Below, piece by piece: positions 1 to 64,000 of a stretch of 64,000 nucleotides of DNA. Origin of the DNA: Hericium rajendrae (lineage: Eukaryota > Basidiomycota > Agaricomycetes > Russulales > Hericiaceae). Positions within the stretch are counted from its first letter, which is position 1; every line of letters begins with the position of its first letter. A model generated the notes under the pieces. It saw only the letters and a list, made by a program, of their open reading frames with translations, did no database searches and was not told the DNA's origin. The translations under genes were made by a program, and so were the position numbers. The stretch spans positions 1,550,001 to 1,614,000 of the forward strand of contig CM065885.1 in NCBI GenBank assembly GCA_033439255.1, given 5' to 3'.

Positions 1-2
1 TG

Positions 3-489
3 TGTAACGGATGGTTTATAAGTTACTACTATAGTCTTCTACTTTCTTACTCTTTTCTACCTGGCTTACTTTTCGAGTTTTGCAGAGTTTCCTTATTAGG
101 ATAGCTGAGTTTGAATCATGTACTTAGAGCGGATTTCCTTATTGGGAATAAGCATCTATCTTGCCAACTCACCACCATCTGTCTGCTTTTGTCTCAGTCT
201 CTGCTTGTTCTCCTCATATCTGAAAGGTTCTCTTGGGATCCAACCCTCAAAGGAAGGTGTGTGGCCCCCAATACCCTCATCAGGAGGTCTATATCTGCTG
301 CTGGCCCTCAGAGGAGGTGCCAGCTCATCACTCATCTGCTTGGCTGCAGGACTGAGGCATCCTCGGTTCTGTTAGCTCTAGCTCGTGGACTCTCTCTAGG
401 AGGTCTACGACACCTTTATACCCTCCTCACTCGCTCGCCCACCTTGGACTTCCCGGACAGTAGCGGCTCGACCTCTATCGTCCGTTACA
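3..489 (+). repeat. 5' LTR of the LARD-like element
   Basis: 487 bp, starting TGTAACGGA and ending TCCGTTACA, a perfect 9-bp terminal inversion. It is repeated at 4663-5149 with a constant offset of 4660. Short ORFs inside it are present in both LTRs and show no known domain. Confidence 0.93.
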
Positions 490-493
490 AAGG

Positions 494-506
494 TGGACAT
501 ATCCGG
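494..506 (+). other. Candidate primer-binding site of the LARD-like element
   Basis: TGGACATATCCGG begins 4 nt after the LTR end. TGG matches the CCA end of a tRNA. I could not assign the tRNA species. Confidence 0.45.
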
Positions 507-544
507 AAGTCCACTTGTCTCTGGCTGGCTGGTGAGGACTTCAC

Positions 545-1330
545 ATGTCTCATTCAGTTCCCCTCTCCCTGGACGTGGCATCCATGTCCAGGTTCCTTAT
601 CTCAAGCGACGATGTCAAGTCGTCTTATCGCCATTCGCTGGAGAGCCGCGTTCTTGCTCTCCGGTCTCATTCCCTTGTCGACAGTGATCTTGTCGACAAT
701 GGGCTTGGTATCCGAGCCCATCAGTTTCGGATCAGGGAGCCCTTGCTCCACTTTGCCTTAGAGGTCATCGAGCGACTTCAATCGTTGCTCGATCAAGTTG
801 GGTTTTGCCTGCCATACCCCCCGAGTTCTGTCTTTATGGTCGACAGGGATCTCGTTCTCTGTTCCTGTCTCCATGGGTCACCATCTCCCTGGGACGTTCG
901 TTGGGCCTGGCGCACTTTGCAGGCACGAGTCGCTGAAGGTGTCGATATCCTATTCCAGTATGCAGGTGCTCTTCCTCCTGCCATCAAGACTCCTCCTCCT
1001 CCTCGAGTTGAGGACCTCAGGGACGTGGAATCCATGTCCCTGGCAGTCCCAGGAGCTCTCTACCTTCGCACAGAACATGTCCCATGTGTTCTCCGGCCAC
1101 TGTCTGTCGACGCAAGACTCGCTCGGCCATTCCAGGCCTCCTCCTCCTCTGGGCAGCTCCCTGCCTCCAGCTCCTCCTTCGGCCCAATTCTGGCTGCTTG
1201 GAGGGCTCTATATGCATCTCTAGTCCTCATAGAGATGCTTTGCTTCATCGCCCTATCAACAGGGCCTCGCCTCGAGAACTCCCATGCCGAGGAGAGGGTC
1301 AGGGAGCCTGGTAGTTCACCCCCTCTCTAA
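545..1330 (+). CDS. Open frame of 261 codons inside the LARD, function unknown
   Basis: This is the longest open frame in the LARD interior. The predicted protein is rich in Leu, Ser, Arg and Pro, has no signal peptide or zinc knuckle, and matches no family I recognise. It overlaps several long frames in other phases (798-1223 plus, 793-1035 minus), as expected of compositionally biased DNA lacking stops rather than of selection on one frame. It also spans the internal repeat phrase at 573 and 1019. It could be a remnant of an ancestral gag or of a captured gene, but I regard it as probably not a functional gene. Confidence 0.2.
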   Translation: MSHSVPLSLDVASMSRFLISSDDVKSSYRHSLESRVLALRSHSLVDSDLVDNGLGIRAHQFRIREPLLHFALEVIERLQSLLDQVGFCLPYPPSSVFMVDRDLVLCSCLHGSPSPWDVRWAWRTLQARVAEGVDILFQYAGALPPAIKTPPPPRVEDLRDVESMSLAVPGALYLRTEHVPCVLRPLSVDARLARPFQASSSSGQLPASSSSFGPILAAWRALYASLVLIEMLCFIALSTGPRLENSHAEERVREPGSSPPL

Positions 1331-4300
1331 CTCTCTCATTTCTGGACGGATTCCCTCGGTTTCTTTTGTATCCTATTCGCTTTTCAAACACTTTCCACCT
1401 CGCTTCAAGTCCAGGAGGCTGGGGGGGCTGTAGATCGCTGAGATCAGGCTCTGTCAGGCGATGTAGGGAGGTTTTGGATGCAAATCGTGCTTTGTACGTT
1501 GCCCCTGCTCCTTAAACCACTCCACCATCATCTTCGCCTTTTCAAACGCTTTCGAACGAGCCCAAGAACGTCTCAAGCGCTCCAGCAGTTGTCAAGATAT
1601 CTTCATGCTCTCCTCATCCTCCCTCTGAAGCGAAATTTCACTGTATTTCCTTCAAATTTTCTTCTATTCCTTCAAAACTTGCTCCGTGGAATCCATGGAG
1701 CATTTGATACACCTTCGCATAACCGCTTTCACCCTGGGAGAAGACCCAACCTGTCAAATCTTCGCCCTAGTCCATCTCCTATGGCCGGACTATCCTGGGG
1801 CTCATGAAGTCAGTTCTGCACGGATCCTTATACGGACAGGACGCCTCGATTCGGACCATCCACACAAATCCAACGAGCCCTTGCACGAGCTGATTGGAGC
1901 CCTAGTTCCCATTTCATCGGTGATCTTGCTCTGCCTGGAGGAGAGATCATATTGCACTGCTGTATCTCTCCTTTCCCTCTATCGATTTGGAACTGGGTTT
2001 TTGCACGTCAATGTGTGCCTTTAGGACCGTTCCGCTCACCAGGACGCTTTTCAGAGTGTCCAGCCATCCCCTTGGAATCCGAGGGTATCAAGGACGCTTC
2101 CTGGTGCGCTAAGATGGCCATAGCGTGGCGCTCATGCTAGCTATGACCAAACGGACTTTTGGCCCGAGTCCGCATTGCAAATACGCTTCGAACGAGCCCT
2201 CATACGTCCAGATCCGACCACCGGTTCTCATTATGCTCGAGGGGCTACTCACCCTGCTGCCCCTCCTGAGTGCCAGCTGGTATCTCCCTTAATACTGGAC
2301 CGATTTCGAAGCGGTCTTTTGCACTCGACTCGCATTATTGACCCGGTACTGGAACACCAAAACGATTTGAGGGACGTCCAGCCGTTCCTCCGGAATTGTG
2401 TCCATAGTCCAGGGGATTCCCCAGGCAGCCCCAGCTCCATATCTCCATGACCAGGGGTGCCATCGACAAGCGGTTTCTTGTCATCTATTTCTCTATTTCA
2501 TCATATTCATTCGTCTTAAGACCAGGAGGCTGGGGGGGCTGCCAATGGCCGGACTTGGGCGACCCTGGGCGATGTAGTGGCACTTGGATGAAGCTCTGTG
2601 GTATCCACTGGAGCTTCATTCCTCCTGTTCTTCCTACATTCAGCCTACCCTTTGCAAACGCTTTTCAACAAGCCCAAGATCGTGCTGATTGGTCCAGCCG
2701 TTCTCAAGATCGAATCATCTCCTCTTCCTCCTCCCTCTGGGGCGAATTTTCCTTGTATCTTCTTCAATTCTCCTCCAATTCTTTCGAAACCTTTCTCGGT
2801 GGAATCCACTGAGAATTTGCTTTCGTATTCCTGCATTTTTTCTGCCCTGAGAGGCTCCCTTCTTCACCATCTCTCTGGCCCTGCCTGTTCTTCAGGCCAG
2901 ACTTATCTCTACACCCAAGGCCGAATATCTGGCGGATTGTCAAACGGTTTGAACGCCCAAGTTTGCGTTTTTAACGCGATTCCAACAAGCCCTCATACGA
3001 CCTGATACGACCAGCCCTTCCCATTTCACCTATGGGGCCACAGCCTCCGGGAAGGGCCCAGACTGCATATCCATATCTCTGCCATCCGTGGACCAATTCC
3101 TAAGCGGATTTTTGCACCTGGACCGCAATAATCGTCGTATTCTGGGGCACCCAAAACGTTTCTATGAACGCCATCCCATTCCGTTGGATTCCAATGGAAC
3201 TGATGGCGCTCTTGGGTGCCTTAGAAGGCTTGTAGCGCTCGATCCACATGTGCTATCGCTGCAAACTCTTCTGGCCCTTAACACGTTCAAAAAAGGGATT
3301 CAAACAAGCCCTCACCCATTGTCATCCACCCAGCCGTTCCCATTCGACCTTCGCCTGGCTTTTGCAGCTAGCCATCCTCCCTATCCTGCCACATCTCCTT
3401 CGTTTCTGGACCGATTTGGATGCGGATTTTTGCGCTCTGCTCGCATACTCGAACGCTTTTGAATCCCTATACAAGCTCTGGGGTATTCTATGGCTCGGGT
3501 AGTCATCCAGCAAGTCACTTGGCGATTTAGGCCTCTTTTGGCTCAGCCATATCTCGGCATCCAGACCACAAATCAACAAGCGGATTTTTGCATCTCCTCC
3601 GCATTGTTCACACCTCCAAAACGCGCCCTCACACGTCCTAATCCGACATGACCTTGCTCCGCAAATCCCTTCTCTCCATCCTTATCTCCTTCAACATCCT
3701 AGGGATGGCATCCATCCCTTTCTGCTTATCTGCAACCCTCGCTGCTCTTATGCTCTGTGATCCTCATTCAATCCTGTCTACTCTCAACTCAAATCTCCTG
3801 CACCAGTCTGGAGGGGCTCGCACGCCTCACTCATCGTCCGTCCTCGACCCCACCATCCACCCATATTTTGGACTTCCATCTAGTTTCTGATGCGGAGTCT
3901 GGGGGGGCTTGTGTGACTAGGGCCTGAGGCACAGTTTTCAGGATTTTGGGACCTTAGAGGTATGGAGGTTTCGCTCCCCCTGTCCATCTACTGGGAGTAC
4001 CTGCACAGAGCTAGCGATGGGGGCTATAGGGATGTATAGGAGGGAGGCTGGAGCCTTGCAGAGCACTGGATCCAGCATTCCTTTGGAGTCAGATCCTTAG
4101 GGCTGAGAGCAGCTGGGAGCTGCATAGGAGCTTGTGAGATCCTGCCTTCTTGCTGTGAGCAGACTGGAGGAGTGGCTGGATGCCTCAGGCCTCAGCCATC
4201 CTGAGACCAGCTTGGAGACCTAGGAGCTGAAGAGATCCTGTCTCTTTGCTGAGAGCAGTCTGGAGTCTGGGTGGCTGAGATAGCCTGTGGCCTTGGCTTA

Positions 4301-4644
4301 GCATCTTTCATCCTTCTCTTTTGGATGTGAAGTGCTGCAGCTGGAGGACTTGTAGCTTGGCTAGGGTTGGAGGCTGCTCTGTTAAGAGAGCTTGGTGCAG
4401 TTAAGTCTGGAGCTGCAGAGCTTCACATGCAGATTTTCTCTTCAAATTTCTTCTCTAATTTTTCACTCTAATTTTTCACTCTAATTTTTCACTTTTATCT
4501 TGTTTCTACTTTCTTCTCTAGATTTTTCTCTGATTTTTCTACTTTAACCCTTTTTCTTCTTTTCTAATTTTGTCTTGTTCCCTTTCTGCTTTGTTCATTC
4601 TCAGCTTTGCACTACTCACTTTGTGTTCAGGAGTCTCAAAGACC

Positions 4645-4659
4645 AAGAAAGTGGGGGGG
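4645..4659 (+). other. Polypurine tract of the LARD-like element
   Basis: The purine run AAGAAAGTGGGGGGG lies directly before CTC and the 3' LTR. This is the expected place for plus-strand priming and fixes the element on the plus strand. Confidence 0.75.
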
Positions 4660-4662
4660 CTC

Positions 4663-5149
4663 TGTAACGGATGGTTTATAAGTTACTACTATAGTCTTCT
4701 ACTTTCTTACTCTTTTCTACCTGGCTTACTTTTCGAGTTTTGCAGAGTTTCCTTATTAGGATAGCTGAGTTTGAATCATGTACTTAGAGCGGATTTCCTT
4801 ATTGGGAATAAGCATCTATCTTGCCAACTCACCACCATCTGTCTGCTTTTGTCTCAGTCTCTGCTTGTTCTCCTCATATCTGAAAGGTTCTCTTGGGATC
4901 CAACCCTCAAAGGAAGGTGTGTGGCCCCCAATACCCTCATCAGGAGGTCTATATCTGCTGCTGGCCCTCAGAGGAGGTGCCAGCTCATCACTCATCTGCT
5001 TGGCTGCAGGACTGAGGCATCCTCGGTTCTGTTAGCTCTAGCTCGTGGACTCTCTCTAGGAGGTCTACGACACCTTTATACCCTCCTCACTCGCTCGCCC
5101 ACCTTGGACTTCCCGGACAGTAGCGGCTCGACCTCTATCGTCCGTTACA
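4663..5149 (+). repeat. 3' LTR of the LARD-like element
   Basis: Copy of 3-489 with the same TGTAACGGA and TCCGTTACA ends. It abuts the Gypsy protease frame at 5150, so the last codons of that frame, read into this LTR, are junction artefact. Confidence 0.93.
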
Positions 5150-6058
5150 GTCTGGGTCGTCATCTGGAGGGGGTGGTGTGTCCCAGTCAGGGAGAACACC
5201 AGCTAGGCGAAGACCCTCTTCAACCCAGTCATCATCGACGTTAGGTCGTGGGTCATCATCCTCGGTAAACAGACGTGCAGGGACTTTGGACAGGTGGATG
5301 CGGCGAAGACGGACACCTTGGACTCGGCGAGCAGGGATCACGTATTTGGGAAGTGGGGCAGGAACAAATGGCGGGGGCAGTGGGAGCAATGGAGGGGGGC
5401 AAGGTGGGGGGAGCAGTACAGCAGCGGTACTGAGGACTGGTGGACGAGGGGCTGATTGGCGGCGTTCTGAGCGAGTGGACAGGTTTTTGACCGGGGGTTT
5501 ATTCAGGGTGCAAGAGGGAGGGCAGCGAGTCATGTCAACACGACGAGAGACCCAATCAATTTCAGGGTTGTGTTCCTGTAACCAATTGGTCCCAAGGATA
5601 ATGTCATAGTCGCCAATATCAACGAGATAGAACTCAGCTGTCTCCTCATGGAAGGACGTCGAGTCCTTGGCGTAAATGCAGATGTTCTGGTTGACTGAAT
5701 AGCGGACCCAGCCCATGATGTTTTCGGAGTTGTCCACATTGCGAACGGGAAAGGGTTTAGGGAGTTTCTTGAGGGGGAACTGGTGTTTCTTGGCAAACTC
5801 GGGGTGCATAATGATGCCTTCTGCACCACTATCGAGAAGTGCCTCAGCATCGATTTGTTTCTTGATCGGAGCAGTGATAATCTTGGCCTGGAGCGTAATG
5901 GACGGTGTCTGACGGTTGGGTGTGATAGCGGACATGCGCAAAGACGATGGATACGATTGCTCACAGGGGTCAGATAGTACAGAGAAGCGATTCGACAGAT
6001 CAAAGAAATGTTTCTTGCCACCCACGGACGACGTGACCGGGGGGCGCTTTAAAAACCC
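5150..6058 (-). pseudogene. pro: Gypsy aspartic protease, 3'-truncated by the LARD
   Basis: The frame is -1 relative to gag and carries a retropepsin: the active-site motif LLDSGAEG about 60-70 residues from Met 6025, then YDIILGTNWLQEHNP, the usual closing strand of Gypsy proteases. A proline-rich linker (LPPPCPPPLLPLPPP) follows. The enzyme would cleave the Gag-Pol precursor inside the particle. RT is missing because the frame runs into the LARD LTR at 5149 and stops at 5135. It is translated only through frameshifting if the site at 6052-6058 works. Confidence 0.85.
6052..6058 (-). other. Probable -1 ribosomal frameshift site between gag and protease
   Basis: The minus strand reads G GGT TTT TAA in the gag frame, a fit to the X XXY YYZ slippery pattern, with the gag stop immediately after. 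A -1 slip moves ribosomes into the protease frame, which is open upstream of its first Met. A GC-rich stretch follows that could form a stimulatory structure. Function is inferred from the pattern. Confidence 0.6.
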
Positions 6059-8035
6059 TCAACCATATCCTTTAATGCAGCCTTTGCCTCTTCCCTTTCT
6101 TCCTCGCTCAAGTCCTTCAACTGCGACGATAAGTCGGCGATGGACCTGTTGATGGCGGGGACAGCGAGGGCGGCGGCTGCATCTTCTGGAGCTACTCCCG
6201 GGGCAGAGCCGGTTTCTAGTGCTCGGACACGAGGGGTTGGGGCACGGGGGTTGGAGTCGGCATTGAGGGGGCAGTCGCGGAAGCCATGGCCCTTCTGGCG
6301 GCAGCGGAAGCAACCGCCCTCACGCCTGAGGCGCTCACGGTCAGGCTCCGAGAGTTTGGGCAGTGGGGCACCTGTAGCAGCGACTGTGCGGGATCGGCCA
6401 GTAGATGTGGACTGAGGGGAGCGAGTGCTCACCGGGGTGCGCCCAGTTGTAGGGCGGGGACTCTGGAACCGGGTGCGCATGAGGTAGGCAGCATTCCTGT
6501 CACGGGCCCTCGCCTTCCACTCAGCCAGGGTGGTGGGCGTGGGGTAGCTGCGCTGGCAATCATCGCGCAGGGCGCTGTTGAGGCCATGCAGGAACCAGTC
6601 GATCAGGGCCACGTCATTGTAGCCGGTGCGAGGGGCAAAGGACTCAAACTCGGTGATGTAGTCGACTACCGGGCGCGTACCCATCTGGAGGGTCTGGATA
6701 GCATGGGAGGCATCCTTGGAGTCATCAAGGGGAGAGAAGTCCAAGTTGAAGCGAGTTCGAAGGGTGGTGAGGTTGGCGTAACGGGGAACATGAGCTGGAG
6801 ATGTGTTTGCAGCCACGAGATCGTCATCCTCAAGGATCTCCTCGACGCGCTGGGTGGCCCACTGGCCGGCGATAGGGCCCTGGCAGAGGTCGAGGAAGAG
6901 GGAGATCTGGACGGTATCATCTTTATACCGGGTAGAGTTGGCGCGAAGGAATAAGCGAATACGCAGCTGGAATTCCTTGGACTTGGAACGATCTCCCTCA
7001 AAGGGAGCAGGTTTGACACCGATCTCAGGGTTGGACATGTCGATGGATGGCTGAACAGGGGGGGCTGTGGTAATGATTGGTTTGACATTGACGGTGGATG
7101 TCGATGCAACAGCGGCAACGGGTGGAGCAGGTGAGGGGACTGGTACTGGGGTAGGCGTCGAAACAGGTGGTGGTGGTGCCCGAAGGGTATCGAGGCGGGT
7201 AGCTTGTTGCTGAGTGAGATTCTCTATAACTGCTTGAGAGAGTGCGAGTTCTGCAGTGGTTAAGAAGAGGGTACTGGCCTGCCAAAACCACAGGTCACTT
7301 TCTTCTACGAGGCTGGGTCTCCAACTGACTACAAGCCGATTGGTGTCGGAGCGGTATGCGTAGTAGTTGTTGGTTACCGGGTTGAAGGTAATACCTGGGG
7401 GAACAACAAGTGGGGTGGTGCGAGCAGGGGGAGAATCTGCACTAGGAAGGGCGACGGTGGGAAGCGGCGGGGTAGCGGGGTGTTGGCGACGGTGTTCTGT
7501 AGCTGCGATGTTGAAGTCGTTAAGCTCGAGGTCTGCCTGGTCGTCACGATCGGCGAAGTACCACTGTGCGGGACCATCGTCGTCCTCGTCTGGAGTGACG
7601 AAGTCTATTCAAACGATGCCAGAAAGGGTGTAGATGAAGTATTCGTCGAGCGAGGCGAAGACGCCAAGTGGGTATGGTTCTGTGGTCTGGAAACGGGGGT
7701 CGGTGGGATCAATGGTGAGGTCTAGAGGAAGTCAGCCGCGACTGGGCGACGACCAAGAGCACGAGGGTACAGGGGGTCCGAGTACGGGGTTCTGAGGAAT
7801 CGGTGGCCGAGGCGTTCTCTGGCCCACACAGGCTCAGGCGAGGGTTCGGGGGTGAAGAGACCTAGTGTGCAAAAGGGGAACGAGGTCGATGGTAGGATAC
7901 TTGCAGGGGATCCTCGGTTGGGTTGGCGACAGTGGTAAGCGATGTCCGAGGCACCGAACGTGAATTCTTGCAAGTCGACGTCAAAGGAAACTCGAATTCG
8001 AACGTATAAGGCAATGGAGATAGCACCTGCACGTG

Positions 8036-8327
8036 CATCAGCAAACCTTTCCATTTACTTGTTGATCTGGTTTGCCTTTTTTTGATCTGGTTGATCTGGT
8101 TTTCATCTGGTTGATCTGGTTTTCATCTGGAAATTTTTTAAATATGCAATTTGAGGTTTCTAATATCTGTTATTATAATATTGCATCTTTTTTATCTATG
8201 ATGTACATATTCAAAATCACTCAAACTGCTTTTAAAAAATTTCAGAAAAAAACCAGATCAAAACCAGATCAACCAGATCAAAAAAAGACAAACCAGATCA
8301 ACAAGTAAATGGAAAGGTTTGCTGATG
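8036..8327. mobile_element. CATCAG-type fold-back element in Gypsy gag (292 bp)
   Basis: It starts CATCAGCAAACC and ends GGTTTGCTGATG. The arms are inverted over about 65 bp and contain repeats of GATCTGGTT, around an AT-rich core of about 130 bp. TG flanks both ends (8034-8035, 8328-8329), a 2-bp TSD. Removing the element and one TG restores the gag frame. Confidence 0.85.
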
Positions 8328-8568
8328 TGGTTTCCACAACCTCAATTGAAACCAAACTCCTTCGGCTTCCCAACGCTTCACAGCACAATAGCGGAGGAGG
8401 GGGATGAGTGCACTGCCCTCGATAGTGTTGGCGATGGGAAAGGGGAGATGAGGTTGATGGAATGGATGTCGAGATTCGGTGAAGATGTCGGCGGTGAAGG
8501 GTTCAAAGAAGAAAGGTATGATGGGCGATAGTAGGGAGGTGAGGTGGGTGTATGAGAGATTGTCCAGG

Positions 8569-8991
8569 TGTCAAGACTCGGTCGTAGACAGCAGAGAACC
8601 ACCCAAGTCACCAGCGATGATGGGAGCGAGAGAGCAGAGAGCGACTAGCAGCGCAGTGACCTGTATTGGAGGTACAGTACGGTACCGACGAAATGGACAA
8701 TCTAGGGAAATAGGCGAGCGACAGGGAGCCTATAAGTACTGGGACGACAATGGGAAAAGAACAATGGACACCATAATGGGTCGAACAATAGAGTGAGAAC
8801 AATGGTGGCCAAAAGGAGAACAATGGGAGGGAGAACAATAGGATGTCCCAAAGGGGAACAAGGGCATGGGTGAAGGATAGCCCCAGGTCATGTGAGGAAG
8901 TGAACATGTGATGGGGCTGCTGGAGCACATGACCGACGCGATGCCTTGATGGCAGAGAAGAAGGCGGAGAGAAATGGAGCGATCCGTGACA
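8569..8991 (-). repeat. 5' LTR of the Gypsy element (putative)
   Basis: Read on the minus strand it begins TGTCACGG and ends CTTGACA. A TATA-like CTTATAGG at about 8728-8735 is followed by a CT-rich run, as expected of a U3-R promoter. Two bases further on comes TGGACAATC, a primer-site candidate. No second LTR is in the window, so the ends are inferred from the TGT..ACA termini and from the Plavaka frame stopping at 8992. Confidence 0.55.
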
Positions 8992-11215
8992 TGTATCACT
9001 GAACACACATATTCTCCATCATCATCTACTTCTTTTTCTACCATTCACATCTCTGTATCTTCATCAGGTTCATCACCAACAGTTACAAACTATTGGATCA
9101 ATGTACATGAATAAGTGACTTCTTCATCATCAAATGAAAAAAATAGCAAGATTTGGCCAACATAGAGTCCTCTCATTTCAGGTAAAGTAGGATCATTTTT
9201 GATAAAAACACAGTCTTGGCAAGAAAAGCCTTTTCCATACCAGTCTCATGCTGATCGAATGCGATGACGATGAATGCTCTTCACATCTGATGGATCACTA
9301 GGTGCATAATATGTAGCCATTGCAGAGTGATAGATATTCAATTTTTCTGGAGCTAATGGACATTTTGAGATATCAACATTTAATGATGTATAATCAGAAG
9401 TCACATTTTTTTGATCAAACAAAAATTTGACGAATATAATTAGGTAGATTTGGCCTGCCAATAAATGTAGCAATTTGGTCAAGTGTTCGAGGATATTTTC
9501 ATGCACGTGTTTTTGCAAGTTTGACACCAATTTCAATCTCTTGACCAAAGTTGTCACTCAGTAAAACTTCATTAATTTCTATTAAAAAATGTGCTTGTTT
9601 TGAAGTCTCCAAATTCTCAGTTTGAACTGAACTTAAAGGTCTATCTAACATGCTACATTTTATAAAATTTTGTGTACAAGCATTAAGTTTATCAAGTCTC
9701 TGATTTGTAAGTAACATTTGTCCCAAAGCATTATAGCCACTAGATCTTCTCCAAGGCTCTTTAACAGCCTTTATATGTTTGGATTCTGTAATAGAGATGC
9801 AAAGTCCATTTGGAACTGCAAATTCCTCAATCAAGTGATGATCATGTTGTAAAGAATGTTGCCTTGGAAGTGATATTTCAAGTTCCAAGCGTACATCTAC
9901 TACTTCAAAGATTTTACGTTCTCTATGAAATGTTTCAAGAGCAATATCCATGGCATCTAAAGTATCCTCATCTATCATTGATCTTCAAGCAAGATAACAA
10001 AAATCTAAAAATGCACAAATTGTTCAAACCATTTGTGAAGGCACATGACCCTCAATTGCTGGCAAGAATACTTTCATCAGAGCTTTGAAATCATCTCCTG
10101 TCCATTGTTTAAAGTTATGACCATTAGAAAATCGACATAGTCCTGAAAATGAAGGTACAGCAGCAATTCTCCAATCAATATCTGCCATAATTATAGCTGC
10201 CTGAGTTGGTCCATGAAGAAGTTCAAGATATTCAAGAATCCAAGTCACCAAGTGATCTTTAAATGTTCCCTTAATAAGCTGATGAAGCAAGTCCAGAGAA
10301 ATAAGTTCATGAATATCTGCACGAGGAAAAGAATGTGTAAATGGCTAAAAAGAAAGATTTAAATTAGACTCAAATAAACATTCAAAACAATGTTAATTAC
10401 ATACCATAAAGTCTGCCACAATACTGTATTCTTCTCACAATTCTTTGTTGGTTAGCTTAGCTTCTATTAATACACAGGTATATTCATGTGATCGTGGAAA
10501 ACTATCACCAGTATCCAAATCCTTAGGTGAACATGTACAGTGTGGACATCAGTTTTGAACAATTTCACACATTAGACACTGTTCAGCATCAGGAAGGTTG
10601 ACAACTTTCTGATTGATCTGACAATTTCTAACCCTACTGACAGCTCCTGATTGACCTGATCCACCTGAAAGCAATCTTAACAAGCAAATATCTGATCAGA
10701 CTTTTACATTCAAGAAAAGACATTTATTGTCAGATATATAAGTTTTTAATCTCTAACTAATAGGTATATCAAAATCTTTGATATCTGAAATTTTCTAAAT
10801 CTGAGAGTGTCTGATCTGAGATTTTTTTCAAATCTGGAGGTCAAATATCTGAAAATTATCTGCAACTGTCTGAGAGCATCTGATGGTGTCTGACACTATC
10901 TGATCCATCTGACTGATATTTGACCTCCAGATTTGAAATCAGACACTCTCAGATTTTCAAAAATTTTAGATATCAAAGATTTTGATATATCTATTAGTTA
11001 GAGATTAAAAACTTATATATCTGACAATAAATGTCTTTTCTTGAATGTAAAAGTCTGATCAGATATTTGCTTCTCAAGATTGCTTTCAGGTGGATCAGGT
11101 CAATCAGAAGCTGTCAGTAGGGTTAAAAATTGTCAGGTCAATCAGAAAGTTGTCAACCTTCCTGATGAGGATATCAGACATTGCAGCACCTACCAATGCT
11201 ATCACTGTTTTCTGG
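8992..11215 (-). pseudogene. Plavaka-type transposase 1, C-terminal part, decayed
   Basis: Plavaka transposases are DDE-type enzymes of fungal DNA transposons. Reading from 11215 down: YPEQCLMCE and CPHC (zinc-binding), intron 10404-10345 (GTATGT..TTTAG), LHQLIKGTFKDHLVTW, FKQWTGDDFKALMKVFLPA (10140-10030), IDEDTLDA, PRQHSLQHDHHLIEEF, then SITESKHIKAVKEPWRRSS (about 9790-9735), and a tail to SVIHV at about 8992. All are family-typical. The frame contains several TGA stops (10024-10026, 9985-9987 and others), so it is inactive. It is cut by a fold-back element (10587-11167) and, at the C-terminus, by the Gypsy LTR. It belongs to a different lineage from the transposase at 40958-58808. Confidence 0.88.
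10587..11167. mobile_element. CATCAG fold-back element, copy A (581 bp)
   Basis: Ends CATCAGGAAGGTTGACAAC and its inverse, with TSD AG/AG (10585-10586, 11168-11169). Long inverted arms are packed with TCTGA/TCAGA words around an AT-rich centre. It lies in the Plavaka 1 frame, whose YPEQC motif spans the site. No ORF of its own. Confidence 0.9.
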
Positions 11216-11380
11216 TACTTGGAGTCAGATAAGAGCTGCTGAATGTTGGACAGTGGTTGTTCTCATCATATCACATATACCTGTTCAGACTTCAATCATT
11301 ATGAACCTATGCAAAGTCTTGGCTATATCTCAGTTAGCAACAGCACTACTAGGAAGATGCCTTACTTTGGTACTGGCACA

Positions 11381-13657
11381 GTGTCACGTTCGCAAACAGT
11401 TTGCGAACTGGGACATGATTTTTCTCTAACTTACGCCTACCCCCAACTGCTCGTCTAATCCAGAGTCTCATAAAGATCGCAGATTCTTCAATCTCAGAAG
11501 GTGGATTCAAGTCGTTGTTCAACAGATCAGCCCTAACAAAAGGTAAGTTAAATTTAAAGAGCCTACAATCACATGACTTACAGAAAGTTGACAAATTGCC
11601 ACGTCCCAGCAAGTCTCAGCTGAACAATCTGAGTACCCTGACAAGGCAAAATATAAGTAAGAAAAATAGACAAAGGATAGACGGCAAGCATACATCGGTC
11701 ATGACACTCGTAGACTTAACCTTTCCGTGAATAATCTGAGCGTCAGAATCCCAGAAATAGACTCATTGGCTGTCCTAAGGTGAAGCAAAGGCATAAGACG
11801 TCTCAACAGAGAATTTGGAGAATTTCTACCTGAAAGTTATTCATAGGGTCAAAAGTTTATAGCCTCAGCAAGGGTAAGAGTTCGAGATGAGAGTTAAACA
11901 CAAGAGATAAGAAACACGGCAGCCACATTGCAGACGTCAACCTGTCATTCAAATAGGTCTGGATCGAATAGTAACGTTAACCAAAGAAGAAAGGAAGCGC
12001 TTACTTAAAAATGACAGAGAAGATCACAGATCGGGCACCGTTTACGTTTGATGGGAACTAGTCTAACTGAAGCTAAAAGGGAGCTTCAGTTCAGGTAGCG
12101 AAGAGACCATCTTCTATACCACGACAGCATGCAGTTCCTTCGACGACAGTTAGAAAATAACTCCCCACGGGCAGAAGACCAGCTTCTCATTCATGTTCAT
12201 CGTCGAATTTCATCCACCGTGGAAAACACTTCCCTTTTGAACACAGGAATTCTTCGGCAGCACACTAGCAATGAACCGTCCCTTCACTGTGAAACTCCTC
12301 CCCCCAGATACCATCCTCCGGCCTCATCATTCCCTTACATCATTCATCCTGACCAACTCGCCCATCTTTTAGTCCCTAATTACACTGTCACCAATCTTAT
12401 CAGGATTCCTACTCAGATCGGCAAACCACCTGTGACGTTCACATGCAAGGAGTGCCCTTTGGGCTCTTTCTACTCTGTTGATGGATCCCAGAACCTCCCA
12501 TACACATTCTTTTCTGCTGATCTCATAGAGGACAACATCAACAATCCATGGGTCTGCATCGTTCGGCCGATGTGGGATGTAACCATGGGAGACAGTGTGG
12601 TAATAATGACCGGTGATGAAGGGTACTGCATATCTGGGATTATTGAGGAACTGATTTCGGCGGGAGCAACCTGGATGAGATTTAGGGTGAGATGAGTTCC
12701 TGGCATTCTAGACACGCCAGGCCTGGAGTGGGAAGGAGATCGGTTTACTGCCTTCGTCCCTCGACTCTGGAGCTCCATTCTATCATCAATCACTGCATGT
12801 CTCCTCTCGTGGAAAGGTCAAAGGAAGATAGACATACTTGGGCAGTTCAATCCCTATGACCATCTCCACACCTATTTTCTGCCACAACCACAATCGCCAA
12901 TCCCATTACTACGAACGGCTGCATTCTTCTCATACGTCAAAAGATTGGAAGGGGTCAAGGCAGCTCAAATCATGAATGGAGAATCCCGCTACTACGTCAA
13001 TCTTGAAGGATGGTTGAGGGCCCAAGGGAGGCAAGTGTAATTAAGGGTGAGTCTCATCTGGACGATCTCTGATCTAAGTCTAATCAAACTTCAATAAAGT
13101 CACTGGGCTTACTCGCTGACGACTACAAGTGGATTAGTCGTCCCAAAAGATGCTTTGTAAAATTCTTCCAATTGCACTTACTCGTCTAAGAATCTGCTGA
13201 GTCATTTGCTTACATCTGGATTGGTCATTACGTTTCTTTTCATTACGAATCGCCTGCTATGCTTACTCATGATTATGAATCATCTGCCATGCTTACTCGT
13301 CGTTACGAATCATCCATTGCGCTTATGGATACACGATAATCTGCTGAGTCGCTCAGATTTTTCATTACGAATCGGAGTTTTTTAGATGATTAGTCATCAG
13401 ATTCTTTTGTATATAAGGGACTGAGACCGAGGGAATGGATCCCTCGAATACATGCTATTCACCCCTCTGCAATAAATTGCATAAGACTGTCAGACTGTCA
13501 GACTGCTGTCCTGAATATCTTAGGAATATAATTCCACTAAGTGTGCGATGAGCACAAATATCAGAAATCTAAATCCTCCCAATTCAACCACTAGGTGCAC
13601 TCAGGAAAGACTGAAAAACCCAGCTCATCTAGGCTGATAACCCATTTCAGCGTGACA
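11381..13657 (+). mobile_element. Insertion within the old Copia protease (about 2.27 kb)
   Basis: The host frame GTGT|MVKGW rejoins when this block is removed. Its termini contain TGTCACG (11382) and CGTGACA (to 13657), a perfect 7-bp inversion of LTR type, but no 5-bp TSD is present; ACA may be duplicated (11378-11380, 13655-13657). The right third has a promoter-like TGTATATAAGG near 13422 and an AATAAA-like AATAAATTGC near 13472, like the R region of an LTR. The left end has a short palindrome of TTCGCAAAC and GTTTGCGAA. It may be a solo LTR carrying a gene or an unclassified element. Confidence 0.5.
12129..13040 (+). pseudogene. KOW-like ORF with one in-frame stop, unknown function
   Basis: The frame runs from a Met at 12129 to a TAA at 13038-13040 with a single TGA at 12693-12695, 304 codons in total. 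The middle, MGDSVVIMTGDEGYCISGII (about residues 155-175), has the glycine pattern of a KOW domain as in Spt5-like elongation factors. Downstream is an aromatic-rich region (LGQFNPYDHLHTYFLPQ) that I cannot place. Proteins with such KOW segments are common in basidiomycete repeats, but I cannot name the family. Its position inside the block at 11381-13657 makes it cargo of that insertion. Confidence 0.4.
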
Positions 13658-14337
13658 ATGGTCAAGGGTTGGACAGATGTGGAAGGGAAGCATGTTGCAG
13701 TTATGCTTAGCAATGTGCTTTATGCACCTAAAGCCACACACCAGTACATATTGGTGTCTACACTGTTGAACTAGAAGTTTGATGTACTTCTATGGGGTTC
13801 TTTAGGAGTGTGTACAATAGAATGTGATAGCATTACCTATGGGATTGGCAAAAAGTTAGATAGTTTTCACTGGCTGCTACTTGAGCCTACTCCTACAGTT
13901 AACATGGCAGTTAAGGATGCAGTCTTGGTGGACACTGCTCATGCATGCTTTGCTCATATGTCATATGGTGCTCTGAAGCAACTCATTCCTGGAGTCGTGA
14001 AAGGCAGCATGATTGACCAATCCACAGTGGCTATCATGCCCTGTCACAGATGTGAGCTTGGCAAGAGCACTCGCCAGACATACCCTACTTCAGAGAAGCA
14101 CGCTACACGGTTGCTGGGCAAAGTTCAAACAGACCTAGTCAGACCGATGTGCATTCAGTCTATCCAAGGATTTTCATACATTGTTACATTCCTCGACGAC
14201 TTTAGCAGTAGAGGAGTCATCATGTTTCTCAAATGGAAGTCTGATTTCACTCAGGCTTTCGAGTCATATTTGGCCAGAGCTGAGAAGGAGACTAGCCAAA
14301 AGCTGTTGATCTTTCACTCTGACCGAGGGGGGAAATA

Positions 14338-14709
14338 GCATCTGCAAAAACTGTACGTACTATTGCAACTACCATTGGCTACAGTAGCTACAGTAGCCAG
14401 AGTAGTTGACATAGTGTCTGTAGGACTCTTCTTTTTTTTCAGATCTACTATAGATAGATATTGTCTATGGATCATTTATCATTCTACAGTAGCTTAATGG
14501 AGATTACTATAGCTCAGATACTCTACTGTAGTCCAGACATTCTACAGTAGATTTGATTGGAGATATCATATTACAATAGGTTAAGTTGCAGTTCTGCTGC
14601 TACAGAAGGGCCTGTTTGTACTGCAGTAGCAAGCAAGTAAAGATAAAAATCAAATTATTCTATTGTTGGATCACGATTGCTAACTCAAATCTACAGATCA
14701 AAAAGTAAA
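14338..14709 (+). repeat. Left terminal region of the Plavaka element
   Basis: AT-rich, no gene. It holds at least five CTACAGTA or TACTGTAG words and the phrase CTACAGAAGGGCC near 14605, echoed as CTACAGAAGGC near 58850. Subterminal repeats are usual transposase-binding regions in CACTA-like elements. Confidence 0.6.
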
Positions 14710-17145
14710 TCAGAGACATGCTGTGGCACTATTTTCCTCACACTTTGCAGCCCTGCGAAGTTTTGCCTTGGCTTCCAAATCATCAAAATCCATGTCCTTG
14801 TCCTCCTCCCCAACTCTATGGTCAACCATCAAATGGGTAAGTCCTGCTTCCGTTCTAAAAAAAAAGAAGGTTAGTAAGAAATGTATCTTCAAAAATAGCA
14901 CTTACAAAATGTCGCTATGAAGATCCTGCACCCAGCCTGCTGTCCAAATTGGAGATTTTTCTTCTAATGTGTCCAGTAACTGCAAATACATATTATACCT
15001 ATAAGCAGAACTATTAGATCAATGACAAATACAAGGTAAAGTAAAACTGTTACCGTTGACACCATGCTTCGTCAGTAAATGATAGGTCTTTGTGATGACC
15101 AAGCTTCCATTCGCAGATACAATTTTCAATCTGATTTTTTGAAAGTCAGAACGATAGCATGGCCAAGTAATACAACTCACCGCAGTGATGATTAAGGCAA
15201 TTAAGGGCATAAACAGTTTTTGAAACCACTCAGCATAGCGTGCTTTGCCTCCATCACCCTTAGAACTGTACCACTGGCTTGTGATGACTGTTTGCAAAGG
15301 CAAAAAGCCCAGAAGAAGCTCATCATCGAAAGACTTGTCCTACAGCATATTTTCTGATCAGCAACCTTACAACAAAGAATATATTCCTATGTATCTTGAT
15401 GTTGATGCTGCCAAAGGTAAATACGAGATACTTGCTCTTCTTAGGCACGTTGCACATGCCCAGCAACCAACTGACGTGATCACAAACACTCTTTTCATCT
15501 GTATCCTTGTACAGTTGATTGAGATTGTAGTACTTCTTGACAGCATCATGGGCATGTGTCTTGATTTGTCTGCATACTACTTGTGATGCTCCTGCCCAGA
15601 CCTAGATTATCCCAAATAAGCAACTGAATATGATGCTCTACTGACACTTACGAAGTCCAACACAATTTCTACCTCCTTTTTCATGTGCCAGTAGGCCTTG
15701 CTGTCCTCATCCAGGTCTTTGAGGGTGACTAGCTCCTTTACCTTGTTCTCCAGGTTATGCCCCTTGTGTCCCTTGCTGGCATGCACAACAGCCTTCCAGC
15801 ACATGTCGTCGTGCTCGTCTACTGAGGGAAATCCCATTTCAGTGCTTATGAGGATGTGGAAGAAGTGTCAAGCTTTGCTGGCAAGGTTCTTGGTGATTGA
15901 TCCATACTTGTTCTCAACACGACTCATGGGCCAAGCACCACATCGATCAGTTGTGTCATCTAAGTCTTGACTGGGTTTGGAGGCCCTAGACCAGGATAGC
16001 ATACCAGATGTCAGGGAAATATGGTACTCGTGACATATCCACATAAAGACACGTACCACTTGTGCTTCTTCGGCAGCATATTTTCATCCTGTGAGGATGC
16101 AGTCTTTGATGGAAGAACAAGTCAGTTCTCCATCAGAAAACTGACGAATATAGACATACCTTGATGCCCTGAAAGCCACCTTTACCTTTACCTTTACCCT
16201 TTGACTTCGTCAACTTTGACGTCTCCTTCTCAGCCTCTCTCTCCTCCTCTCCACTTTGCTCCTCTACTATTGTTTCCTCCTCAGCCTTGTTATCGTCGCT
16301 CTCTTTCTGCTCATCGTCAGAGTTGTTTGCTTTTTTATTGCTATTGACATCATCGTCGTCATCGTCAGACGACAGTATGTGCATTGAATCATCTGATAAT
16401 AGCTGTGTTTAACATCTGAGACATGAAAAACAAGATCTCTCACCATCTTCGACATCCTTCCCTGCCAGATCTTTATGCAGCGCTGCCTCCTCTTCATCCT
16501 CAAGGACAGCATCATCCGTAGCAGCCTTTGCATGGCTGTCTCCCTCAACGCCTTGTTCATCTTCACCTTGGTCATCACTGCTATCCTTGTTGTTGTTCTC
16601 ATCATCGTCTTGTATCTCCTCACTACCTTTGGCATTGAGCATCCTCAGGGTAGGTGCTGATCCTACTATGAGACACGTATAGCCCAGTTTTAACATGTTA
16701 GCACACAGTGGTTGTAAGGCCACAATATGTGACTTACCAGCTTGAAGGGCAGCCTTGGCCCTCTGAATCTCCTGCTTCATCGGGATCTTCTTCAGCATCG
16801 GCATCTGCTTCTGCTTCTTCACTGTAGGAGGAGGTTGATCATCCTCCATGTCAGAATCAGATCCTCTGTTGGGAGAGGCACCTTTCTTGTGCTTCTGTGT
16901 TGAGGGCTTGAAAGGTGTCTTGGTCTTCGCAGCTAACTGGGACCATGCTGATGATGACGACGTGTTCTTCCTAGCCTGTATCCTCTATATGGTGAGTATC
17001 TGCTCAGACTTAACTTTGGAGAGCTTGAACTTACTTGTGCATCATCAGATGCTTTTCCCTTTTTTGTTGATGTGGCAGCTTTAACAGTGGCCTGACTAGC
17101 AGAATGTGGACGCAGAGGAGGTGGATGCTGTTTTGACCGTGTCAT
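14710..17145 (-). pseudogene. DUF6532-like cargo gene
   Basis: This is a multi-exon minus-strand gene. Start MTRSK at 17145; exon 1 ends KASDDAQ with intron GTAAGTTC..ATACAG. Later exons encode KNTSSSAWSQLAAK, a Lys/Pro-rich stretch, a long acidic run (DDDENNNKDSSDDQGEDEQ, SSDDDDDD), a KGKGKGKGG basic patch, ENMLPKKHKW, then DDELLLGFLPLQTVITSQW, EWFQKLFMPLIALIITA and CEWKLGHHKDLSFTDEAW, ending ENSATACL at 14710. The C-terminal block resembles DUF6532 proteins that are abundant in Agaricomycetes; this is a motif impression. Function unknown, presumably nuclear. One TGA (SKA*HFF, near 15873) suggests decay. The Copia LTR begins 33 bp upstream of the start and has removed the promoter. Confidence 0.5.
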
Positions 17146-17178
17146 AGGGGCCTTGTCTTCAGGAATGTCAGTGCCTGC

Positions 17179-17731
17179 TGTTGAAGTCTTTTGACTCAGC
17201 ATCCTAGTGCAAAATCACAGCACAGTCAAGACTCGATCCTAGGTCCTTCTGCAAGCATGCGGACACCTGGAGTCGAGCCTAGGACTTGTGACTAGCTTGT
17301 AGTCTCTGAGATTTGATCTTAGAGACACTTGCTGAGTGCGCACTACTCGGGAGTTGAACCTATGACCTTATGCTTTAATGCACTAGTCAGGATTCGAACC
17401 CAGGACCCTTACAGGTCAGTCTAGCACACTTTACCACTTAGCCAACTGGTTGTTGTTACAGCTCTATTTCTCTCGTTCACATTGCCTTGTCTATTGCTCT
17501 GCTTACTTCACTTTCGCTCTTTCGGGCCTTGCCCTTGTTGGTTGTGTCTACTGTACAGTTTTGAAGCCACTGCCCGGCAACTTCCGTAGAGCGTCGTACA
17601 CCTGCGGTCCCATCGACTGTGAGCTCCTTAGTTGCTCACATTGGACTGCAGTCTCTAATCGATCCCTGTGTCTCCCTTTCGCTTCCTGCGCTCCTGAGTC
17701 GCTCCCTATCGCTCAGATTCGCACTTTGACA
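17179..17731 (+). repeat. 5' LTR of Copia copy 1
   Basis: Begins TGTTGAAGTC, ends CACTTTGACA, 553 bp. On the opposite strand it carries a tRNA-like head and five box-B-like motifs (see 25803-26025). Confidence 0.92.
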
Positions 17732-17746
17732 GGTTATGGGCCCTGC
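17732..17746 (+). other. Primer-binding site of Copia copy 1, initiator tRNA-Met half
   Basis: GGTTATGGGCCCTG directly follows the LTR. It is complementary to the anticodon arm of initiator tRNA-Met (GGGCCCATAACC), as in Drosophila copia, which primes from a cleaved half tRNA. Confidence 0.8.
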
Positions 17747-18036
17747 GCTCTAGCGAAGTTTTCACATCATCGATATCTGCCCATCCACTTGTCCGATCTC
17801 GCTGATCTTTCGCCAACGACGTCGCCTCTGCGTACCTTCGTTGCCCACAAGTTTTCGCGCCGATCTGCTAAGCCATCCGGTCTTAACATTGTTGAGTTAC
17901 TCTGCATCTATCTCTTATATCTCTATCCCCTCCGCTCCCAAAAAGCGTCGACCCTTCATTTTATCGACTTCTACCTTCGACGATCAAGCCCGCTACACTA
18001 TAGTGCCTTGCTGGTCTTCCCCGGTCCGACTCAGAT

Positions 18037-19810
18037 ATGTCGAACCCATTTTCGCACCTCATGCAAATTTCGAGGCTTTCGTCCTCGAACTATGTTCAGT
18101 GGAGTGAGGAGATCACCGCGGTCTTGAGGTTGAGAGGTCTATGGGGTATTGTGAGTGGTACTGAGCCCAAGCCGGATGTGAAGGAGACGGAGAAGGTTGC
18201 CGATTGGTTGGAGAAGCACGATAAGGCTCTTGGTGCGCTGTTTCTTGCTATTGCCCCGGACCAGCGCATCCATATCCAGGCTTGCAAGTCCGATGCTAAG
18301 CTTATCTGGACCACCCTTCGTTCTGTTCACCTCTCGCAGCGTCCCGGTGCTCGATTCAATGCCTATGACGATCTCTTCTCCATCCGCAAGGGTGAGGAGG
18401 AGTCTCTCGCATCTCTGATGAACCGCATCGATGAGGCCATTCTCCGCGTTCAGAACCTGCGCCCGGACACCTTCGACATCACCAAGCTCGACGAGGAGCT
18501 CGTTTGCATGACCATGATCCGTTCTCTGCCCTCCGACTACGCCTCCTTCTCCTCTTCCTTGCTCCTACTCGAGAAGATGGATCGTTCGTCGCTTCAGGCA
18601 GCATTCCGCAACGAGGAGATCAATCGCATGCATCGATCCGGCGACGTTTCAGGCAAGGATGGTGCCTCTGCACTTCGGACTTTCTCCAAGCCTCCGCGGA
18701 CCGGTGGCAAGCCCTCTGGTACGCCCTCAGGCCCGCGTGTGACGTGCACATACTGCAAGAGAGGTGGTCATAGCGAAGAACAGTGTCATCGGAAGGCCTG
18801 GGACGAGAAGCAGAAGGCAATGGCATCAGGATCTACCTTTGCAGCTCCCGCGGTCGCTCATTCTGCCTCCGTCGTTCAAGAGTTTGCTGGAAGTGCAAGT
18901 CCTTCACTCTCACTCTCTCTCGCAGCCTCTGCCTCACCCTCCTTCGTTGCTGACAATTCCTGGAATGCAGACACTGGGGCCACGTCTCATATGACCTCCC
19001 ATCGCCATTGGTTTGTCGACTACACTCCGCACGTTGTTCCCGTTCGTCTCGCAGACAACAAGGTCGTCTATGCTGCAGGAGTAGGCTCGGTTCAGTTTGT
19101 GCCAGTGGTCGGAGGAAAGGAGCAGCAGCCAGTCATCTTTACTCGAGTCCTTCATGTCCCTGATCTCCGCAATAATCTCTTCTCAGTCCTCTTCCTCACT
19201 CGAGCCAAGGGCTTCACTGTTGTGATCAAAGGCGACTGTATGCAATTCGAGCGCGCTGGTGAGCTGTTCTTCACTGCTAAGGTCAACGGCTCAAACTCTG
19301 CCTTCCTCGAGGGTCATACTATCCACTCGATCACCTTTGCACGCCTTGCATCGACTCTACCTCTCAATATGTCCCTCTGGCATCGTCGACTCTGTCACCA
19401 TCACATTGCTGGTGTCCAACACCTCATTCGTGAAGACCTCGTTACTGGCCTCGATCTCCAGTCATCTGCAACACCGGATCCGATCTGTGTCGCTTGTCTC
19501 GCAGGCAAGATGCATGCAGATCCCTTTCCGAGCTCTCTATCTTGTGCGGACTCGCCTTTGCAGCTTATTCACACAGATCTTCATGGCCCTCTCGTTGTTC
19601 AGTCCATCGGAGGTTACAAGTACTGGATCAGCTTCATTGACGACTACTCCCGCTTTCGCACCATCTATCTGCTTCGCACGAAGGATGGGGCCTTTGCTGC
19701 ATTCAAGGCATTCAAAGCTTATGCTGAGAATCACTTTGACTCGCAGATCAAGGGCTTGCAAGATGATAAGGGGGGTGAGTACATGTCGAACGAGTTCATC
19801 GCTTTTACCA
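18037..19810 (+). CDS. gag-pol (5' part): Copia Gag, protease and N-terminal integrase, copy 1
   Basis: The frame starts MSNPFSHLMQ and is open to the fold-back element. Domains in order: a UBN2-type gag core (about 20-200), a CCHC knuckle CTYCKRGGHSEEQC (about 236-249), a protease with NADTGATSHM (about 310), a pre-integrase domain with LWHRRLCHHH and CVACLAGK (about 445-495), and an integrase core with HTDLHGP, FIDDYSRF and DDKGGEY (about 510-590), covering the DDE acids. These build the particle, process it and insert the cDNA. The frame is cut at FIAFT by the fold-back at 19811; the 8 codons read into that element (SGRLTTF and stop) are not native. It should join 20403 onward in the ancestor. 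Copia normally makes one polyprotein, so no separate start is expected. Confidence 0.93.
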
Positions 19811-20401
19811 CATCAGGAAGGTTGACAACTTTCTGATTGACCTGACAATTTCTAACCCTACTGACAGCTCCTGATTGACCTGATCCACCTGAAAGCAATC
19901 TTAACAGGCAAATATCTGATCAAACTTTTACATTTAAGTAAAGACATTTATTGTCAGATGAATAAGTTTTTAATCTCTAACTAATAGATATAACAAAATC
20001 TCTGATATCTAGAATTTTCTAAATCTGAGAGTGTCTGATCTGAGAATTTTTTCAAATCTGGAGGTCAAATATCTGAAAATTATCTGCAACTGTCTGAGAG
20101 CATCTGATGGTGTCTGACACTGTCTGATCCATCTGACTGATATTTGACCTCCAGATTTGATAAAGTTTTGGATCAGACACTCTCAGATTTTGAAAAATTT
20201 TAGATATCAAAGATTTTGATATATCTATTAGTTAGAGATTAAAAACTTTTATATCTGACAATAAATGTCTTTCCTTGAATGTAAAAGTCTGATCAGATAT
20301 TTGCTTCTTAAGATTGCTTTCAGGTCAATCAGGTCAATCAGGAGCTGTCAGTAGGGTTAGAAATTGTCAGGTCAATCAGAAAGTTGTCAACCTTCCTGAT
20401 G
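19811..20401. mobile_element. CATCAG fold-back element, copy B (591 bp), inside Copia integrase
   Basis: TIR CATCAGGAAGGTTGACAAC, TSD CA/CA (19809-19810, 20402-20403). Removing it and one CA gives FIAF-TTAAGITHQHT in frame. The same insertion is present at the same codon in Copia copy 2. Confidence 0.93.
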
Positions 20402-20402
20402 C

Positions 20403-23033
20403 ACTGCTGCAGGCATCACTCATCAACATACCGTGCAGAACAGGCCTCAGCAAAATGGAGTAGCTGAGCGTGCAAACCGTACGATGGATGAGGGGGTTAC
20501 CACGATGCTGGCGGAGTCTGGGCTGCCGAAGACATTCTGGGGTGAGTGTCTGGCGGCTTATGTGCACGTTTGGAATCGTGTGGGTACCTCTGCCGTTGAG
20601 AATGCCACTCCCTATCAGCTCTGGCATGGTGCGAAGCCTGATGTCTCGCGTCTGCGAGTGTGGGGATGTGCGGCCTATGTGCATGTGCAGAAGGACAAAA
20701 GGAGATCCCTGGATCCCCATATGGAGAAGTGCATCTTTATCGGGTATCCGGAGGGGTACAAGGGTTGGAAGTTTTATAATCCGCAGACTCGCAAGTCTGT
20801 AATCAGTGAGTGTGCCACTTTCGATGAGCGTGACTTCCCTAGTCGTTCTAGGAACTCCCCATCGACGTCTGCACCCTCTTCTCCTTCACGTTTGCTTGCT
20901 TCCTCGCCTGATGCTCAGGATTCTGCTCCGATGATTGTACCGGTTCTGGAGGGGGATGCTGACGCTCCCTCTTCTCAGCCGTCAGTCAGAAGACAGCCTG
21001 CTGCTGAAGAACAGGAGCACAACGTTGAACCGGCACTCTCTCCTCTGCCCGCAGCCCCTGCTGCTCTGCTGCCTGCTGCAGCCCCTGCTGTTCAGCCTGC
21101 TCGTCGGGGTCGCTCTGTGACTCGAGGGACCGCGCCTGCCTTGCCAGAGCGTCGAGGAACTCGAGAGCGCAAGCAACCTGGCGAGTGGTGGAAGACTCCC
21201 AAGACCGATCCGAAGCCCTCTGGGTCCAAGATCAAGTCCGCGGCCAAGTCTTCTACAAAGGTCCAAGCTCCTCCGCCCTCCATTCATGAAGCTCGGGAGC
21301 CTACACCTGCAGTGTCGTCATCTGGATCTGGCTCGGACGTTGAGGACGTCGAGCAGACTTCAGCTGATGCTTCAGAGCTCGAGGAACAGGAGAGAGACAG
21401 CCCGGATGAGCTTGATCTTCTCTCCGAAGGTGCGATGCTCTCTTCTGCTGATTCCGAGCCCATGTCCTTTCGCGAGGCAATGCAGCGCCCCGATGCACAG
21501 GACTGGCTTCTCGCATGTCAGGAGGAGATGGAGGCCCACAAGCGCAACGGCACTTGGTCTGTAGGTCCGCTTCCACCTGGTCGCACTGCGATCGGGTCCC
21601 GGTGGGTCTTCAAGATCAAGCGAAACCCGGACGGCTCTATTGAGCGATACAAGGCTCGATTGGTGGCCAAGGGGTTTAGTCAGCATCCAGGCATGGACTT
21701 CAACGAGACCTTCACTCCCACATGCAAGTTTGCCTCTATTCGGACTGTCCTTGCTCTTGCAGCCATCGAGGACCTCTCCCTTCGCTCTTTCGACATCTCC
21801 CATGCCTTCATCAACAGTGATCTCGATGCAGAGGTCTACATGAAGCAGCCGGAGGGGTTTGTAGAGGGCGATCCAGGTGATGTGTCTGCGCTAATGAAGT
21901 CTATCTATGGATTGAAGCAGGCCGCACTGTTGTGGAAGAAGAAGTTGACGAAGATCCTTGTGCACAAGATGGGCTTCACCTGCATTCACTCGGACAACAG
22001 CATCTATGTGTTCCAGAAGGGTGATGTGCGAGTCATAGTACCTGTCTTTGTGGATGATGGGACGATGGCATCCAACTCGGAGAAGCTTCTTGACGAGCTC
22101 TTGGAGGAGTTAGCCTCTCACTTCAAGCTTCGGGATTTGGGTGCGACTTCATTTCTTCTCGGTGTTGCAGTGACCCGAGATCACTCTACTCGTCGTCTCT
22201 TCCTCTCTCAGCGCCAGTACATCCTGGACATGCTCGAACGCTACAATCACAACGATTGCAAGCCTCTCTCGACACCGATGGAGCCTGGACTGCAGCTTTC
22301 GAAGGCCATGAGTCCGCAGACCCCGCAGGAGCGCCAGGAGATGGAGAGCATCCCCTACATCAGTGCAGTCGGTTCTCTCCTCTATCTCGCAGGTGGCACT
22401 CGCCCAGACATTGCTTATGCTGTCGGGGTCCTCTGCCGCTTCACCTCCAATCCTGGCATGGCACATTGGAAGGCCGTTCAGCACTTGCTCAAGTATCTCA
22501 AGGGCACAGTCGACTTGAAGCTTGCTTATGGTCTGAGTCCCTCTGGGACTTTGCCTGAGCTCTTCTCTGCCTATTCTGATGCTGATCATGCAGGCAACCC
22601 AGACAATGGTCGTTCCACATCTGGCTATGTCCTCCGCATTGGTACCGGTGCTGTCAGCTGGCGTTCGAGGCTTCAGACAATTGTTGCCACCTCCACTACA
22701 GAGGCTGAGTACATTGCTGCCTTCGACGCTGGTCAGGAGGTCTGTTGGATGCGCAACCTACTTTCGGAGTTTGGCTATGATGTCCTGTCACGTCCTTCGA
22801 CTCTGCACATGGACAATCAGTCTGCCATTGCCTCTTCGAAGCACCCGGAGCACCACAGTCGCATGAAGCACATGCAGCTTCGGTTCTACTGGTTGAGGGA
22901 CCAGGTAGACTCTGGAGTGTTGCATCTTGTGTTTCTTGGGACTGCGGACATGCCTGCGGATGCACTGACGAAGGCCCTGGCGAGGGATCGCGTTGTTAAG
23001 TGCCGGGAGATGTTTGGACTGGTTGAAGGTTAG
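20403..23033 (+). CDS. gag-pol (3' part): Copia C-terminal integrase, reverse transcriptase and RNase H, copy 1
   Basis: Continuation of the frame interrupted at 19810; 876 codons to the stop. It begins TAAGITHQHTVQNRPQQNG, the end of the integrase core (GVAERANRT), followed by the integrase C-terminal domain (AAYVHVQKDKR, FIGYPEGYKG), a low-complexity linker (about 160-330), RVT_2 reverse transcriptase from about 390 (RWVFKIKRNPDGS, KARLVAKGFSQ, SLRSFDISHAFIN) with the catalytic VDD in VPVFVDDGT (about 548), and RNase H with YSDADHAGN (about 723) and TSTTEAEYIAA (about 762). No internal stop. The GTG at 20433 is not a start; translation of this half has no initiator unless it reads through the insertion. 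Compared with copy 2 it has SQHPG for SQRPG and INSDL for INGDL. Confidence 0.93.
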   Translation, partial: TAAGITHQHTVQNRPQQNGVAERANRTMDEGVTTMLAESGLPKTFWGECLAAYVHVWNRVGTSAVENATPYQLWHGAKPDVSRLRVWGCAAYVHVQKDKRRSLDPHMEKCIFIGYPEGYKGWKFYNPQTRKSVISECATFDERDFPSRSRNSPSTSAPSSPSRLLASSPDAQDSAPMIVPVLEGDADAPSSQPSVRRQPAAEEQEHNVEPALSPLPAAPAALLPAAAPAVQPARRGRSVTRGTAPALPERRGTRERKQPGEWWKTPKTDPKPSGSKIKSAAKSSTKVQAPPPSIHEAREPTPAVSSSGSGSDVEDVEQTSADASELEEQERDSPDELDLLSEGAMLSSADSEPMSFREAMQRPDAQDWLLACQEEMEAHKRNGTWSVGPLPPGRTAIGSRWVFKIKRNPDGSIERYKARLVAKGFSQHPGMDFNETFTPTCKFASIRTVLALAAIEDLSLRSFDISHAFINSDLDAEVYMKQPEGFVEGDPGDVSALMKSIYGLKQAALLWKKKLTKILVHKMGFTCIHSDNSIYVFQKGDVRVIVPVFVDDGTMASNSEKLLDELLEELASHFKLRDLGATSFLLGVAVTRDHSTRRLFLSQRQYILDMLERYNHNDCKPLSTPMEPGLQLSKAMSPQTPQERQEMESIPYISAVGSLLYLAGGTRPDIAYAVGVLCRFTSNPGMAHWKAVQHLLKYLKGTVDLKLAYGLSPSGTLPELFSAYSDADHAGNPDNGRSTSGYVLRIGTGAVSWRSRLQTIVATSTTEAEYIAAFDAGQEVCWMRNLLSEFGYDVLSRPSTLHMDNQSAIASSKHPEHHSRMKHMQLRFYWLRDQVDSGVLHLVFLGTADMPADALTKALARDRVVKCREMFGLVEG

Positions 23034-23165
23034 AGAGTCGAGAGATTCGGAGGGAGCTGAGTGATGTTATGTCTCCTTTCTCTCTTTCTCTCATGGTCTC
23101 TGTTTGCTTTGCTGCACTTACACTCTTTTGTTTCTTTTGCTCAGACATGCCTCATCCGGGGGGAG

Positions 23166-23771
23166 TGTTGAAGTCTTTTGACTCAGCATCCTAGTGCAAA
23201 ATCACAGCACAGTCAAGGTTCGATCCTAGGTCCTTCTGCAAGCATGCGGACACCTGGAGTCGAGCCTAGGACTTGTGACTAGCTTGTAGTCTCTGAGATT
23301 CGATCTTAGAGACACTTGCTGAGTGCGCACTACTCGGGAGTTGAACCTATGATCTTATGCTTTAATGCACTAGTCAGGATTCGAACCCGGGACCCTTACA
23401 GGTCAGTCTAGCACACTTTACCACTTAGCCAACTGGTTGTTACTACAGTTCTATTTCTCTCGTTCACATTGCCTTGTCTATTGCTCTGCTTACTTCACTT
23501 TCGCTCTTTCGGGCCTTGCCCTTGTTGGTTGTGTCTACTGTACAGTTTTGAAGCCACTGCCCGGCAACTTCCGTAGAGCGTCGTACACCTGCGGTCCCAT
23601 CGACTGTGAGCTCCTTAGTTGCTCACATTGGACTGCAGGTGTGTTATAGTGTTTCTTTCTCATGTATCTAGTTGCTCACATTGGACTGCAGTCTCTAATC
23701 GATCCCTGTGTCTCCCTTTCGCTTCCTGCGCTCCTGAGTCGCTCCCTATCGCTCAGATTCGCACTTTGACA
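23166..23771 (+). repeat. 3' LTR of Copia copy 1
   Basis: Same ends as the 5' LTR but 606 bp. A 53-bp segment near 23638-23690 is extra, flanked by the repeated phrase GTTGCTCACATTGGACTGCA. The polypurine tract CCGGGGGAG lies at 23157-23165. Confidence 0.9.
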
Positions 23772-25457
23772 CATAAGACATACCAGAGAAAAGCAAAAGC
23801 AAAAATATAAAGTCTGCAAAAAAACATTAGGGTTGGTGGACAAGAAAACAACATAGCAACCTACCGAATATAAGAAGGTTAGAGCAGGAGAGGAGCGAAT
23901 GACGAAAGACGGGAGATGGTAGTGGTAGGGAAGAGAGAGAGACAGCGCGTCGCGCAGGCCTTATATAGACGTGGCGAGCGGAGCGCCAAATGTGGCTGCC
24001 GAGACCGGGCCGGGCTGTGCCGAGCACTCGCGTCAGAGGCTAAGTGCCAGATTTTGCTAAGTTCACTTCGTTACCCAGTAGCTTATAGTAGCTTACTTAG
24101 ATACTCACCTCATTTGATTCGATGTAATGAATGAATTATGGCTGCCGTCTTTTTTTCAGAATTTAAAGCATTTGATTTGATTTACTAGGCTCGAAACGTT
24201 CGAACTCGCGCGCGTTCGGTAGCTGAAGCACCGAAGGCGCGTCGAAGTTCGACTCTCATACCATCCTTACCACCACTCTCCTCCCTCTCCTCGTTCCCCC
24301 GTCGTTTCTCTTCGCCTCAACTCATTGGATCACACGCGGGAGGGTCTTGAGGGGGCATAGAAGGATACCAGGTAAGTAAAACTAGTATTTATTCTTCTTG
24401 TTCGTACTAACAAAGGGAGTATCGCTCGTCAAGAACGAGCGATACTCTCGTTTTTGGACATCCACGACGCCTCATTCACCCCATCTCCGACCTCCCCTCT
24501 CGCATCGCCTTCCCTCCGCCACGTCGCCAGTGCCCCGCCGCCTCTCGAACACGTCACCGGCAGCCTCGACCCCCTCTGCGTCATCACAGCTGCGCACGAA
24601 ACCGGCCACATGCCAGCAAGCTCGACAACTCGCACGTCGACCCCCACGCCCTCGCTCACGCCCACAAGCCATCAGTCGCCCCATCCGCCGACGACCGCGT
24701 CCGCGTCGTCGTGCCTCGTTGCCGTGGCAACGGGGCACGACACGTCGTTCGCCCGACCTCCCGCACACTCGCATCCCCTCAACAACCACCGCACATCCTC
24801 AACAGGTTCGTGCGGGTCCATACCTCATTAGTTCCGCATACCACCACCTCGCCGTCGACAACATGCTCGTGGCCGCGATCCGTGGCTGTGTGCACATGGC
24901 CACGCACGGTCGCAAGCCTGCGCTGCGCGCGCACGCCGCGGACGGCTCTCTGGCCGGTGCATGCACTCCTGCGCATGCGCAACAAAGCCCGGCTCCAGGA
25001 GGACCAATTCTCCACCTGCGCGCGGCCACGTCCATCCAGCCAGCACGCAGCTAGAGCGCGGCGCGCTGCAGCGTTGTGATGACGTCATGCGTCGGACTCC
25101 CGCACGCAAGCGCGCGACTGGACGGGTCCATACGAGCGCACGCACAGCCAGCACGACCCGCGCACCCAGACATGGCCGGTGTGCCGACGCTCCGCCCCGC
25201 ACACGCCCCCCGCATGACCACCTCGCCCCACGTGCGCGAGCAAGGCCACGTATGACCGTGCCAACTCGCGCGCGGCCAAATCGTCCCGCCGCGCCCCGCA
25301 CATGACCCATGCACCGACGCCATGCCCGCAACGGCCGCCTCATTCCATGCACGGCCGTGTTAGCTCGCGCGCCGCCACGTATGATGTGCACACCCCGCCT
25401 CGCCCTATGGCTCGTGCGTACATGACTGTCTCGCTCCATGCACGTGCGCATGGCCAT
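23772..25457 (+). repeat. Intron-hairpin repeat unit 1, between the two Copias
   Basis: In order: a purine-rich AT stretch, a TATA-like TTATATAG at 23961-23968, a GC-rich leader, a stem-loop with TTCGGT/ACCGAA at 24215-24235, a short intron and hairpin (24372-24447), then about 1 kb of very GC-rich degenerate repeats with recurring CGCGCATGG-like words. The same order and patches of sequence recur at 48970-51030. Both ends are truncated by Copia LTRs. Overlapping ORFs on both strands in the GC-rich part look like composition artefacts. Confidence 0.6.
24372..24447 (+). ncRNA. Short intron followed by a 12-bp hairpin, unit 1
   Basis: GGTAAGTAA opens a 44-nt intron (24372-24415) with branch sequence TACTAAC. 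Right after it comes GAGTATCGCTCG (24417-24428), a 7-nt loop and CGAGCGATACTC (24436-24447), perfectly paired. Same architecture at 49874-49947 and 47562-47634. That it is a transcribed, structured RNA is an inference. Confidence 0.5.
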
Positions 25458-26075
25458 TGTCAAAGTGCGAATCTGAGCGATAGGGAGCGACTCAGGAGCG
25501 CAGGAAGCGAAAGGGAGACACAGGGATCGATTAGAGACTGCAGTCCAATGTGAGCAACTAAATACATGAGAAAGAAACACTATAACACACCTGCAGTCCA
25601 ATGTGAGCAACTAAGGAGCTCACAGTCGATGGGACCGCAGGTGTACGACGCTCTACGGAAGTTGCCGGGCAGTGGCTTCAAAACTGTACAGTAGACACAA
25701 CCAACAAGGGCAAGGCCCGAAAGAGCGAAAGTGAAGTAAGCCATAGAGTAAGCAGTGCAATAGACAAGGCAATGCGAGCGAGAAAAATAGACCTGTAACA
25801 ATAACCAGTTGGCTAAGTGGTAAAGTGTGCTAGACCGACCTGTAAGGGTCCCGGGTTCGAATCCTGACTAGTGCATGAAAGCATAAGGTCATAGGTTCAA
25901 CTCCCGAGTAGTGCGCACTAAGCAAGTGTCTCTAAGATCGAATCTCAGAGACTACAAGCTAGTCACAAGTCCTAGGCTCGACTCCAGGTGTCCGCATGCT
26001 TGCAGAAGGACCTAGGATCGAGTCTTGACTGTGCTGTGATTTTGCACTAGGATGCTGAGTCAAAAGACTTCAACA
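25458..26075 (-). repeat. 3' LTR of Copia copy 2
   Basis: 618 bp. It carries the same extra 53-bp block as the 3' LTR of copy 1 and a further small insertion near 25741-25752. The polypurine tract follows at 26076-26084 (CTCCCCCGG on the plus strand). Confidence 0.9.
25803..26025 (+). other. tRNA-like head plus five box-B-like motifs at 40-bp spacing in the Copia LTR
   Basis: Antisense to the Copia. TGGCTAAGTGG (near 25810) matches a pol III box A and GGTTCGAATCC (25854) a perfect box B. Further box-B-like motifs follow at 25894 (GGTTCAACTCC), 25935 (AGATCGAATCT), 25975 (GGCTCGACTCC) and 26015 (GGATCGAGTCT): spacings 40, 41, 40 and 40. All four LTRs of the pair carry the array. I do not assign an amino-acid identity; a folded tRNA is not convincing. 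Confidence 0.65.
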
Positions 26076-26203
26076 CTCCCCCGGATGAGGCATGTCTGAG
26101 CAAAAGAAACAAAAGAGAGTAAGTGTAGCAAAGCAAGCAGAGACCATAAGAGAAAGAGAGAAAAAACATAACACCACTCAGCTCCCCCGAATCTCTCGAC
26201 TCT

Positions 26204-28834
26204 CTAACCTTCAACCAATCCAAACATCTCCCGGCACTTAACAACGCGATCCCTCGCCAGGGCCTTCGTCAGTGCATCCGCAGGCATGTCCGCAGTCCCA
26301 AGAAACACAGGATGCAACACTCCAGAGTCGACCTGGTCCCTCAACCAGTAGAACCGAAGCTGCATGTGCTTCATCCGACCATGGTGCTCCGGGTGCTTCG
26401 AAGAGGCAATGGCAGACTGATTGTCCATGTGCAGAGTCGAAGGACTGGACAGGACATCATAGCCAAACTCCGAAAGCAGGTTGCGCATCCAGCAGACCTC
26501 CTGACCAGCATCGAAGGCAGCAATGTACTCAGCCTCGGTAGTAGAGGTGGCAACAATTGTCTGAAGCCTCGAACGCCAGCTGACAGCACCAGTACCGATG
26601 CGGAGGACATAACCAGATGTGGAACGACCATTGTCTGGGTTGCCTGCATGATCAGCATCAGAATAGGCAGAGAAGAGCTCAGGCAAAGTCCCAGAGGGAC
26701 TCGGACCATAAGCAAGCTTCAAGTCGACTGTGCCCTTGAGATACTTGAGCAAGTGCTGAACGGCCTTCCAATGTGCCATGCCAGGATTGGAGGTGAAGCG
26801 GCAGAGGACCCCGACAGCATAAGCAATGTCTGGGCGAGTGCCACCTGCGAGATAGAGGAGAGAACCGACTGCACTGATGTAGGGGATGCTCTCCATCTCC
26901 TGGCGCTCCTGCGGGGTCTGCGGACTCATGGCCTTCGAAAGCTGCAGTCCAGGCTCCATCGGTGTCGAGAGAGGCTTGCAATCGTTGTGATTGTAGCGTT
27001 CGAGCATGTCCAGGATGTACTGGCGCTGAGAGAGGAAGAGACGACGAGTAGAGTGATCTCGGGTCACTGCAACACCGAGAAGAAATGAAGTCGCACCCAA
27101 ATCCCGAAGCTTGAAGTGAGAGGCTAACTCCTCCAAGAGCTCGTCAAGAAGCTTCTCCGAGTTGGATGCCATCGTCCCATCATCCACAAAGACAGGTACT
27201 ATGACTCGCACATCACCCTTCTGGAACACATAGATGCTGTTGTCCGAGTGAATGCAGGTGAAGCCCATCTTGTGCACGAGAATCTTCGTCAACTTCTTCT
27301 TCCACAACAGCGCGGCCTGCTTTAACCCATAGATAGACTTCATCAGCGCAGACACATCACCTAGATCGCCCTCTACAAACCCCTCTGGCTGCTTCATATA
27401 GACCTCCGCATCGAGATCACCATTGATGAAGGCATGGGAGATGTCGAAAGAGCGAAGGGAGAGGTCCTCGATGGCTGCAAGGGCAAGGACAGTCCGAATA
27501 GAGGCAAACTTGCATGTGGGAGCGAAGGTCTCGTTGAAATCCATGCCTGGCCGCTGGCTAAACCCCTTGGCCACCAATCGAGCCTTGTATCGCTCGATAG
27601 AGCCGTCCGGGTTCCGCTTGATCTTGAAGACCCACCGAGACCCAATCGCAGTGCGACCAGGTGGAAGCGGACCTACAGACCAAGTGCCGTTGCGCTTGTG
27701 GGCCTCCATCTCCTCCTGACATGCGAGAAGCCAGTCCTGTGCATCGGGGCGCTGCATTGCCTCGCGAAAGGACATGGGCTCGGAATCAGCAGAAGAGAGC
27801 ATCGCACCTTCGGAGAGAAGATCAAGCTCATCCGGGCTGTCTCTCTCCTGTTCCTCGAGCTCTGAAGCATCAGCTGAAGTCTGCTCGACGTCCTCAACGT
27901 CCGAGCCAGATCCAGATGACGACACTGCAGGTGTAGGCTCCCGAGCTTCATGAATGGAGGGCGGAGGAGCTTGGACCTTTGTAGAAGACTTGGCCGCGGA
28001 CTTGATCTTGGACCCAGAGGGCTTCGGATCTGTCTTGGGAGTCTTCCACCACTCGCCAGGTTGCTTGCGCTCTCGAGTTCCTCGACGCTCTGGCAAGGCA
28101 GGCGCGGTCCCTCGAGTCACAGAGCGACCCCGACGAGCAGGCTGAACAGCAGGGGCTGCAGCAGGCAGCAGAGCAGCAGGGGCTGCGGGCAGAGGAGAGA
28201 GTGCCGGTTCAACGTTGTGCTCCTGTTCTTCAGCAGCAGGCTGTCTTCTGACTGACGGCTGAGAAGAGGGAGCGTCAGCATCCCCCTCCAGAACCGGTAC
28301 AATCATCGGAGCAGAATCCTGAGCATCAGGCGAGGAAGCAAGCAAACGTGAAGGAGAAGAGGGTGCAGACGTCGATGGGGAGTTCCTAGAACGACTAGGG
28401 AAGTCACGCTCATCGAAAGTGGCACACTCACTGATTACAGACTTGCGAGTCTGCGGATTATAAAACTTCCAACCCTTGTACCCCTCCGGATACCCGATAA
28501 AGATGCACTTCTCCATATGGGGATCCAGGGATCTCCTTTTGTCCTTCTGCACATGCACATAGGCCGCACATCCCCACACTCGCAGACGCGAGACATCAGG
28601 CTTCGCACCATGCCAGAGCTGATAGGGAGTGGCATTCTCAACGGCAGAGGTACCCACACGATTCCAAACGTGCACATAAGCCGCCAGACACTCACCCCAG
28701 AATGTCTTCGGCAGCCCAGACTCCGCCAGCATCGTGGTAACCCCCTCATCCATCGTACGGTTTGCACGCTCAGCTACTCCATTTTGCTGAGGCCTGTTCT
28801 GCACGGTATGTTGATGAGTGATGCCTGCAGCAGT
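26204..28834 (-). CDS. gag-pol (3' part): Copia C-terminal integrase, reverse transcriptase and RNase H, copy 2
   Basis: Minus-strand equivalent of 20403-23033, without stops. The same domains follow in order: integrase end (QNRPQQNGVAERANRT), RVT_2 with RWVFKIKRNPDGS and VPVFVDDGT, RNase H with YSDADHAGNPDNGRSTSGY and TSTTEAEYIAA, ending FGLVEG. It keeps residues that look ancestral where copy 1 changed (SQRPG, NETFAPTCKF, INGDLDAE), so copy 2 is probably closer to the active sequence in this half. It lacks a start because of the fold-back element at its 5' side. Confidence 0.93.
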   Translation of the reverse strand, partial: TAAGITHQHTVQNRPQQNGVAERANRTMDEGVTTMLAESGLPKTFWGECLAAYVHVWNRVGTSAVENATPYQLWHGAKPDVSRLRVWGCAAYVHVQKDKRRSLDPHMEKCIFIGYPEGYKGWKFYNPQTRKSVISECATFDERDFPSRSRNSPSTSAPSSPSRLLASSPDAQDSAPMIVPVLEGDADAPSSQPSVRRQPAAEEQEHNVEPALSPLPAAPAALLPAAAPAVQPARRGRSVTRGTAPALPERRGTRERKQPGEWWKTPKTDPKPSGSKIKSAAKSSTKVQAPPPSIHEAREPTPAVSSSGSGSDVEDVEQTSADASELEEQERDSPDELDLLSEGAMLSSADSEPMSFREAMQRPDAQDWLLACQEEMEAHKRNGTWSVGPLPPGRTAIGSRWVFKIKRNPDGSIERYKARLVAKGFSQRPGMDFNETFAPTCKFASIRTVLALAAIEDLSLRSFDISHAFINGDLDAEVYMKQPEGFVEGDLGDVSALMKSIYGLKQAALLWKKKLTKILVHKMGFTCIHSDNSIYVFQKGDVRVIVPVFVDDGTMASNSEKLLDELLEELASHFKLRDLGATSFLLGVAVTRDHSTRRLFLSQRQYILDMLERYNHNDCKPLSTPMEPGLQLSKAMSPQTPQERQEMESIPYISAVGSLLYLAGGTRPDIAYAVGVLCRFTSNPGMAHWKAVQHLLKYLKGTVDLKLAYGPSPSGTLPELFSAYSDADHAGNPDNGRSTSGYVLRIGTGAVSWRSRLQTIVATSTTEAEYIAAFDAGQEVCWMRNLLSEFGYDVLSSPSTLHMDNQSAIASSKHPEHHGRMKHMQLRFYWLRDQVDSGVLHPVFLGTADMPADALTKALARDRVVKCREMFGLVEG

Positions 28835-28835
28835 G

Positions 28836-29425
28836 CATCAGGAAGGTTGACAACTTTCTGATTGACCTGACAATTTCTAACCCTACTGACAGCTCCTGAT
28901 TGACCTGATTGACCTGAAAGCAATCTTAAGAAGCAAATATCTGATCAGACTTTTACATTCAAGGAAAGACATTTATTGTCAGATATAAAAGTTTTTAATC
29001 TCTAACTAATAGATATATCAAAATCTTTGATATCTAAAATTTTTCAAAATCTGAGAGTGTCTGATCCAAAACTTTATCAAATCTGGAGGTCAAATATCAG
29101 TCAGATGGATCAGACAGTGTCAGACACCATCAGATGCTCTCAGACAGTTGCAGATAATTTCAGATATTTGACCTCCAGATTTGAAAAAATTCTCAGATCA
29201 GACACTCTCAGATTTAGAAAATTCTAGATATCAGAGATTTTGTTATATCTATTAGTTAGAGATTAAAAACTTATTCATCTGACAATAAATGTCTTTACTT
29301 AAATGTAAAAGTTTGATCAGATATTTGCCTGTTAAGATTGCTTTCAGGTGGATCAGGTCAATCAGGAGCTGTCAGTAGGGTTAGAAATTGTCAGGTCAAT
29401 CAGAAAGTTGTCAACCTTCCTGATG
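28836..29425. mobile_element. CATCAG fold-back element, copy C (590 bp)
   Basis: Inverse of copy B at the identical codon of the second Copia, TSD TG/TG on the plus strand (CA on the coding strand). It was inherited with the Copia, not inserted independently. Confidence 0.93.
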
Positions 29426-31199
29426 TGGTAAAAGCGATGAACTCGTTCGACATGTACTCACCCCCCTTATCATCTTGCAAGCCCTTGATCTGCGAGTCAA
29501 AGTGATTCTCAGCATAAGCTTTGAATGCCTTGAATGCAGCAAAGGCCCCATCCTTCGTGCGAAGCAGATAGATGGTGCGAAAGCGGGAGTAGTCGTCAAT
29601 GAAGCTGATCCAGTACTTGTAACCTCCGATGGACTGAACAACGAGAGGGCCATGAAGATCTGTGTGAATAAGCTGCAAAGGCGAGTCCGCACAAGATAGA
29701 GAGCTCGGAAAGGGATCTGCATGCATCTTGCCTGCGAGACAAGCGACACAGATCGGATCCGGTGTTGCAGATGACTGGAGATCGAGGCCAGTAACGAGGT
29801 CTTCACGAATGAGGTGTTGGACACCAGCAATGTGATGGTGACAGAGTCGACGATGCCAGAGGGACATATTGAGAGGTAGAGTCGATGCAAGGCGTGCAAA
29901 GGTGATCGAGTGGATAGTATGACCCTCGAGGAAGGCAGAGTTTGAGCCGTTGACCTTAGCAGTGAAGAACAGCTCACCAGCGCGCTCGAATTGCATACAG
30001 TCGCCTTTGATCACAACAGTGAAGCCCTTGGCTCGAGTGAGGAAGAGGACTGAGAAGAGATTATTGCGGAGATCAGGGACATGAAGGACTCGAGTAAAGA
30101 TGACTGGCTGCTGCTCCTTTCCTCCGACCACTGGCACAAACTGAACCGAGCCTACTCCTGCAGCATAGACGACCTTGTTGTCTGCGAGACGAACGGGAAC
30201 AACGTGCGGAGTGTAGTCGACAAACCAATGGCGATGGGAGGTCATATGAGACGTGGCCCCAGTGTCTGCATTCCAGGAATTGTCAGCAACGAAGGAGGGT
30301 GAGGCAGAGGCTGCGAGAGAGAGTGAGAGTGAAGGACTTGCACTTCCAGCAAACTCTTGAACGACGGAGGCAGAATGAGCGACCGCGGGAGCTGCAAAGG
30401 TAGATCCTGATGCCATTGCCTTCTGCTTCTCGTCCCAGGCCTTCCGATGACACTGTTCTTCGCTATGACCACCTCTCTTGCAGTATGTGCACGTCACACG
30501 CGGGCCTGAGGGCGTACCAGAGGGCTTGCCACCGGTCCGCGGAGGCTTGGAGAAAGTCCGAAGTGCAGAGGCACCATCCTTGCCTGAAACGTCGCCGGAT
30601 CGATGCATGCGATTGATCTCCTCGTTGCGGAATGCTGCCTGAAGCGACGAACGATCCATCTTCTCGAGTAGGAGCAAGGAAGAGGAGAAGGAGGCGTAGT
30701 CGGAGGGCAGAGAACGGATCATGGTCATGCAAACGAGCTCCTCGTCGAGCTTGGTGATGTCGAAGGTGTCCGGGCGCAGGTTCTGAACGCGGAGAATGGC
30801 CTCATCGATGCGGTTCATCAGAGATGCGAGAGACTCCTCCTCACCCTTGCGGATGGAGAAGAGATCGTCATAGGCATTGAATCGAGCACCGGGACGCTGC
30901 GAGAGGTGAACAGAACGAAGGGTGGTCCAGATAAGCTTAGCATCGGACTTGCAAGCCTGGATATGGATGCGCTGGTCCGGGGCAATAGCAAGAAACAGCG
31001 CACCAAGAGCCTTATCGTGCTTCTCCAACCAATCGGCAACCTTATCCGTCTCCTTCACATCCGGCTTGGGCTCAGTACCACTCACAATACCCCATAGACC
31101 CCTCAACCTCAAGACCGCGGTGATCTCCTCACTCCACTGAACATAGTTCGAGGACGAAAGCCTCGAAATTTGCATGAGGTGAGAAAATGGGTTCGACAT
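29426..31199 (-). CDS. gag-pol (5' part): Copia Gag, protease and N-terminal integrase, copy 2
   Basis: Minus-strand equivalent of 18037-19810, with the same start MSNPFSHLMQ and the same domains: UBN2 gag core, CCHC knuckle CTYCKRGGHSEEQC, NADTGATSHM protease, pre-integrase zinc motif, and integrase core up to the fold-back junction at FIAFT. The only amino-acid difference I noticed from copy 1 is VKETDKV for VKETEKV near residue 50. No stops. Expression would come from the LTR at 31505-32057. Confidence 0.93.
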
Positions 31200-31504
31200 A
31201 TCTGAGTCGGACCGGGGAAGACCAGCAAGGCACTATAGTGTAGCGGGCTTGATCGTCGAAGGTAGAAGTCGATAAAATGAAGGGTCGACGCTTTTTGGGA
31301 GCGGAGGGGATAGAGATATAAGAGATAGATGCAGAGTAACTCAACAATGTTAAGACCGGATGGCTTAGCGGATCGGCGCGAAAACTTGTGGGCAACGAAG
31401 GTACGCAGAGGCGACGTCGTTGGCGAAAGATCAGCGAGATCGGACAAGTGGATGGGCAGATATCGATGATGTGAAAACTTCGCTAGAGCGCAGGGCCCAT
31501 AACC

Positions 31505-32057
31505 TGTCAAAGTGCGAATCTGAGCGATAGGGAGCGACTCAGGAGCGCAGGAAGCGAAAGGGAGACACAGGGATCGATTAGAGACTGCAGTCCAATGTGA
31601 GCAACTAAGGAGCTCACAGTCGATGGGACCGCAGGTGTACGACGCTCTACGGAAGTTGCCGGGCAGTGGCTTCAAAACTGTACAGTAGACACAACCAACA
31701 AGGGCAAGGCCCGAAAGAGCGAAAGTGAAGTAAGCAGAGCAATAGACAAGGCAATGTGAACGAGAGAAATAGAGCTGTAACAACAACCAGTTGGCTAAGT
31801 GGTAAAGTGTGCTAGACTGACCTGTAAGGGTCCTGGGTTCGAATCCTGACTAGTGCATTAAAGCATAAGGTCATAGGTTCAACTCCCGAGTAGTGCGCAC
31901 TCAGCAAGTGTCTCTAAGATCAAATCTCAGAGACTACAAGCTAGTCACAAGTCCTAGGCTCGACTCCAGGTGTCCGCATGCTTGCAGAAGGACCTAGGAT
32001 CGAGTCTTGACTGTGCTGTGATTTTGCACTAGGATGCTGAGTCAAAAGACTTCAACA
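31505..32057 (-). repeat. 5' LTR of Copia copy 2
   Basis: 553 bp, lacking the 53-bp block, like the 5' LTR of copy 1. It is followed inward by the complement of GGTTATGGGCCCTG, the primer site. Confidence 0.92.
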
Positions 32058-32954
32058 TATCTTTTGTCTTATCTTATCTTTTGTCTTATCTTATATTGTA
32101 TCTTATCTTATCTAGTTTGAGTTGATTATAAGTTGCTATCTATTGTAGTGTATTGTGGTTTTGTAATAATTGTAGTCTTGTATAAATGTGTTGCAATGAC
32201 ATATTGTTCATAATATAATGCTTTCAAATTTTCGATGTTTTGAAGGCTTCAAATATAATAAGATGGATTTATATTATATTTATATTTTTTAATATATTGA
32301 TAGTACTTCTGAGTGACATATTTAGTAGAGATGACATAGGCTAGATAGAAGTCTGAATAACTAGATATAATATAATAGTGAGGATATATCACATAGTTAA
32401 TATAGCTCTTATAGCTATCTTATACTATGATAGCTATAGTAGCTATGATAGCTTATGCTCTATGCTATGATAGCTACCATAGCTACTGCCTTATCCTATA
32501 ATAGCTATGTAGCCCTATGTAGATTACCTTGCTACTATGAGATGGCTATGAAGAAAAGAGGACTGCTATGGCCCTATTAGAACTATGTAGACTACATAGT
32601 GCAATATACCTCTGGTGTTTTTCTCAGATGTAATTAGAGGACAATTTCTGATCAGAGATTTTATATTTTGAAGTTAATAACTATTGGCAGATATAGTAGT
32701 CATCCAACTCTAATCATTAGATGCAACAAAGTTTTCAATATCTAAAATTTATATGAATCTGATCAGTTCTGATCAGTCTGCAAGCATTCTGCATTGATAC
32801 TTTTTTGAATCTTGAGGTCAAATATTCTGCAGCTAGCTGAGAGTAGCTGATGCTGTCTGAGAGTGTCTGATGTGTCTGATGCAACTGCTGCAGATCATGC
32901 AGACACTGTCAGATGCCTCGCAGGTCAAACAGAAAGTTTTGAAGGTTCCTGATG
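32058..32954. repeat. AT-rich spacer with GCTATGATA repeats and a decayed fold-back end
   Basis: No gene. 32058-32110 is a run of TATCTTATCT words. 32400-32600 is full of self-complementary GCTATGATAGC-like repeats. 32625-32954 is dense in TCTGA/CAGATG words and ends GAAGGTTCCTGATG, a diverged right end of the CATCAG family. No left end for it was found, and the unknown gene resumes at 32955. Confidence 0.55.
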
Positions 32955-35504
32955 AAGAATAGGAGAATTGACCTTTGTGGCATACCTGTTATACCACGCA
33001 AAGTGGTAACTTTCATACTTCAGCTGTGGGCCAACCTGACTCGTATCTCTTGGCAATAATTTCTCTCCTAAAAAAGCCTTCAGTTTAGCATAAAGGCAGT
33101 CCCTGATGGAGGAGGGCAACAAGTTTGAAACAAATGCTAGGAGGGAGTTGTTGCTATTTTCCAATCGCAAATGACCCCTAACAAAATGCATATTCAGTGC
33201 GTACCTTTTGCTGCAAGAAGATAAGGAAAGTTTACCTTACCATGTCCAACGCGATCGCCACGTAATGTGTGCAGTCTTTCCGCACACCCTCCTCATCATA
33301 CAGATCTTGCAGCCTAACCTCCAGCTCTTCCAAGAACTGTGGTGCATGCTGCAAGGCTCTCTGCACATGAGCTCGATGTTCCTCTGTCCAGGAAAAATTC
33401 TTGCGCTGATCGGAGTGCATCGACAGGTGCATATTTGAAGGATGAAAAGGATCATACTGAGTGCAAACCACATCTTGCTTGTCGTCTTCTACATCCTGCT
33501 CTTCATCTTCCTGCTGAGGAAGCCCACATACTGGCAGCCCTAGGGACATTAAAGCAAGAGAGGACCACAACAATGCAGAGGGGCTTGGGCTGGGATAGAA
33601 AAGCTGGGGTGCATCCTTTCCGGGACTGTCCTTACCCCGGCAATACAGGTGGTGAAGAGCCACTTCTTGGACTGTTAAACAGCTCAGAGGCACAGCAGTA
33701 GACAGACTGCCTTGAATTTGACCTGCTGATGTGCAGAAGGTATAGACAAGGCATTCAGCCCATGCAATCTGATCCCGCGGTTCAAACTAGAAGTGGCTGG
33801 TGCTTTCCTTTAGCAAGAGAAATCATCAAAGGTGAGAGCCTAGCAGACTTACTTGAAGGATATGCACGAAAAAAATTTGTCAGACGTAGCCATGTTCGTC
33901 GCATCCAAAGGGGATCGTAGACCACTCCTGACTATGTCAGCAAAGAACAGGCCTGTCAAGTCCAGAGGCAACAGGTGCTGCAGCCGATTGATAGCAGGTA
34001 TAATCTTCTGGGTGATCAGCAGGGTTAAGTCCTTATTTGCTGTGGGTTGCTTCAGGTATGTGGCTAAATAAAATGGCATGTCAGAATGCATGTTCATGAG
34101 CTTGTTGTGACATTCCAAACTTGCAACCAAAATTAGAAGGTACATGGCAGTTCCTAAGTAAGGACAAATAAGTATGGTAGAAACAGCAGACCCCATTTGA
34201 GGACGAGAAATATCGTACCTCCAGCCACCAGAGCAGCATACTTAGTACCTTTGCTTATCCACTCCCTATACATGTTCTCCGTGATCTTCCCCAGGTCTGT
34301 GTTGGCCACATAGTCCTCGTATAACTGAACCTTCATTTTGAGGTGTCTCTGTAGACTGAAAATATCCCTGCCTTCAGACTAGATTACAAGCATGAGATGA
34401 AGTGAATGCATACTTCTGAGCAGACATCACCAGCTGCATGTAACTTATCATTGTTGCAAAACCCATGCCAGTATTTGTCCCACAGCTAACCCAACACTGC
34501 ACGATCATGTCCCAAAAGTCTGCCTCAGGCGAAGACTCGCCGCTGGATCGCAACGACGTGCTGTAGTCTGGAGCACTCACACAGACAGACGCAGCCCACA
34601 CTGCTAATGCATCCTCCTGCTCTCGCTGGTCCTCCCTCTGCTGCCTTAGGCCTTTAGGGCCCTTCTGGCCTTTCCTTGCTCAGGCCCCACTGACCCCTAC
34701 AGCCTCCCAAGAACCAAGCAATGACAAGAAGGCCACTGCGTCCAAGTTCGAGATGTATTGCCTGTCAGCTTTGGCACACCAATTTCTGGCCCTCTTGGGT
34801 TTCACTCCTCCTCGCAGGCACATCTTGATGGGGTTGTCCTTATCTCCCTGTCCTCCAGCACCTCCAGCCACCGCTCCCTTGCCCTTGCACTTCCTGGTCG
34901 TCCTCTTCTGCTTCTTCTGCCCTCTGCCAGCCCTACTTTGCAAATCGCGTCCGTCGTCCACTTCTGGCTTGAAATCGGACTCGTAATCCGAGGATGCCGG
35001 GGAATCTGAAGGGTCAGCGTCCATGTCATCCCGCAGCAGCATGAGAGGGCTGAGAGGCAGCAGAGCACCGGGAGAGCAGGGAGGGGTCACGAAAGGAAAG
35101 CTCGAGGCATCGTGCGGTAAGAGCAGGTCTTGCCCGCCAGTTGCACACGTGTCGTCTTGCACGTACGTGAGCACCAGAGTGTGTATGTCTGCTGTGCGGA
35201 CATTGAGGTCTTGCACGCGGTCAGGCGTCAAGCCTTGCACATCTGCTGAGCATAGGTCTTCTGATGCGCTCGACGGCATCAAGACTTGCACGTCTGCCAC
35301 CTGTATGTCTTCTTGTGCATGTGGCATTACATCCTCAGGAGCTGCAAGACCGGATGCTTTGGATGCATGGCACACACAACCTGCCAACAGCAACAAATCA
35401 GTCAGAACTCGGTGCGTACCTTCTGGAAGAACAACGCCCTGCTGATTTGCAGTGTCGATGACATGTAGCGTGCAAGCCAGAAGCTCCTTGGAGATGTCTG
35501 GCAT
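32955..35504 (-). pseudogene. Unknown multi-exon cargo gene of the Plavaka element
   Basis: A Met at 35504 opens 274 codons with an acidic, Ser/Pro-rich N-terminal half and a basic stretch GRGQKKQKRTTRKCKGKG (about 195-215), a likely nuclear signal. At 34680-34682 a TGA interrupts the frame, which then continues with ARKGQKGPKGLRQQREDQRE and WVSCGTNTGMGFATMISYMQ. The next exons encode KMKVQLYEDYVANTDLGKIT and YREWISKGTKYAALVAGG, then LITQKIIPAINRLQHLLPLD and LYDEEGVRKDCTHYVAIALD, and finally KYESYHFAWYNRYATKVNSP. Similar chains occur as hypothetical proteins in mushroom genomes; I know no function. The 3' end is lost at the decayed fold-back end. The sequence AGGTGACACCTAAGTT lies about 140 bp upstream of the start (35645-35660). 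Confidence 0.6.
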
Positions 35505-35859
35505 TGAGAGCAGGACAGGCAGAAAGCAGGCTGAGAGGGCAGATAAGGAGCAAAAGGGATGGGGGGCTGCGCTGTGCAGAGGAGCCTACAATGTGTCACG
35601 GGACAGAATGCACGGCCGTGTTGCTTAATGCATGGGAATGTCCAAGGTGACACCTAAGTTTTCAAGGTACGGTAGAAAATTACAATTTAGTAGCTACTGT
35701 AGTACTGTAGCTACAACAAAAAAAAGAGCCTTGACTGCAGAACATGCCAACATGTACGACAGGCAAAAAAAACTAGTCAATCTTCATGGCATCCGGTCGC
35801 AACAGCTCCTCCTTGTCTTCGCTGATCTCGATGATGCTGCCGTCATTCATCATGTCTGG
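35505..35859. other. Intergenic region between the unknown gene and the Ulp1 gene
   Basis: It holds the upstream region of the minus-strand gene starting at 35504, the 16-bp motif at 35645-35660 (palindromic core AGGTGACACCT), a TAGCTACTGTAG repeat near 35690 and the 3' end of the Ulp1 gene. No further gene seen. Confidence 0.4.
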
Positions 35860-37674
35860 TCACACCAGCTCCTCCTCATCTTCACTGATGTCGATGGTGC
35901 AGTCATTGCCCTCCTGCTCTCCACCATCACTGTCGCTCAGGACGATAATGTCCATGCCTGAGGAACAAGAAGAAGATGGCTCCCTCCTAGATGAGGGTGT
36001 CACTGGTGCCATTGCTTTGCGGCATTTAGTTTTAGCTTCCCACCATAGGGGTAAGCCATTGTGTTCTGTGTCGTAGTCATGCATTAGTTCCTGCAAGAGA
36101 TGAAGATGCACCCCTGGCAGTTTGCGAGGTTGATTGTTGAAGGTCAACAAAAAGCTGGCAGGCACAGTATCTGAGGGAATGCCACCATGAAGGACGTGCA
36201 TCATGAAGACAAGAACGAACACCTCGCAGTCAGATGAGTTTGATTGCCAAGAACACTAGAGAGGATGAGTAAGTTCACAAGATAGCGAAGCCTGGCCGAC
36301 GTACCAAAGCATGAGGATGAAACTCCCAATTTCCCCAATAATTCTTCATAGGCCCATGGCCTGTAGCCTGGGCAATGCGAAACAGATAATCCACAAGCCA
36401 TATCAAGCGCTGCCAAAGAAAACGTGAAACATCGAAACAGAATGGCTATGAAATGTGCACACTTTAACAATACCCCAATGCTTAGTTTTCTTCATGTCAG
36501 GCTTCACCTTCTGGTTGTTGCGATTGTATGTCCCTCGGAGGCTGTCATATACTGAGATTGTGAGATTTTCGAAGTTGATCACTGCAAGGACCCAGTGCAG
36601 CTCGCTTCGAAGGTGGACTGGAATGACGATACGACACCAGGGCAGGATGCCGGTCTTGAGGATTCCCTGCAGTCTGTCGTATCGAATCGCCTGTTGAAGA
36701 TGGCTGGGAGGTGGCGCGTATGGTAAACATGTTTCCATGAAGTCTGTTTTGAGGATAAGACTGTCACTGTAGACGAAGTTCCATTTCTGTGTGAAATACG
36801 AGATCAAGTCGCCAGACAGCAGGACACCAGGGCAAAGGCATTCCACATCCTGACGATGGCATTGGCCCACCCAGGTAAATGCGCCAAACTGGCTGTCCGA
36901 CAAGGATAGTCTGGCATCCAAGGTCTGCGTACAAGTCAGTTGAAGGATGTTACAAAAAAATAGACACTGACCTGTACCAGTGTGCATTCGACGCTCTGCG
37001 GTCCCTCGTCTCGCCAGCAGTTCACCTCAGCCTTGATGCTGAACGTGATCATATCCATGCTGAAAATGAACCGTCGAACACGGTCAAGCATGTCGACGAG
37101 GACCTCATCAGGAAGCCCCTAAACTTTCTGATTTGATCTGTCACAATCTGACAGCTCTGAAACTGTCTGACAAAAAAAACTATCACTATCTGTATATATC
37201 TTTCAACATCTGACAGTACTTTTTTGATCTGCAAGAACTGTCATAAATTTTGCAGATCTTTGCAGAGATTTACAGATTACAAAAGATTACAAAAGATTGT
37301 TACAATTCCTTAGAATCGTTTACTCTATACCGACTTTTCCTATTGAAAACGACACCAAAACGATGACCATCCCCATTTGGCAGTTGGCTTATATAATCAC
37401 AAGTCAACAATCTGATGAGTTTGTAGGTTCAATTCCAGTTCAACCTTGAATTCTTTTATTTCATTTTACAATCAACATATCTCACTGTTACTGTTCACAA
37501 TTATCATACATAACATTTATATCTCATTATGATTTCTTGAAATCATTTACTATAACTAATTTCTCATATAAAGTGAGATTATAGGTTTGATTCTGCCAAT
37601 TGCCATTCTTATAATTTTGGATATTTCTTAGAGATATTGAGTCTTTTAAATCTAACTAAATCATTGTTAGACTA

Positions 37675-37884
37675 CATCAGGAAGGTTGACAACTTTCTGC
37701 TAGACCTGCGAGCAATCTGAGAGCATCTGAGAGCATCTGATTGACCTGCAGATTTTCTGATCTTGTCTGACAAATAAATCAGACACTCTCAGATAAGATC
37801 AGAAAATTTGCAGGTCAATCAGATGCTCTCAGATGCTCTCAGATTGCTCGCAGGTCTAGCAGAAAGTTGTCAACCTTCCTGATG
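37675..37884. mobile_element. CATCAG fold-back element, copy D (210 bp)
   Basis: Shares the CATCAGGAAGGTTGACAAC ends and then is almost one perfect hairpin with arms near 95 nt, repeating GCATCTGAGA. TSD TA/TA (37673-37674, 37885-37886). The shortest member of the family here. Confidence 0.9.
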
Positions 37885-38201
37885 TATATGCATATTTAAG
37901 TCAATGTTAGTCATATTAGGACCAGAAGTTCTCAGTATGAAAAAGTGCAAACTTGTTACAAGATAGTGAATAAATGTACTTCATAGTAAAGTTTGTATCT
38001 GTTTATTGATGTAAGTGAGTGTGATGTATGGTAATATAATGAGAGCAAATTTTACCTTCTCAGAACATTTGTTTTCATAACAATAGGTCCAGAAATGACT
38101 GAGATATGAGCAAATCACTTCAAAAGATATTCTTGAGGAGGAGATCATAGTGATTGCATTGTAGTGGAGCAATGAGGGGTGCTATTTACACGCTAAAGAT
38201 A

Positions 38202-38236
38202 CCGTTGGAAAGGTCTGATTCGTACCTTTCCAACGG
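38202..38236. repeat. 13-bp stem hairpin in H0
   Basis: CCGTTGGAAAGGT, 9-nt loop, ACCTTTCCAACGG, perfect pairing. Confidence 0.8.
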
Positions 38237-38497
38237 CATATTATACAAGACGATCGGATACGTATTGAGAAAACGCGGTAGCGATTACTGAAGGGTTGGT
38301 GTTAGAGGCAGGGGCAAACTTGTTGAGGCCATATCTTTTTATCAACTCATCCAATTGTAATGTGCCTAGCATCGTTGGAAAGGTATAATAAAGAGCTTTC
38401 TGACGCAATAAAGGGACCGGTGCTATCTCCAGTACTTAAGGAGGTACACTCGAATTATCACAAAACCTCCTATTTGACTATTTTCAAGGTTTTACAT

Positions 38498-38585
38498 AAT
38501 CCACAGCACGGGCAAAATGACATACTCCCGTCCCCCTCATGATGTCATGGGACGGGAGTACGTCATTTTGCCCGTGCTGCGGATT
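38498..38585. repeat. 37-nt arm hairpin in H0
   Basis: The arms at 38498-38534 and 38549-38585 pair over 37 nt with two mismatches, 14-nt loop. They contain GCACGGGCAAAATGAC and TACTCCCGTCCC. The most stable structure in H0. Confidence 0.85.
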
Positions 38586-38905
38586 ACATAAGCAATTTAT
38601 AAGCAGGAAAAAATCGAAAAAAATCATTCAAGTCTAGAGGCAAATCATCAAATCATCTGAGAATAGGCACATACTGAGTAGCATTAAAAATCAGTAAAAA
38701 TCGTGTTAATATGGCCATTGATAGTACTATTCAGAAACACTTGAGTCTATGTTCATAGCTAGAGAATTGACAGAGATATAGCCAAATTACTGATTCAGAC
38801 CCCTAGAAGGCAAAAATAAAATCAATCTAGGCAACATACAACAGTTGACAGACCTTCCAAGGCCACACTTATGTACTTTATAAATGTAAACACAATTTTT
38901 GAGAA

Positions 38906-38951
38906 GTCACGTGCAACAGCGAGCCTGACCGGGCTCGCTGTTGCACGTGAC
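38906..38951. repeat. 19-bp stem hairpin with CACGTG at its base
   Basis: GTCACGTGCAACAGCGAGC (38906-38924), 8-nt loop, perfect inverse at 38933-38951. Confidence 0.85.
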
Positions 38952-40135
38952 CATTATTTTGTCATTAGTTCAACTCTTGCTAGTAACAAAGTTTAAAAAT
39001 AAGAGATAAGTGTAAAACAATATACTTTGAAGATGGAAATCTTTGCAGCATTACAATACTAGTATATTCAATTCTCTGTTATCTTATTAATTCTGTGAGC
39101 ATAACACTACAAAGTTAGAACAATTCAAAAGGAATCGTATTGCCGTGCAGAGCATCGGCCCTCTTCCCCCAAGTGACAGATCAAATCAGAAAGTTTAGGG
39201 GCTTCCTGATGCTCCTTGTCAGACAGGGTAGAAAAATGCTCAGAGTTGAGGGACAAGTCTAGACACCCGACAAGGTATCGCCCACCTGCCACCATCTGCG
39301 TGTACTTGTTGTCATCCTGGGTCACCAACACATAGCCACCAGACGGCAACAACAATGAGTGCTTGACAATTTGGATTGCACGCTGCTGCAGGACAAGGAC
39401 GGTGTCATCCACGTTAGAACGATCCCACAGACCAGCCACATTGAATTGCATGAGCCAGGCTTGAATTTGAGTAAGCCAAGTCATAACATGCTCTTCCAGG
39501 CCATGGTTTGTGTAGAAAAGTACACGTTTGGGAAGGAGAGAGTGGATAAGGCATTTCCGATAGCAAGGTGTCATCGAAGAGCTCGTGCTCGAGATAGAAA
39601 AGAGAAAGGCATGCATATCTGGATTATATGAGATGTACGTGATTGGGTTGTAGTACTAGCTGTCCATGTCACCAGCAGGAGTGTGAGGGCAAGAAGACGG
39701 GCAAGAATGGGAGACACCTTTGGCAGCAGGCACCTGTGAGGAGATGCGGACGGCCTGTGTATGATGAGAAGCAACATGAGCTGCACGTTGTTCATCACGC
39801 TCGACCCAGTGGTCCATTTGCTGCTCGGAGACCATAATAAAATTGAATATCTTCAGCTGTTGAGCCTGCAGCTTCCTTTTTCATTCATAGAGTCTGTAAA
39901 ACTAGTTAGAAGGAAAAAAAATGAACACAAGGTGACGTGTGATGTACTGTCGATGCCTCGCATTCTTCTCTGCCTTGTCCTTTGCCTCCTCGGCCTTCTT
40001 CGCCTGCGACTGATCAACTTGTGACATCTGGACCACCACGGACAGCGATTTCGCTTTTGCCGTTCTGGGTTTTCGTCCTATGGGGGTCAATTGTAAGTGT
40101 GCATAACAGAAATCATAACTTGGACTCACCCGCAT

Positions 40136-40957
40136 TGACCATTATCAAGCAGTGGATTCTGCTATGAGATGTCGGATGCTTGAAACAAGCAAGGTGAGCG
40201 AGATAAAGACAAAAATGAGGACAAAGAAGGACTGATCAAATTCACCTCGCAGCAATGCAGCTGCCTGAGGCTGCAAGGCATTCAATGCATTGCGCAATGC
40301 CATGGACCGATGGCTCACCGGGCCGCAAGGAATGCACCAATGCGAGGATGACAGATTATGCCCAAATTTGGGCATAATTCGTCGTCCTCATCCCGTCTTG
40401 TTCCCAACCTAACTCTGCACACTACTGCACACGTCCTGCATCCCGTCAACATTGTGTCGCACACCCACTGCAAAACAATATTTCTTTGTAAGTACGATTG
40501 TCGTCTACCTTCTGATAATCTAACCCAGTTTATCACATTACTGGCGACACTAGGTGTCTACGTAATGCGAGTACCAGTAGTGATAACAGATTTTGTGATC
40601 CGTACAGAATCACATCTATTTTGAATTGAACTACTTTCATTCATTGTGAGTACAATCATCTTGTATTGTATGATGTTCTAACTTAGGCTGTTATATTCAA
40701 CAACACAAGAGTCAACATAGCACAAATACCAGCAATGCAGTAGCGTTGGATGATTGTTAATCCTGTTTCTTTGATCATCTGAGGTGAGTAGAATCTGTTA
40801 TTATTAACCTTTCTATTTTTGATTTGTGCACACCCTAGGTATTGCACCTGTTTTTGACAATCTTCAGGCATATTTGTACCGTGAGAAGTTTTGAGGTGAC
40901 ACCTAAGTTGCCCTCGGCTAGCATTGCATACTGACGTAGGATTTTTTTGACTTAAAG
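40136..40957. other. Region between the Ulp1 and transposase genes
   Basis: Divergent promoter region of two genes. Minus-strand frames at 40145-40536 could be 5' exons of the Ulp1 gene, but I see no motif. AGGTGACACCTAAGTT at 40894-40909 is 49 bp before the transposase start and matches 35645-35660. Confidence 0.4.
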
Positions 40958-41539
40958 ATGACTGGCCATGCTTCACGCAAACGTAGATGTGTATCGTATT
41001 ATGGAGGCTACGTGGATCCAGAGCTGGTCTGCCCGTGTTGTGGCAGAAAGGATTTTCAGACAAAAAAGAGACTGTTCCTCCATATGTGACTTTCCAAGAG
41101 CTACAAGGGGTACAGGATAGGGAAGAATAAAGAGTTACCCATAGAAGAAAAAGAGTGGGATATACCATCTGTGCAAGGGGAAGAGGCTGATGTCCAGGAC
41201 GATGAGGACGACAAGGACCCTTACAAAGTATACGAGTCTTTTCACCATGAATTTTACCAATCCCTACCAGTTCAACCCTCTGTAACTGAGGAGCACAGCA
41301 CACAAGTTGTGGATAACAACAATCTTGACCTTTCTCAGGTGGCTTCCACATCTTCTGCTCTCCCACTGCCTGTTGGTACTGTGAACTCTATTACGTTGGA
41401 CGACAACGAAGACACTCAGCAGGAATTTGTCCACAAAACAGCAGGCAAGATATACAAGACCGATGAGAACGTGCATGCAAAATGGAGGCAATTCTTTGCT
41501 GCTATGCAGGACGCAAATTCTCTCCTGGACAACAAAGAA

Positions 41540-41950
41540 CATCAGGAAGGTTGACAACTTTCTGATTGACCTGACAATTTCTAACCCTACTGACAGCTCC
41601 TGATTGACCTGATCCACTTGAAAGCAATCTTGAGAAGCAAATATCTGATCAGACTTTTACATTCAAGGAAAAACATTTATTGTCAGATATAAAAGTTTTT
41701 AATCTCTAACTAATAGATATATCAAAATCTTTGATATCTGAAATTTTTCAAAATCTGAGAGTATCTGATCCAAAACTTTTTCAAATCTGGAGGTCAAATA
41801 TCAGTCAGATAGATCAGACAGTGTCAGACACCATCAGATGCTCTCAGACAGTTGCAGATAATTTTCAGATATTTGACCTTCAGATTTGAAAAAATTCTCA
41901 GATCAGACACTCTTAGATTTAGAAAATTTTAGATATCAGAGATTTTGTTA
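41540..41950. mobile_element. CATCAG fold-back element, copy E, left part
   Basis: Starts CATCAGGAAGGTTGACAAC, TSD AA at 41538-41539. It breaks at GTTA where H1 inserted; the rest is 55488-55667. Confidence 0.9.
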
Positions 41951-42029
41951 TTACGATTCCTTAGAATCGTTTACTCTATACCGCCTTTTCATAGTGAAAA
42001 CGACACCAAAACGATGACTATGCCCATTA

Positions 42030-42090
42030 GGCAGTTGGCTTATATAATCACATATCTTCAATCTAACGAGTTTGCAGGTTCAACTCCAGC
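42030..42090 (+). other. tRNA-like pol III promoter stretch in H1
   Basis: TTGGCTTATATAATC resembles box A and GGTTCAACTCC, 37-47 bp later, box B, in a T-arm-like context (GCAGG TTCAACT CCAGC). Equivalent stretches lie at 37382-37445, 53587-53646 (minus) and near 63690-63745 (minus). Not a functional tRNA gene by eye. Confidence 0.5.
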
Positions 42091-42805
42091 TCTAGCCAAA
42101 CTTTGTTGATTTAATGTAACTTGATCAGTTCTCAACCAATTCACCTGTTCTCAAATGCATCTGGATCTGCTCATTTATTGCTTTCTGACAGTATTTTTTG
42201 CATCCTGATCTGTGCAGAACTCATAGAATGCAATGAATTTCTACATTTTCCCTTTATGACACTTGAACTTGAGCTAACTCAGTCCATTCTTCACCGATTT
42301 ACTTGTTCTCAAATGCGTCTAAATCTACTCACTTATAGCTTTGCTACCATACTTCATGCATCCAAATCGGTTAAGAACTCACAGAATGCAAAGTGTTTCT
42401 TTTTTTTCCTCTTCTAAAATGCTTGAACCCTAGCTAACTAGGCCAATTCTCAACCAATTTACTCGTTCTAAAATGCATCAGAATCTACTTATTGATAGCT
42501 TTCTGACGGTACCTTAGGCGTTAGGATCGGTGCAAAACTCGCAGAATGCGAATTGTTTCTGCATTTTCCCCCTAGAATGCTTGAACTCCAGCTAACTTAA
42601 TCAGTACTCAACCGATTCACTTGTTATCAATTGCATCCAAATATACCAGAAAACTGGTCTCTAACATAATTTACTGCTTATAGAAAGATACAGCCACTAA
42701 AATGATACACAGCAAACAAATGTACATACTGTTTATTGATAAAATGAGCAAAAAATGCAATTTATCGGTAGCAGTGGGTCCTGAGACTCGGTCATGTGAT
42801 CTTAC

Positions 42806-42833
42806 AAGACCTTGTGCGGCCGAACAAGGTCTT
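42806..42833. repeat. AAGACCTTGT hairpin, first copy in H1
   Basis: 10-bp stem AAGACCTTGT/ACAAGGTCTT around GCGGCCGA. A TCATGTGATC palindrome-like site lies just before it. Confidence 0.8.
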
Positions 42834-43558
42834 AGCGCCTGCTTACATAAGCATAAGTCGGTTAGAGAGCCAATACACTGTATACAGTGATTGCTTTATA
42901 GCTCTGCAACAAAGCAATCAATCGACAAACGGTAAATTGTGTTCATATATCTTGAATTACATCTTTCCAACCCAATTTAGAATATCAAAATCGGATCACT
43001 GTAAGCAGAGATATTCTTCGATTTATATGCTATATTAGCAAAACAGTATTGTCTCCTATCTCAACAACCAATGGTGCTATGATGTTGTACACTGTATTGT
43101 TAGAAAGCTATTGTAAATCTGAGTTCAACAAGCCCTCATACATCATGATTGATGCAGTATCAGCAGAGCTATAAAGCAAACAGTCTGCCACATCATCATA
43201 GACATATAGTCCAATACGTCAGCATTTTGTCATGCTATTTTGTTGTTTGTGGCACTATTCTAGAGCTATTGTAAATCTGATTCTAACAAGCTTTAACTCA
43301 TTCTGATTGATGTGGTATTGAGAGCTCTATGGCCTGATCTCTATGCCACATCATCAGCAGAAAGTTGGTGATGGCCCCACACCATCATTGGACACCTCAG
43401 CCGCAACTCGCTGCAGATGGGGACTGGGCGTGTCCAAGCCTTGTAGTTAGTGTGCACTACTGGTAGTGTCACACTGACTTCAAAGCTATCTGAAGAAAAG
43501 AAGAGAGAGCAGAGAGCGCAACATCAACTACTGCTGACATAAGCTAAGCACAGCCACC

Positions 43559-43584
43559 AGACCTTGTGCGGCCGAACAAGGTCT
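43559..43584. repeat. AGACCTTGT hairpin, second copy in H1
   Basis: AGACCTTGT and ACAAGGTCT around GCGGCCGA, followed at 43591-43600 by GATCACGTGA. Confidence 0.8.
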
Positions 43585-45639
43585 GCTATTGATCACGTGA
43601 TTGGCCATTAGCTTTGTTCAACAATACAATGTTTGACATTGATCATATATTCAATCTTGAATCTTGTTTGATTAGACATACAACTAGACTACTATTATAA
43701 TTGTAGATATTACAAGTATTTATAATATAAGCATATATAATAGTGTATATCATATATCGAGCTGAGTATAATAAGATATGACAAGTGTGTACTGTATTAC
43801 ATACCAGATTATATATATAATAAGGTACTAAGATATATAACATAGCAGAAAATATAGAGTTATCAGAGGTAGGAGCTGAACTACTCATGATTAGATTAGA
43901 TTAAACAGTGTTTTTTTATATGCTTTAGGGTTCGACACGAGTCAGAGTCACCTGTAGGTCAACATGGGTATACCCACGAAATTGACCTGCAGGTATCTAA
44001 CTCATAGATCTGAATCACTTGGTGGCTGAGACCTGTACAAATCCAGATCAAGGTTGTGCTCAAACCCATTGACCTGTGAGTGACCTGTGGGTAACCTGCT
44101 ATCCAAACTTTATTTTGGTTAACATATTATATTGCAAAGTTCAAATCTATATGTCATGATCCCTAACTAACTACATACTATATGTCATCTGCCAACACTA
44201 ACTTACAGCTCCAATCACATATGCACATTATCACTATATCTTGTCATACCCATGAAGTGTATAAAGTCTACAAGCAAGGCATGGATTCAAAAGGCTGCAT
44301 ACGACATACTTGTAGCATCGACATGGGCATGTGCATGTCGGTGGGGCAGCTTTAAGTATGTGTGTGCACATGGGCTGGCACATGTGCAAGGGGAGCATAT
44401 GTGGGTGCTGGTGTACTGGCATAGCTGTGGGCATGCACACACAAATGACATCACCAGCTTGGATGGAAATTGGGAATGAGACCGGGAGGGTGCATTTTGA
44501 TTGTTGAATAGCACTAATGGCATATAAAACTTGCCTCACATTGGGCTTCTGTCAGACGAATGATATGACAGCATGCATAGTGGCATGTGTGATGTCCATG
44601 GGCATGAATGCACACATGTAGTTTGAGCAATGGACTATGGGATGGTGGGGGCATGTAGTCAAAAATGTGTATGCTGGCAGGGCATGTATTGGTAGATGCA
44701 CACTGTCTCAGACATGCAAGGATATGCAAAGCTGTTTGTAGACAACTGCGCATTGTTGAGGCATGCTAGGCACTGCTCGGATGATCAGCAAAAAGATGTC
44801 AAGCCTTGCTGTTGTAGCAACAATGCTGTAGCAACAAGACCTGACAGGCATTGTGGGCCTTGCAGTTGCAGCGCTAGACTGGCACTGTGCATGCTCTTAC
44901 TGTTGTGAGTGGGAATTAAATCTCTGGTACACATGAGTACTGGTTGTCGAAGATGGGTAAGGGCCGGTTGGCTGGTTGACCTGTTGATGAGGACGATGGG
45001 AGAAGCACAGATGGTACACGAAATATGGTAGATGATGTCAAAAAATGGTGGGATGTCATGAAACCCATCAAACATCATGAAACCTGTGGAAGAACAGTGA
45101 AAAATGAGAGCCTTGCCTGTTATCGAGTGAGACTCCTGAGATCAGTACAGTACAATGAAATAAAAGGCTTTTGGACTCACTTAGAAGCCTCTCGAATCTC
45201 CATAACACCCATCCTGCCATTGAATTGAGGAGATATGGTAAAAAGGGGAGGATTAAGATGAAGAAACAAAGAGAAGGGCATCGTAAAAGTGAGACACAAC
45301 TTTCAGACCAACTGACTTGCAAGTGACCTGTGATGTCACAGATACCTGACCTGCAGCTCCAGATCACCCAGTGGTGCAAATCTGCATGGATCCAGGTCAG
45401 CACCTTGGACAGATAGAATACCTGCGAGTTCAAATCTAGGTCACCCACGAGTGCACTTGTGTTGAACCCTAATATACTTGGGGGAAGAGGGCCAATGCTG
45501 TGCATGGCAAAACAATTCCTTTTTTTTTTATCATCAATGAAGATATATAAATTACCATCATATATAGCCATGTACAGGTACACTGACATCTTGCATGCAG
45601 GCTTATACCTCATGCCTTATACTTGGCATGTAGCATTGT

Positions 45640-46230
45640 GCTAGGGCCAGTGCCTCGTGCATGCCTGCTACACCTCGTGCATGCCTGCTACACCTCATGC
45701 CAGCCCACTATACCTCATGTTCACTGGTCACACCCTATGTTGGTCCACCACATCTCGATGTACCTTGTGGATGGGCCAGTGACAGCTTAGAGATGGCTAC
45801 AGCTGAATGTGAGCATGTCAGCCAGCACAACCATATACATGCATTGTGTGTTGCTAAGTGCAGGTGTGTCACCTGCCTGTACCTTGTGCCTCATGCCTCA
45901 TACACAGACATACCGAGCCATGCATAGGCTTAGTGCCTTATGCATGCTCACCATGCTACACTACATCTTGCATACAAGCCACCATCCCATAGATGCTTAC
46001 TGTACTTCATGTACAGGCCCACAGCATCTTGACACCCTGCACATGCTTGCAGCACCCTGTGCATGGCCACCACACCCTGTTGATCTCCTGTACAGGCTAG
46101 TAGCAGCCCTACACATGGACCTGCATGCCTTATGCTCACTCTCTATGCCTCATGCATGGCTCTCAATATCTCACACATCCTCGCTACCCATTGCATCTTA
46201 CATATAGGTCCACTACAGCTTAAAATTGGT
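45640..46230 (+). repeat. Degenerate CTCATGCATGCC repeat block in H2
   Basis: About 600 bp of short diverged units built on CCTCATGCATGCC or CACCTCATGC. Its partner is about 54770-55330. CpG is scarce and TG/CA frequent, in contrast to the CGCGCATGGGCC block at 50080-51030. Confidence 0.6.
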
Positions 46231-47561
46231 GAGCATAGCCACTGGACCTCCTGCACAGTCATGATGCTTGTCATGCCTTGTGTATGAACCTAGTGTCTTA
46301 TGCACATATGTGCTTTTGTTGTGCCTTGCTAGTGCACACATGCCTGCACATAGCTCTACCTGTACATGATGTACACCACTGTGCATGTGTGCACTGTTTG
46401 AACTTGTAATATACTTGATTGTACTAGTAGCTGTATGAAATATAATTGATTTTGGCTTTATATCTCTTGTACCTGATTGATCTGAGACAGTACTAATAGC
46501 AGAGATCATAGTAGGGACCATATAGATCAGAGCAAGCCTTTGAATTTATGTGATTTGTACAACAACTACAGCTATCCTTCAGAAACATGTAGCACTATAT
46601 AGTGTCCAACTACTGTTATAATAGCTATGATAGACCTCATAGCCTTACATAGTTGAGAACTGTGGCTGCATAAATAGTGATAGACTTTATAGTGCTATGA
46701 TAGGACATATAGATCAACACTGGGCTATGTGAAATTTCAAATTTTCAGATGATACACACTACACCAACTCATATATGCACTCTTGGCTCACATTTTTTTA
46801 TCTATGCATACTTTTGTTAATCTGCTTACACATGTATCAACCCATAGGCATCACAGCAAACTTATGTATGCTCCTACTACCTCATACATTTTCTGTTAGC
46901 CTGTGCACCTTTTATTAATTTGTATGCATTGCTGCTAGCACCAAAGGCAGAATTTAATTTCTATATTTGGATTTTATTTCTGACTTTTACAAAAAATAAC
47001 ATAAATCATTTGTAAATCATACCAGTTTTTTTAATAGAGCTTATATCTCTTCAATGTATAATCTAGTCAGTATTTTTCTATTTTACATGCATAAAACACT
47101 ATTAAAATTGAATTCTCACCTTCAAACCATATTTTGTATACTGGCAGAAATTAGTGACCAAATATGGCAACTACTTTCTGGTAAAATTGCCTGTCAATTA
47201 GCATGAAGGTCCAAAAAACTCATACAAATGCATGAGAGCATCAATTGTGCAAACATCACTTTAAGCATATTAGGGTTCAACACAAGTGCACTTGCAGGTG
47301 ACCCAGATCTGAACTCACATGTATTCTATCTGTCCAAGGTGCTGACCTGGATCCATGCAGATTTGCACCATTGGGTGATCCAGAGCTGCAGGTCAGGTAT
47401 CTGTGATATTACAGGTCACCTGCAAGTCAGTCAGTCTTGAAGTTGTGTCTCACTTTTACGATACCCTCCCCTCTGTTTCTTCATTTTAATCCTCTCCTTT
47501 TCACCATATCTCCCCAATTCAATGGCAGGATGGGTGTTATGGAGATTTGAGAGGCTTCTAG

Positions 47562-47634
47562 GTGAGTCTGAAAGCCTTTTATTTTATTGTACCATACTGA
47601 TCTCAGGAGTCTTGCTCGATAACGAGCGAGGCTC
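47562..47634 (+). ncRNA. Short intron followed by a hairpin, unit in H2
   Basis: Intron 47562-47606 (45 nt, GTGAGT..CTCAG), then GAGTCTTGCTCG (47607-47618), loop ATAA and CGAGCGAGGCTC (47623-47634). All twelve pairs form if two U-G pairs are allowed. Confidence 0.5.
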
Positions 47635-49265
47635 TCATTTTTCACTGTTCTTCAACAGGTTTCATGATTTGACAAGTTTCATGACATCCCACCATTTTTT
47701 GACATCATCCATCATATCTTGTGCACCATCTGCACTTCTTCCATCGTCCTCATCAACAGGTCAACTGGCCAACCAGCCCTCACCCATCTTCGACAACCAG
47801 CACTCATGTGCACCAGAGATTTAATTCCTACTCACAACGATAAGAGCATGCACAGTGCTAGTCTAGCACTGCAACTGCAAGGCCCACAATGCCTGTCAGG
47901 TCTTGTTGCTACAGCATTGTTGCTACAACAGCAAGGCTCGACATCTTTTTGCTGATCATCTGAGCAGTGGCCCCCTAGCATGCCTCGACAATGCGCAGTT
48001 GTCCGCAAACAGCTTTGCATATCCTTGCATGTTTGAGACAGTGCGCATCTACCAATACATGCCTATCAGCATACACATTTTTGACTGCATGCCCCCACCA
48101 TCCCATAGTCCATTGCTCAAACTACATGTGTACATTCGTGCCCATGGACGTCACACACGCCACTATGCATGCCGTCATGTCATTTGTCTGGCAGAAGCCC
48201 AATGTGAGGCAAGTTTTATATGCCATCAGTGCTATTCAACAACCAAAATGCACCCTCCTGGTCTCATTCCCAATTCCCATCCAAGCTGGTGATGTCATTT
48301 GTGTGTGCATGCCCACAGCTATGCCAGTGCACCAGCACCCACACATGCTCCCCTTGCACATGTGTCAGCCCATGTGTGCACACATACTCAAAGCTGCCCC
48401 ACTGGCATGCGTACACCCATGTTGATGCCACAAGTATGTTGCATGCAGCCTTTTGAATCCACACCTTGCTTGTAGACTTCATACACTTCACTGGGGTACT
48501 AATCAGAAAAATGTGTAAGTGGTACATAGCTCTATAAAGTCTATATAGATTTCATAGTTCCATAGCACTGCCCTTTTCTCTATAGCCAGCATAGCTAAAG
48601 AGGAATGCTATGTAGTGCTATGGAGCTGAAGAGTGATGCTATGGAGTACTATGATAGCTATGATAGCTAACTATGCAGCTATGATAGTATGACTAGCTAT
48701 GAAAGCTATAAGTGTCTATCAAAGCTATAAAGCTTATATATCTTACATATTTTATATTCAATATGTGTCTTACATATCTTATATTCAGTATGTAGACCTG
48801 ATATATATATATTGAAATCATAAAGTCTATTAGAACTATAAATCTTTTTACAATCATATCAGAATTAGTGACATATAATCACACAGATATAAACTATTTC
48901 AATGCATCAAGATTATACTAATATTATAAACACTACTACTAACTAAAGAGCAAAACAAATATATTTTTATTTAAAAAAAAGTAAGATAAGATAAGATAAG
49001 TGAGTAAGATAAGATGAATGAGTAAGATAAGATAAGATGAGTGAGTAAGATAAGATAAAGAAAAGAATATAAGAAACTATATAAGTAAGAAAAGATAAGA
49101 AATCATTAGTCTGAAAAGATAAAGATAACACATAAAAACTTACCAAAGTAACAAAAAGCGAAATCTAGAAGACAAACTTAAAGACATCAGTATTAGTATG
49201 AGCAATAAGAGACTAACAATAAAAGATTACCTTAAAGACAGCAACAACGAGCAAGAAATGATGCT

Positions 49266-49420
49266 CAACGAGTAAGAGACAACGACGAGCAAGTAAGAGA
49301 CAACGACGAGCGAGTAAGAGACAACGACGAGCAAGTAAGAGACAACGACGAGCGAGTAAGAAACGATGACGAGTGAGCAAAGGACGTCGACGAGTGAGCA
49401 AAGGACGTCGACGAAGGCAT
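49266..49420 (+). repeat. 21-bp minisatellite
   Basis: Units of GAGCAAGTAAGAGACAACGAC with A/G variation, about five copies, then two copies of the related GAGTGAGCAAAGGACGTCGAC. Confidence 0.8.
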
Positions 49421-49873
49421 CGACGTGGCAGGAGACAGTGGGGGTTAGGAGCAAGAGGTAACGCGCATCGCGCGAGCCTTATATACGAAGCTCGGGCGGA
49501 GCCGGGATTTGACGCTTGCCGAGCATCGCATCAGAGACTGGCGCCAGACTTAACTAAGTAGATTTTGCTACGCAAGGATGCAACGTATAGTAAATGGCTC
49601 GAAGTCTGACTAGTTTTGATTGTATGTACAATAGATAGTTGTTCCCTTTTTATTTGAATTTATATGATTTTATTAGCTGAGTGAAGGCTCGAAATCTAAA
49701 GCTTCGACTCGTTCGGTGGCTGAAGCACCGAACCGCGCGTCGAAGTTCGTCTCGACTGTCTTCCTCAACCACCCTGGCCACTCCTCCAGTCACCCTCTTT
49801 CCTTCATCCCTCCCCTCTGTCTCCCTTCAAAACGAAAGCCGCGGGGGATAAGTAGCATGTAGAGGGGTTCAAG

Positions 49874-49947
49874 GTAAGTAAGAAATTTACCTTCTTTCAT
49901 TTGTTTTTGCTAACGCAGAGAGTATCGCTCATTCGAGCGATACTCTC
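49874..49947 (+). ncRNA. Short intron followed by a hairpin, unit 2
   Basis: Intron 49874-49918 (GTAAGT, branch GCTAAC, GCAG) and then GAGTATCGCTC/GAGCGATACTC (49920-49945) with a 4-nt loop. Confidence 0.5.
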
Positions 49948-52083
49948 GACATCTTCCCCTTCGCATGCCCCTCCATTCCTCTCGCCTCCTGCCGCCGTCT
50001 CCACATCATCGACTCACCCCCCGACATCGCCGCTACCACCGCAGAGGCTGACGCGCTGTCTCCAACGACTGCGACTGCGTGCGCTGGCGCGTGCACACCA
50101 CCGGACAACGTGTACGCGGGCCTGCTGCCTCGCGCATGGGCTTCGCCCCTCTCGCACGACCTCGCCGTCCTGCGTCCCGAATTGCTGCCTGGCGCATGGG
50201 CCAGCCACCTTGTGCGCGGCCTCCTCGTCTCGCGCAGGGGCCGACGCGTTGCACGCAACCCCGCCGTGGTCTGTGCGCATGGCCAGTGGGACAGGCAAGC
50301 ACGCGCGCACGTCATCCACAGCTGTGCGCTATCATGTCGCAGCCGACGCCTCACACGCGGGCTCCGCACGTCGTACTCCACGTTGCCGTCCAGCATGCGG
50401 CTAGTGCGCCTCGCGCGCAGGCTTACCGCACCGTGCACGGACCCGCGGCAGCGTGTCGACATCGCCAGCTCGCGTCACACTCCGGCGCACAAGGCTGCTG
50501 CATTGCGCATGGCCTCCGCGCCGCGTCCCAGCTCCTCTATCTCGCGCACGGGCCCGGCATCTCAACCACTTACGCACAGGTCCCGGGCCTTGCACATGCC
50601 CGCCACATCTCGCTCATGCCCCTCAACACACCACGCACGCACTCAGCACCGGCGCCGTCTCGCGTACACCGTCCGCACCTCGTGCAGGCCCGCCGCGGCC
50701 CTTGCACGTCCCTCGTGCCTCACGCATGGGCCTGCCGCCTGCCGCCCTTATGCACATTCCCCACGCCTCGCGTATATGCCTGTGGCAGCACGGCACCCCC
50801 ACGCATGGGCATCCGCATCTCGCGCACATACCCTACGGCCCTGCGTGAGCCCGCGACAGTCCGGCATGTCGCGCACAGGCCCTGGGCCTCCACGTTTCCC
50901 GTGCGCAGTCCGCGCTCTTGCGCACGGGCCCCGAGCTTCGCACGTGGCCGACGCGTCTCACACGCAGCGTCACGCACACCAGCTGTGCCTTTGTGTGGTG
51001 CATGCTTTGTCGCACCTCGCGGGCGCACGTGTCACGTAGTATACTTGTTTGTAGTAGTAATTAAATATAATCAAATTTGACCTGTTTCAAGTATATTTTG
51101 CTCGAAATCATAGACTCTACACTGACTACAGATATTATAGCAGCCTGAGGGTCCATAGTAACCTTTAGAAGCTCTGTATGGAACATAGTCTCTATAGGAT
51201 ACATAGAGGTAGACAGAGGATACATAAGTTACATAGTAGGCATAGTAGTGTCCTGTTACTATGTAATACTATATACCCATCACCTATGACTATGATAGCT
51301 ATGATAGCTACCATAGTCCTGTATAGATGTGTGGCCCAACTACATAGTAGCCATAGCACTATGAAACCAGACATAGCATTGGCTGGCAGCTATGTAGATT
51401 TCACATTTTTGAGATGTATGGTGAGATATAGTGATAATGGGCATATATGATTGGGGCTGTAAGTTAGTGTTGGCAGATGGCATATAGTAGTATGTAGTTA
51501 GTTAGGGATCATGACATATAGAGTTGAACTTTGCAGTATAATATGTTAACCAAAATAAAGTTTGGATAGTAGGTTACCCGCAGGTCACTCGCAGGTCAAT
51601 GGGTTTGAGCACAACCTTGATCTGGATTTGTACAGGTCTCAGCCACCAGGTGATTCAGATCTATGAGTTAGATACCTGCAGGTCAATTTTGTGGGTATAC
51701 CCATGTTGACCTACAGGTGGCTCTGACTCATGTTGAACCCTAAAGCATATAAAAAAACACTATTTAATCTAATCTAATCATGAGTAGTTCAGCTCCTACC
51801 TCTGATAACTCTACATTTTCTGCTATGTTATATATCTTAGCACCTTATTTTATATATAATCTTGTATGTTATACAGTACACACTTGTCATATCTTATTAT
51901 ACTCAGCCCGATATATGATATACACTATTATATATGCTTATACTATAGATACTTGTAATATCTACAATTATAGTAGTAGTCTAGTTGTATGTCTAATCAA
52001 ACAAGATTCAAGATTGAATATATGATCAATGTCAAACATTGTGTTATTGAACAAAGCTAATGGCCAATCACGTGATCAATAGC

Positions 52084-52108
52084 AGACCTTGTTCGGCGCA
52101 CAAGGTCT
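52084..52108. repeat. AGACCTTGT hairpin in H2, first copy
   Basis: AGACCTTGT/ACAAGGTCT, loop TCGGCGC, with TCACGTGATC just upstream (about 52068). Confidence 0.8.
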
Positions 52109-52841
52109 GGTGGCTGTGCTTAGCTTATGTCAGCAGTAGTTGATGTTGCGCTCTCTGCTCTCTCTTCTTTTCTTCAGATAGCTTTGAAGTCAGTGTGATA
52201 CTACCAGTAGTGCACACTGACTACAAGGCTTGGACACGCCCAGTCCCCATCTGCAGCGAGTTGCGGCTGAGGTGTCCAATGATGGTGTGGGGCCATCACC
52301 AACTTTCTGGATATCTTCTGATGATGTGGCATAGAGATCAGGCCATAGCTCTCTCAATACCACATCAATTAGAATGAGTTAAAGCTTATTAGAATCAGAT
52401 TTACAATAGCTCTAGAATAGTGCCATAAACAACAAAATAGCATGACAAAATGCTGACCTATTGGACTATATGTCTGTGATGATGTGGCAGACTGATTGCT
52501 TTATAGCTCTGCTGATACTGCATCAATCATGATGTATGAGGGCTTGTTGAACTCGGATTTACAGTAGCTTTCTAACAATACAGTGTACAACATCATAGCA
52601 CCATTGGTTGTTGAGATAGGAGACAATATTGTTTTGCTGATATGACACATAAATCGAAGAATATCTCTGCTTGCAGTGATCCAATTTTCATATTCTAAAT
52701 TGGGTTGGAAAGATGTAATCCAAGGTATTTGAACACAATTTACCGTTTGTTGATTGATTGCTTTGTTGCAGAGCTATAAAGCAATCACTGTATACAGTGT
52801 ATTGGCTCTCCAGGCGACTTATGCTTATGTAAGCGGGCGCT

Positions 52842-52869
52842 AAGACCTTGTTCGGCCGCACAAGGTCTT
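52842..52869. repeat. AAGACCTTGT hairpin in H2, second copy
   Basis: AAGACCTTGT/ACAAGGTCTT around TCGGCCGC, followed by GATCACATGACC. Confidence 0.8.
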
Positions 52870-55487
52870 GTAAGATCACATGACCGAGTCTCAGGACCCA
52901 CTGCTACCGATAAATTGCATTGTTTTGCTCATTTTATCAATAAACAGTATGTACATTTGTTTGCTGTGTATCATTTTAGTGGCTGTATCTTTCTGTAAGT
53001 AGTAAATTGTATTGGAGACCGGCTTTCTGGTATATTCAGATGCATTTGAGAACAGGTGAATCGGTTGAGTACTGATTAAGTTAGCTGGAGTTCAAGCATT
53101 TTAGGGGGAAAATGCAGAAACAATTCGCATTCTGCGAGTTTTGCACCGATCCTGACGCCTAAGGTACTGTCAAAAAGCTATCAATAAGTAGATTCTGATG
53201 CATTTTAGAACGAGTAAATCAGTTGAGAATTGGCCTAGTTAGCTAGGGTTCAAGCATTTTAGAACAGGAAAAAAAGAAACACTTTGCATTCTGCGAGTTC
53301 TTAACCGATTTGGACACATAAAGTATGGTAGCAAAGCTATAAGTGAGTAGATTTAGATGCATTTGAGAATGAGTAAATCGGTGGAGAATGAACTGAGTTA
53401 GCTCAAATTCAAGTGTTATAGAGGGGAAATGTAGAAATTCATTGCACTCTGTGACTTCTGCACAGATCAGGATGCAAAAAATACTGTCAGAAAGCAATAA
53501 ATGAGCAGATTCAGATGCATTTGAGAACAGGTGAATTGGTCAAAAATTGATCAAGTTACATTAAATCAAGAAAGTTTGGCCAGAGCTGAAGTTGAACCTG
53601 CAAACTCGTTAGATTGAAGATGTGTGATTATATAAGCCAACTGCCTAATGGGCATAGTCATCATTTTGGTGTCGTTTTCACTATGAAAAGGCGGTATAGA
53701 GTAAACGATTCTAAGGAATCGTAACTTAAAGTGATGTTTGCACAATTGATGCTCTCAGGCATTTGTATAAGTTTTTTGTTACTCTAAACCTTCATGCTAA
53801 TCGACAGGCAATTTTACCAGAAAGTAGTTGCCATATTTGGTCACTAATTTCTGTCAGTATACAAAATATGGTTTGAAGGTAAGAATTCAATTTTTATAGT
53901 ATTTTATGCATGTAAAATAGAAAAATACTGACTAGATTATACATTGAAGAGATATAAGCTCTATTTAAAAAAAAAACTGGTATGATTTATGTTATTTTTT
54001 GTAAAAGTCAGAAAAAAATCCAAATATAGAAATTAAATTATGTCTTTGGTGCTAGCAGCAATGTATACAAATCAATAGAAGGTGCACAGGCTAACAGGAA
54101 ATGTATGAGGTAGTAGAAGCATACATAAGTTTGTTGTGATGCTCATAGGTTGATACATGTGCTAATCAACAAAAGTATGCATAGGTCAAAAAATGTGAGC
54201 CAAGAGTGCATATATGAGTTGGTGTAGTGTGTATCATCTGAAAAATTGAAATTTCATATAGCCCAGTATTGATCTATATGTTTTATCATAGCACTATAAG
54301 GTCTATCACTATTTATGCCACCACAGTTCTCAACTATGTAAGACTATGAGGCCTATCATAGCTATCATAACAGTAGTTGGACACTATATAGTGCTACATG
54401 TTTCTGAAAGATAGCTGTAGTTGTTGTACAAATCATATAAATTCAAAGGCTTGCTCTGATCTATATGATCCCTACTATGATCCTTGCTATTAGTACTGTC
54501 TCAGATCAATCAGATACAAGAGATATAAAGCCAAAATCAATTATATTTCATACAGCTACTAGTACAATCAAGTATATTACAAGTTCAAACAGTGCACACA
54601 TGCACAATGGTACACATCATGTACAGGTAGAGCTATGTGCAGGCATGTGTGCACTGGTAAGGCACAACAAAAGTACATATGTGCATAAGGCACTAGGTTC
54701 ATGCACAAGGCATGATAAGTGTCATAGCTGTGCAGGAGGTCCAGTGGCCATGCTCACCAATGTTAAGCTATAGTGGGCCTATATATAAGATGCAATGTGC
54801 AGTGAGGATGTGTGAGATATTGAGAGCCATGCATGAGGCATAGAGGGTGAGCATAAGGCATACAGGCCCATATGTAAGGCTGCTACTAGCTTGTACAGGA
54901 GATCAACAGGGTGTGGTGGCCATGCACAGGGTGCTGCAAGCATGTGCAGAGTGTCAAGATGCTGTGGGCCTGTACATGAAGTACAGTAAGCATCTATAGG
55001 ATGGTGGCTTGTATGCAAGATGTAGTGTAGCATGATAAGCATGCATAAGGCACTAAGCCTATGCATGGCTTGGTATGTCTGTGTATGAGACATGAGGCAC
55101 AAGGTACAGGCAGGTGACACACCTGCACATAGCAACACACAATGCATGTATATAGTTGTGCTGGCTGACATGCTCACATTCAGCTGTAGTCATCTCTAAG
55201 CTGTCACTGGCCCATCCACAAGGTACATCGAGATGTGGTAGACCAGCATAGGGTGTGACCAGTGAACATGAGGCATAGTGAGCTGGCATGAGGTGTAGCA
55301 GGCATGCATGAGGCACTGGCCCCAGCACAATGCTACATGCCAAGTATAAGACATGAGGTACAGGCCTGCATGCAAGATGTCAGTATACCTGTACATGACC
55401 ATACATGACGGTAATTTATATACCTTCATTGATGATAAAAAAAAGGAATCGTTTTGCCATGCACAGCATTGGTCCTCTTCCACCAAG

Positions 55488-55667
55488 TATCTATTAGTTA
55501 GAGATTAAAAACTTATATATCTGACAATAAATGTCTTTACTTATATGTAAAAGTCTGATCAGATATTTGCTTCTCAAGATTGCTTTCAGGTGGATCAGGT
55601 CAATCAGGAGCTGTCAGTAGGGTTAGAAATTGTCAGGTCAATCAGAAAGTTGTCAACCTTCCTGATG
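55488..55667. mobile_element. CATCAG fold-back element, copy E, right part
   Basis: Continues 41540-41950 after H1 and ends CCTTCCTGATG, TSD AA (55668-55669). Both parts together are about 590 bp like the other copies. Confidence 0.9.
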
Positions 55668-55772
55668 AAGTATGGATGCCTTTCGAGTCAGAGATGGACT
55701 GGCACGTGGCTAAGTGGGCTGTTCAAGAAGGTGTCAGACACAAGGCATTCGACCATTTTTTGTCTCTTCCTG

Positions 55773-56353
55773 CATCAGGAAGGTTGACAACTTTCTGATT
55801 GACCTGACAATTTTTAACCCTACTGACAGCTCCTGATTGACCTGATCCACCTGAAAGCAATCTTGAGAAGCAAATATCTGATCGAACTTTTACATTCAAG
55901 GAAAGACATTTATTGTCAGATATAAAAGTTTTTAATCTCTAACTAATAGATATATCAAAATCTTTGATATCTAAAATTTTTGAAAATCTGAGAGTGTCTG
56001 ATTTTAAATCTGGAGGTCAAATATCAGTCAGATGGATCAGACAGTGTCAGACACCATCAGATGCTCTCAGACAGTTGCAGATAATTTTCAGATATTTGAC
56101 CTCCAGATTTGAAAAAATTCTCAGATCAGACACTCTCAGATTTAGAAAATTTCAGATATCAGAGATTTTGTTATATCTATTAGTTAGAGATTACAAACTT
56201 ATATATCTGACAATAAATGTCTTTACTTAAATGTAAAAGTTTGATCAGATATTTGTCTGTTAAGATTGCTTTCAGGTGGATTAGGTCAATCAGGAGCTGT
56301 CAGTAGGGTTAGAAATTGTCAGGTCAATCAGAAAGTTGTCAACCTTCCTGATG
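55773..56353. mobile_element. CATCAG fold-back element, copy F (581 bp)
   Basis: TSD TG/TG (55771-55772, 56354-56355). It lies 4 bp before the 5' splice site of the transposase intron at 56358-56409. Nearly identical to copy G. Confidence 0.92.
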
Positions 56354-58808
56354 TGGGGTGGGTATATTTGTTGCAATTCGTGGATGGCACTGACCTCATC
56401 ATCTTTCAGCTGCAGGTACCATCGCGCTTGGGTCTGTCTTATAACAATGTTCGTTCCATGCTGCAACTTGTGGACAAAATTCCTGCTCGTGCAGAATGGA
56501 AGACGTGGTATCTTACATTTCCTGACAGACCAGAGGAACACCATTTTATTCAATATCGCAATCCCCTGGAAGCCATTCAGGCCTTGCTAGGCAACCCTGC
56601 ACATGCAAAACATATAGTCTACAAACCCTCAAGAATATTCTCTACGTCAGAGGCTACAGGGCTCAAACAAAGAATTTACCATGAGATGTGGACGGGTAAA
56701 TGGTGGAATAGCCTCCAAGTGCATACAACTCTGCATCTCAAGGCTTATTGTTAACCTTTAATCACAGGATGCTATCCCGAAAGGACATACCCTCATGCCC
56801 ATAATTGTTGCTACTGACAAAACCCAGTTGACGCAATTCACCGGAAGCAAGACGTCCTATCCCGTGTACCTTACCCTTGGAAATATTCTGTGATCTATCC
56901 GTCGTTGTCCCACCCAGCATGCTTGCATTCTAATCGGATATCTCTCTGTTGCCAAAATTGCAAAAGACGGACTTGGCAAGGCAGAAAGAAAGGCTTGTGC
57001 TCAGACGCTGTTTCACGATTCTATGTAAATTGTACTAGAGCCTCTAAAAGCTGCAGGCAAGAATGGATACCACATTACCTGTGGTGATGGGGGAGTGTGC
57101 ATCATCCATCCAGTCCTGGCATGCTATGTGGCAGATTACCCAGAGCAGTGTCTGGTGACGTGCACAAAATACGGGGATTGTCCAAAGTGTGCCACTGATG
57201 CTGATCATCTTGAAGAACGTCAGCCTGAAGTCCGTCAAACTCATGAGGAGACTTTGAAGGTCATGGAGAAGGCTGGTCAGGAGACGAAGTCACGTTCTGC
57301 CTTCAATAAGGCCTGTAATATGAAGAGAGTGTCAGGAATATGTGAACCTTTTTGGGCTGGATTTCCTCACACAGACATCTATCGCTCCATGACTCCAGAT
57401 GTACTCCACCAGCTTTACCAAGGTGTTTTCAAATGGATCATAGACTGGTGTGGGACCATGCTGACAGACAAGGAATTGGACGCACGAGTTCGACGCTTGC
57501 CTCTGTCTTATGGTGTTCGGCATTTCAAGAATGGCTTTTCTGCCTTGGCTCAGATCTCAGGCCCTGAATGTAAGAATATGGCAAAGATTCTTCTTGGCTG
57601 TCTCATCGGATGCATTCCAACAAAAGCTCTAGTTTCGCTGCAAGCTCTTTTGGACTTCATTTATATAGCTCAGTACCCGATGCATGACAAGGATACCCTA
57701 GGATATCTGGAGAAGGCATTGGATGAGTTTTTCAGCAACAGAGACATTTTCAAAAACCTGAGAATATGGTCAAACTTTAACATTCCAAAATTCCATTCCC
57801 TTCTTCATTACATGGAAAGCATTCGACTCTTCGGCACTATGGACAATTACAACACGGAGATGTTTGAGTGCTTTCATATCGACTTTGCTAAGGAGGCTTG
57901 GAGAGCCTCGAACAAATGCAACAAACGGCCACAGATGGCAGCTTGGCTCACAAGGCGAGAAAAGGTGGCCATGTTCAAAAGCTTCATAGAGGACAGAGAT
58001 CTGCAGGCAAAGCAGCAAATGGCAAAGTCACACACCATCAAGGATACTATACAGATAGCAAAGTGGCCCCCACATGGAAATGTTTCTCTCAGGACTATTG
58101 AGGAGGACCACGACACTCCCAAATTCTGCTATGCCCTCAAGGAGTATATTAACTCTCTCTTGCCAAATGATGAACGGCTGAAAGGTCGCTCAAAGGGACG
58201 AGACCTAGAGGAAGGTCTCTTGCCTTTTGACAAAGTGTCCGTCTATGATAACTTCAAGTTCAAGAGAACAGAGCTGAGGTATACAGACATTATGTCTGCA
58301 GAAGAAAAAGAGTGAGAGGCAGTAAAAGCACAACCAGCATCTGGAACATGGCCTGCAAGATTTGACACTGTAGTTGCTTTGTATTCTAAAAAGGCAGAGT
58401 CTACAGGCATTGCAGGCAGGTTTTGAATTAAAGATTTAGAATTCTCTATTCTAACTTTGTCGCACAGGAACTAGAGTGGGAAGATTGCGAGTAATCTTCA
58501 CTCTACCAAAAAATGTTGCACACTTCACGGCAGCCTGGACGTCAGAGCCACTAGCCTACGTGGAATGGTACACCCCCTTCAAGCTCAGTGCAAGTGATAA
58601 ACATATGATGTATCAGGTATCTGTTTCTAAGGAGAGGCAAGGGCAGGTAATTCCCTTGACACAGATCAGACAATCCTGTCAGTTGATTTCTGAGTTCAGC
58701 ATAAGAAATGTAAAGGCTACTTGGACCTCAGATAGAGTATTAGACCAGGCAGATACTTTCTACGTAAATAACTGGGCTAGTACCTACACGTACCAAACAA
58801 TATGGTAG

Positions 58809-59076
58809 TGTAATAAGATTATAACTTGCTTTCAGCTACTGCAACTACAGAAGGCTTTTTTTGGCTACGGCAACACAAATGACATCTACAGATTTCTAAA
58901 CTGGATTGTGCCTTGGATTATTACATCTACAAATGCAAAAGCTAATTTACGGTTATCAAAATCTGTCTATTACATCACTGACTCTGTATCCATAGTTTCT
59001 GATCAGCATCAGTAGTGCCTATCAAGCTTCCAATGCTGAGTAATCGATCTTGACGTACTTGCGGTTTTTCTTGATG
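58809..59076 (+). repeat. Right terminal region of the Plavaka element
   Basis: AT-rich, no gene. It holds GCTACTGCAACTACAGAAGGC and related words that echo the left end, and closes with CGGTTTTTCTTGATG before the TA duplication. Confidence 0.6.
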
Positions 59077-62000
59077 TATATGAACACAATCCTGGATAAG
59101 TGCTTCAAAGAATTGGGTATCATGCACCATAAAACTATGCTGTATATGCCTCAGCAAAACAGATGTGCAGAGCACTGGAACTGTACCTTTATGGAGAAAG
59201 CCCTGTCTATGTTACACCATGCAGGCTTGTCTCTCGGTTTCTAGCAGCTAGCAGTTGATACAACAGTTTACATATACAACTGCACTCTCACTCGCGTACT
59301 AAAATGGAAGATGCCAATGGAGATTTGGGATGCTGGTCACATTTCTGATTTCTTATACTTCTGTGTTTTTGGCTGTAAAGCCTACTATGTACACATTCAG
59401 AAGGAGCATTGTCACAAGTTGAAGCCTAAATCCAAGGAAATGATGTTTGTGGGTTATGAGGATGGTTCTAAAGGTTATCATTTCTGGAACTCTACAACCC
59501 GGTCCATTGTCTTGTCTGGCAAAGCAAGATTCAATGAGACTTTCTTCCCTTTGTGACTAACCCAGAAAGTGCCCCTCAGTGCTCCTACTCCTCCTTTACC
59601 CAACCTGAGTCTCTCTGATTTATTCAATGATGATGACTTAACTCCACCACAAAGGCCTGTACCCGCTTCAGCTGATGCAGCTGAAGATGATGAGGATGAT
59701 GATCCTCAGCTCTCAGTCCTTAAGAAGGAAGACAATTCTAAGGTTACACCTAATACTACTCCACCTACTATACTGTGCAAGCCACAGCCACCTCAGACAC
59801 CACTGCCTCGCCCTACTACTCTGAGAATGCCCTAACACATATATCACCTACAATTGAACAGTCTCCTCTTGTAGCTGATCCTGTCACACCGTCAGCTCAT
59901 CCACAGTGGGTGAATGCTAGTCAATGGGCTCTCAGGCTTGGAGATCAGTATAGTGGCTTAACTGCCACTCAGATCCAGTGGTTGGACCTTCGTAGGCACA
60001 TACCAGAAACAGAGAATCATCCAGCCAGTCCTGTGCCCCTGACTCAGGACATGGTGTGATAGTTCATCAGGAAGGTTGACAACTTTCTGATTGACCTGAC
60101 AATTTTTAACCCTACTGACAGCTCCTGATTGACCTGATCCACCTGAAAGCAATCTTGAGAAGCAAATATCTGATCGAACTTTTACATTCAAGGAAAGACA
60201 TTTATTGTCAGATATAAAAGTTTTTAATCTCTAACTAATAGATATATCAAAATCTTTGATATCTAAAATTTTTGAAAATCTGAGAGTGTCTGATTTTAAA
60301 TCTGGAGGTCAAATATCAGTCAGATGGATCAGACAGTGTCAGACACCATCAGATGCTCTCAGACAGTTGCAGATAATTTTCAGATATTTGACCTCCAGAT
60401 TTGAAAAAATTCTCAGATCAGACACTCTCAGATTTAGAAAATTTCAGATATCAGAGATTTTGTTATATCTATTAGTTAGAGATTACAAACTTATATATCT
60501 GACAATAAATGTCTTTACTTAAATGTAAAAGTTTGATCAGATATTTGTCTGTTAAGATTGCTTTCAGGTGGATCAGGTCAATCAGAAGCTGTCAGTAGGG
60601 TTAGAAATTGTCAGGTCAATCAGAAAGTTGTCAACCTTCCTGATGTTGGACTTTGACCCTCCTAATCTCAATGCACTACTAGAACTGGGTGTTACTCGAG
60701 ATCCTCGTGATTATTCAGAAGCAATGGCTTCATCAGATTCAGCAAAATGGCATGAAGCATGTCAGTATGAAATGGACCAGCTTTATAAGCTTGGTACATG
60801 AGAGTTAGTAGATTGACCTCAAGATAGGAAGATTGTAAAGAATTGTTGGATTTTCAAGGCTAAGATCAATGACATTAATCATGCACATCTAGTAGCCAAA
60901 GGGTTTACACAGGTTCATGGAGTAGATTACATGAAAACCTGCAGTCCAGTCACTCGCTTCAAAACTATATGTTTCCTTCTTGCACTAGCTGTGCAGGAAG
61001 ATTGGGGAATACATAGCATGGATGTCAAGTCGGTATTCTTACATGGTGAGCTAGATGAAGAGATATTCATGGAGCAACCAGAAGGTTTTATGACTTCAGG
61101 AATGAAGGACAAGTTGGCTCGATTGCTAAAAGCTATCTATAGCTTAAAGCAGGCATCCAGAGTTTGGAACATTCAAATTGATGCTCTCTTGAAGGAAATT
61201 GGATTTACCAGGACCTATCTGAACACCAGTATATACATCTATCATTGACAGGAGGGGAATATAGTGACCATTTTGATCTTGTATGTCAACGACATGATGA
61301 TCATGGGCAATTCACTTTCAGAAATCAACTGTATTAAGACCTTGCTCAAGACTCGGTATGAGATATCAGACTTGAAAGAGTTAAAAGGCTTCCTTGGCAT
61401 GTGTATCATGAGAGATAGGCACAAGAGGACATTATCAATTGACCAGAAGACATATCTGGAAGAGGTCCTTGAACAGTTTGGAATGGATGAGGTGAACCCT
61501 GCCTGCACCCCTTTGCCTGCTGACTGCATGTTGATAGCATCCACTGAGGAAGTGGATAATGCACTCCAAACTTATTACCAGTCACTCATTGGCAGTATGA
61601 TGTACTTCACCATTGGCACTCGTTCAGATGTTACATATGCTGTCATTCCCTTGGCACAGTACAGTGCAAATCCCACTGAGAAGCATCTGAATATGGACAA
61701 GTACGTTTTGAGGTACATTAAAGGAACCCTCAACTACTCCATAGTTTATAATGGCTTTGTAGAGGAAGCTCAACTGCTATGCTACACAGACTTTGACTTT
61801 GCTGAGAATTGGGATGACTGTCACTCTATCTCAGCATTTGTTTTCAACCTGAGTGGTGGCACTATCTTCTGGATGTCTAGGAAGTAGGCTAGCTTTGCAC
61901 AATCCATAGCAGAGACAGAGTACATAGCAATGGCAGAGGCCACTAAGCAGTTGCAGTGGTACTATAACTTGCACCTAGAGCTCGGACTACTGGACCTCAC

Positions 62001-62247
62001 TCCCATTGACATGCATTGTGATAACCGTATCGCAATTCTTACTGCAGGCAATCCAATGGTTAGGAGAAACATGAAACATGTGGAGGTCAAATACCACTTC
62101 ATCTGGGAAGCTGTAGAGAAGAGGCTTGTTCACATAGTACCAACTCCATTGGCTGAGAACATCTCTGATGCATTGACTAAGTCCTTGTTGCATGATTTGC
62201 TTACTCAGTTTAGTGGGAGTATGAGTCTGATCCATCGTAGGGATTAG
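59077..62247 (+). pseudogene. Old Copia element, rest of integrase, reverse transcriptase and RNase H
   Basis: Direct continuation of 14337: YMNTILDKCFKELGIMHHK and MPQQNRCAEHWN (integrase end), a TAG where the family has Trp (59243), the C-terminal domain GCKAYYVHIQKEH and FVGYEDGSKGYHFW, and an acidic linker. After fold-back copy G come the RT pieces NCWIFKAKIND, LVAKGFTQVHGVDY and HSMDVKSVFLHGELDEEIFM, with the active site LYVNDMMIMG where the family has YVDD. RNase H follows with CYTDFDFAENWDD and AETEYIAMAEATKQ. Stops lie at 60799-60801, 60814-60816, about 61247 and 61885-61887. The gene ends HRRD at 62247. It is dead, older than the Copia pair, and of a different subfamily. Confidence 0.9.
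60065..60645. mobile_element. CATCAG fold-back element, copy G (581 bp)
   Basis: TSD TT/TT (60063-60064, 60646-60647). It is in the linker between integrase and RT of the old Copia. It differs from copy F by only a couple of bases on reading. Confidence 0.92.
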
Positions 62248-62283
62248 TGAGAGTCATGGTTCAACTAGCCCATCAAGTGGGAG

Positions 62284-62746
62284 TGTTGAAATCGGTTGAT
62301 GATGCTAGTCTCGATGACAACAATTATGGAAAGATCTGGAACAATCTGGACTTTAGTGATTGCAGAATCACATGGAACTTTTACATAGCCTTACTGTACA
62401 GGTTAGTAATACACTCTGATATATGCTTACTAATACCTTAGTGAGCTGACTGATGCTGTTCCTATGTGATGAGCAATCCATTATGCTATGCTGTATGATT
62501 ACTGTACAATTTCTGGTTGGTAGATATGCAGAGCTCTCAGTACTATATAAAGGCTCCCTCATTCGCTCAGATACCTCAGTCTTTTACATCACAGACTGAG
62601 GTGAGCATATCTTGCATTACTTATGAGTTTCATCTTTACTGACTCTACTTGTAGTATAGACTAATGTCTCTCTAAGGTACTGCAATATAGTCTTTCACAT
62701 CACAGACTGAGTATAGACTAACGTCTCTCTAAGTCATGTTTCTTCA
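62284..62746 (+). repeat. 3' LTR of the old Copia
   Basis: It follows the polypurine tract AAGTGGGAG, begins TGTTGAAATCGG and ends near TTTCTTCA. TATATAAAGG at 62543-62552 is a promoter-like TATA box, followed by a CT-rich start region. An internal duplication of CACATCACAGACTGAG words lies at 62570-62725. The right end is uncertain because an H fragment abuts it. Confidence 0.6.
62543..62552 (+). promoter_or_regulatory. TATA box in the old Copia LTR
   Basis: TATATAAAGG followed by CTCCCTCATTCGCTC, as in the U3-R promoter of LTR elements. Confidence 0.5.
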
Positions 62747-63820
62747 ATAGCACCATTGGTTGTTGAGATAGGAGACAATACTGTTTTTCTAATGTGACAC
62801 ATAAATTGAAGAATATCTCTGCTTACAGTGATCCAATTTTCATATTCTAAATTGTGTTGGAAAGATGTAATTTAAAATATTTGAAAGCAATTTACTTTTT
62901 ATTGATTGATGGCTTCATTGCAGACTTATAAAGCAATCACTGTATACAGTGTATTGGCTCTCTAGGCAATTAATGCTTATATAAGTGGGCACTAAGACCT
63001 TGTTCAGCCACACAAGGTCTTGTGGGATCATGTGACCAAGTTTCAGGACCCACTGCTATTGATAAATTGCATTTTTTGCTCATTTTATCAATAAACAGTA
63101 TGTACATTTGTTTGCTGTGTATTATTTTAGTGGCTATATCTTTCTGTAAGCAGTAAATTGTGTTGGAGACCAGCTTTCTGGTATATTAGGATGCATTTGA
63201 GAACAAGTGAATTGGTTGAGTACTGATTAAGTTAGCTGGAGTTCAAGCATTCTAAGGAGAAAATGTAGAAACAATTTGCATTCTGCACGTTTTGCACCGA
63301 TCCTGATGCATGAGGTACCATTAGAAAGTTATAAATAAGTAGATTCTGATGTACTTTAAATTGAAAAGGAAAAAAGAAACACTTTGCATTCTGCAAGTTC
63401 TTAACCAATTTGGATGCATGAAGTATAATAGCAAAGAAGTGAGTAGATTTAAAAGCATTTGAGAACAAGTAAATCGGTGGAGAATGGACTGAGTCAGCTC
63501 AAGTTCAAGTGTCATAGAGGGAAAATGTAGAAATTCATTGCATCCCATGAGTTCTGCACAGATCAGGATGCAAAAAATACTGTCAGAAAGCAATAAAGGA
63601 GCAGATCCAGATGCATTTGAGAACAGGTAAATTGGTCAAGAACTGATCAAGTTACATTAAATCAACAAAGTTTGGTCAGAGCTGGAGTTGAACCTACAAA
63701 CTTATTAGATTGAAGATGTGTGATTATATAAGCCAACTGCCTAATGGGCATAGTCATTGTTTGCATGTCATTTTCACTATAAAACGACAGTATAAAGTAA
63801 ATGATTCTAAGAAATTGTAA
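62747..63820 (-). mobile_element. H element fragment H3
   Basis: Matches 52600-53724 in the same orientation with more decay: the hairpin at 62994-63021, the tRNA-like stretch near 63690-63745 and the terminus GATTCTAAGAAATTGTAA. Truncated at its left side next to the Copia LTR. Confidence 0.7.
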
Positions 63821-64000
63821 TAAAATATGAGCTACATTTGTACCTATCCTACTATATATTGCTGGGCCAGCAAGCTAACTTAATGAGATCTAATGGCTAG
63901 CCTCAGCCACAGCACCCAGCAACCATCAGCCAACTGCAATTCAGGCTCTAACATGCTTGCCTATATAAGGCATGTATGATGTATGTCCTCTCTCTCTTCT
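63821..64000. other. Unassigned window end
   Basis: AT-rich then mixed sequence with a TATATAAGGC near 63962. No gene seen; it may be part of the next element. Confidence 0.3.

Follow-up and report, generated by a model that had tools for sequence, protein, structure and literature searches.

The window, a 64,000-bp stretch of the Hericium rajendrae genome, contains the nine insertions listed in the first-pass annotation, all of which begin with CATCAG, end with CTGATG and are flanked by the stated matching dinucleotides (TG, AG, CA, TG, CT, TA, AA, TG and TT, in order of position). No strand is assigned to any of them. A 292-bp miniature element with CATCAGCAAACCTTTCC ends, belonging to family E, lies at 8036..8327 between TG duplications, and its empty site is matched at another locus (L030). 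The main family, family A, is represented by a 581-bp fold-back MITE at 10587..11167 (AG), adjoining a Plavaka transposase remnant on the reverse strand (10237..10587, equivalent to C8:1560237-1560587; profile positions 227-325), by a 591-bp MITE at 19811..20401 (CA) that sits in a Copia polyprotein frame, and by 581-bp copies at 55773..56353 (TG), which is self-complementary at 85% along its full length, and at 60065..60645 (TT). A broken Plavaka transposase gene with a PF18759 match occupies 56440..58315 on the forward strand. The 581-bp elements are short and gene-less, have long terminal inverted repeats and occur in many near-identical copies, which are the properties of MITEs.

The 590-bp insertion at 28836..29425 (TG) had been read as a duplicate of that at 19811..20401, and this is borne out by the large inverted repeats that contain the two insertions, which are 99 and 100% complementary. 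Both thus record the same event, and the number of independent insertions is eight, not nine. A 2106-bp element of family C at 37106..39211 (CT) hosts nested inserts, including a 210-bp A-type MITE at 37675..37884 (TA). The remaining family A MITE is split into a left part (41540..41949) and a right part (55488..55667), each with its AA duplication, by a large insert at 41950..55487, whose junctions are placed only to within a few bases. Including this insert, the split element spans 14128 bp; the size range of 210 to 2106 bp given earlier holds for the other insertions but omits this one.

Host sequence had been said to rejoin exactly on removal in five cases, of which two stand. At 8036, the empty site aligns over 600 of 600 bases across the junction, ungapped, with 91.7% identity. 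For the 19811/28836 insertion, a 399-aa frame spans the rejoined site, which separates Copia gag and integrase matches from reverse transcriptase. The frames that cross the rejoined sites at 8036 (184 aa), 37106 (203 aa), 41540 (192 aa) and 55773 (206 aa) say little, because 331 of 1000 positions drawn at random from the window also have a frame of at least 180 aa, and frame rejoining at the last three sites was dropped as evidence after this control. No frame of at least 120 aa crosses the rejoined sites at 10587, 37675 or 60065.

Genome-wide copies, target duplications and end structure

The first-pass annotation had proposed a genome-wide search for the ends, a tabulation of the flanking dinucleotides and a comparison with the termini of Plavaka elements. 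The 30-bp end of family A occurs in the host genome (46.8 Mb) at least 208 times in forward and 201 times in reverse orientation, allowing up to two mismatches, whereas the reversed-pattern control gave no match. Ends of family E number 20 + 21 and those of family C 4 + 7. Among 47 family A copies, the median divergence from the majority sequence is 1.2%, which suggests a recent spread.

Flank and end statistics refer to the loci read, which are a subset of the genomic copies. Miniature pairs had to have exact CATCAG and CTGATG tips, span 150-1200 bp and agree at no fewer than 19 of 25 end bases; dropping repeats, judged by their flanks, reduced 77 such pairs to 75. A count of 59 in one tabulation includes an artefact at L048, where two pairs overlap. 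Identical 2-bp flanks surround 70 of the 75 distinct elements, against about 5 expected (0.066 per pair by chance); shifted control positions give 4-9, and removal of the six window rows leaves 64 of 69. Matching therefore far exceeds the chance level that had been named as evidence against a transposon family. The five non-matching pairs were kept in the 75, and one of these, L030:3864-4505, is probably a mispairing of neighbouring ends; one further pair of the 75 fits a 3-bp duplication. Larger element pairs behave similarly, with identical 2-bp flanks in seven of nine, one pair fitting 3 bp and one fitting nothing. The proposed 2-bp duplication is thereby upheld, but not its supposed freedom from sequence preference, as CA/TG (24), TA (20) and AA/TT (15) together make up 59 of the 70 targets.

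The subfamilies were also thought to be alike only in their first 6-10 bases. For most of them this does not hold, since they have in common a TTTCTG block that ends near positions 24-26 of the element end; family E is without it. The search pattern of the TTTCTG survey demanded the block itself, and the survey is therefore blind to families that lack it. A second shared feature is a dense array of TCTGA/TCAGA repeats, found at 25-61 per kb in six of seven miniature or partial sequences, compared with 1.4-2.6 per kb in letter-shuffled sequence. Unlike the other families tested, family E has only 3.4 per kb. It nevertheless has the CATCAG tip and 2-bp duplication in all eight further copies (L067-L074), plus one in L055.

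Plavaka transposase genes between CATCAG ends

Comparison with Plavaka elements identified two complete elements with CATCAG ends and identical 2-bp flanks. The first (C4:1832747-1841621; 8875 bp; flanks TA/TA), whose end pairing was picked from a position list before the flanks were seen, has ends that differ at 2 of 25 bases and holds PF18759 in two neighbouring open frames (profile positions 1-288 and 290-325; E = 1.2e-107 and 1e-14). Over the outermost 400 bp of either end it has 52-60 TCTGA/TCAGA per kb, compared with 0-10 per kb inside, so that these dense repeats are common to Plavaka ends and most of the miniature families. The second (C9:1831804-1847581; 15778 bp; flanks TT/TT) has a Plavaka match at 1838480-1839505 with internal stops. 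In both, PF18759 thus lies inside the element ends; the window elements encode none, as MITEs would be expected to. The earlier statement that Plavaka termini carry CATC ends is borne out for these two elements; around the window's own Plavaka remnant, limited searches found no CATCAG ends.

The ends also recur at a set distance from Plavaka genes. Seven of the 81 Plavaka loci have a CATCAG end 1.9-2.2 kb downstream. Within 0-3.5 kb downstream of an outward-pointing Plavaka domain we found 8 of 62 ends, seven of them at 1.9-2.2 kb and from seven different loci, compared with a single end for inward-pointing domains. Randomly shifted ends (2000 rounds) gave a mean of 0.95 and a maximum of 6, a control that only partly covers possible joint clustering of Plavaka loci and ends in repeat-rich regions.

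Among four Plavaka copies picked without knowledge of their ends, two (L049 and L051) have a CATCAG right end, which came from a CATCAG + TTTCTG search, and L049 alone also has the left end; none was found in L050 or L052, and a blind inverted-end search around the four copies gave nothing clear. Within the stretches covered, no left end was found for the Plavaka copies in L051, L054 or L055, and none for the copy at C9:1939157 either. The Plavaka right end at C7:2556871 is close to family B, that of L051 is close to a 213-bp family (L076), and a right end resembling family E (C9:1942816) follows a Plavaka gene at a distance of 2.6 kb. Among about the first 100 matches listed for family A ends, none belonged to a Plavaka element with exactly these ends, although the further matches may include one.

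Probable assignment to PlavakaB and proposed mode of movement

PlavakaB was described in 2025, reportedly by Kojima. In Agaricomycotina, its termini are given as 5'-CATCA..TGATG-3' with target duplications of 2-3 bp, and its transposase has C(2)C and H(3-4)H motifs (PMC12730594, 2025, section 3.2.2). The elements described here agree in termini, duplication length and associated Plavaka transposase. Candidate motifs of the C(2)C and H(3)H type were read by eye: CPHC and HSLQH in the L049 frames, CPKC and HSLLH in the window's Plavaka remnant. The TGT..ACA termini of PlavakaA do not fit, as all nine listed elements start with CATCAG; TGT..ACA ends were likewise not found around L050, L052 or the window remnant among the best six matches for each. 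Judged from sequence, the CATCAG insertions can thus with high probability be classed as PlavakaB-type non-autonomous MITEs, belonging to the CACTA-related (CMC/CMCT) cut-and-paste DNA transposons. Because PlavakaB termini and duplications are already given in PMC12730594, the insertions add new non-autonomous members to an established kind. They differ from the families described in the portion of that text considered, which bear a transposase, in being miniature (mostly 210-591 bp) and gene-less, and the word 'MITE' occurs nowhere in the text.

Other fungal reports offer partial parallels. Plavaka elements are abundant in the mushroom Marasmius oreades as well, with a TIR motif given in a supplementary figure (PMC8290104, PMC9674265); 'MITE' is absent from both texts, and 'miniature inverted-repeat' appears in PMC9674265 only in a reference title. 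For Rhizophagus irregularis, Plavaka families are placed within the CACTA/CMC/EnSpm superfamily and short transposase-less TIR elements are termed MITEs, but the portion considered gives no Plavaka termini and ties no MITE to Plavaka (PMC11075540).

The miniature elements and the elements that contain Plavaka genes have the same kind of end, most have the same subterminal repeats, and their duplications are of equal size. These correspondences support the original proposal of a Plavaka/CACTA-like transposase as the mobilising enzyme, and from them we infer binding, cutting and movement in trans. The MITEs would retain only what the transposase probably needs, namely the CATCAG...CTGATG tips, together with the TCTGA/TCAGA repeats in most families. 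A Plavaka transposase made from elsewhere in the genome would bind these repeats and cut at the tips, and insertion, biased towards YR dinucleotides, would proceed by a cut staggered by 2 bp and leave the 2-bp duplication.

Two-base duplications are short and easily matched by chance, and the flanks might in principle reflect coincidence or the choice of ends. The counts given above contradict this reading, both genome-wide and outside the window, as does the ungapped empty site at 8036, and we give it practically no weight. Short duplications are also made by the classical CACTA/EnSpm transposases (PF02992), but we do not expect these enzymes to move the elements. CACTA/EnSpm MITEs have short terminal inverted repeats, subterminal repeats and 2-3 bp duplications; here, however, the tips are CATCAG rather than CACTA or CAC, and the associated transposase is Plavaka. 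The genome has 31 PF02992 matches, and a 2-bp duplication fits the wider group, in which these range from 2 to 5 bp, but EnSpm itself is assigned 5'-CAC..GTG-3' ends and 3-bp duplications in the portion of PMC12730594 considered. None of the 31 comes within 8 kb of any of the 114 ends listed for the non-A families, the nearest being 12.5 kb away, whereas 19 of the 81 Plavaka loci do; Plavaka genes moreover have ends at a fixed distance. A by-eye comparison among the matches listed likewise saw no PF02992 place near family A ends. This alternative is very improbable, and no autonomous element of another superfamily with identical ends, which had been named as counter-evidence, was met in these searches.

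Family E deserves separate consideration, as it might belong to a different transposon group that has converged on CATCAG, with only the remaining families being Plavaka MITEs. Its different inner end sequence and its lack of repeat enrichment fit such an origin; its tip and 2-bp duplication in the further copies named above, together with the closely similar end 2.6 kb beyond the C9 Plavaka gene, argue against it, and we regard convergence as unlikely. The tie of family E to Plavaka would then rest on that one right end, to which no matching left end was found, the repeats being absent.

For family A, we offer as a tentative and rather doubtful suggestion that its own autonomous partner is gone and that its recent spread came about by movement across subfamilies, through Plavaka transposases that read no more than the tip, the TTTCTG block and subterminal TCTGA-type repeats and that favour C-YR targets. 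If so, the tip and subterminal repeats, and not a specific long end, would be the recognition code of PlavakaB. Plavaka elements are common in mushroom genomes and little studied. Nothing in the existing knowledge of the group is overturned here; rather, hundreds of short, similar and clean-ended copies make the terminal motif, subterminal repeats and target preference of PlavakaB directly readable, and the miniature families should aid annotators, to whom they might otherwise stay unclassified.

The repeat that splits the 41540 element is of another kind and not a CATCAG element. Its head appears tRNA-like by eye and has 122 + 125 matches in the genome. A Helitron source was considered through a PF14214 search and dropped, the list read by eye offering no convincing arrangement. 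A candidate autonomous family A element of 5855 bp (L009; C1:165334-171188) was also rejected, as it proved to be a MITE interrupted by a nested repeat of the kind found in the 41540 copy, with the related sequence inserted at a different position.

CATCAG insertions and their target duplications

All nine insertions listed for the window in the first-pass annotation (8036, 10587, 19811, 28836, 37106, 37675, 41540, 55773 and 60065), read directly, begin with CATCAG as had been claimed and also end with CTGATG, and all nine carry the flanking dinucleotide pairs given for them (TG, AG, CA, TG, CT, TA, AA, TG and TT, respectively). The copies at 19811 and 28836 sit in opposite arms of one inverted repeat, which has two blocks that are 99 and 100% complementary, so that eight insertions are independent, not nine. 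The 37675 copy is nested inside the 37106 element, and the 41540 copy is interrupted by ~13.5 kb of another repeat. The inverted repeat itself (17179–32057) comprises a 2.9-kb block that is 100% complementary and a 3.0-kb block that is 99% complementary, and a Copia element with the 19811 insertion is present in both arms.

Every miniature pair in the loci read was tabulated, requiring exact CATCAG..CTGATG, a length of 150–1200 bp and ends identical at 19 or more of 25 bases. Of 77 such pairs, 75 had distinct flanks, and 70 of these have identical 2-bp flanks (64/69 without the six window rows), far above the chance value of 0.066 per pair; shifted flank positions gave 6, 4, 9 and 6 identities in 75. 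A 3-bp match occurs in 1/75. Among nine larger pairs, 2-bp flanks are identical in seven, 3 bp fits one and nothing fits one. Two family E ends that enclose 4.2 kb (C7:2328306–2332524; stretches L064 and L065) have flanks that fit a 3-bp GAG, not a 2-bp duplication.

The duplications had been described as lacking sequence preference, which the 70 cases contradict. CA/TG (24, 11.7 expected), TA (20, 4.7) and AA/TT (15, 8.1) are in excess, and AG/CT (5, 9.6), AT (3, 5.3), AC/GT (1, 8.7), GC (1, 4.5), CC/GG (1, 6.6), GA/TC (0, 9.0) and CG (0, 1.8) fall below expectation. C precedes the duplication in 33/70, against ~25% C in the further flanks, and G follows it in 25/70, a weak excess over ~25%. 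Insertion sites therefore tend to YR dinucleotides.

Exact rejoining of the host sequence, previously claimed for five cases, stands for two. At 8036, the flanks joined without the element align to another genomic stretch (L030) without gaps across 600/600 bases at 91.7% identity. At 19811, a rejoined frame of 399 aa spans the site; Copia gag and integrase lie to one side of it, reverse transcriptase to the opposite side. The rejoined sites at 8036, 37106, 41540 and 55773 are likewise spanned by frames (184 to 206 aa); these carry no evidential weight, because 331 of 1000 random window places have such frames.

Element families and subterminal repeats

The elements fall into several families. 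Family A (581 bp, 85% self-complementary) is the commonest among the counted ends: in the 46.8-Mb host genome (19 contigs), its 30-bp end with up to two mismatches has at least 208 forward and at least 201 reverse occurrences, against 0 for the reversed control pattern. Across 47 copies, the median divergence from their majority sequence is 1.2%. A 210-bp relative (A210, the 37675 type) is likewise common. Family B measures 401 bp, families C (37106 type) and E (8036 type) have 4 + 7 and 20 + 21 ends in the genome, and several further families of about 210 bp are present. All except E have in common CATCAG and a TTTCTG block whose last base falls near positions 24–26, a description of the families found rather than a test, since that block was itself the search pattern.

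The motif TCTGA/TCAGA reaches 32.7 per kb in A, 52.4 in A210, 24.9 in B, 26.3 in the left part of C, 61.0 and 46.9 in two 213-bp families and 3.4 in E, with 1.9–2.6 per kb in letter-shuffled controls. In an 8.9-kb Plavaka element its density is 60 per kb over the first 400 bases, ~53 over the last 475 and 0–10 in the interior. These repeats are likely candidate binding sites for the transposase.

A lone family B end (CATCAGGAACCTTCAAAACTTTCTG) at 32954 on the minus strand, with no recognised partner, is probably a truncated or mutated copy. Neighbouring miniature pairs at L030:4207–4787 and 3762–4162, and at L031:52–632 and 677–1077, have one flank in common, in inverted order between the loci, and differ in the remaining flanks, as recombination or duplication through the elements would produce. 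Beyond a Plavaka gene, CTGATG recurs about every 142 bp (L050:6582–7719), perhaps as amplified subterminal sequence.

Association with the Plavaka transposase

The Plavaka transposase (PF18759) has 132 matches in the genome, merged into 81 loci. Comparison with Plavaka termini, as proposed in the first-pass annotation, yielded two delimited elements with matching 2-bp flanks. The first (C4:1832747–1841621, 8875 bp) is bounded by the ends CATCAGAAACCCTACAAACTTTCTG and CATCAGAAAACTTACAAACTTTCTG and flanked by TA on each side; Plavaka positions 1–288 and 290–325 lie in two adjacent open frames, an arrangement that an intron would produce, and the match shows two stops if read in one frame. The second (C9:1831804–1847581, 15778 bp) has CATCAGTACTCTTACAAACTTTCTG at both ends and TT flanks, and its Plavaka match has five stops.

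Among 62 right-type ends, eight point outward at no more than 3.5 kb downstream of a Plavaka domain, against one that points inward; seven of the eight, from seven different loci, fall at 1.9–2.2 kb. Random shifting of the ends (2000 trials) gave a mean of 0.95 and a maximum of 6. The signal is one of fixed downstream distance, because the outward and inward counts are 6 and 2 beyond 3.5 kb, and 1 and 2 upstream. For 114 ends from outside family A, 19/81 Plavaka loci lie within 8 kb of an end, and 0/31 CACTA (PF02992) matches do. Four Plavaka copies picked blind gave a CATCAG right end in two and none in the remaining two. No Plavaka element with exact family A ends appeared among the matches listed for A-type ends (about the first 100 per search), and the partner candidate for family E is one Plavaka gene with a right end at a distance of 2.6 kb.

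The insertions and the Plavaka elements thus have ends, duplication size and, except in family E, subterminal repeats in common, and Plavaka genes lie inside elements with ends of this kind. The earlier observation is sound and its interpretation largely correct. With high confidence, the best explanation is that the insertions are miniature, gene-less elements (MITEs) of PlavakaB transposons, which the Plavaka transposase would bind and move in trans, presumably by cutting YR-biased sites with a 2-bp stagger. That confidence is slightly lowered by the blind sample, in which 2/4 copies gave ends, and by the frame evidence, which failed its control. In PMC12730594, PlavakaB families are given 2 or 3 bp duplications and termini 5'-CATCA..TGATG-3', and PlavakaA termini 5'-TGT..ACA-3'; the former pattern is that of the insertions here, so the kind of transposon is already known. 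The insertions are new non-autonomous members of a known group, an ordinary but well-preserved case. No Plavaka MITE is described in the Plavaka papers examined; Repbase and most subscription papers lay outside the search, so that these families may well have entries in other sources.

Neighbouring repeats

At 41950–55487 and L009:504–5779 lies a repeat whose head is tRNA-like (..ATTCCTTAGAATCGTTTACTC, including box-B-like GGTTCAACTCC by eye). It interrupts two MITEs of family A, each at a different point, and the interior of the 37106 element (37300–39174) is bordered by short stretches of 142 and 48 bp that match it. Its head has 122 + 125 genome matches, the window copy holds inverted and repeated pieces of itself, and four ORFs tested gave no Pfam match. 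Identical 300-bp direct repeats at 3–302 and 4663–4962 are perhaps the LTRs of one retroelement, and part of their sequence is found again at L076:640 and L076:5301.
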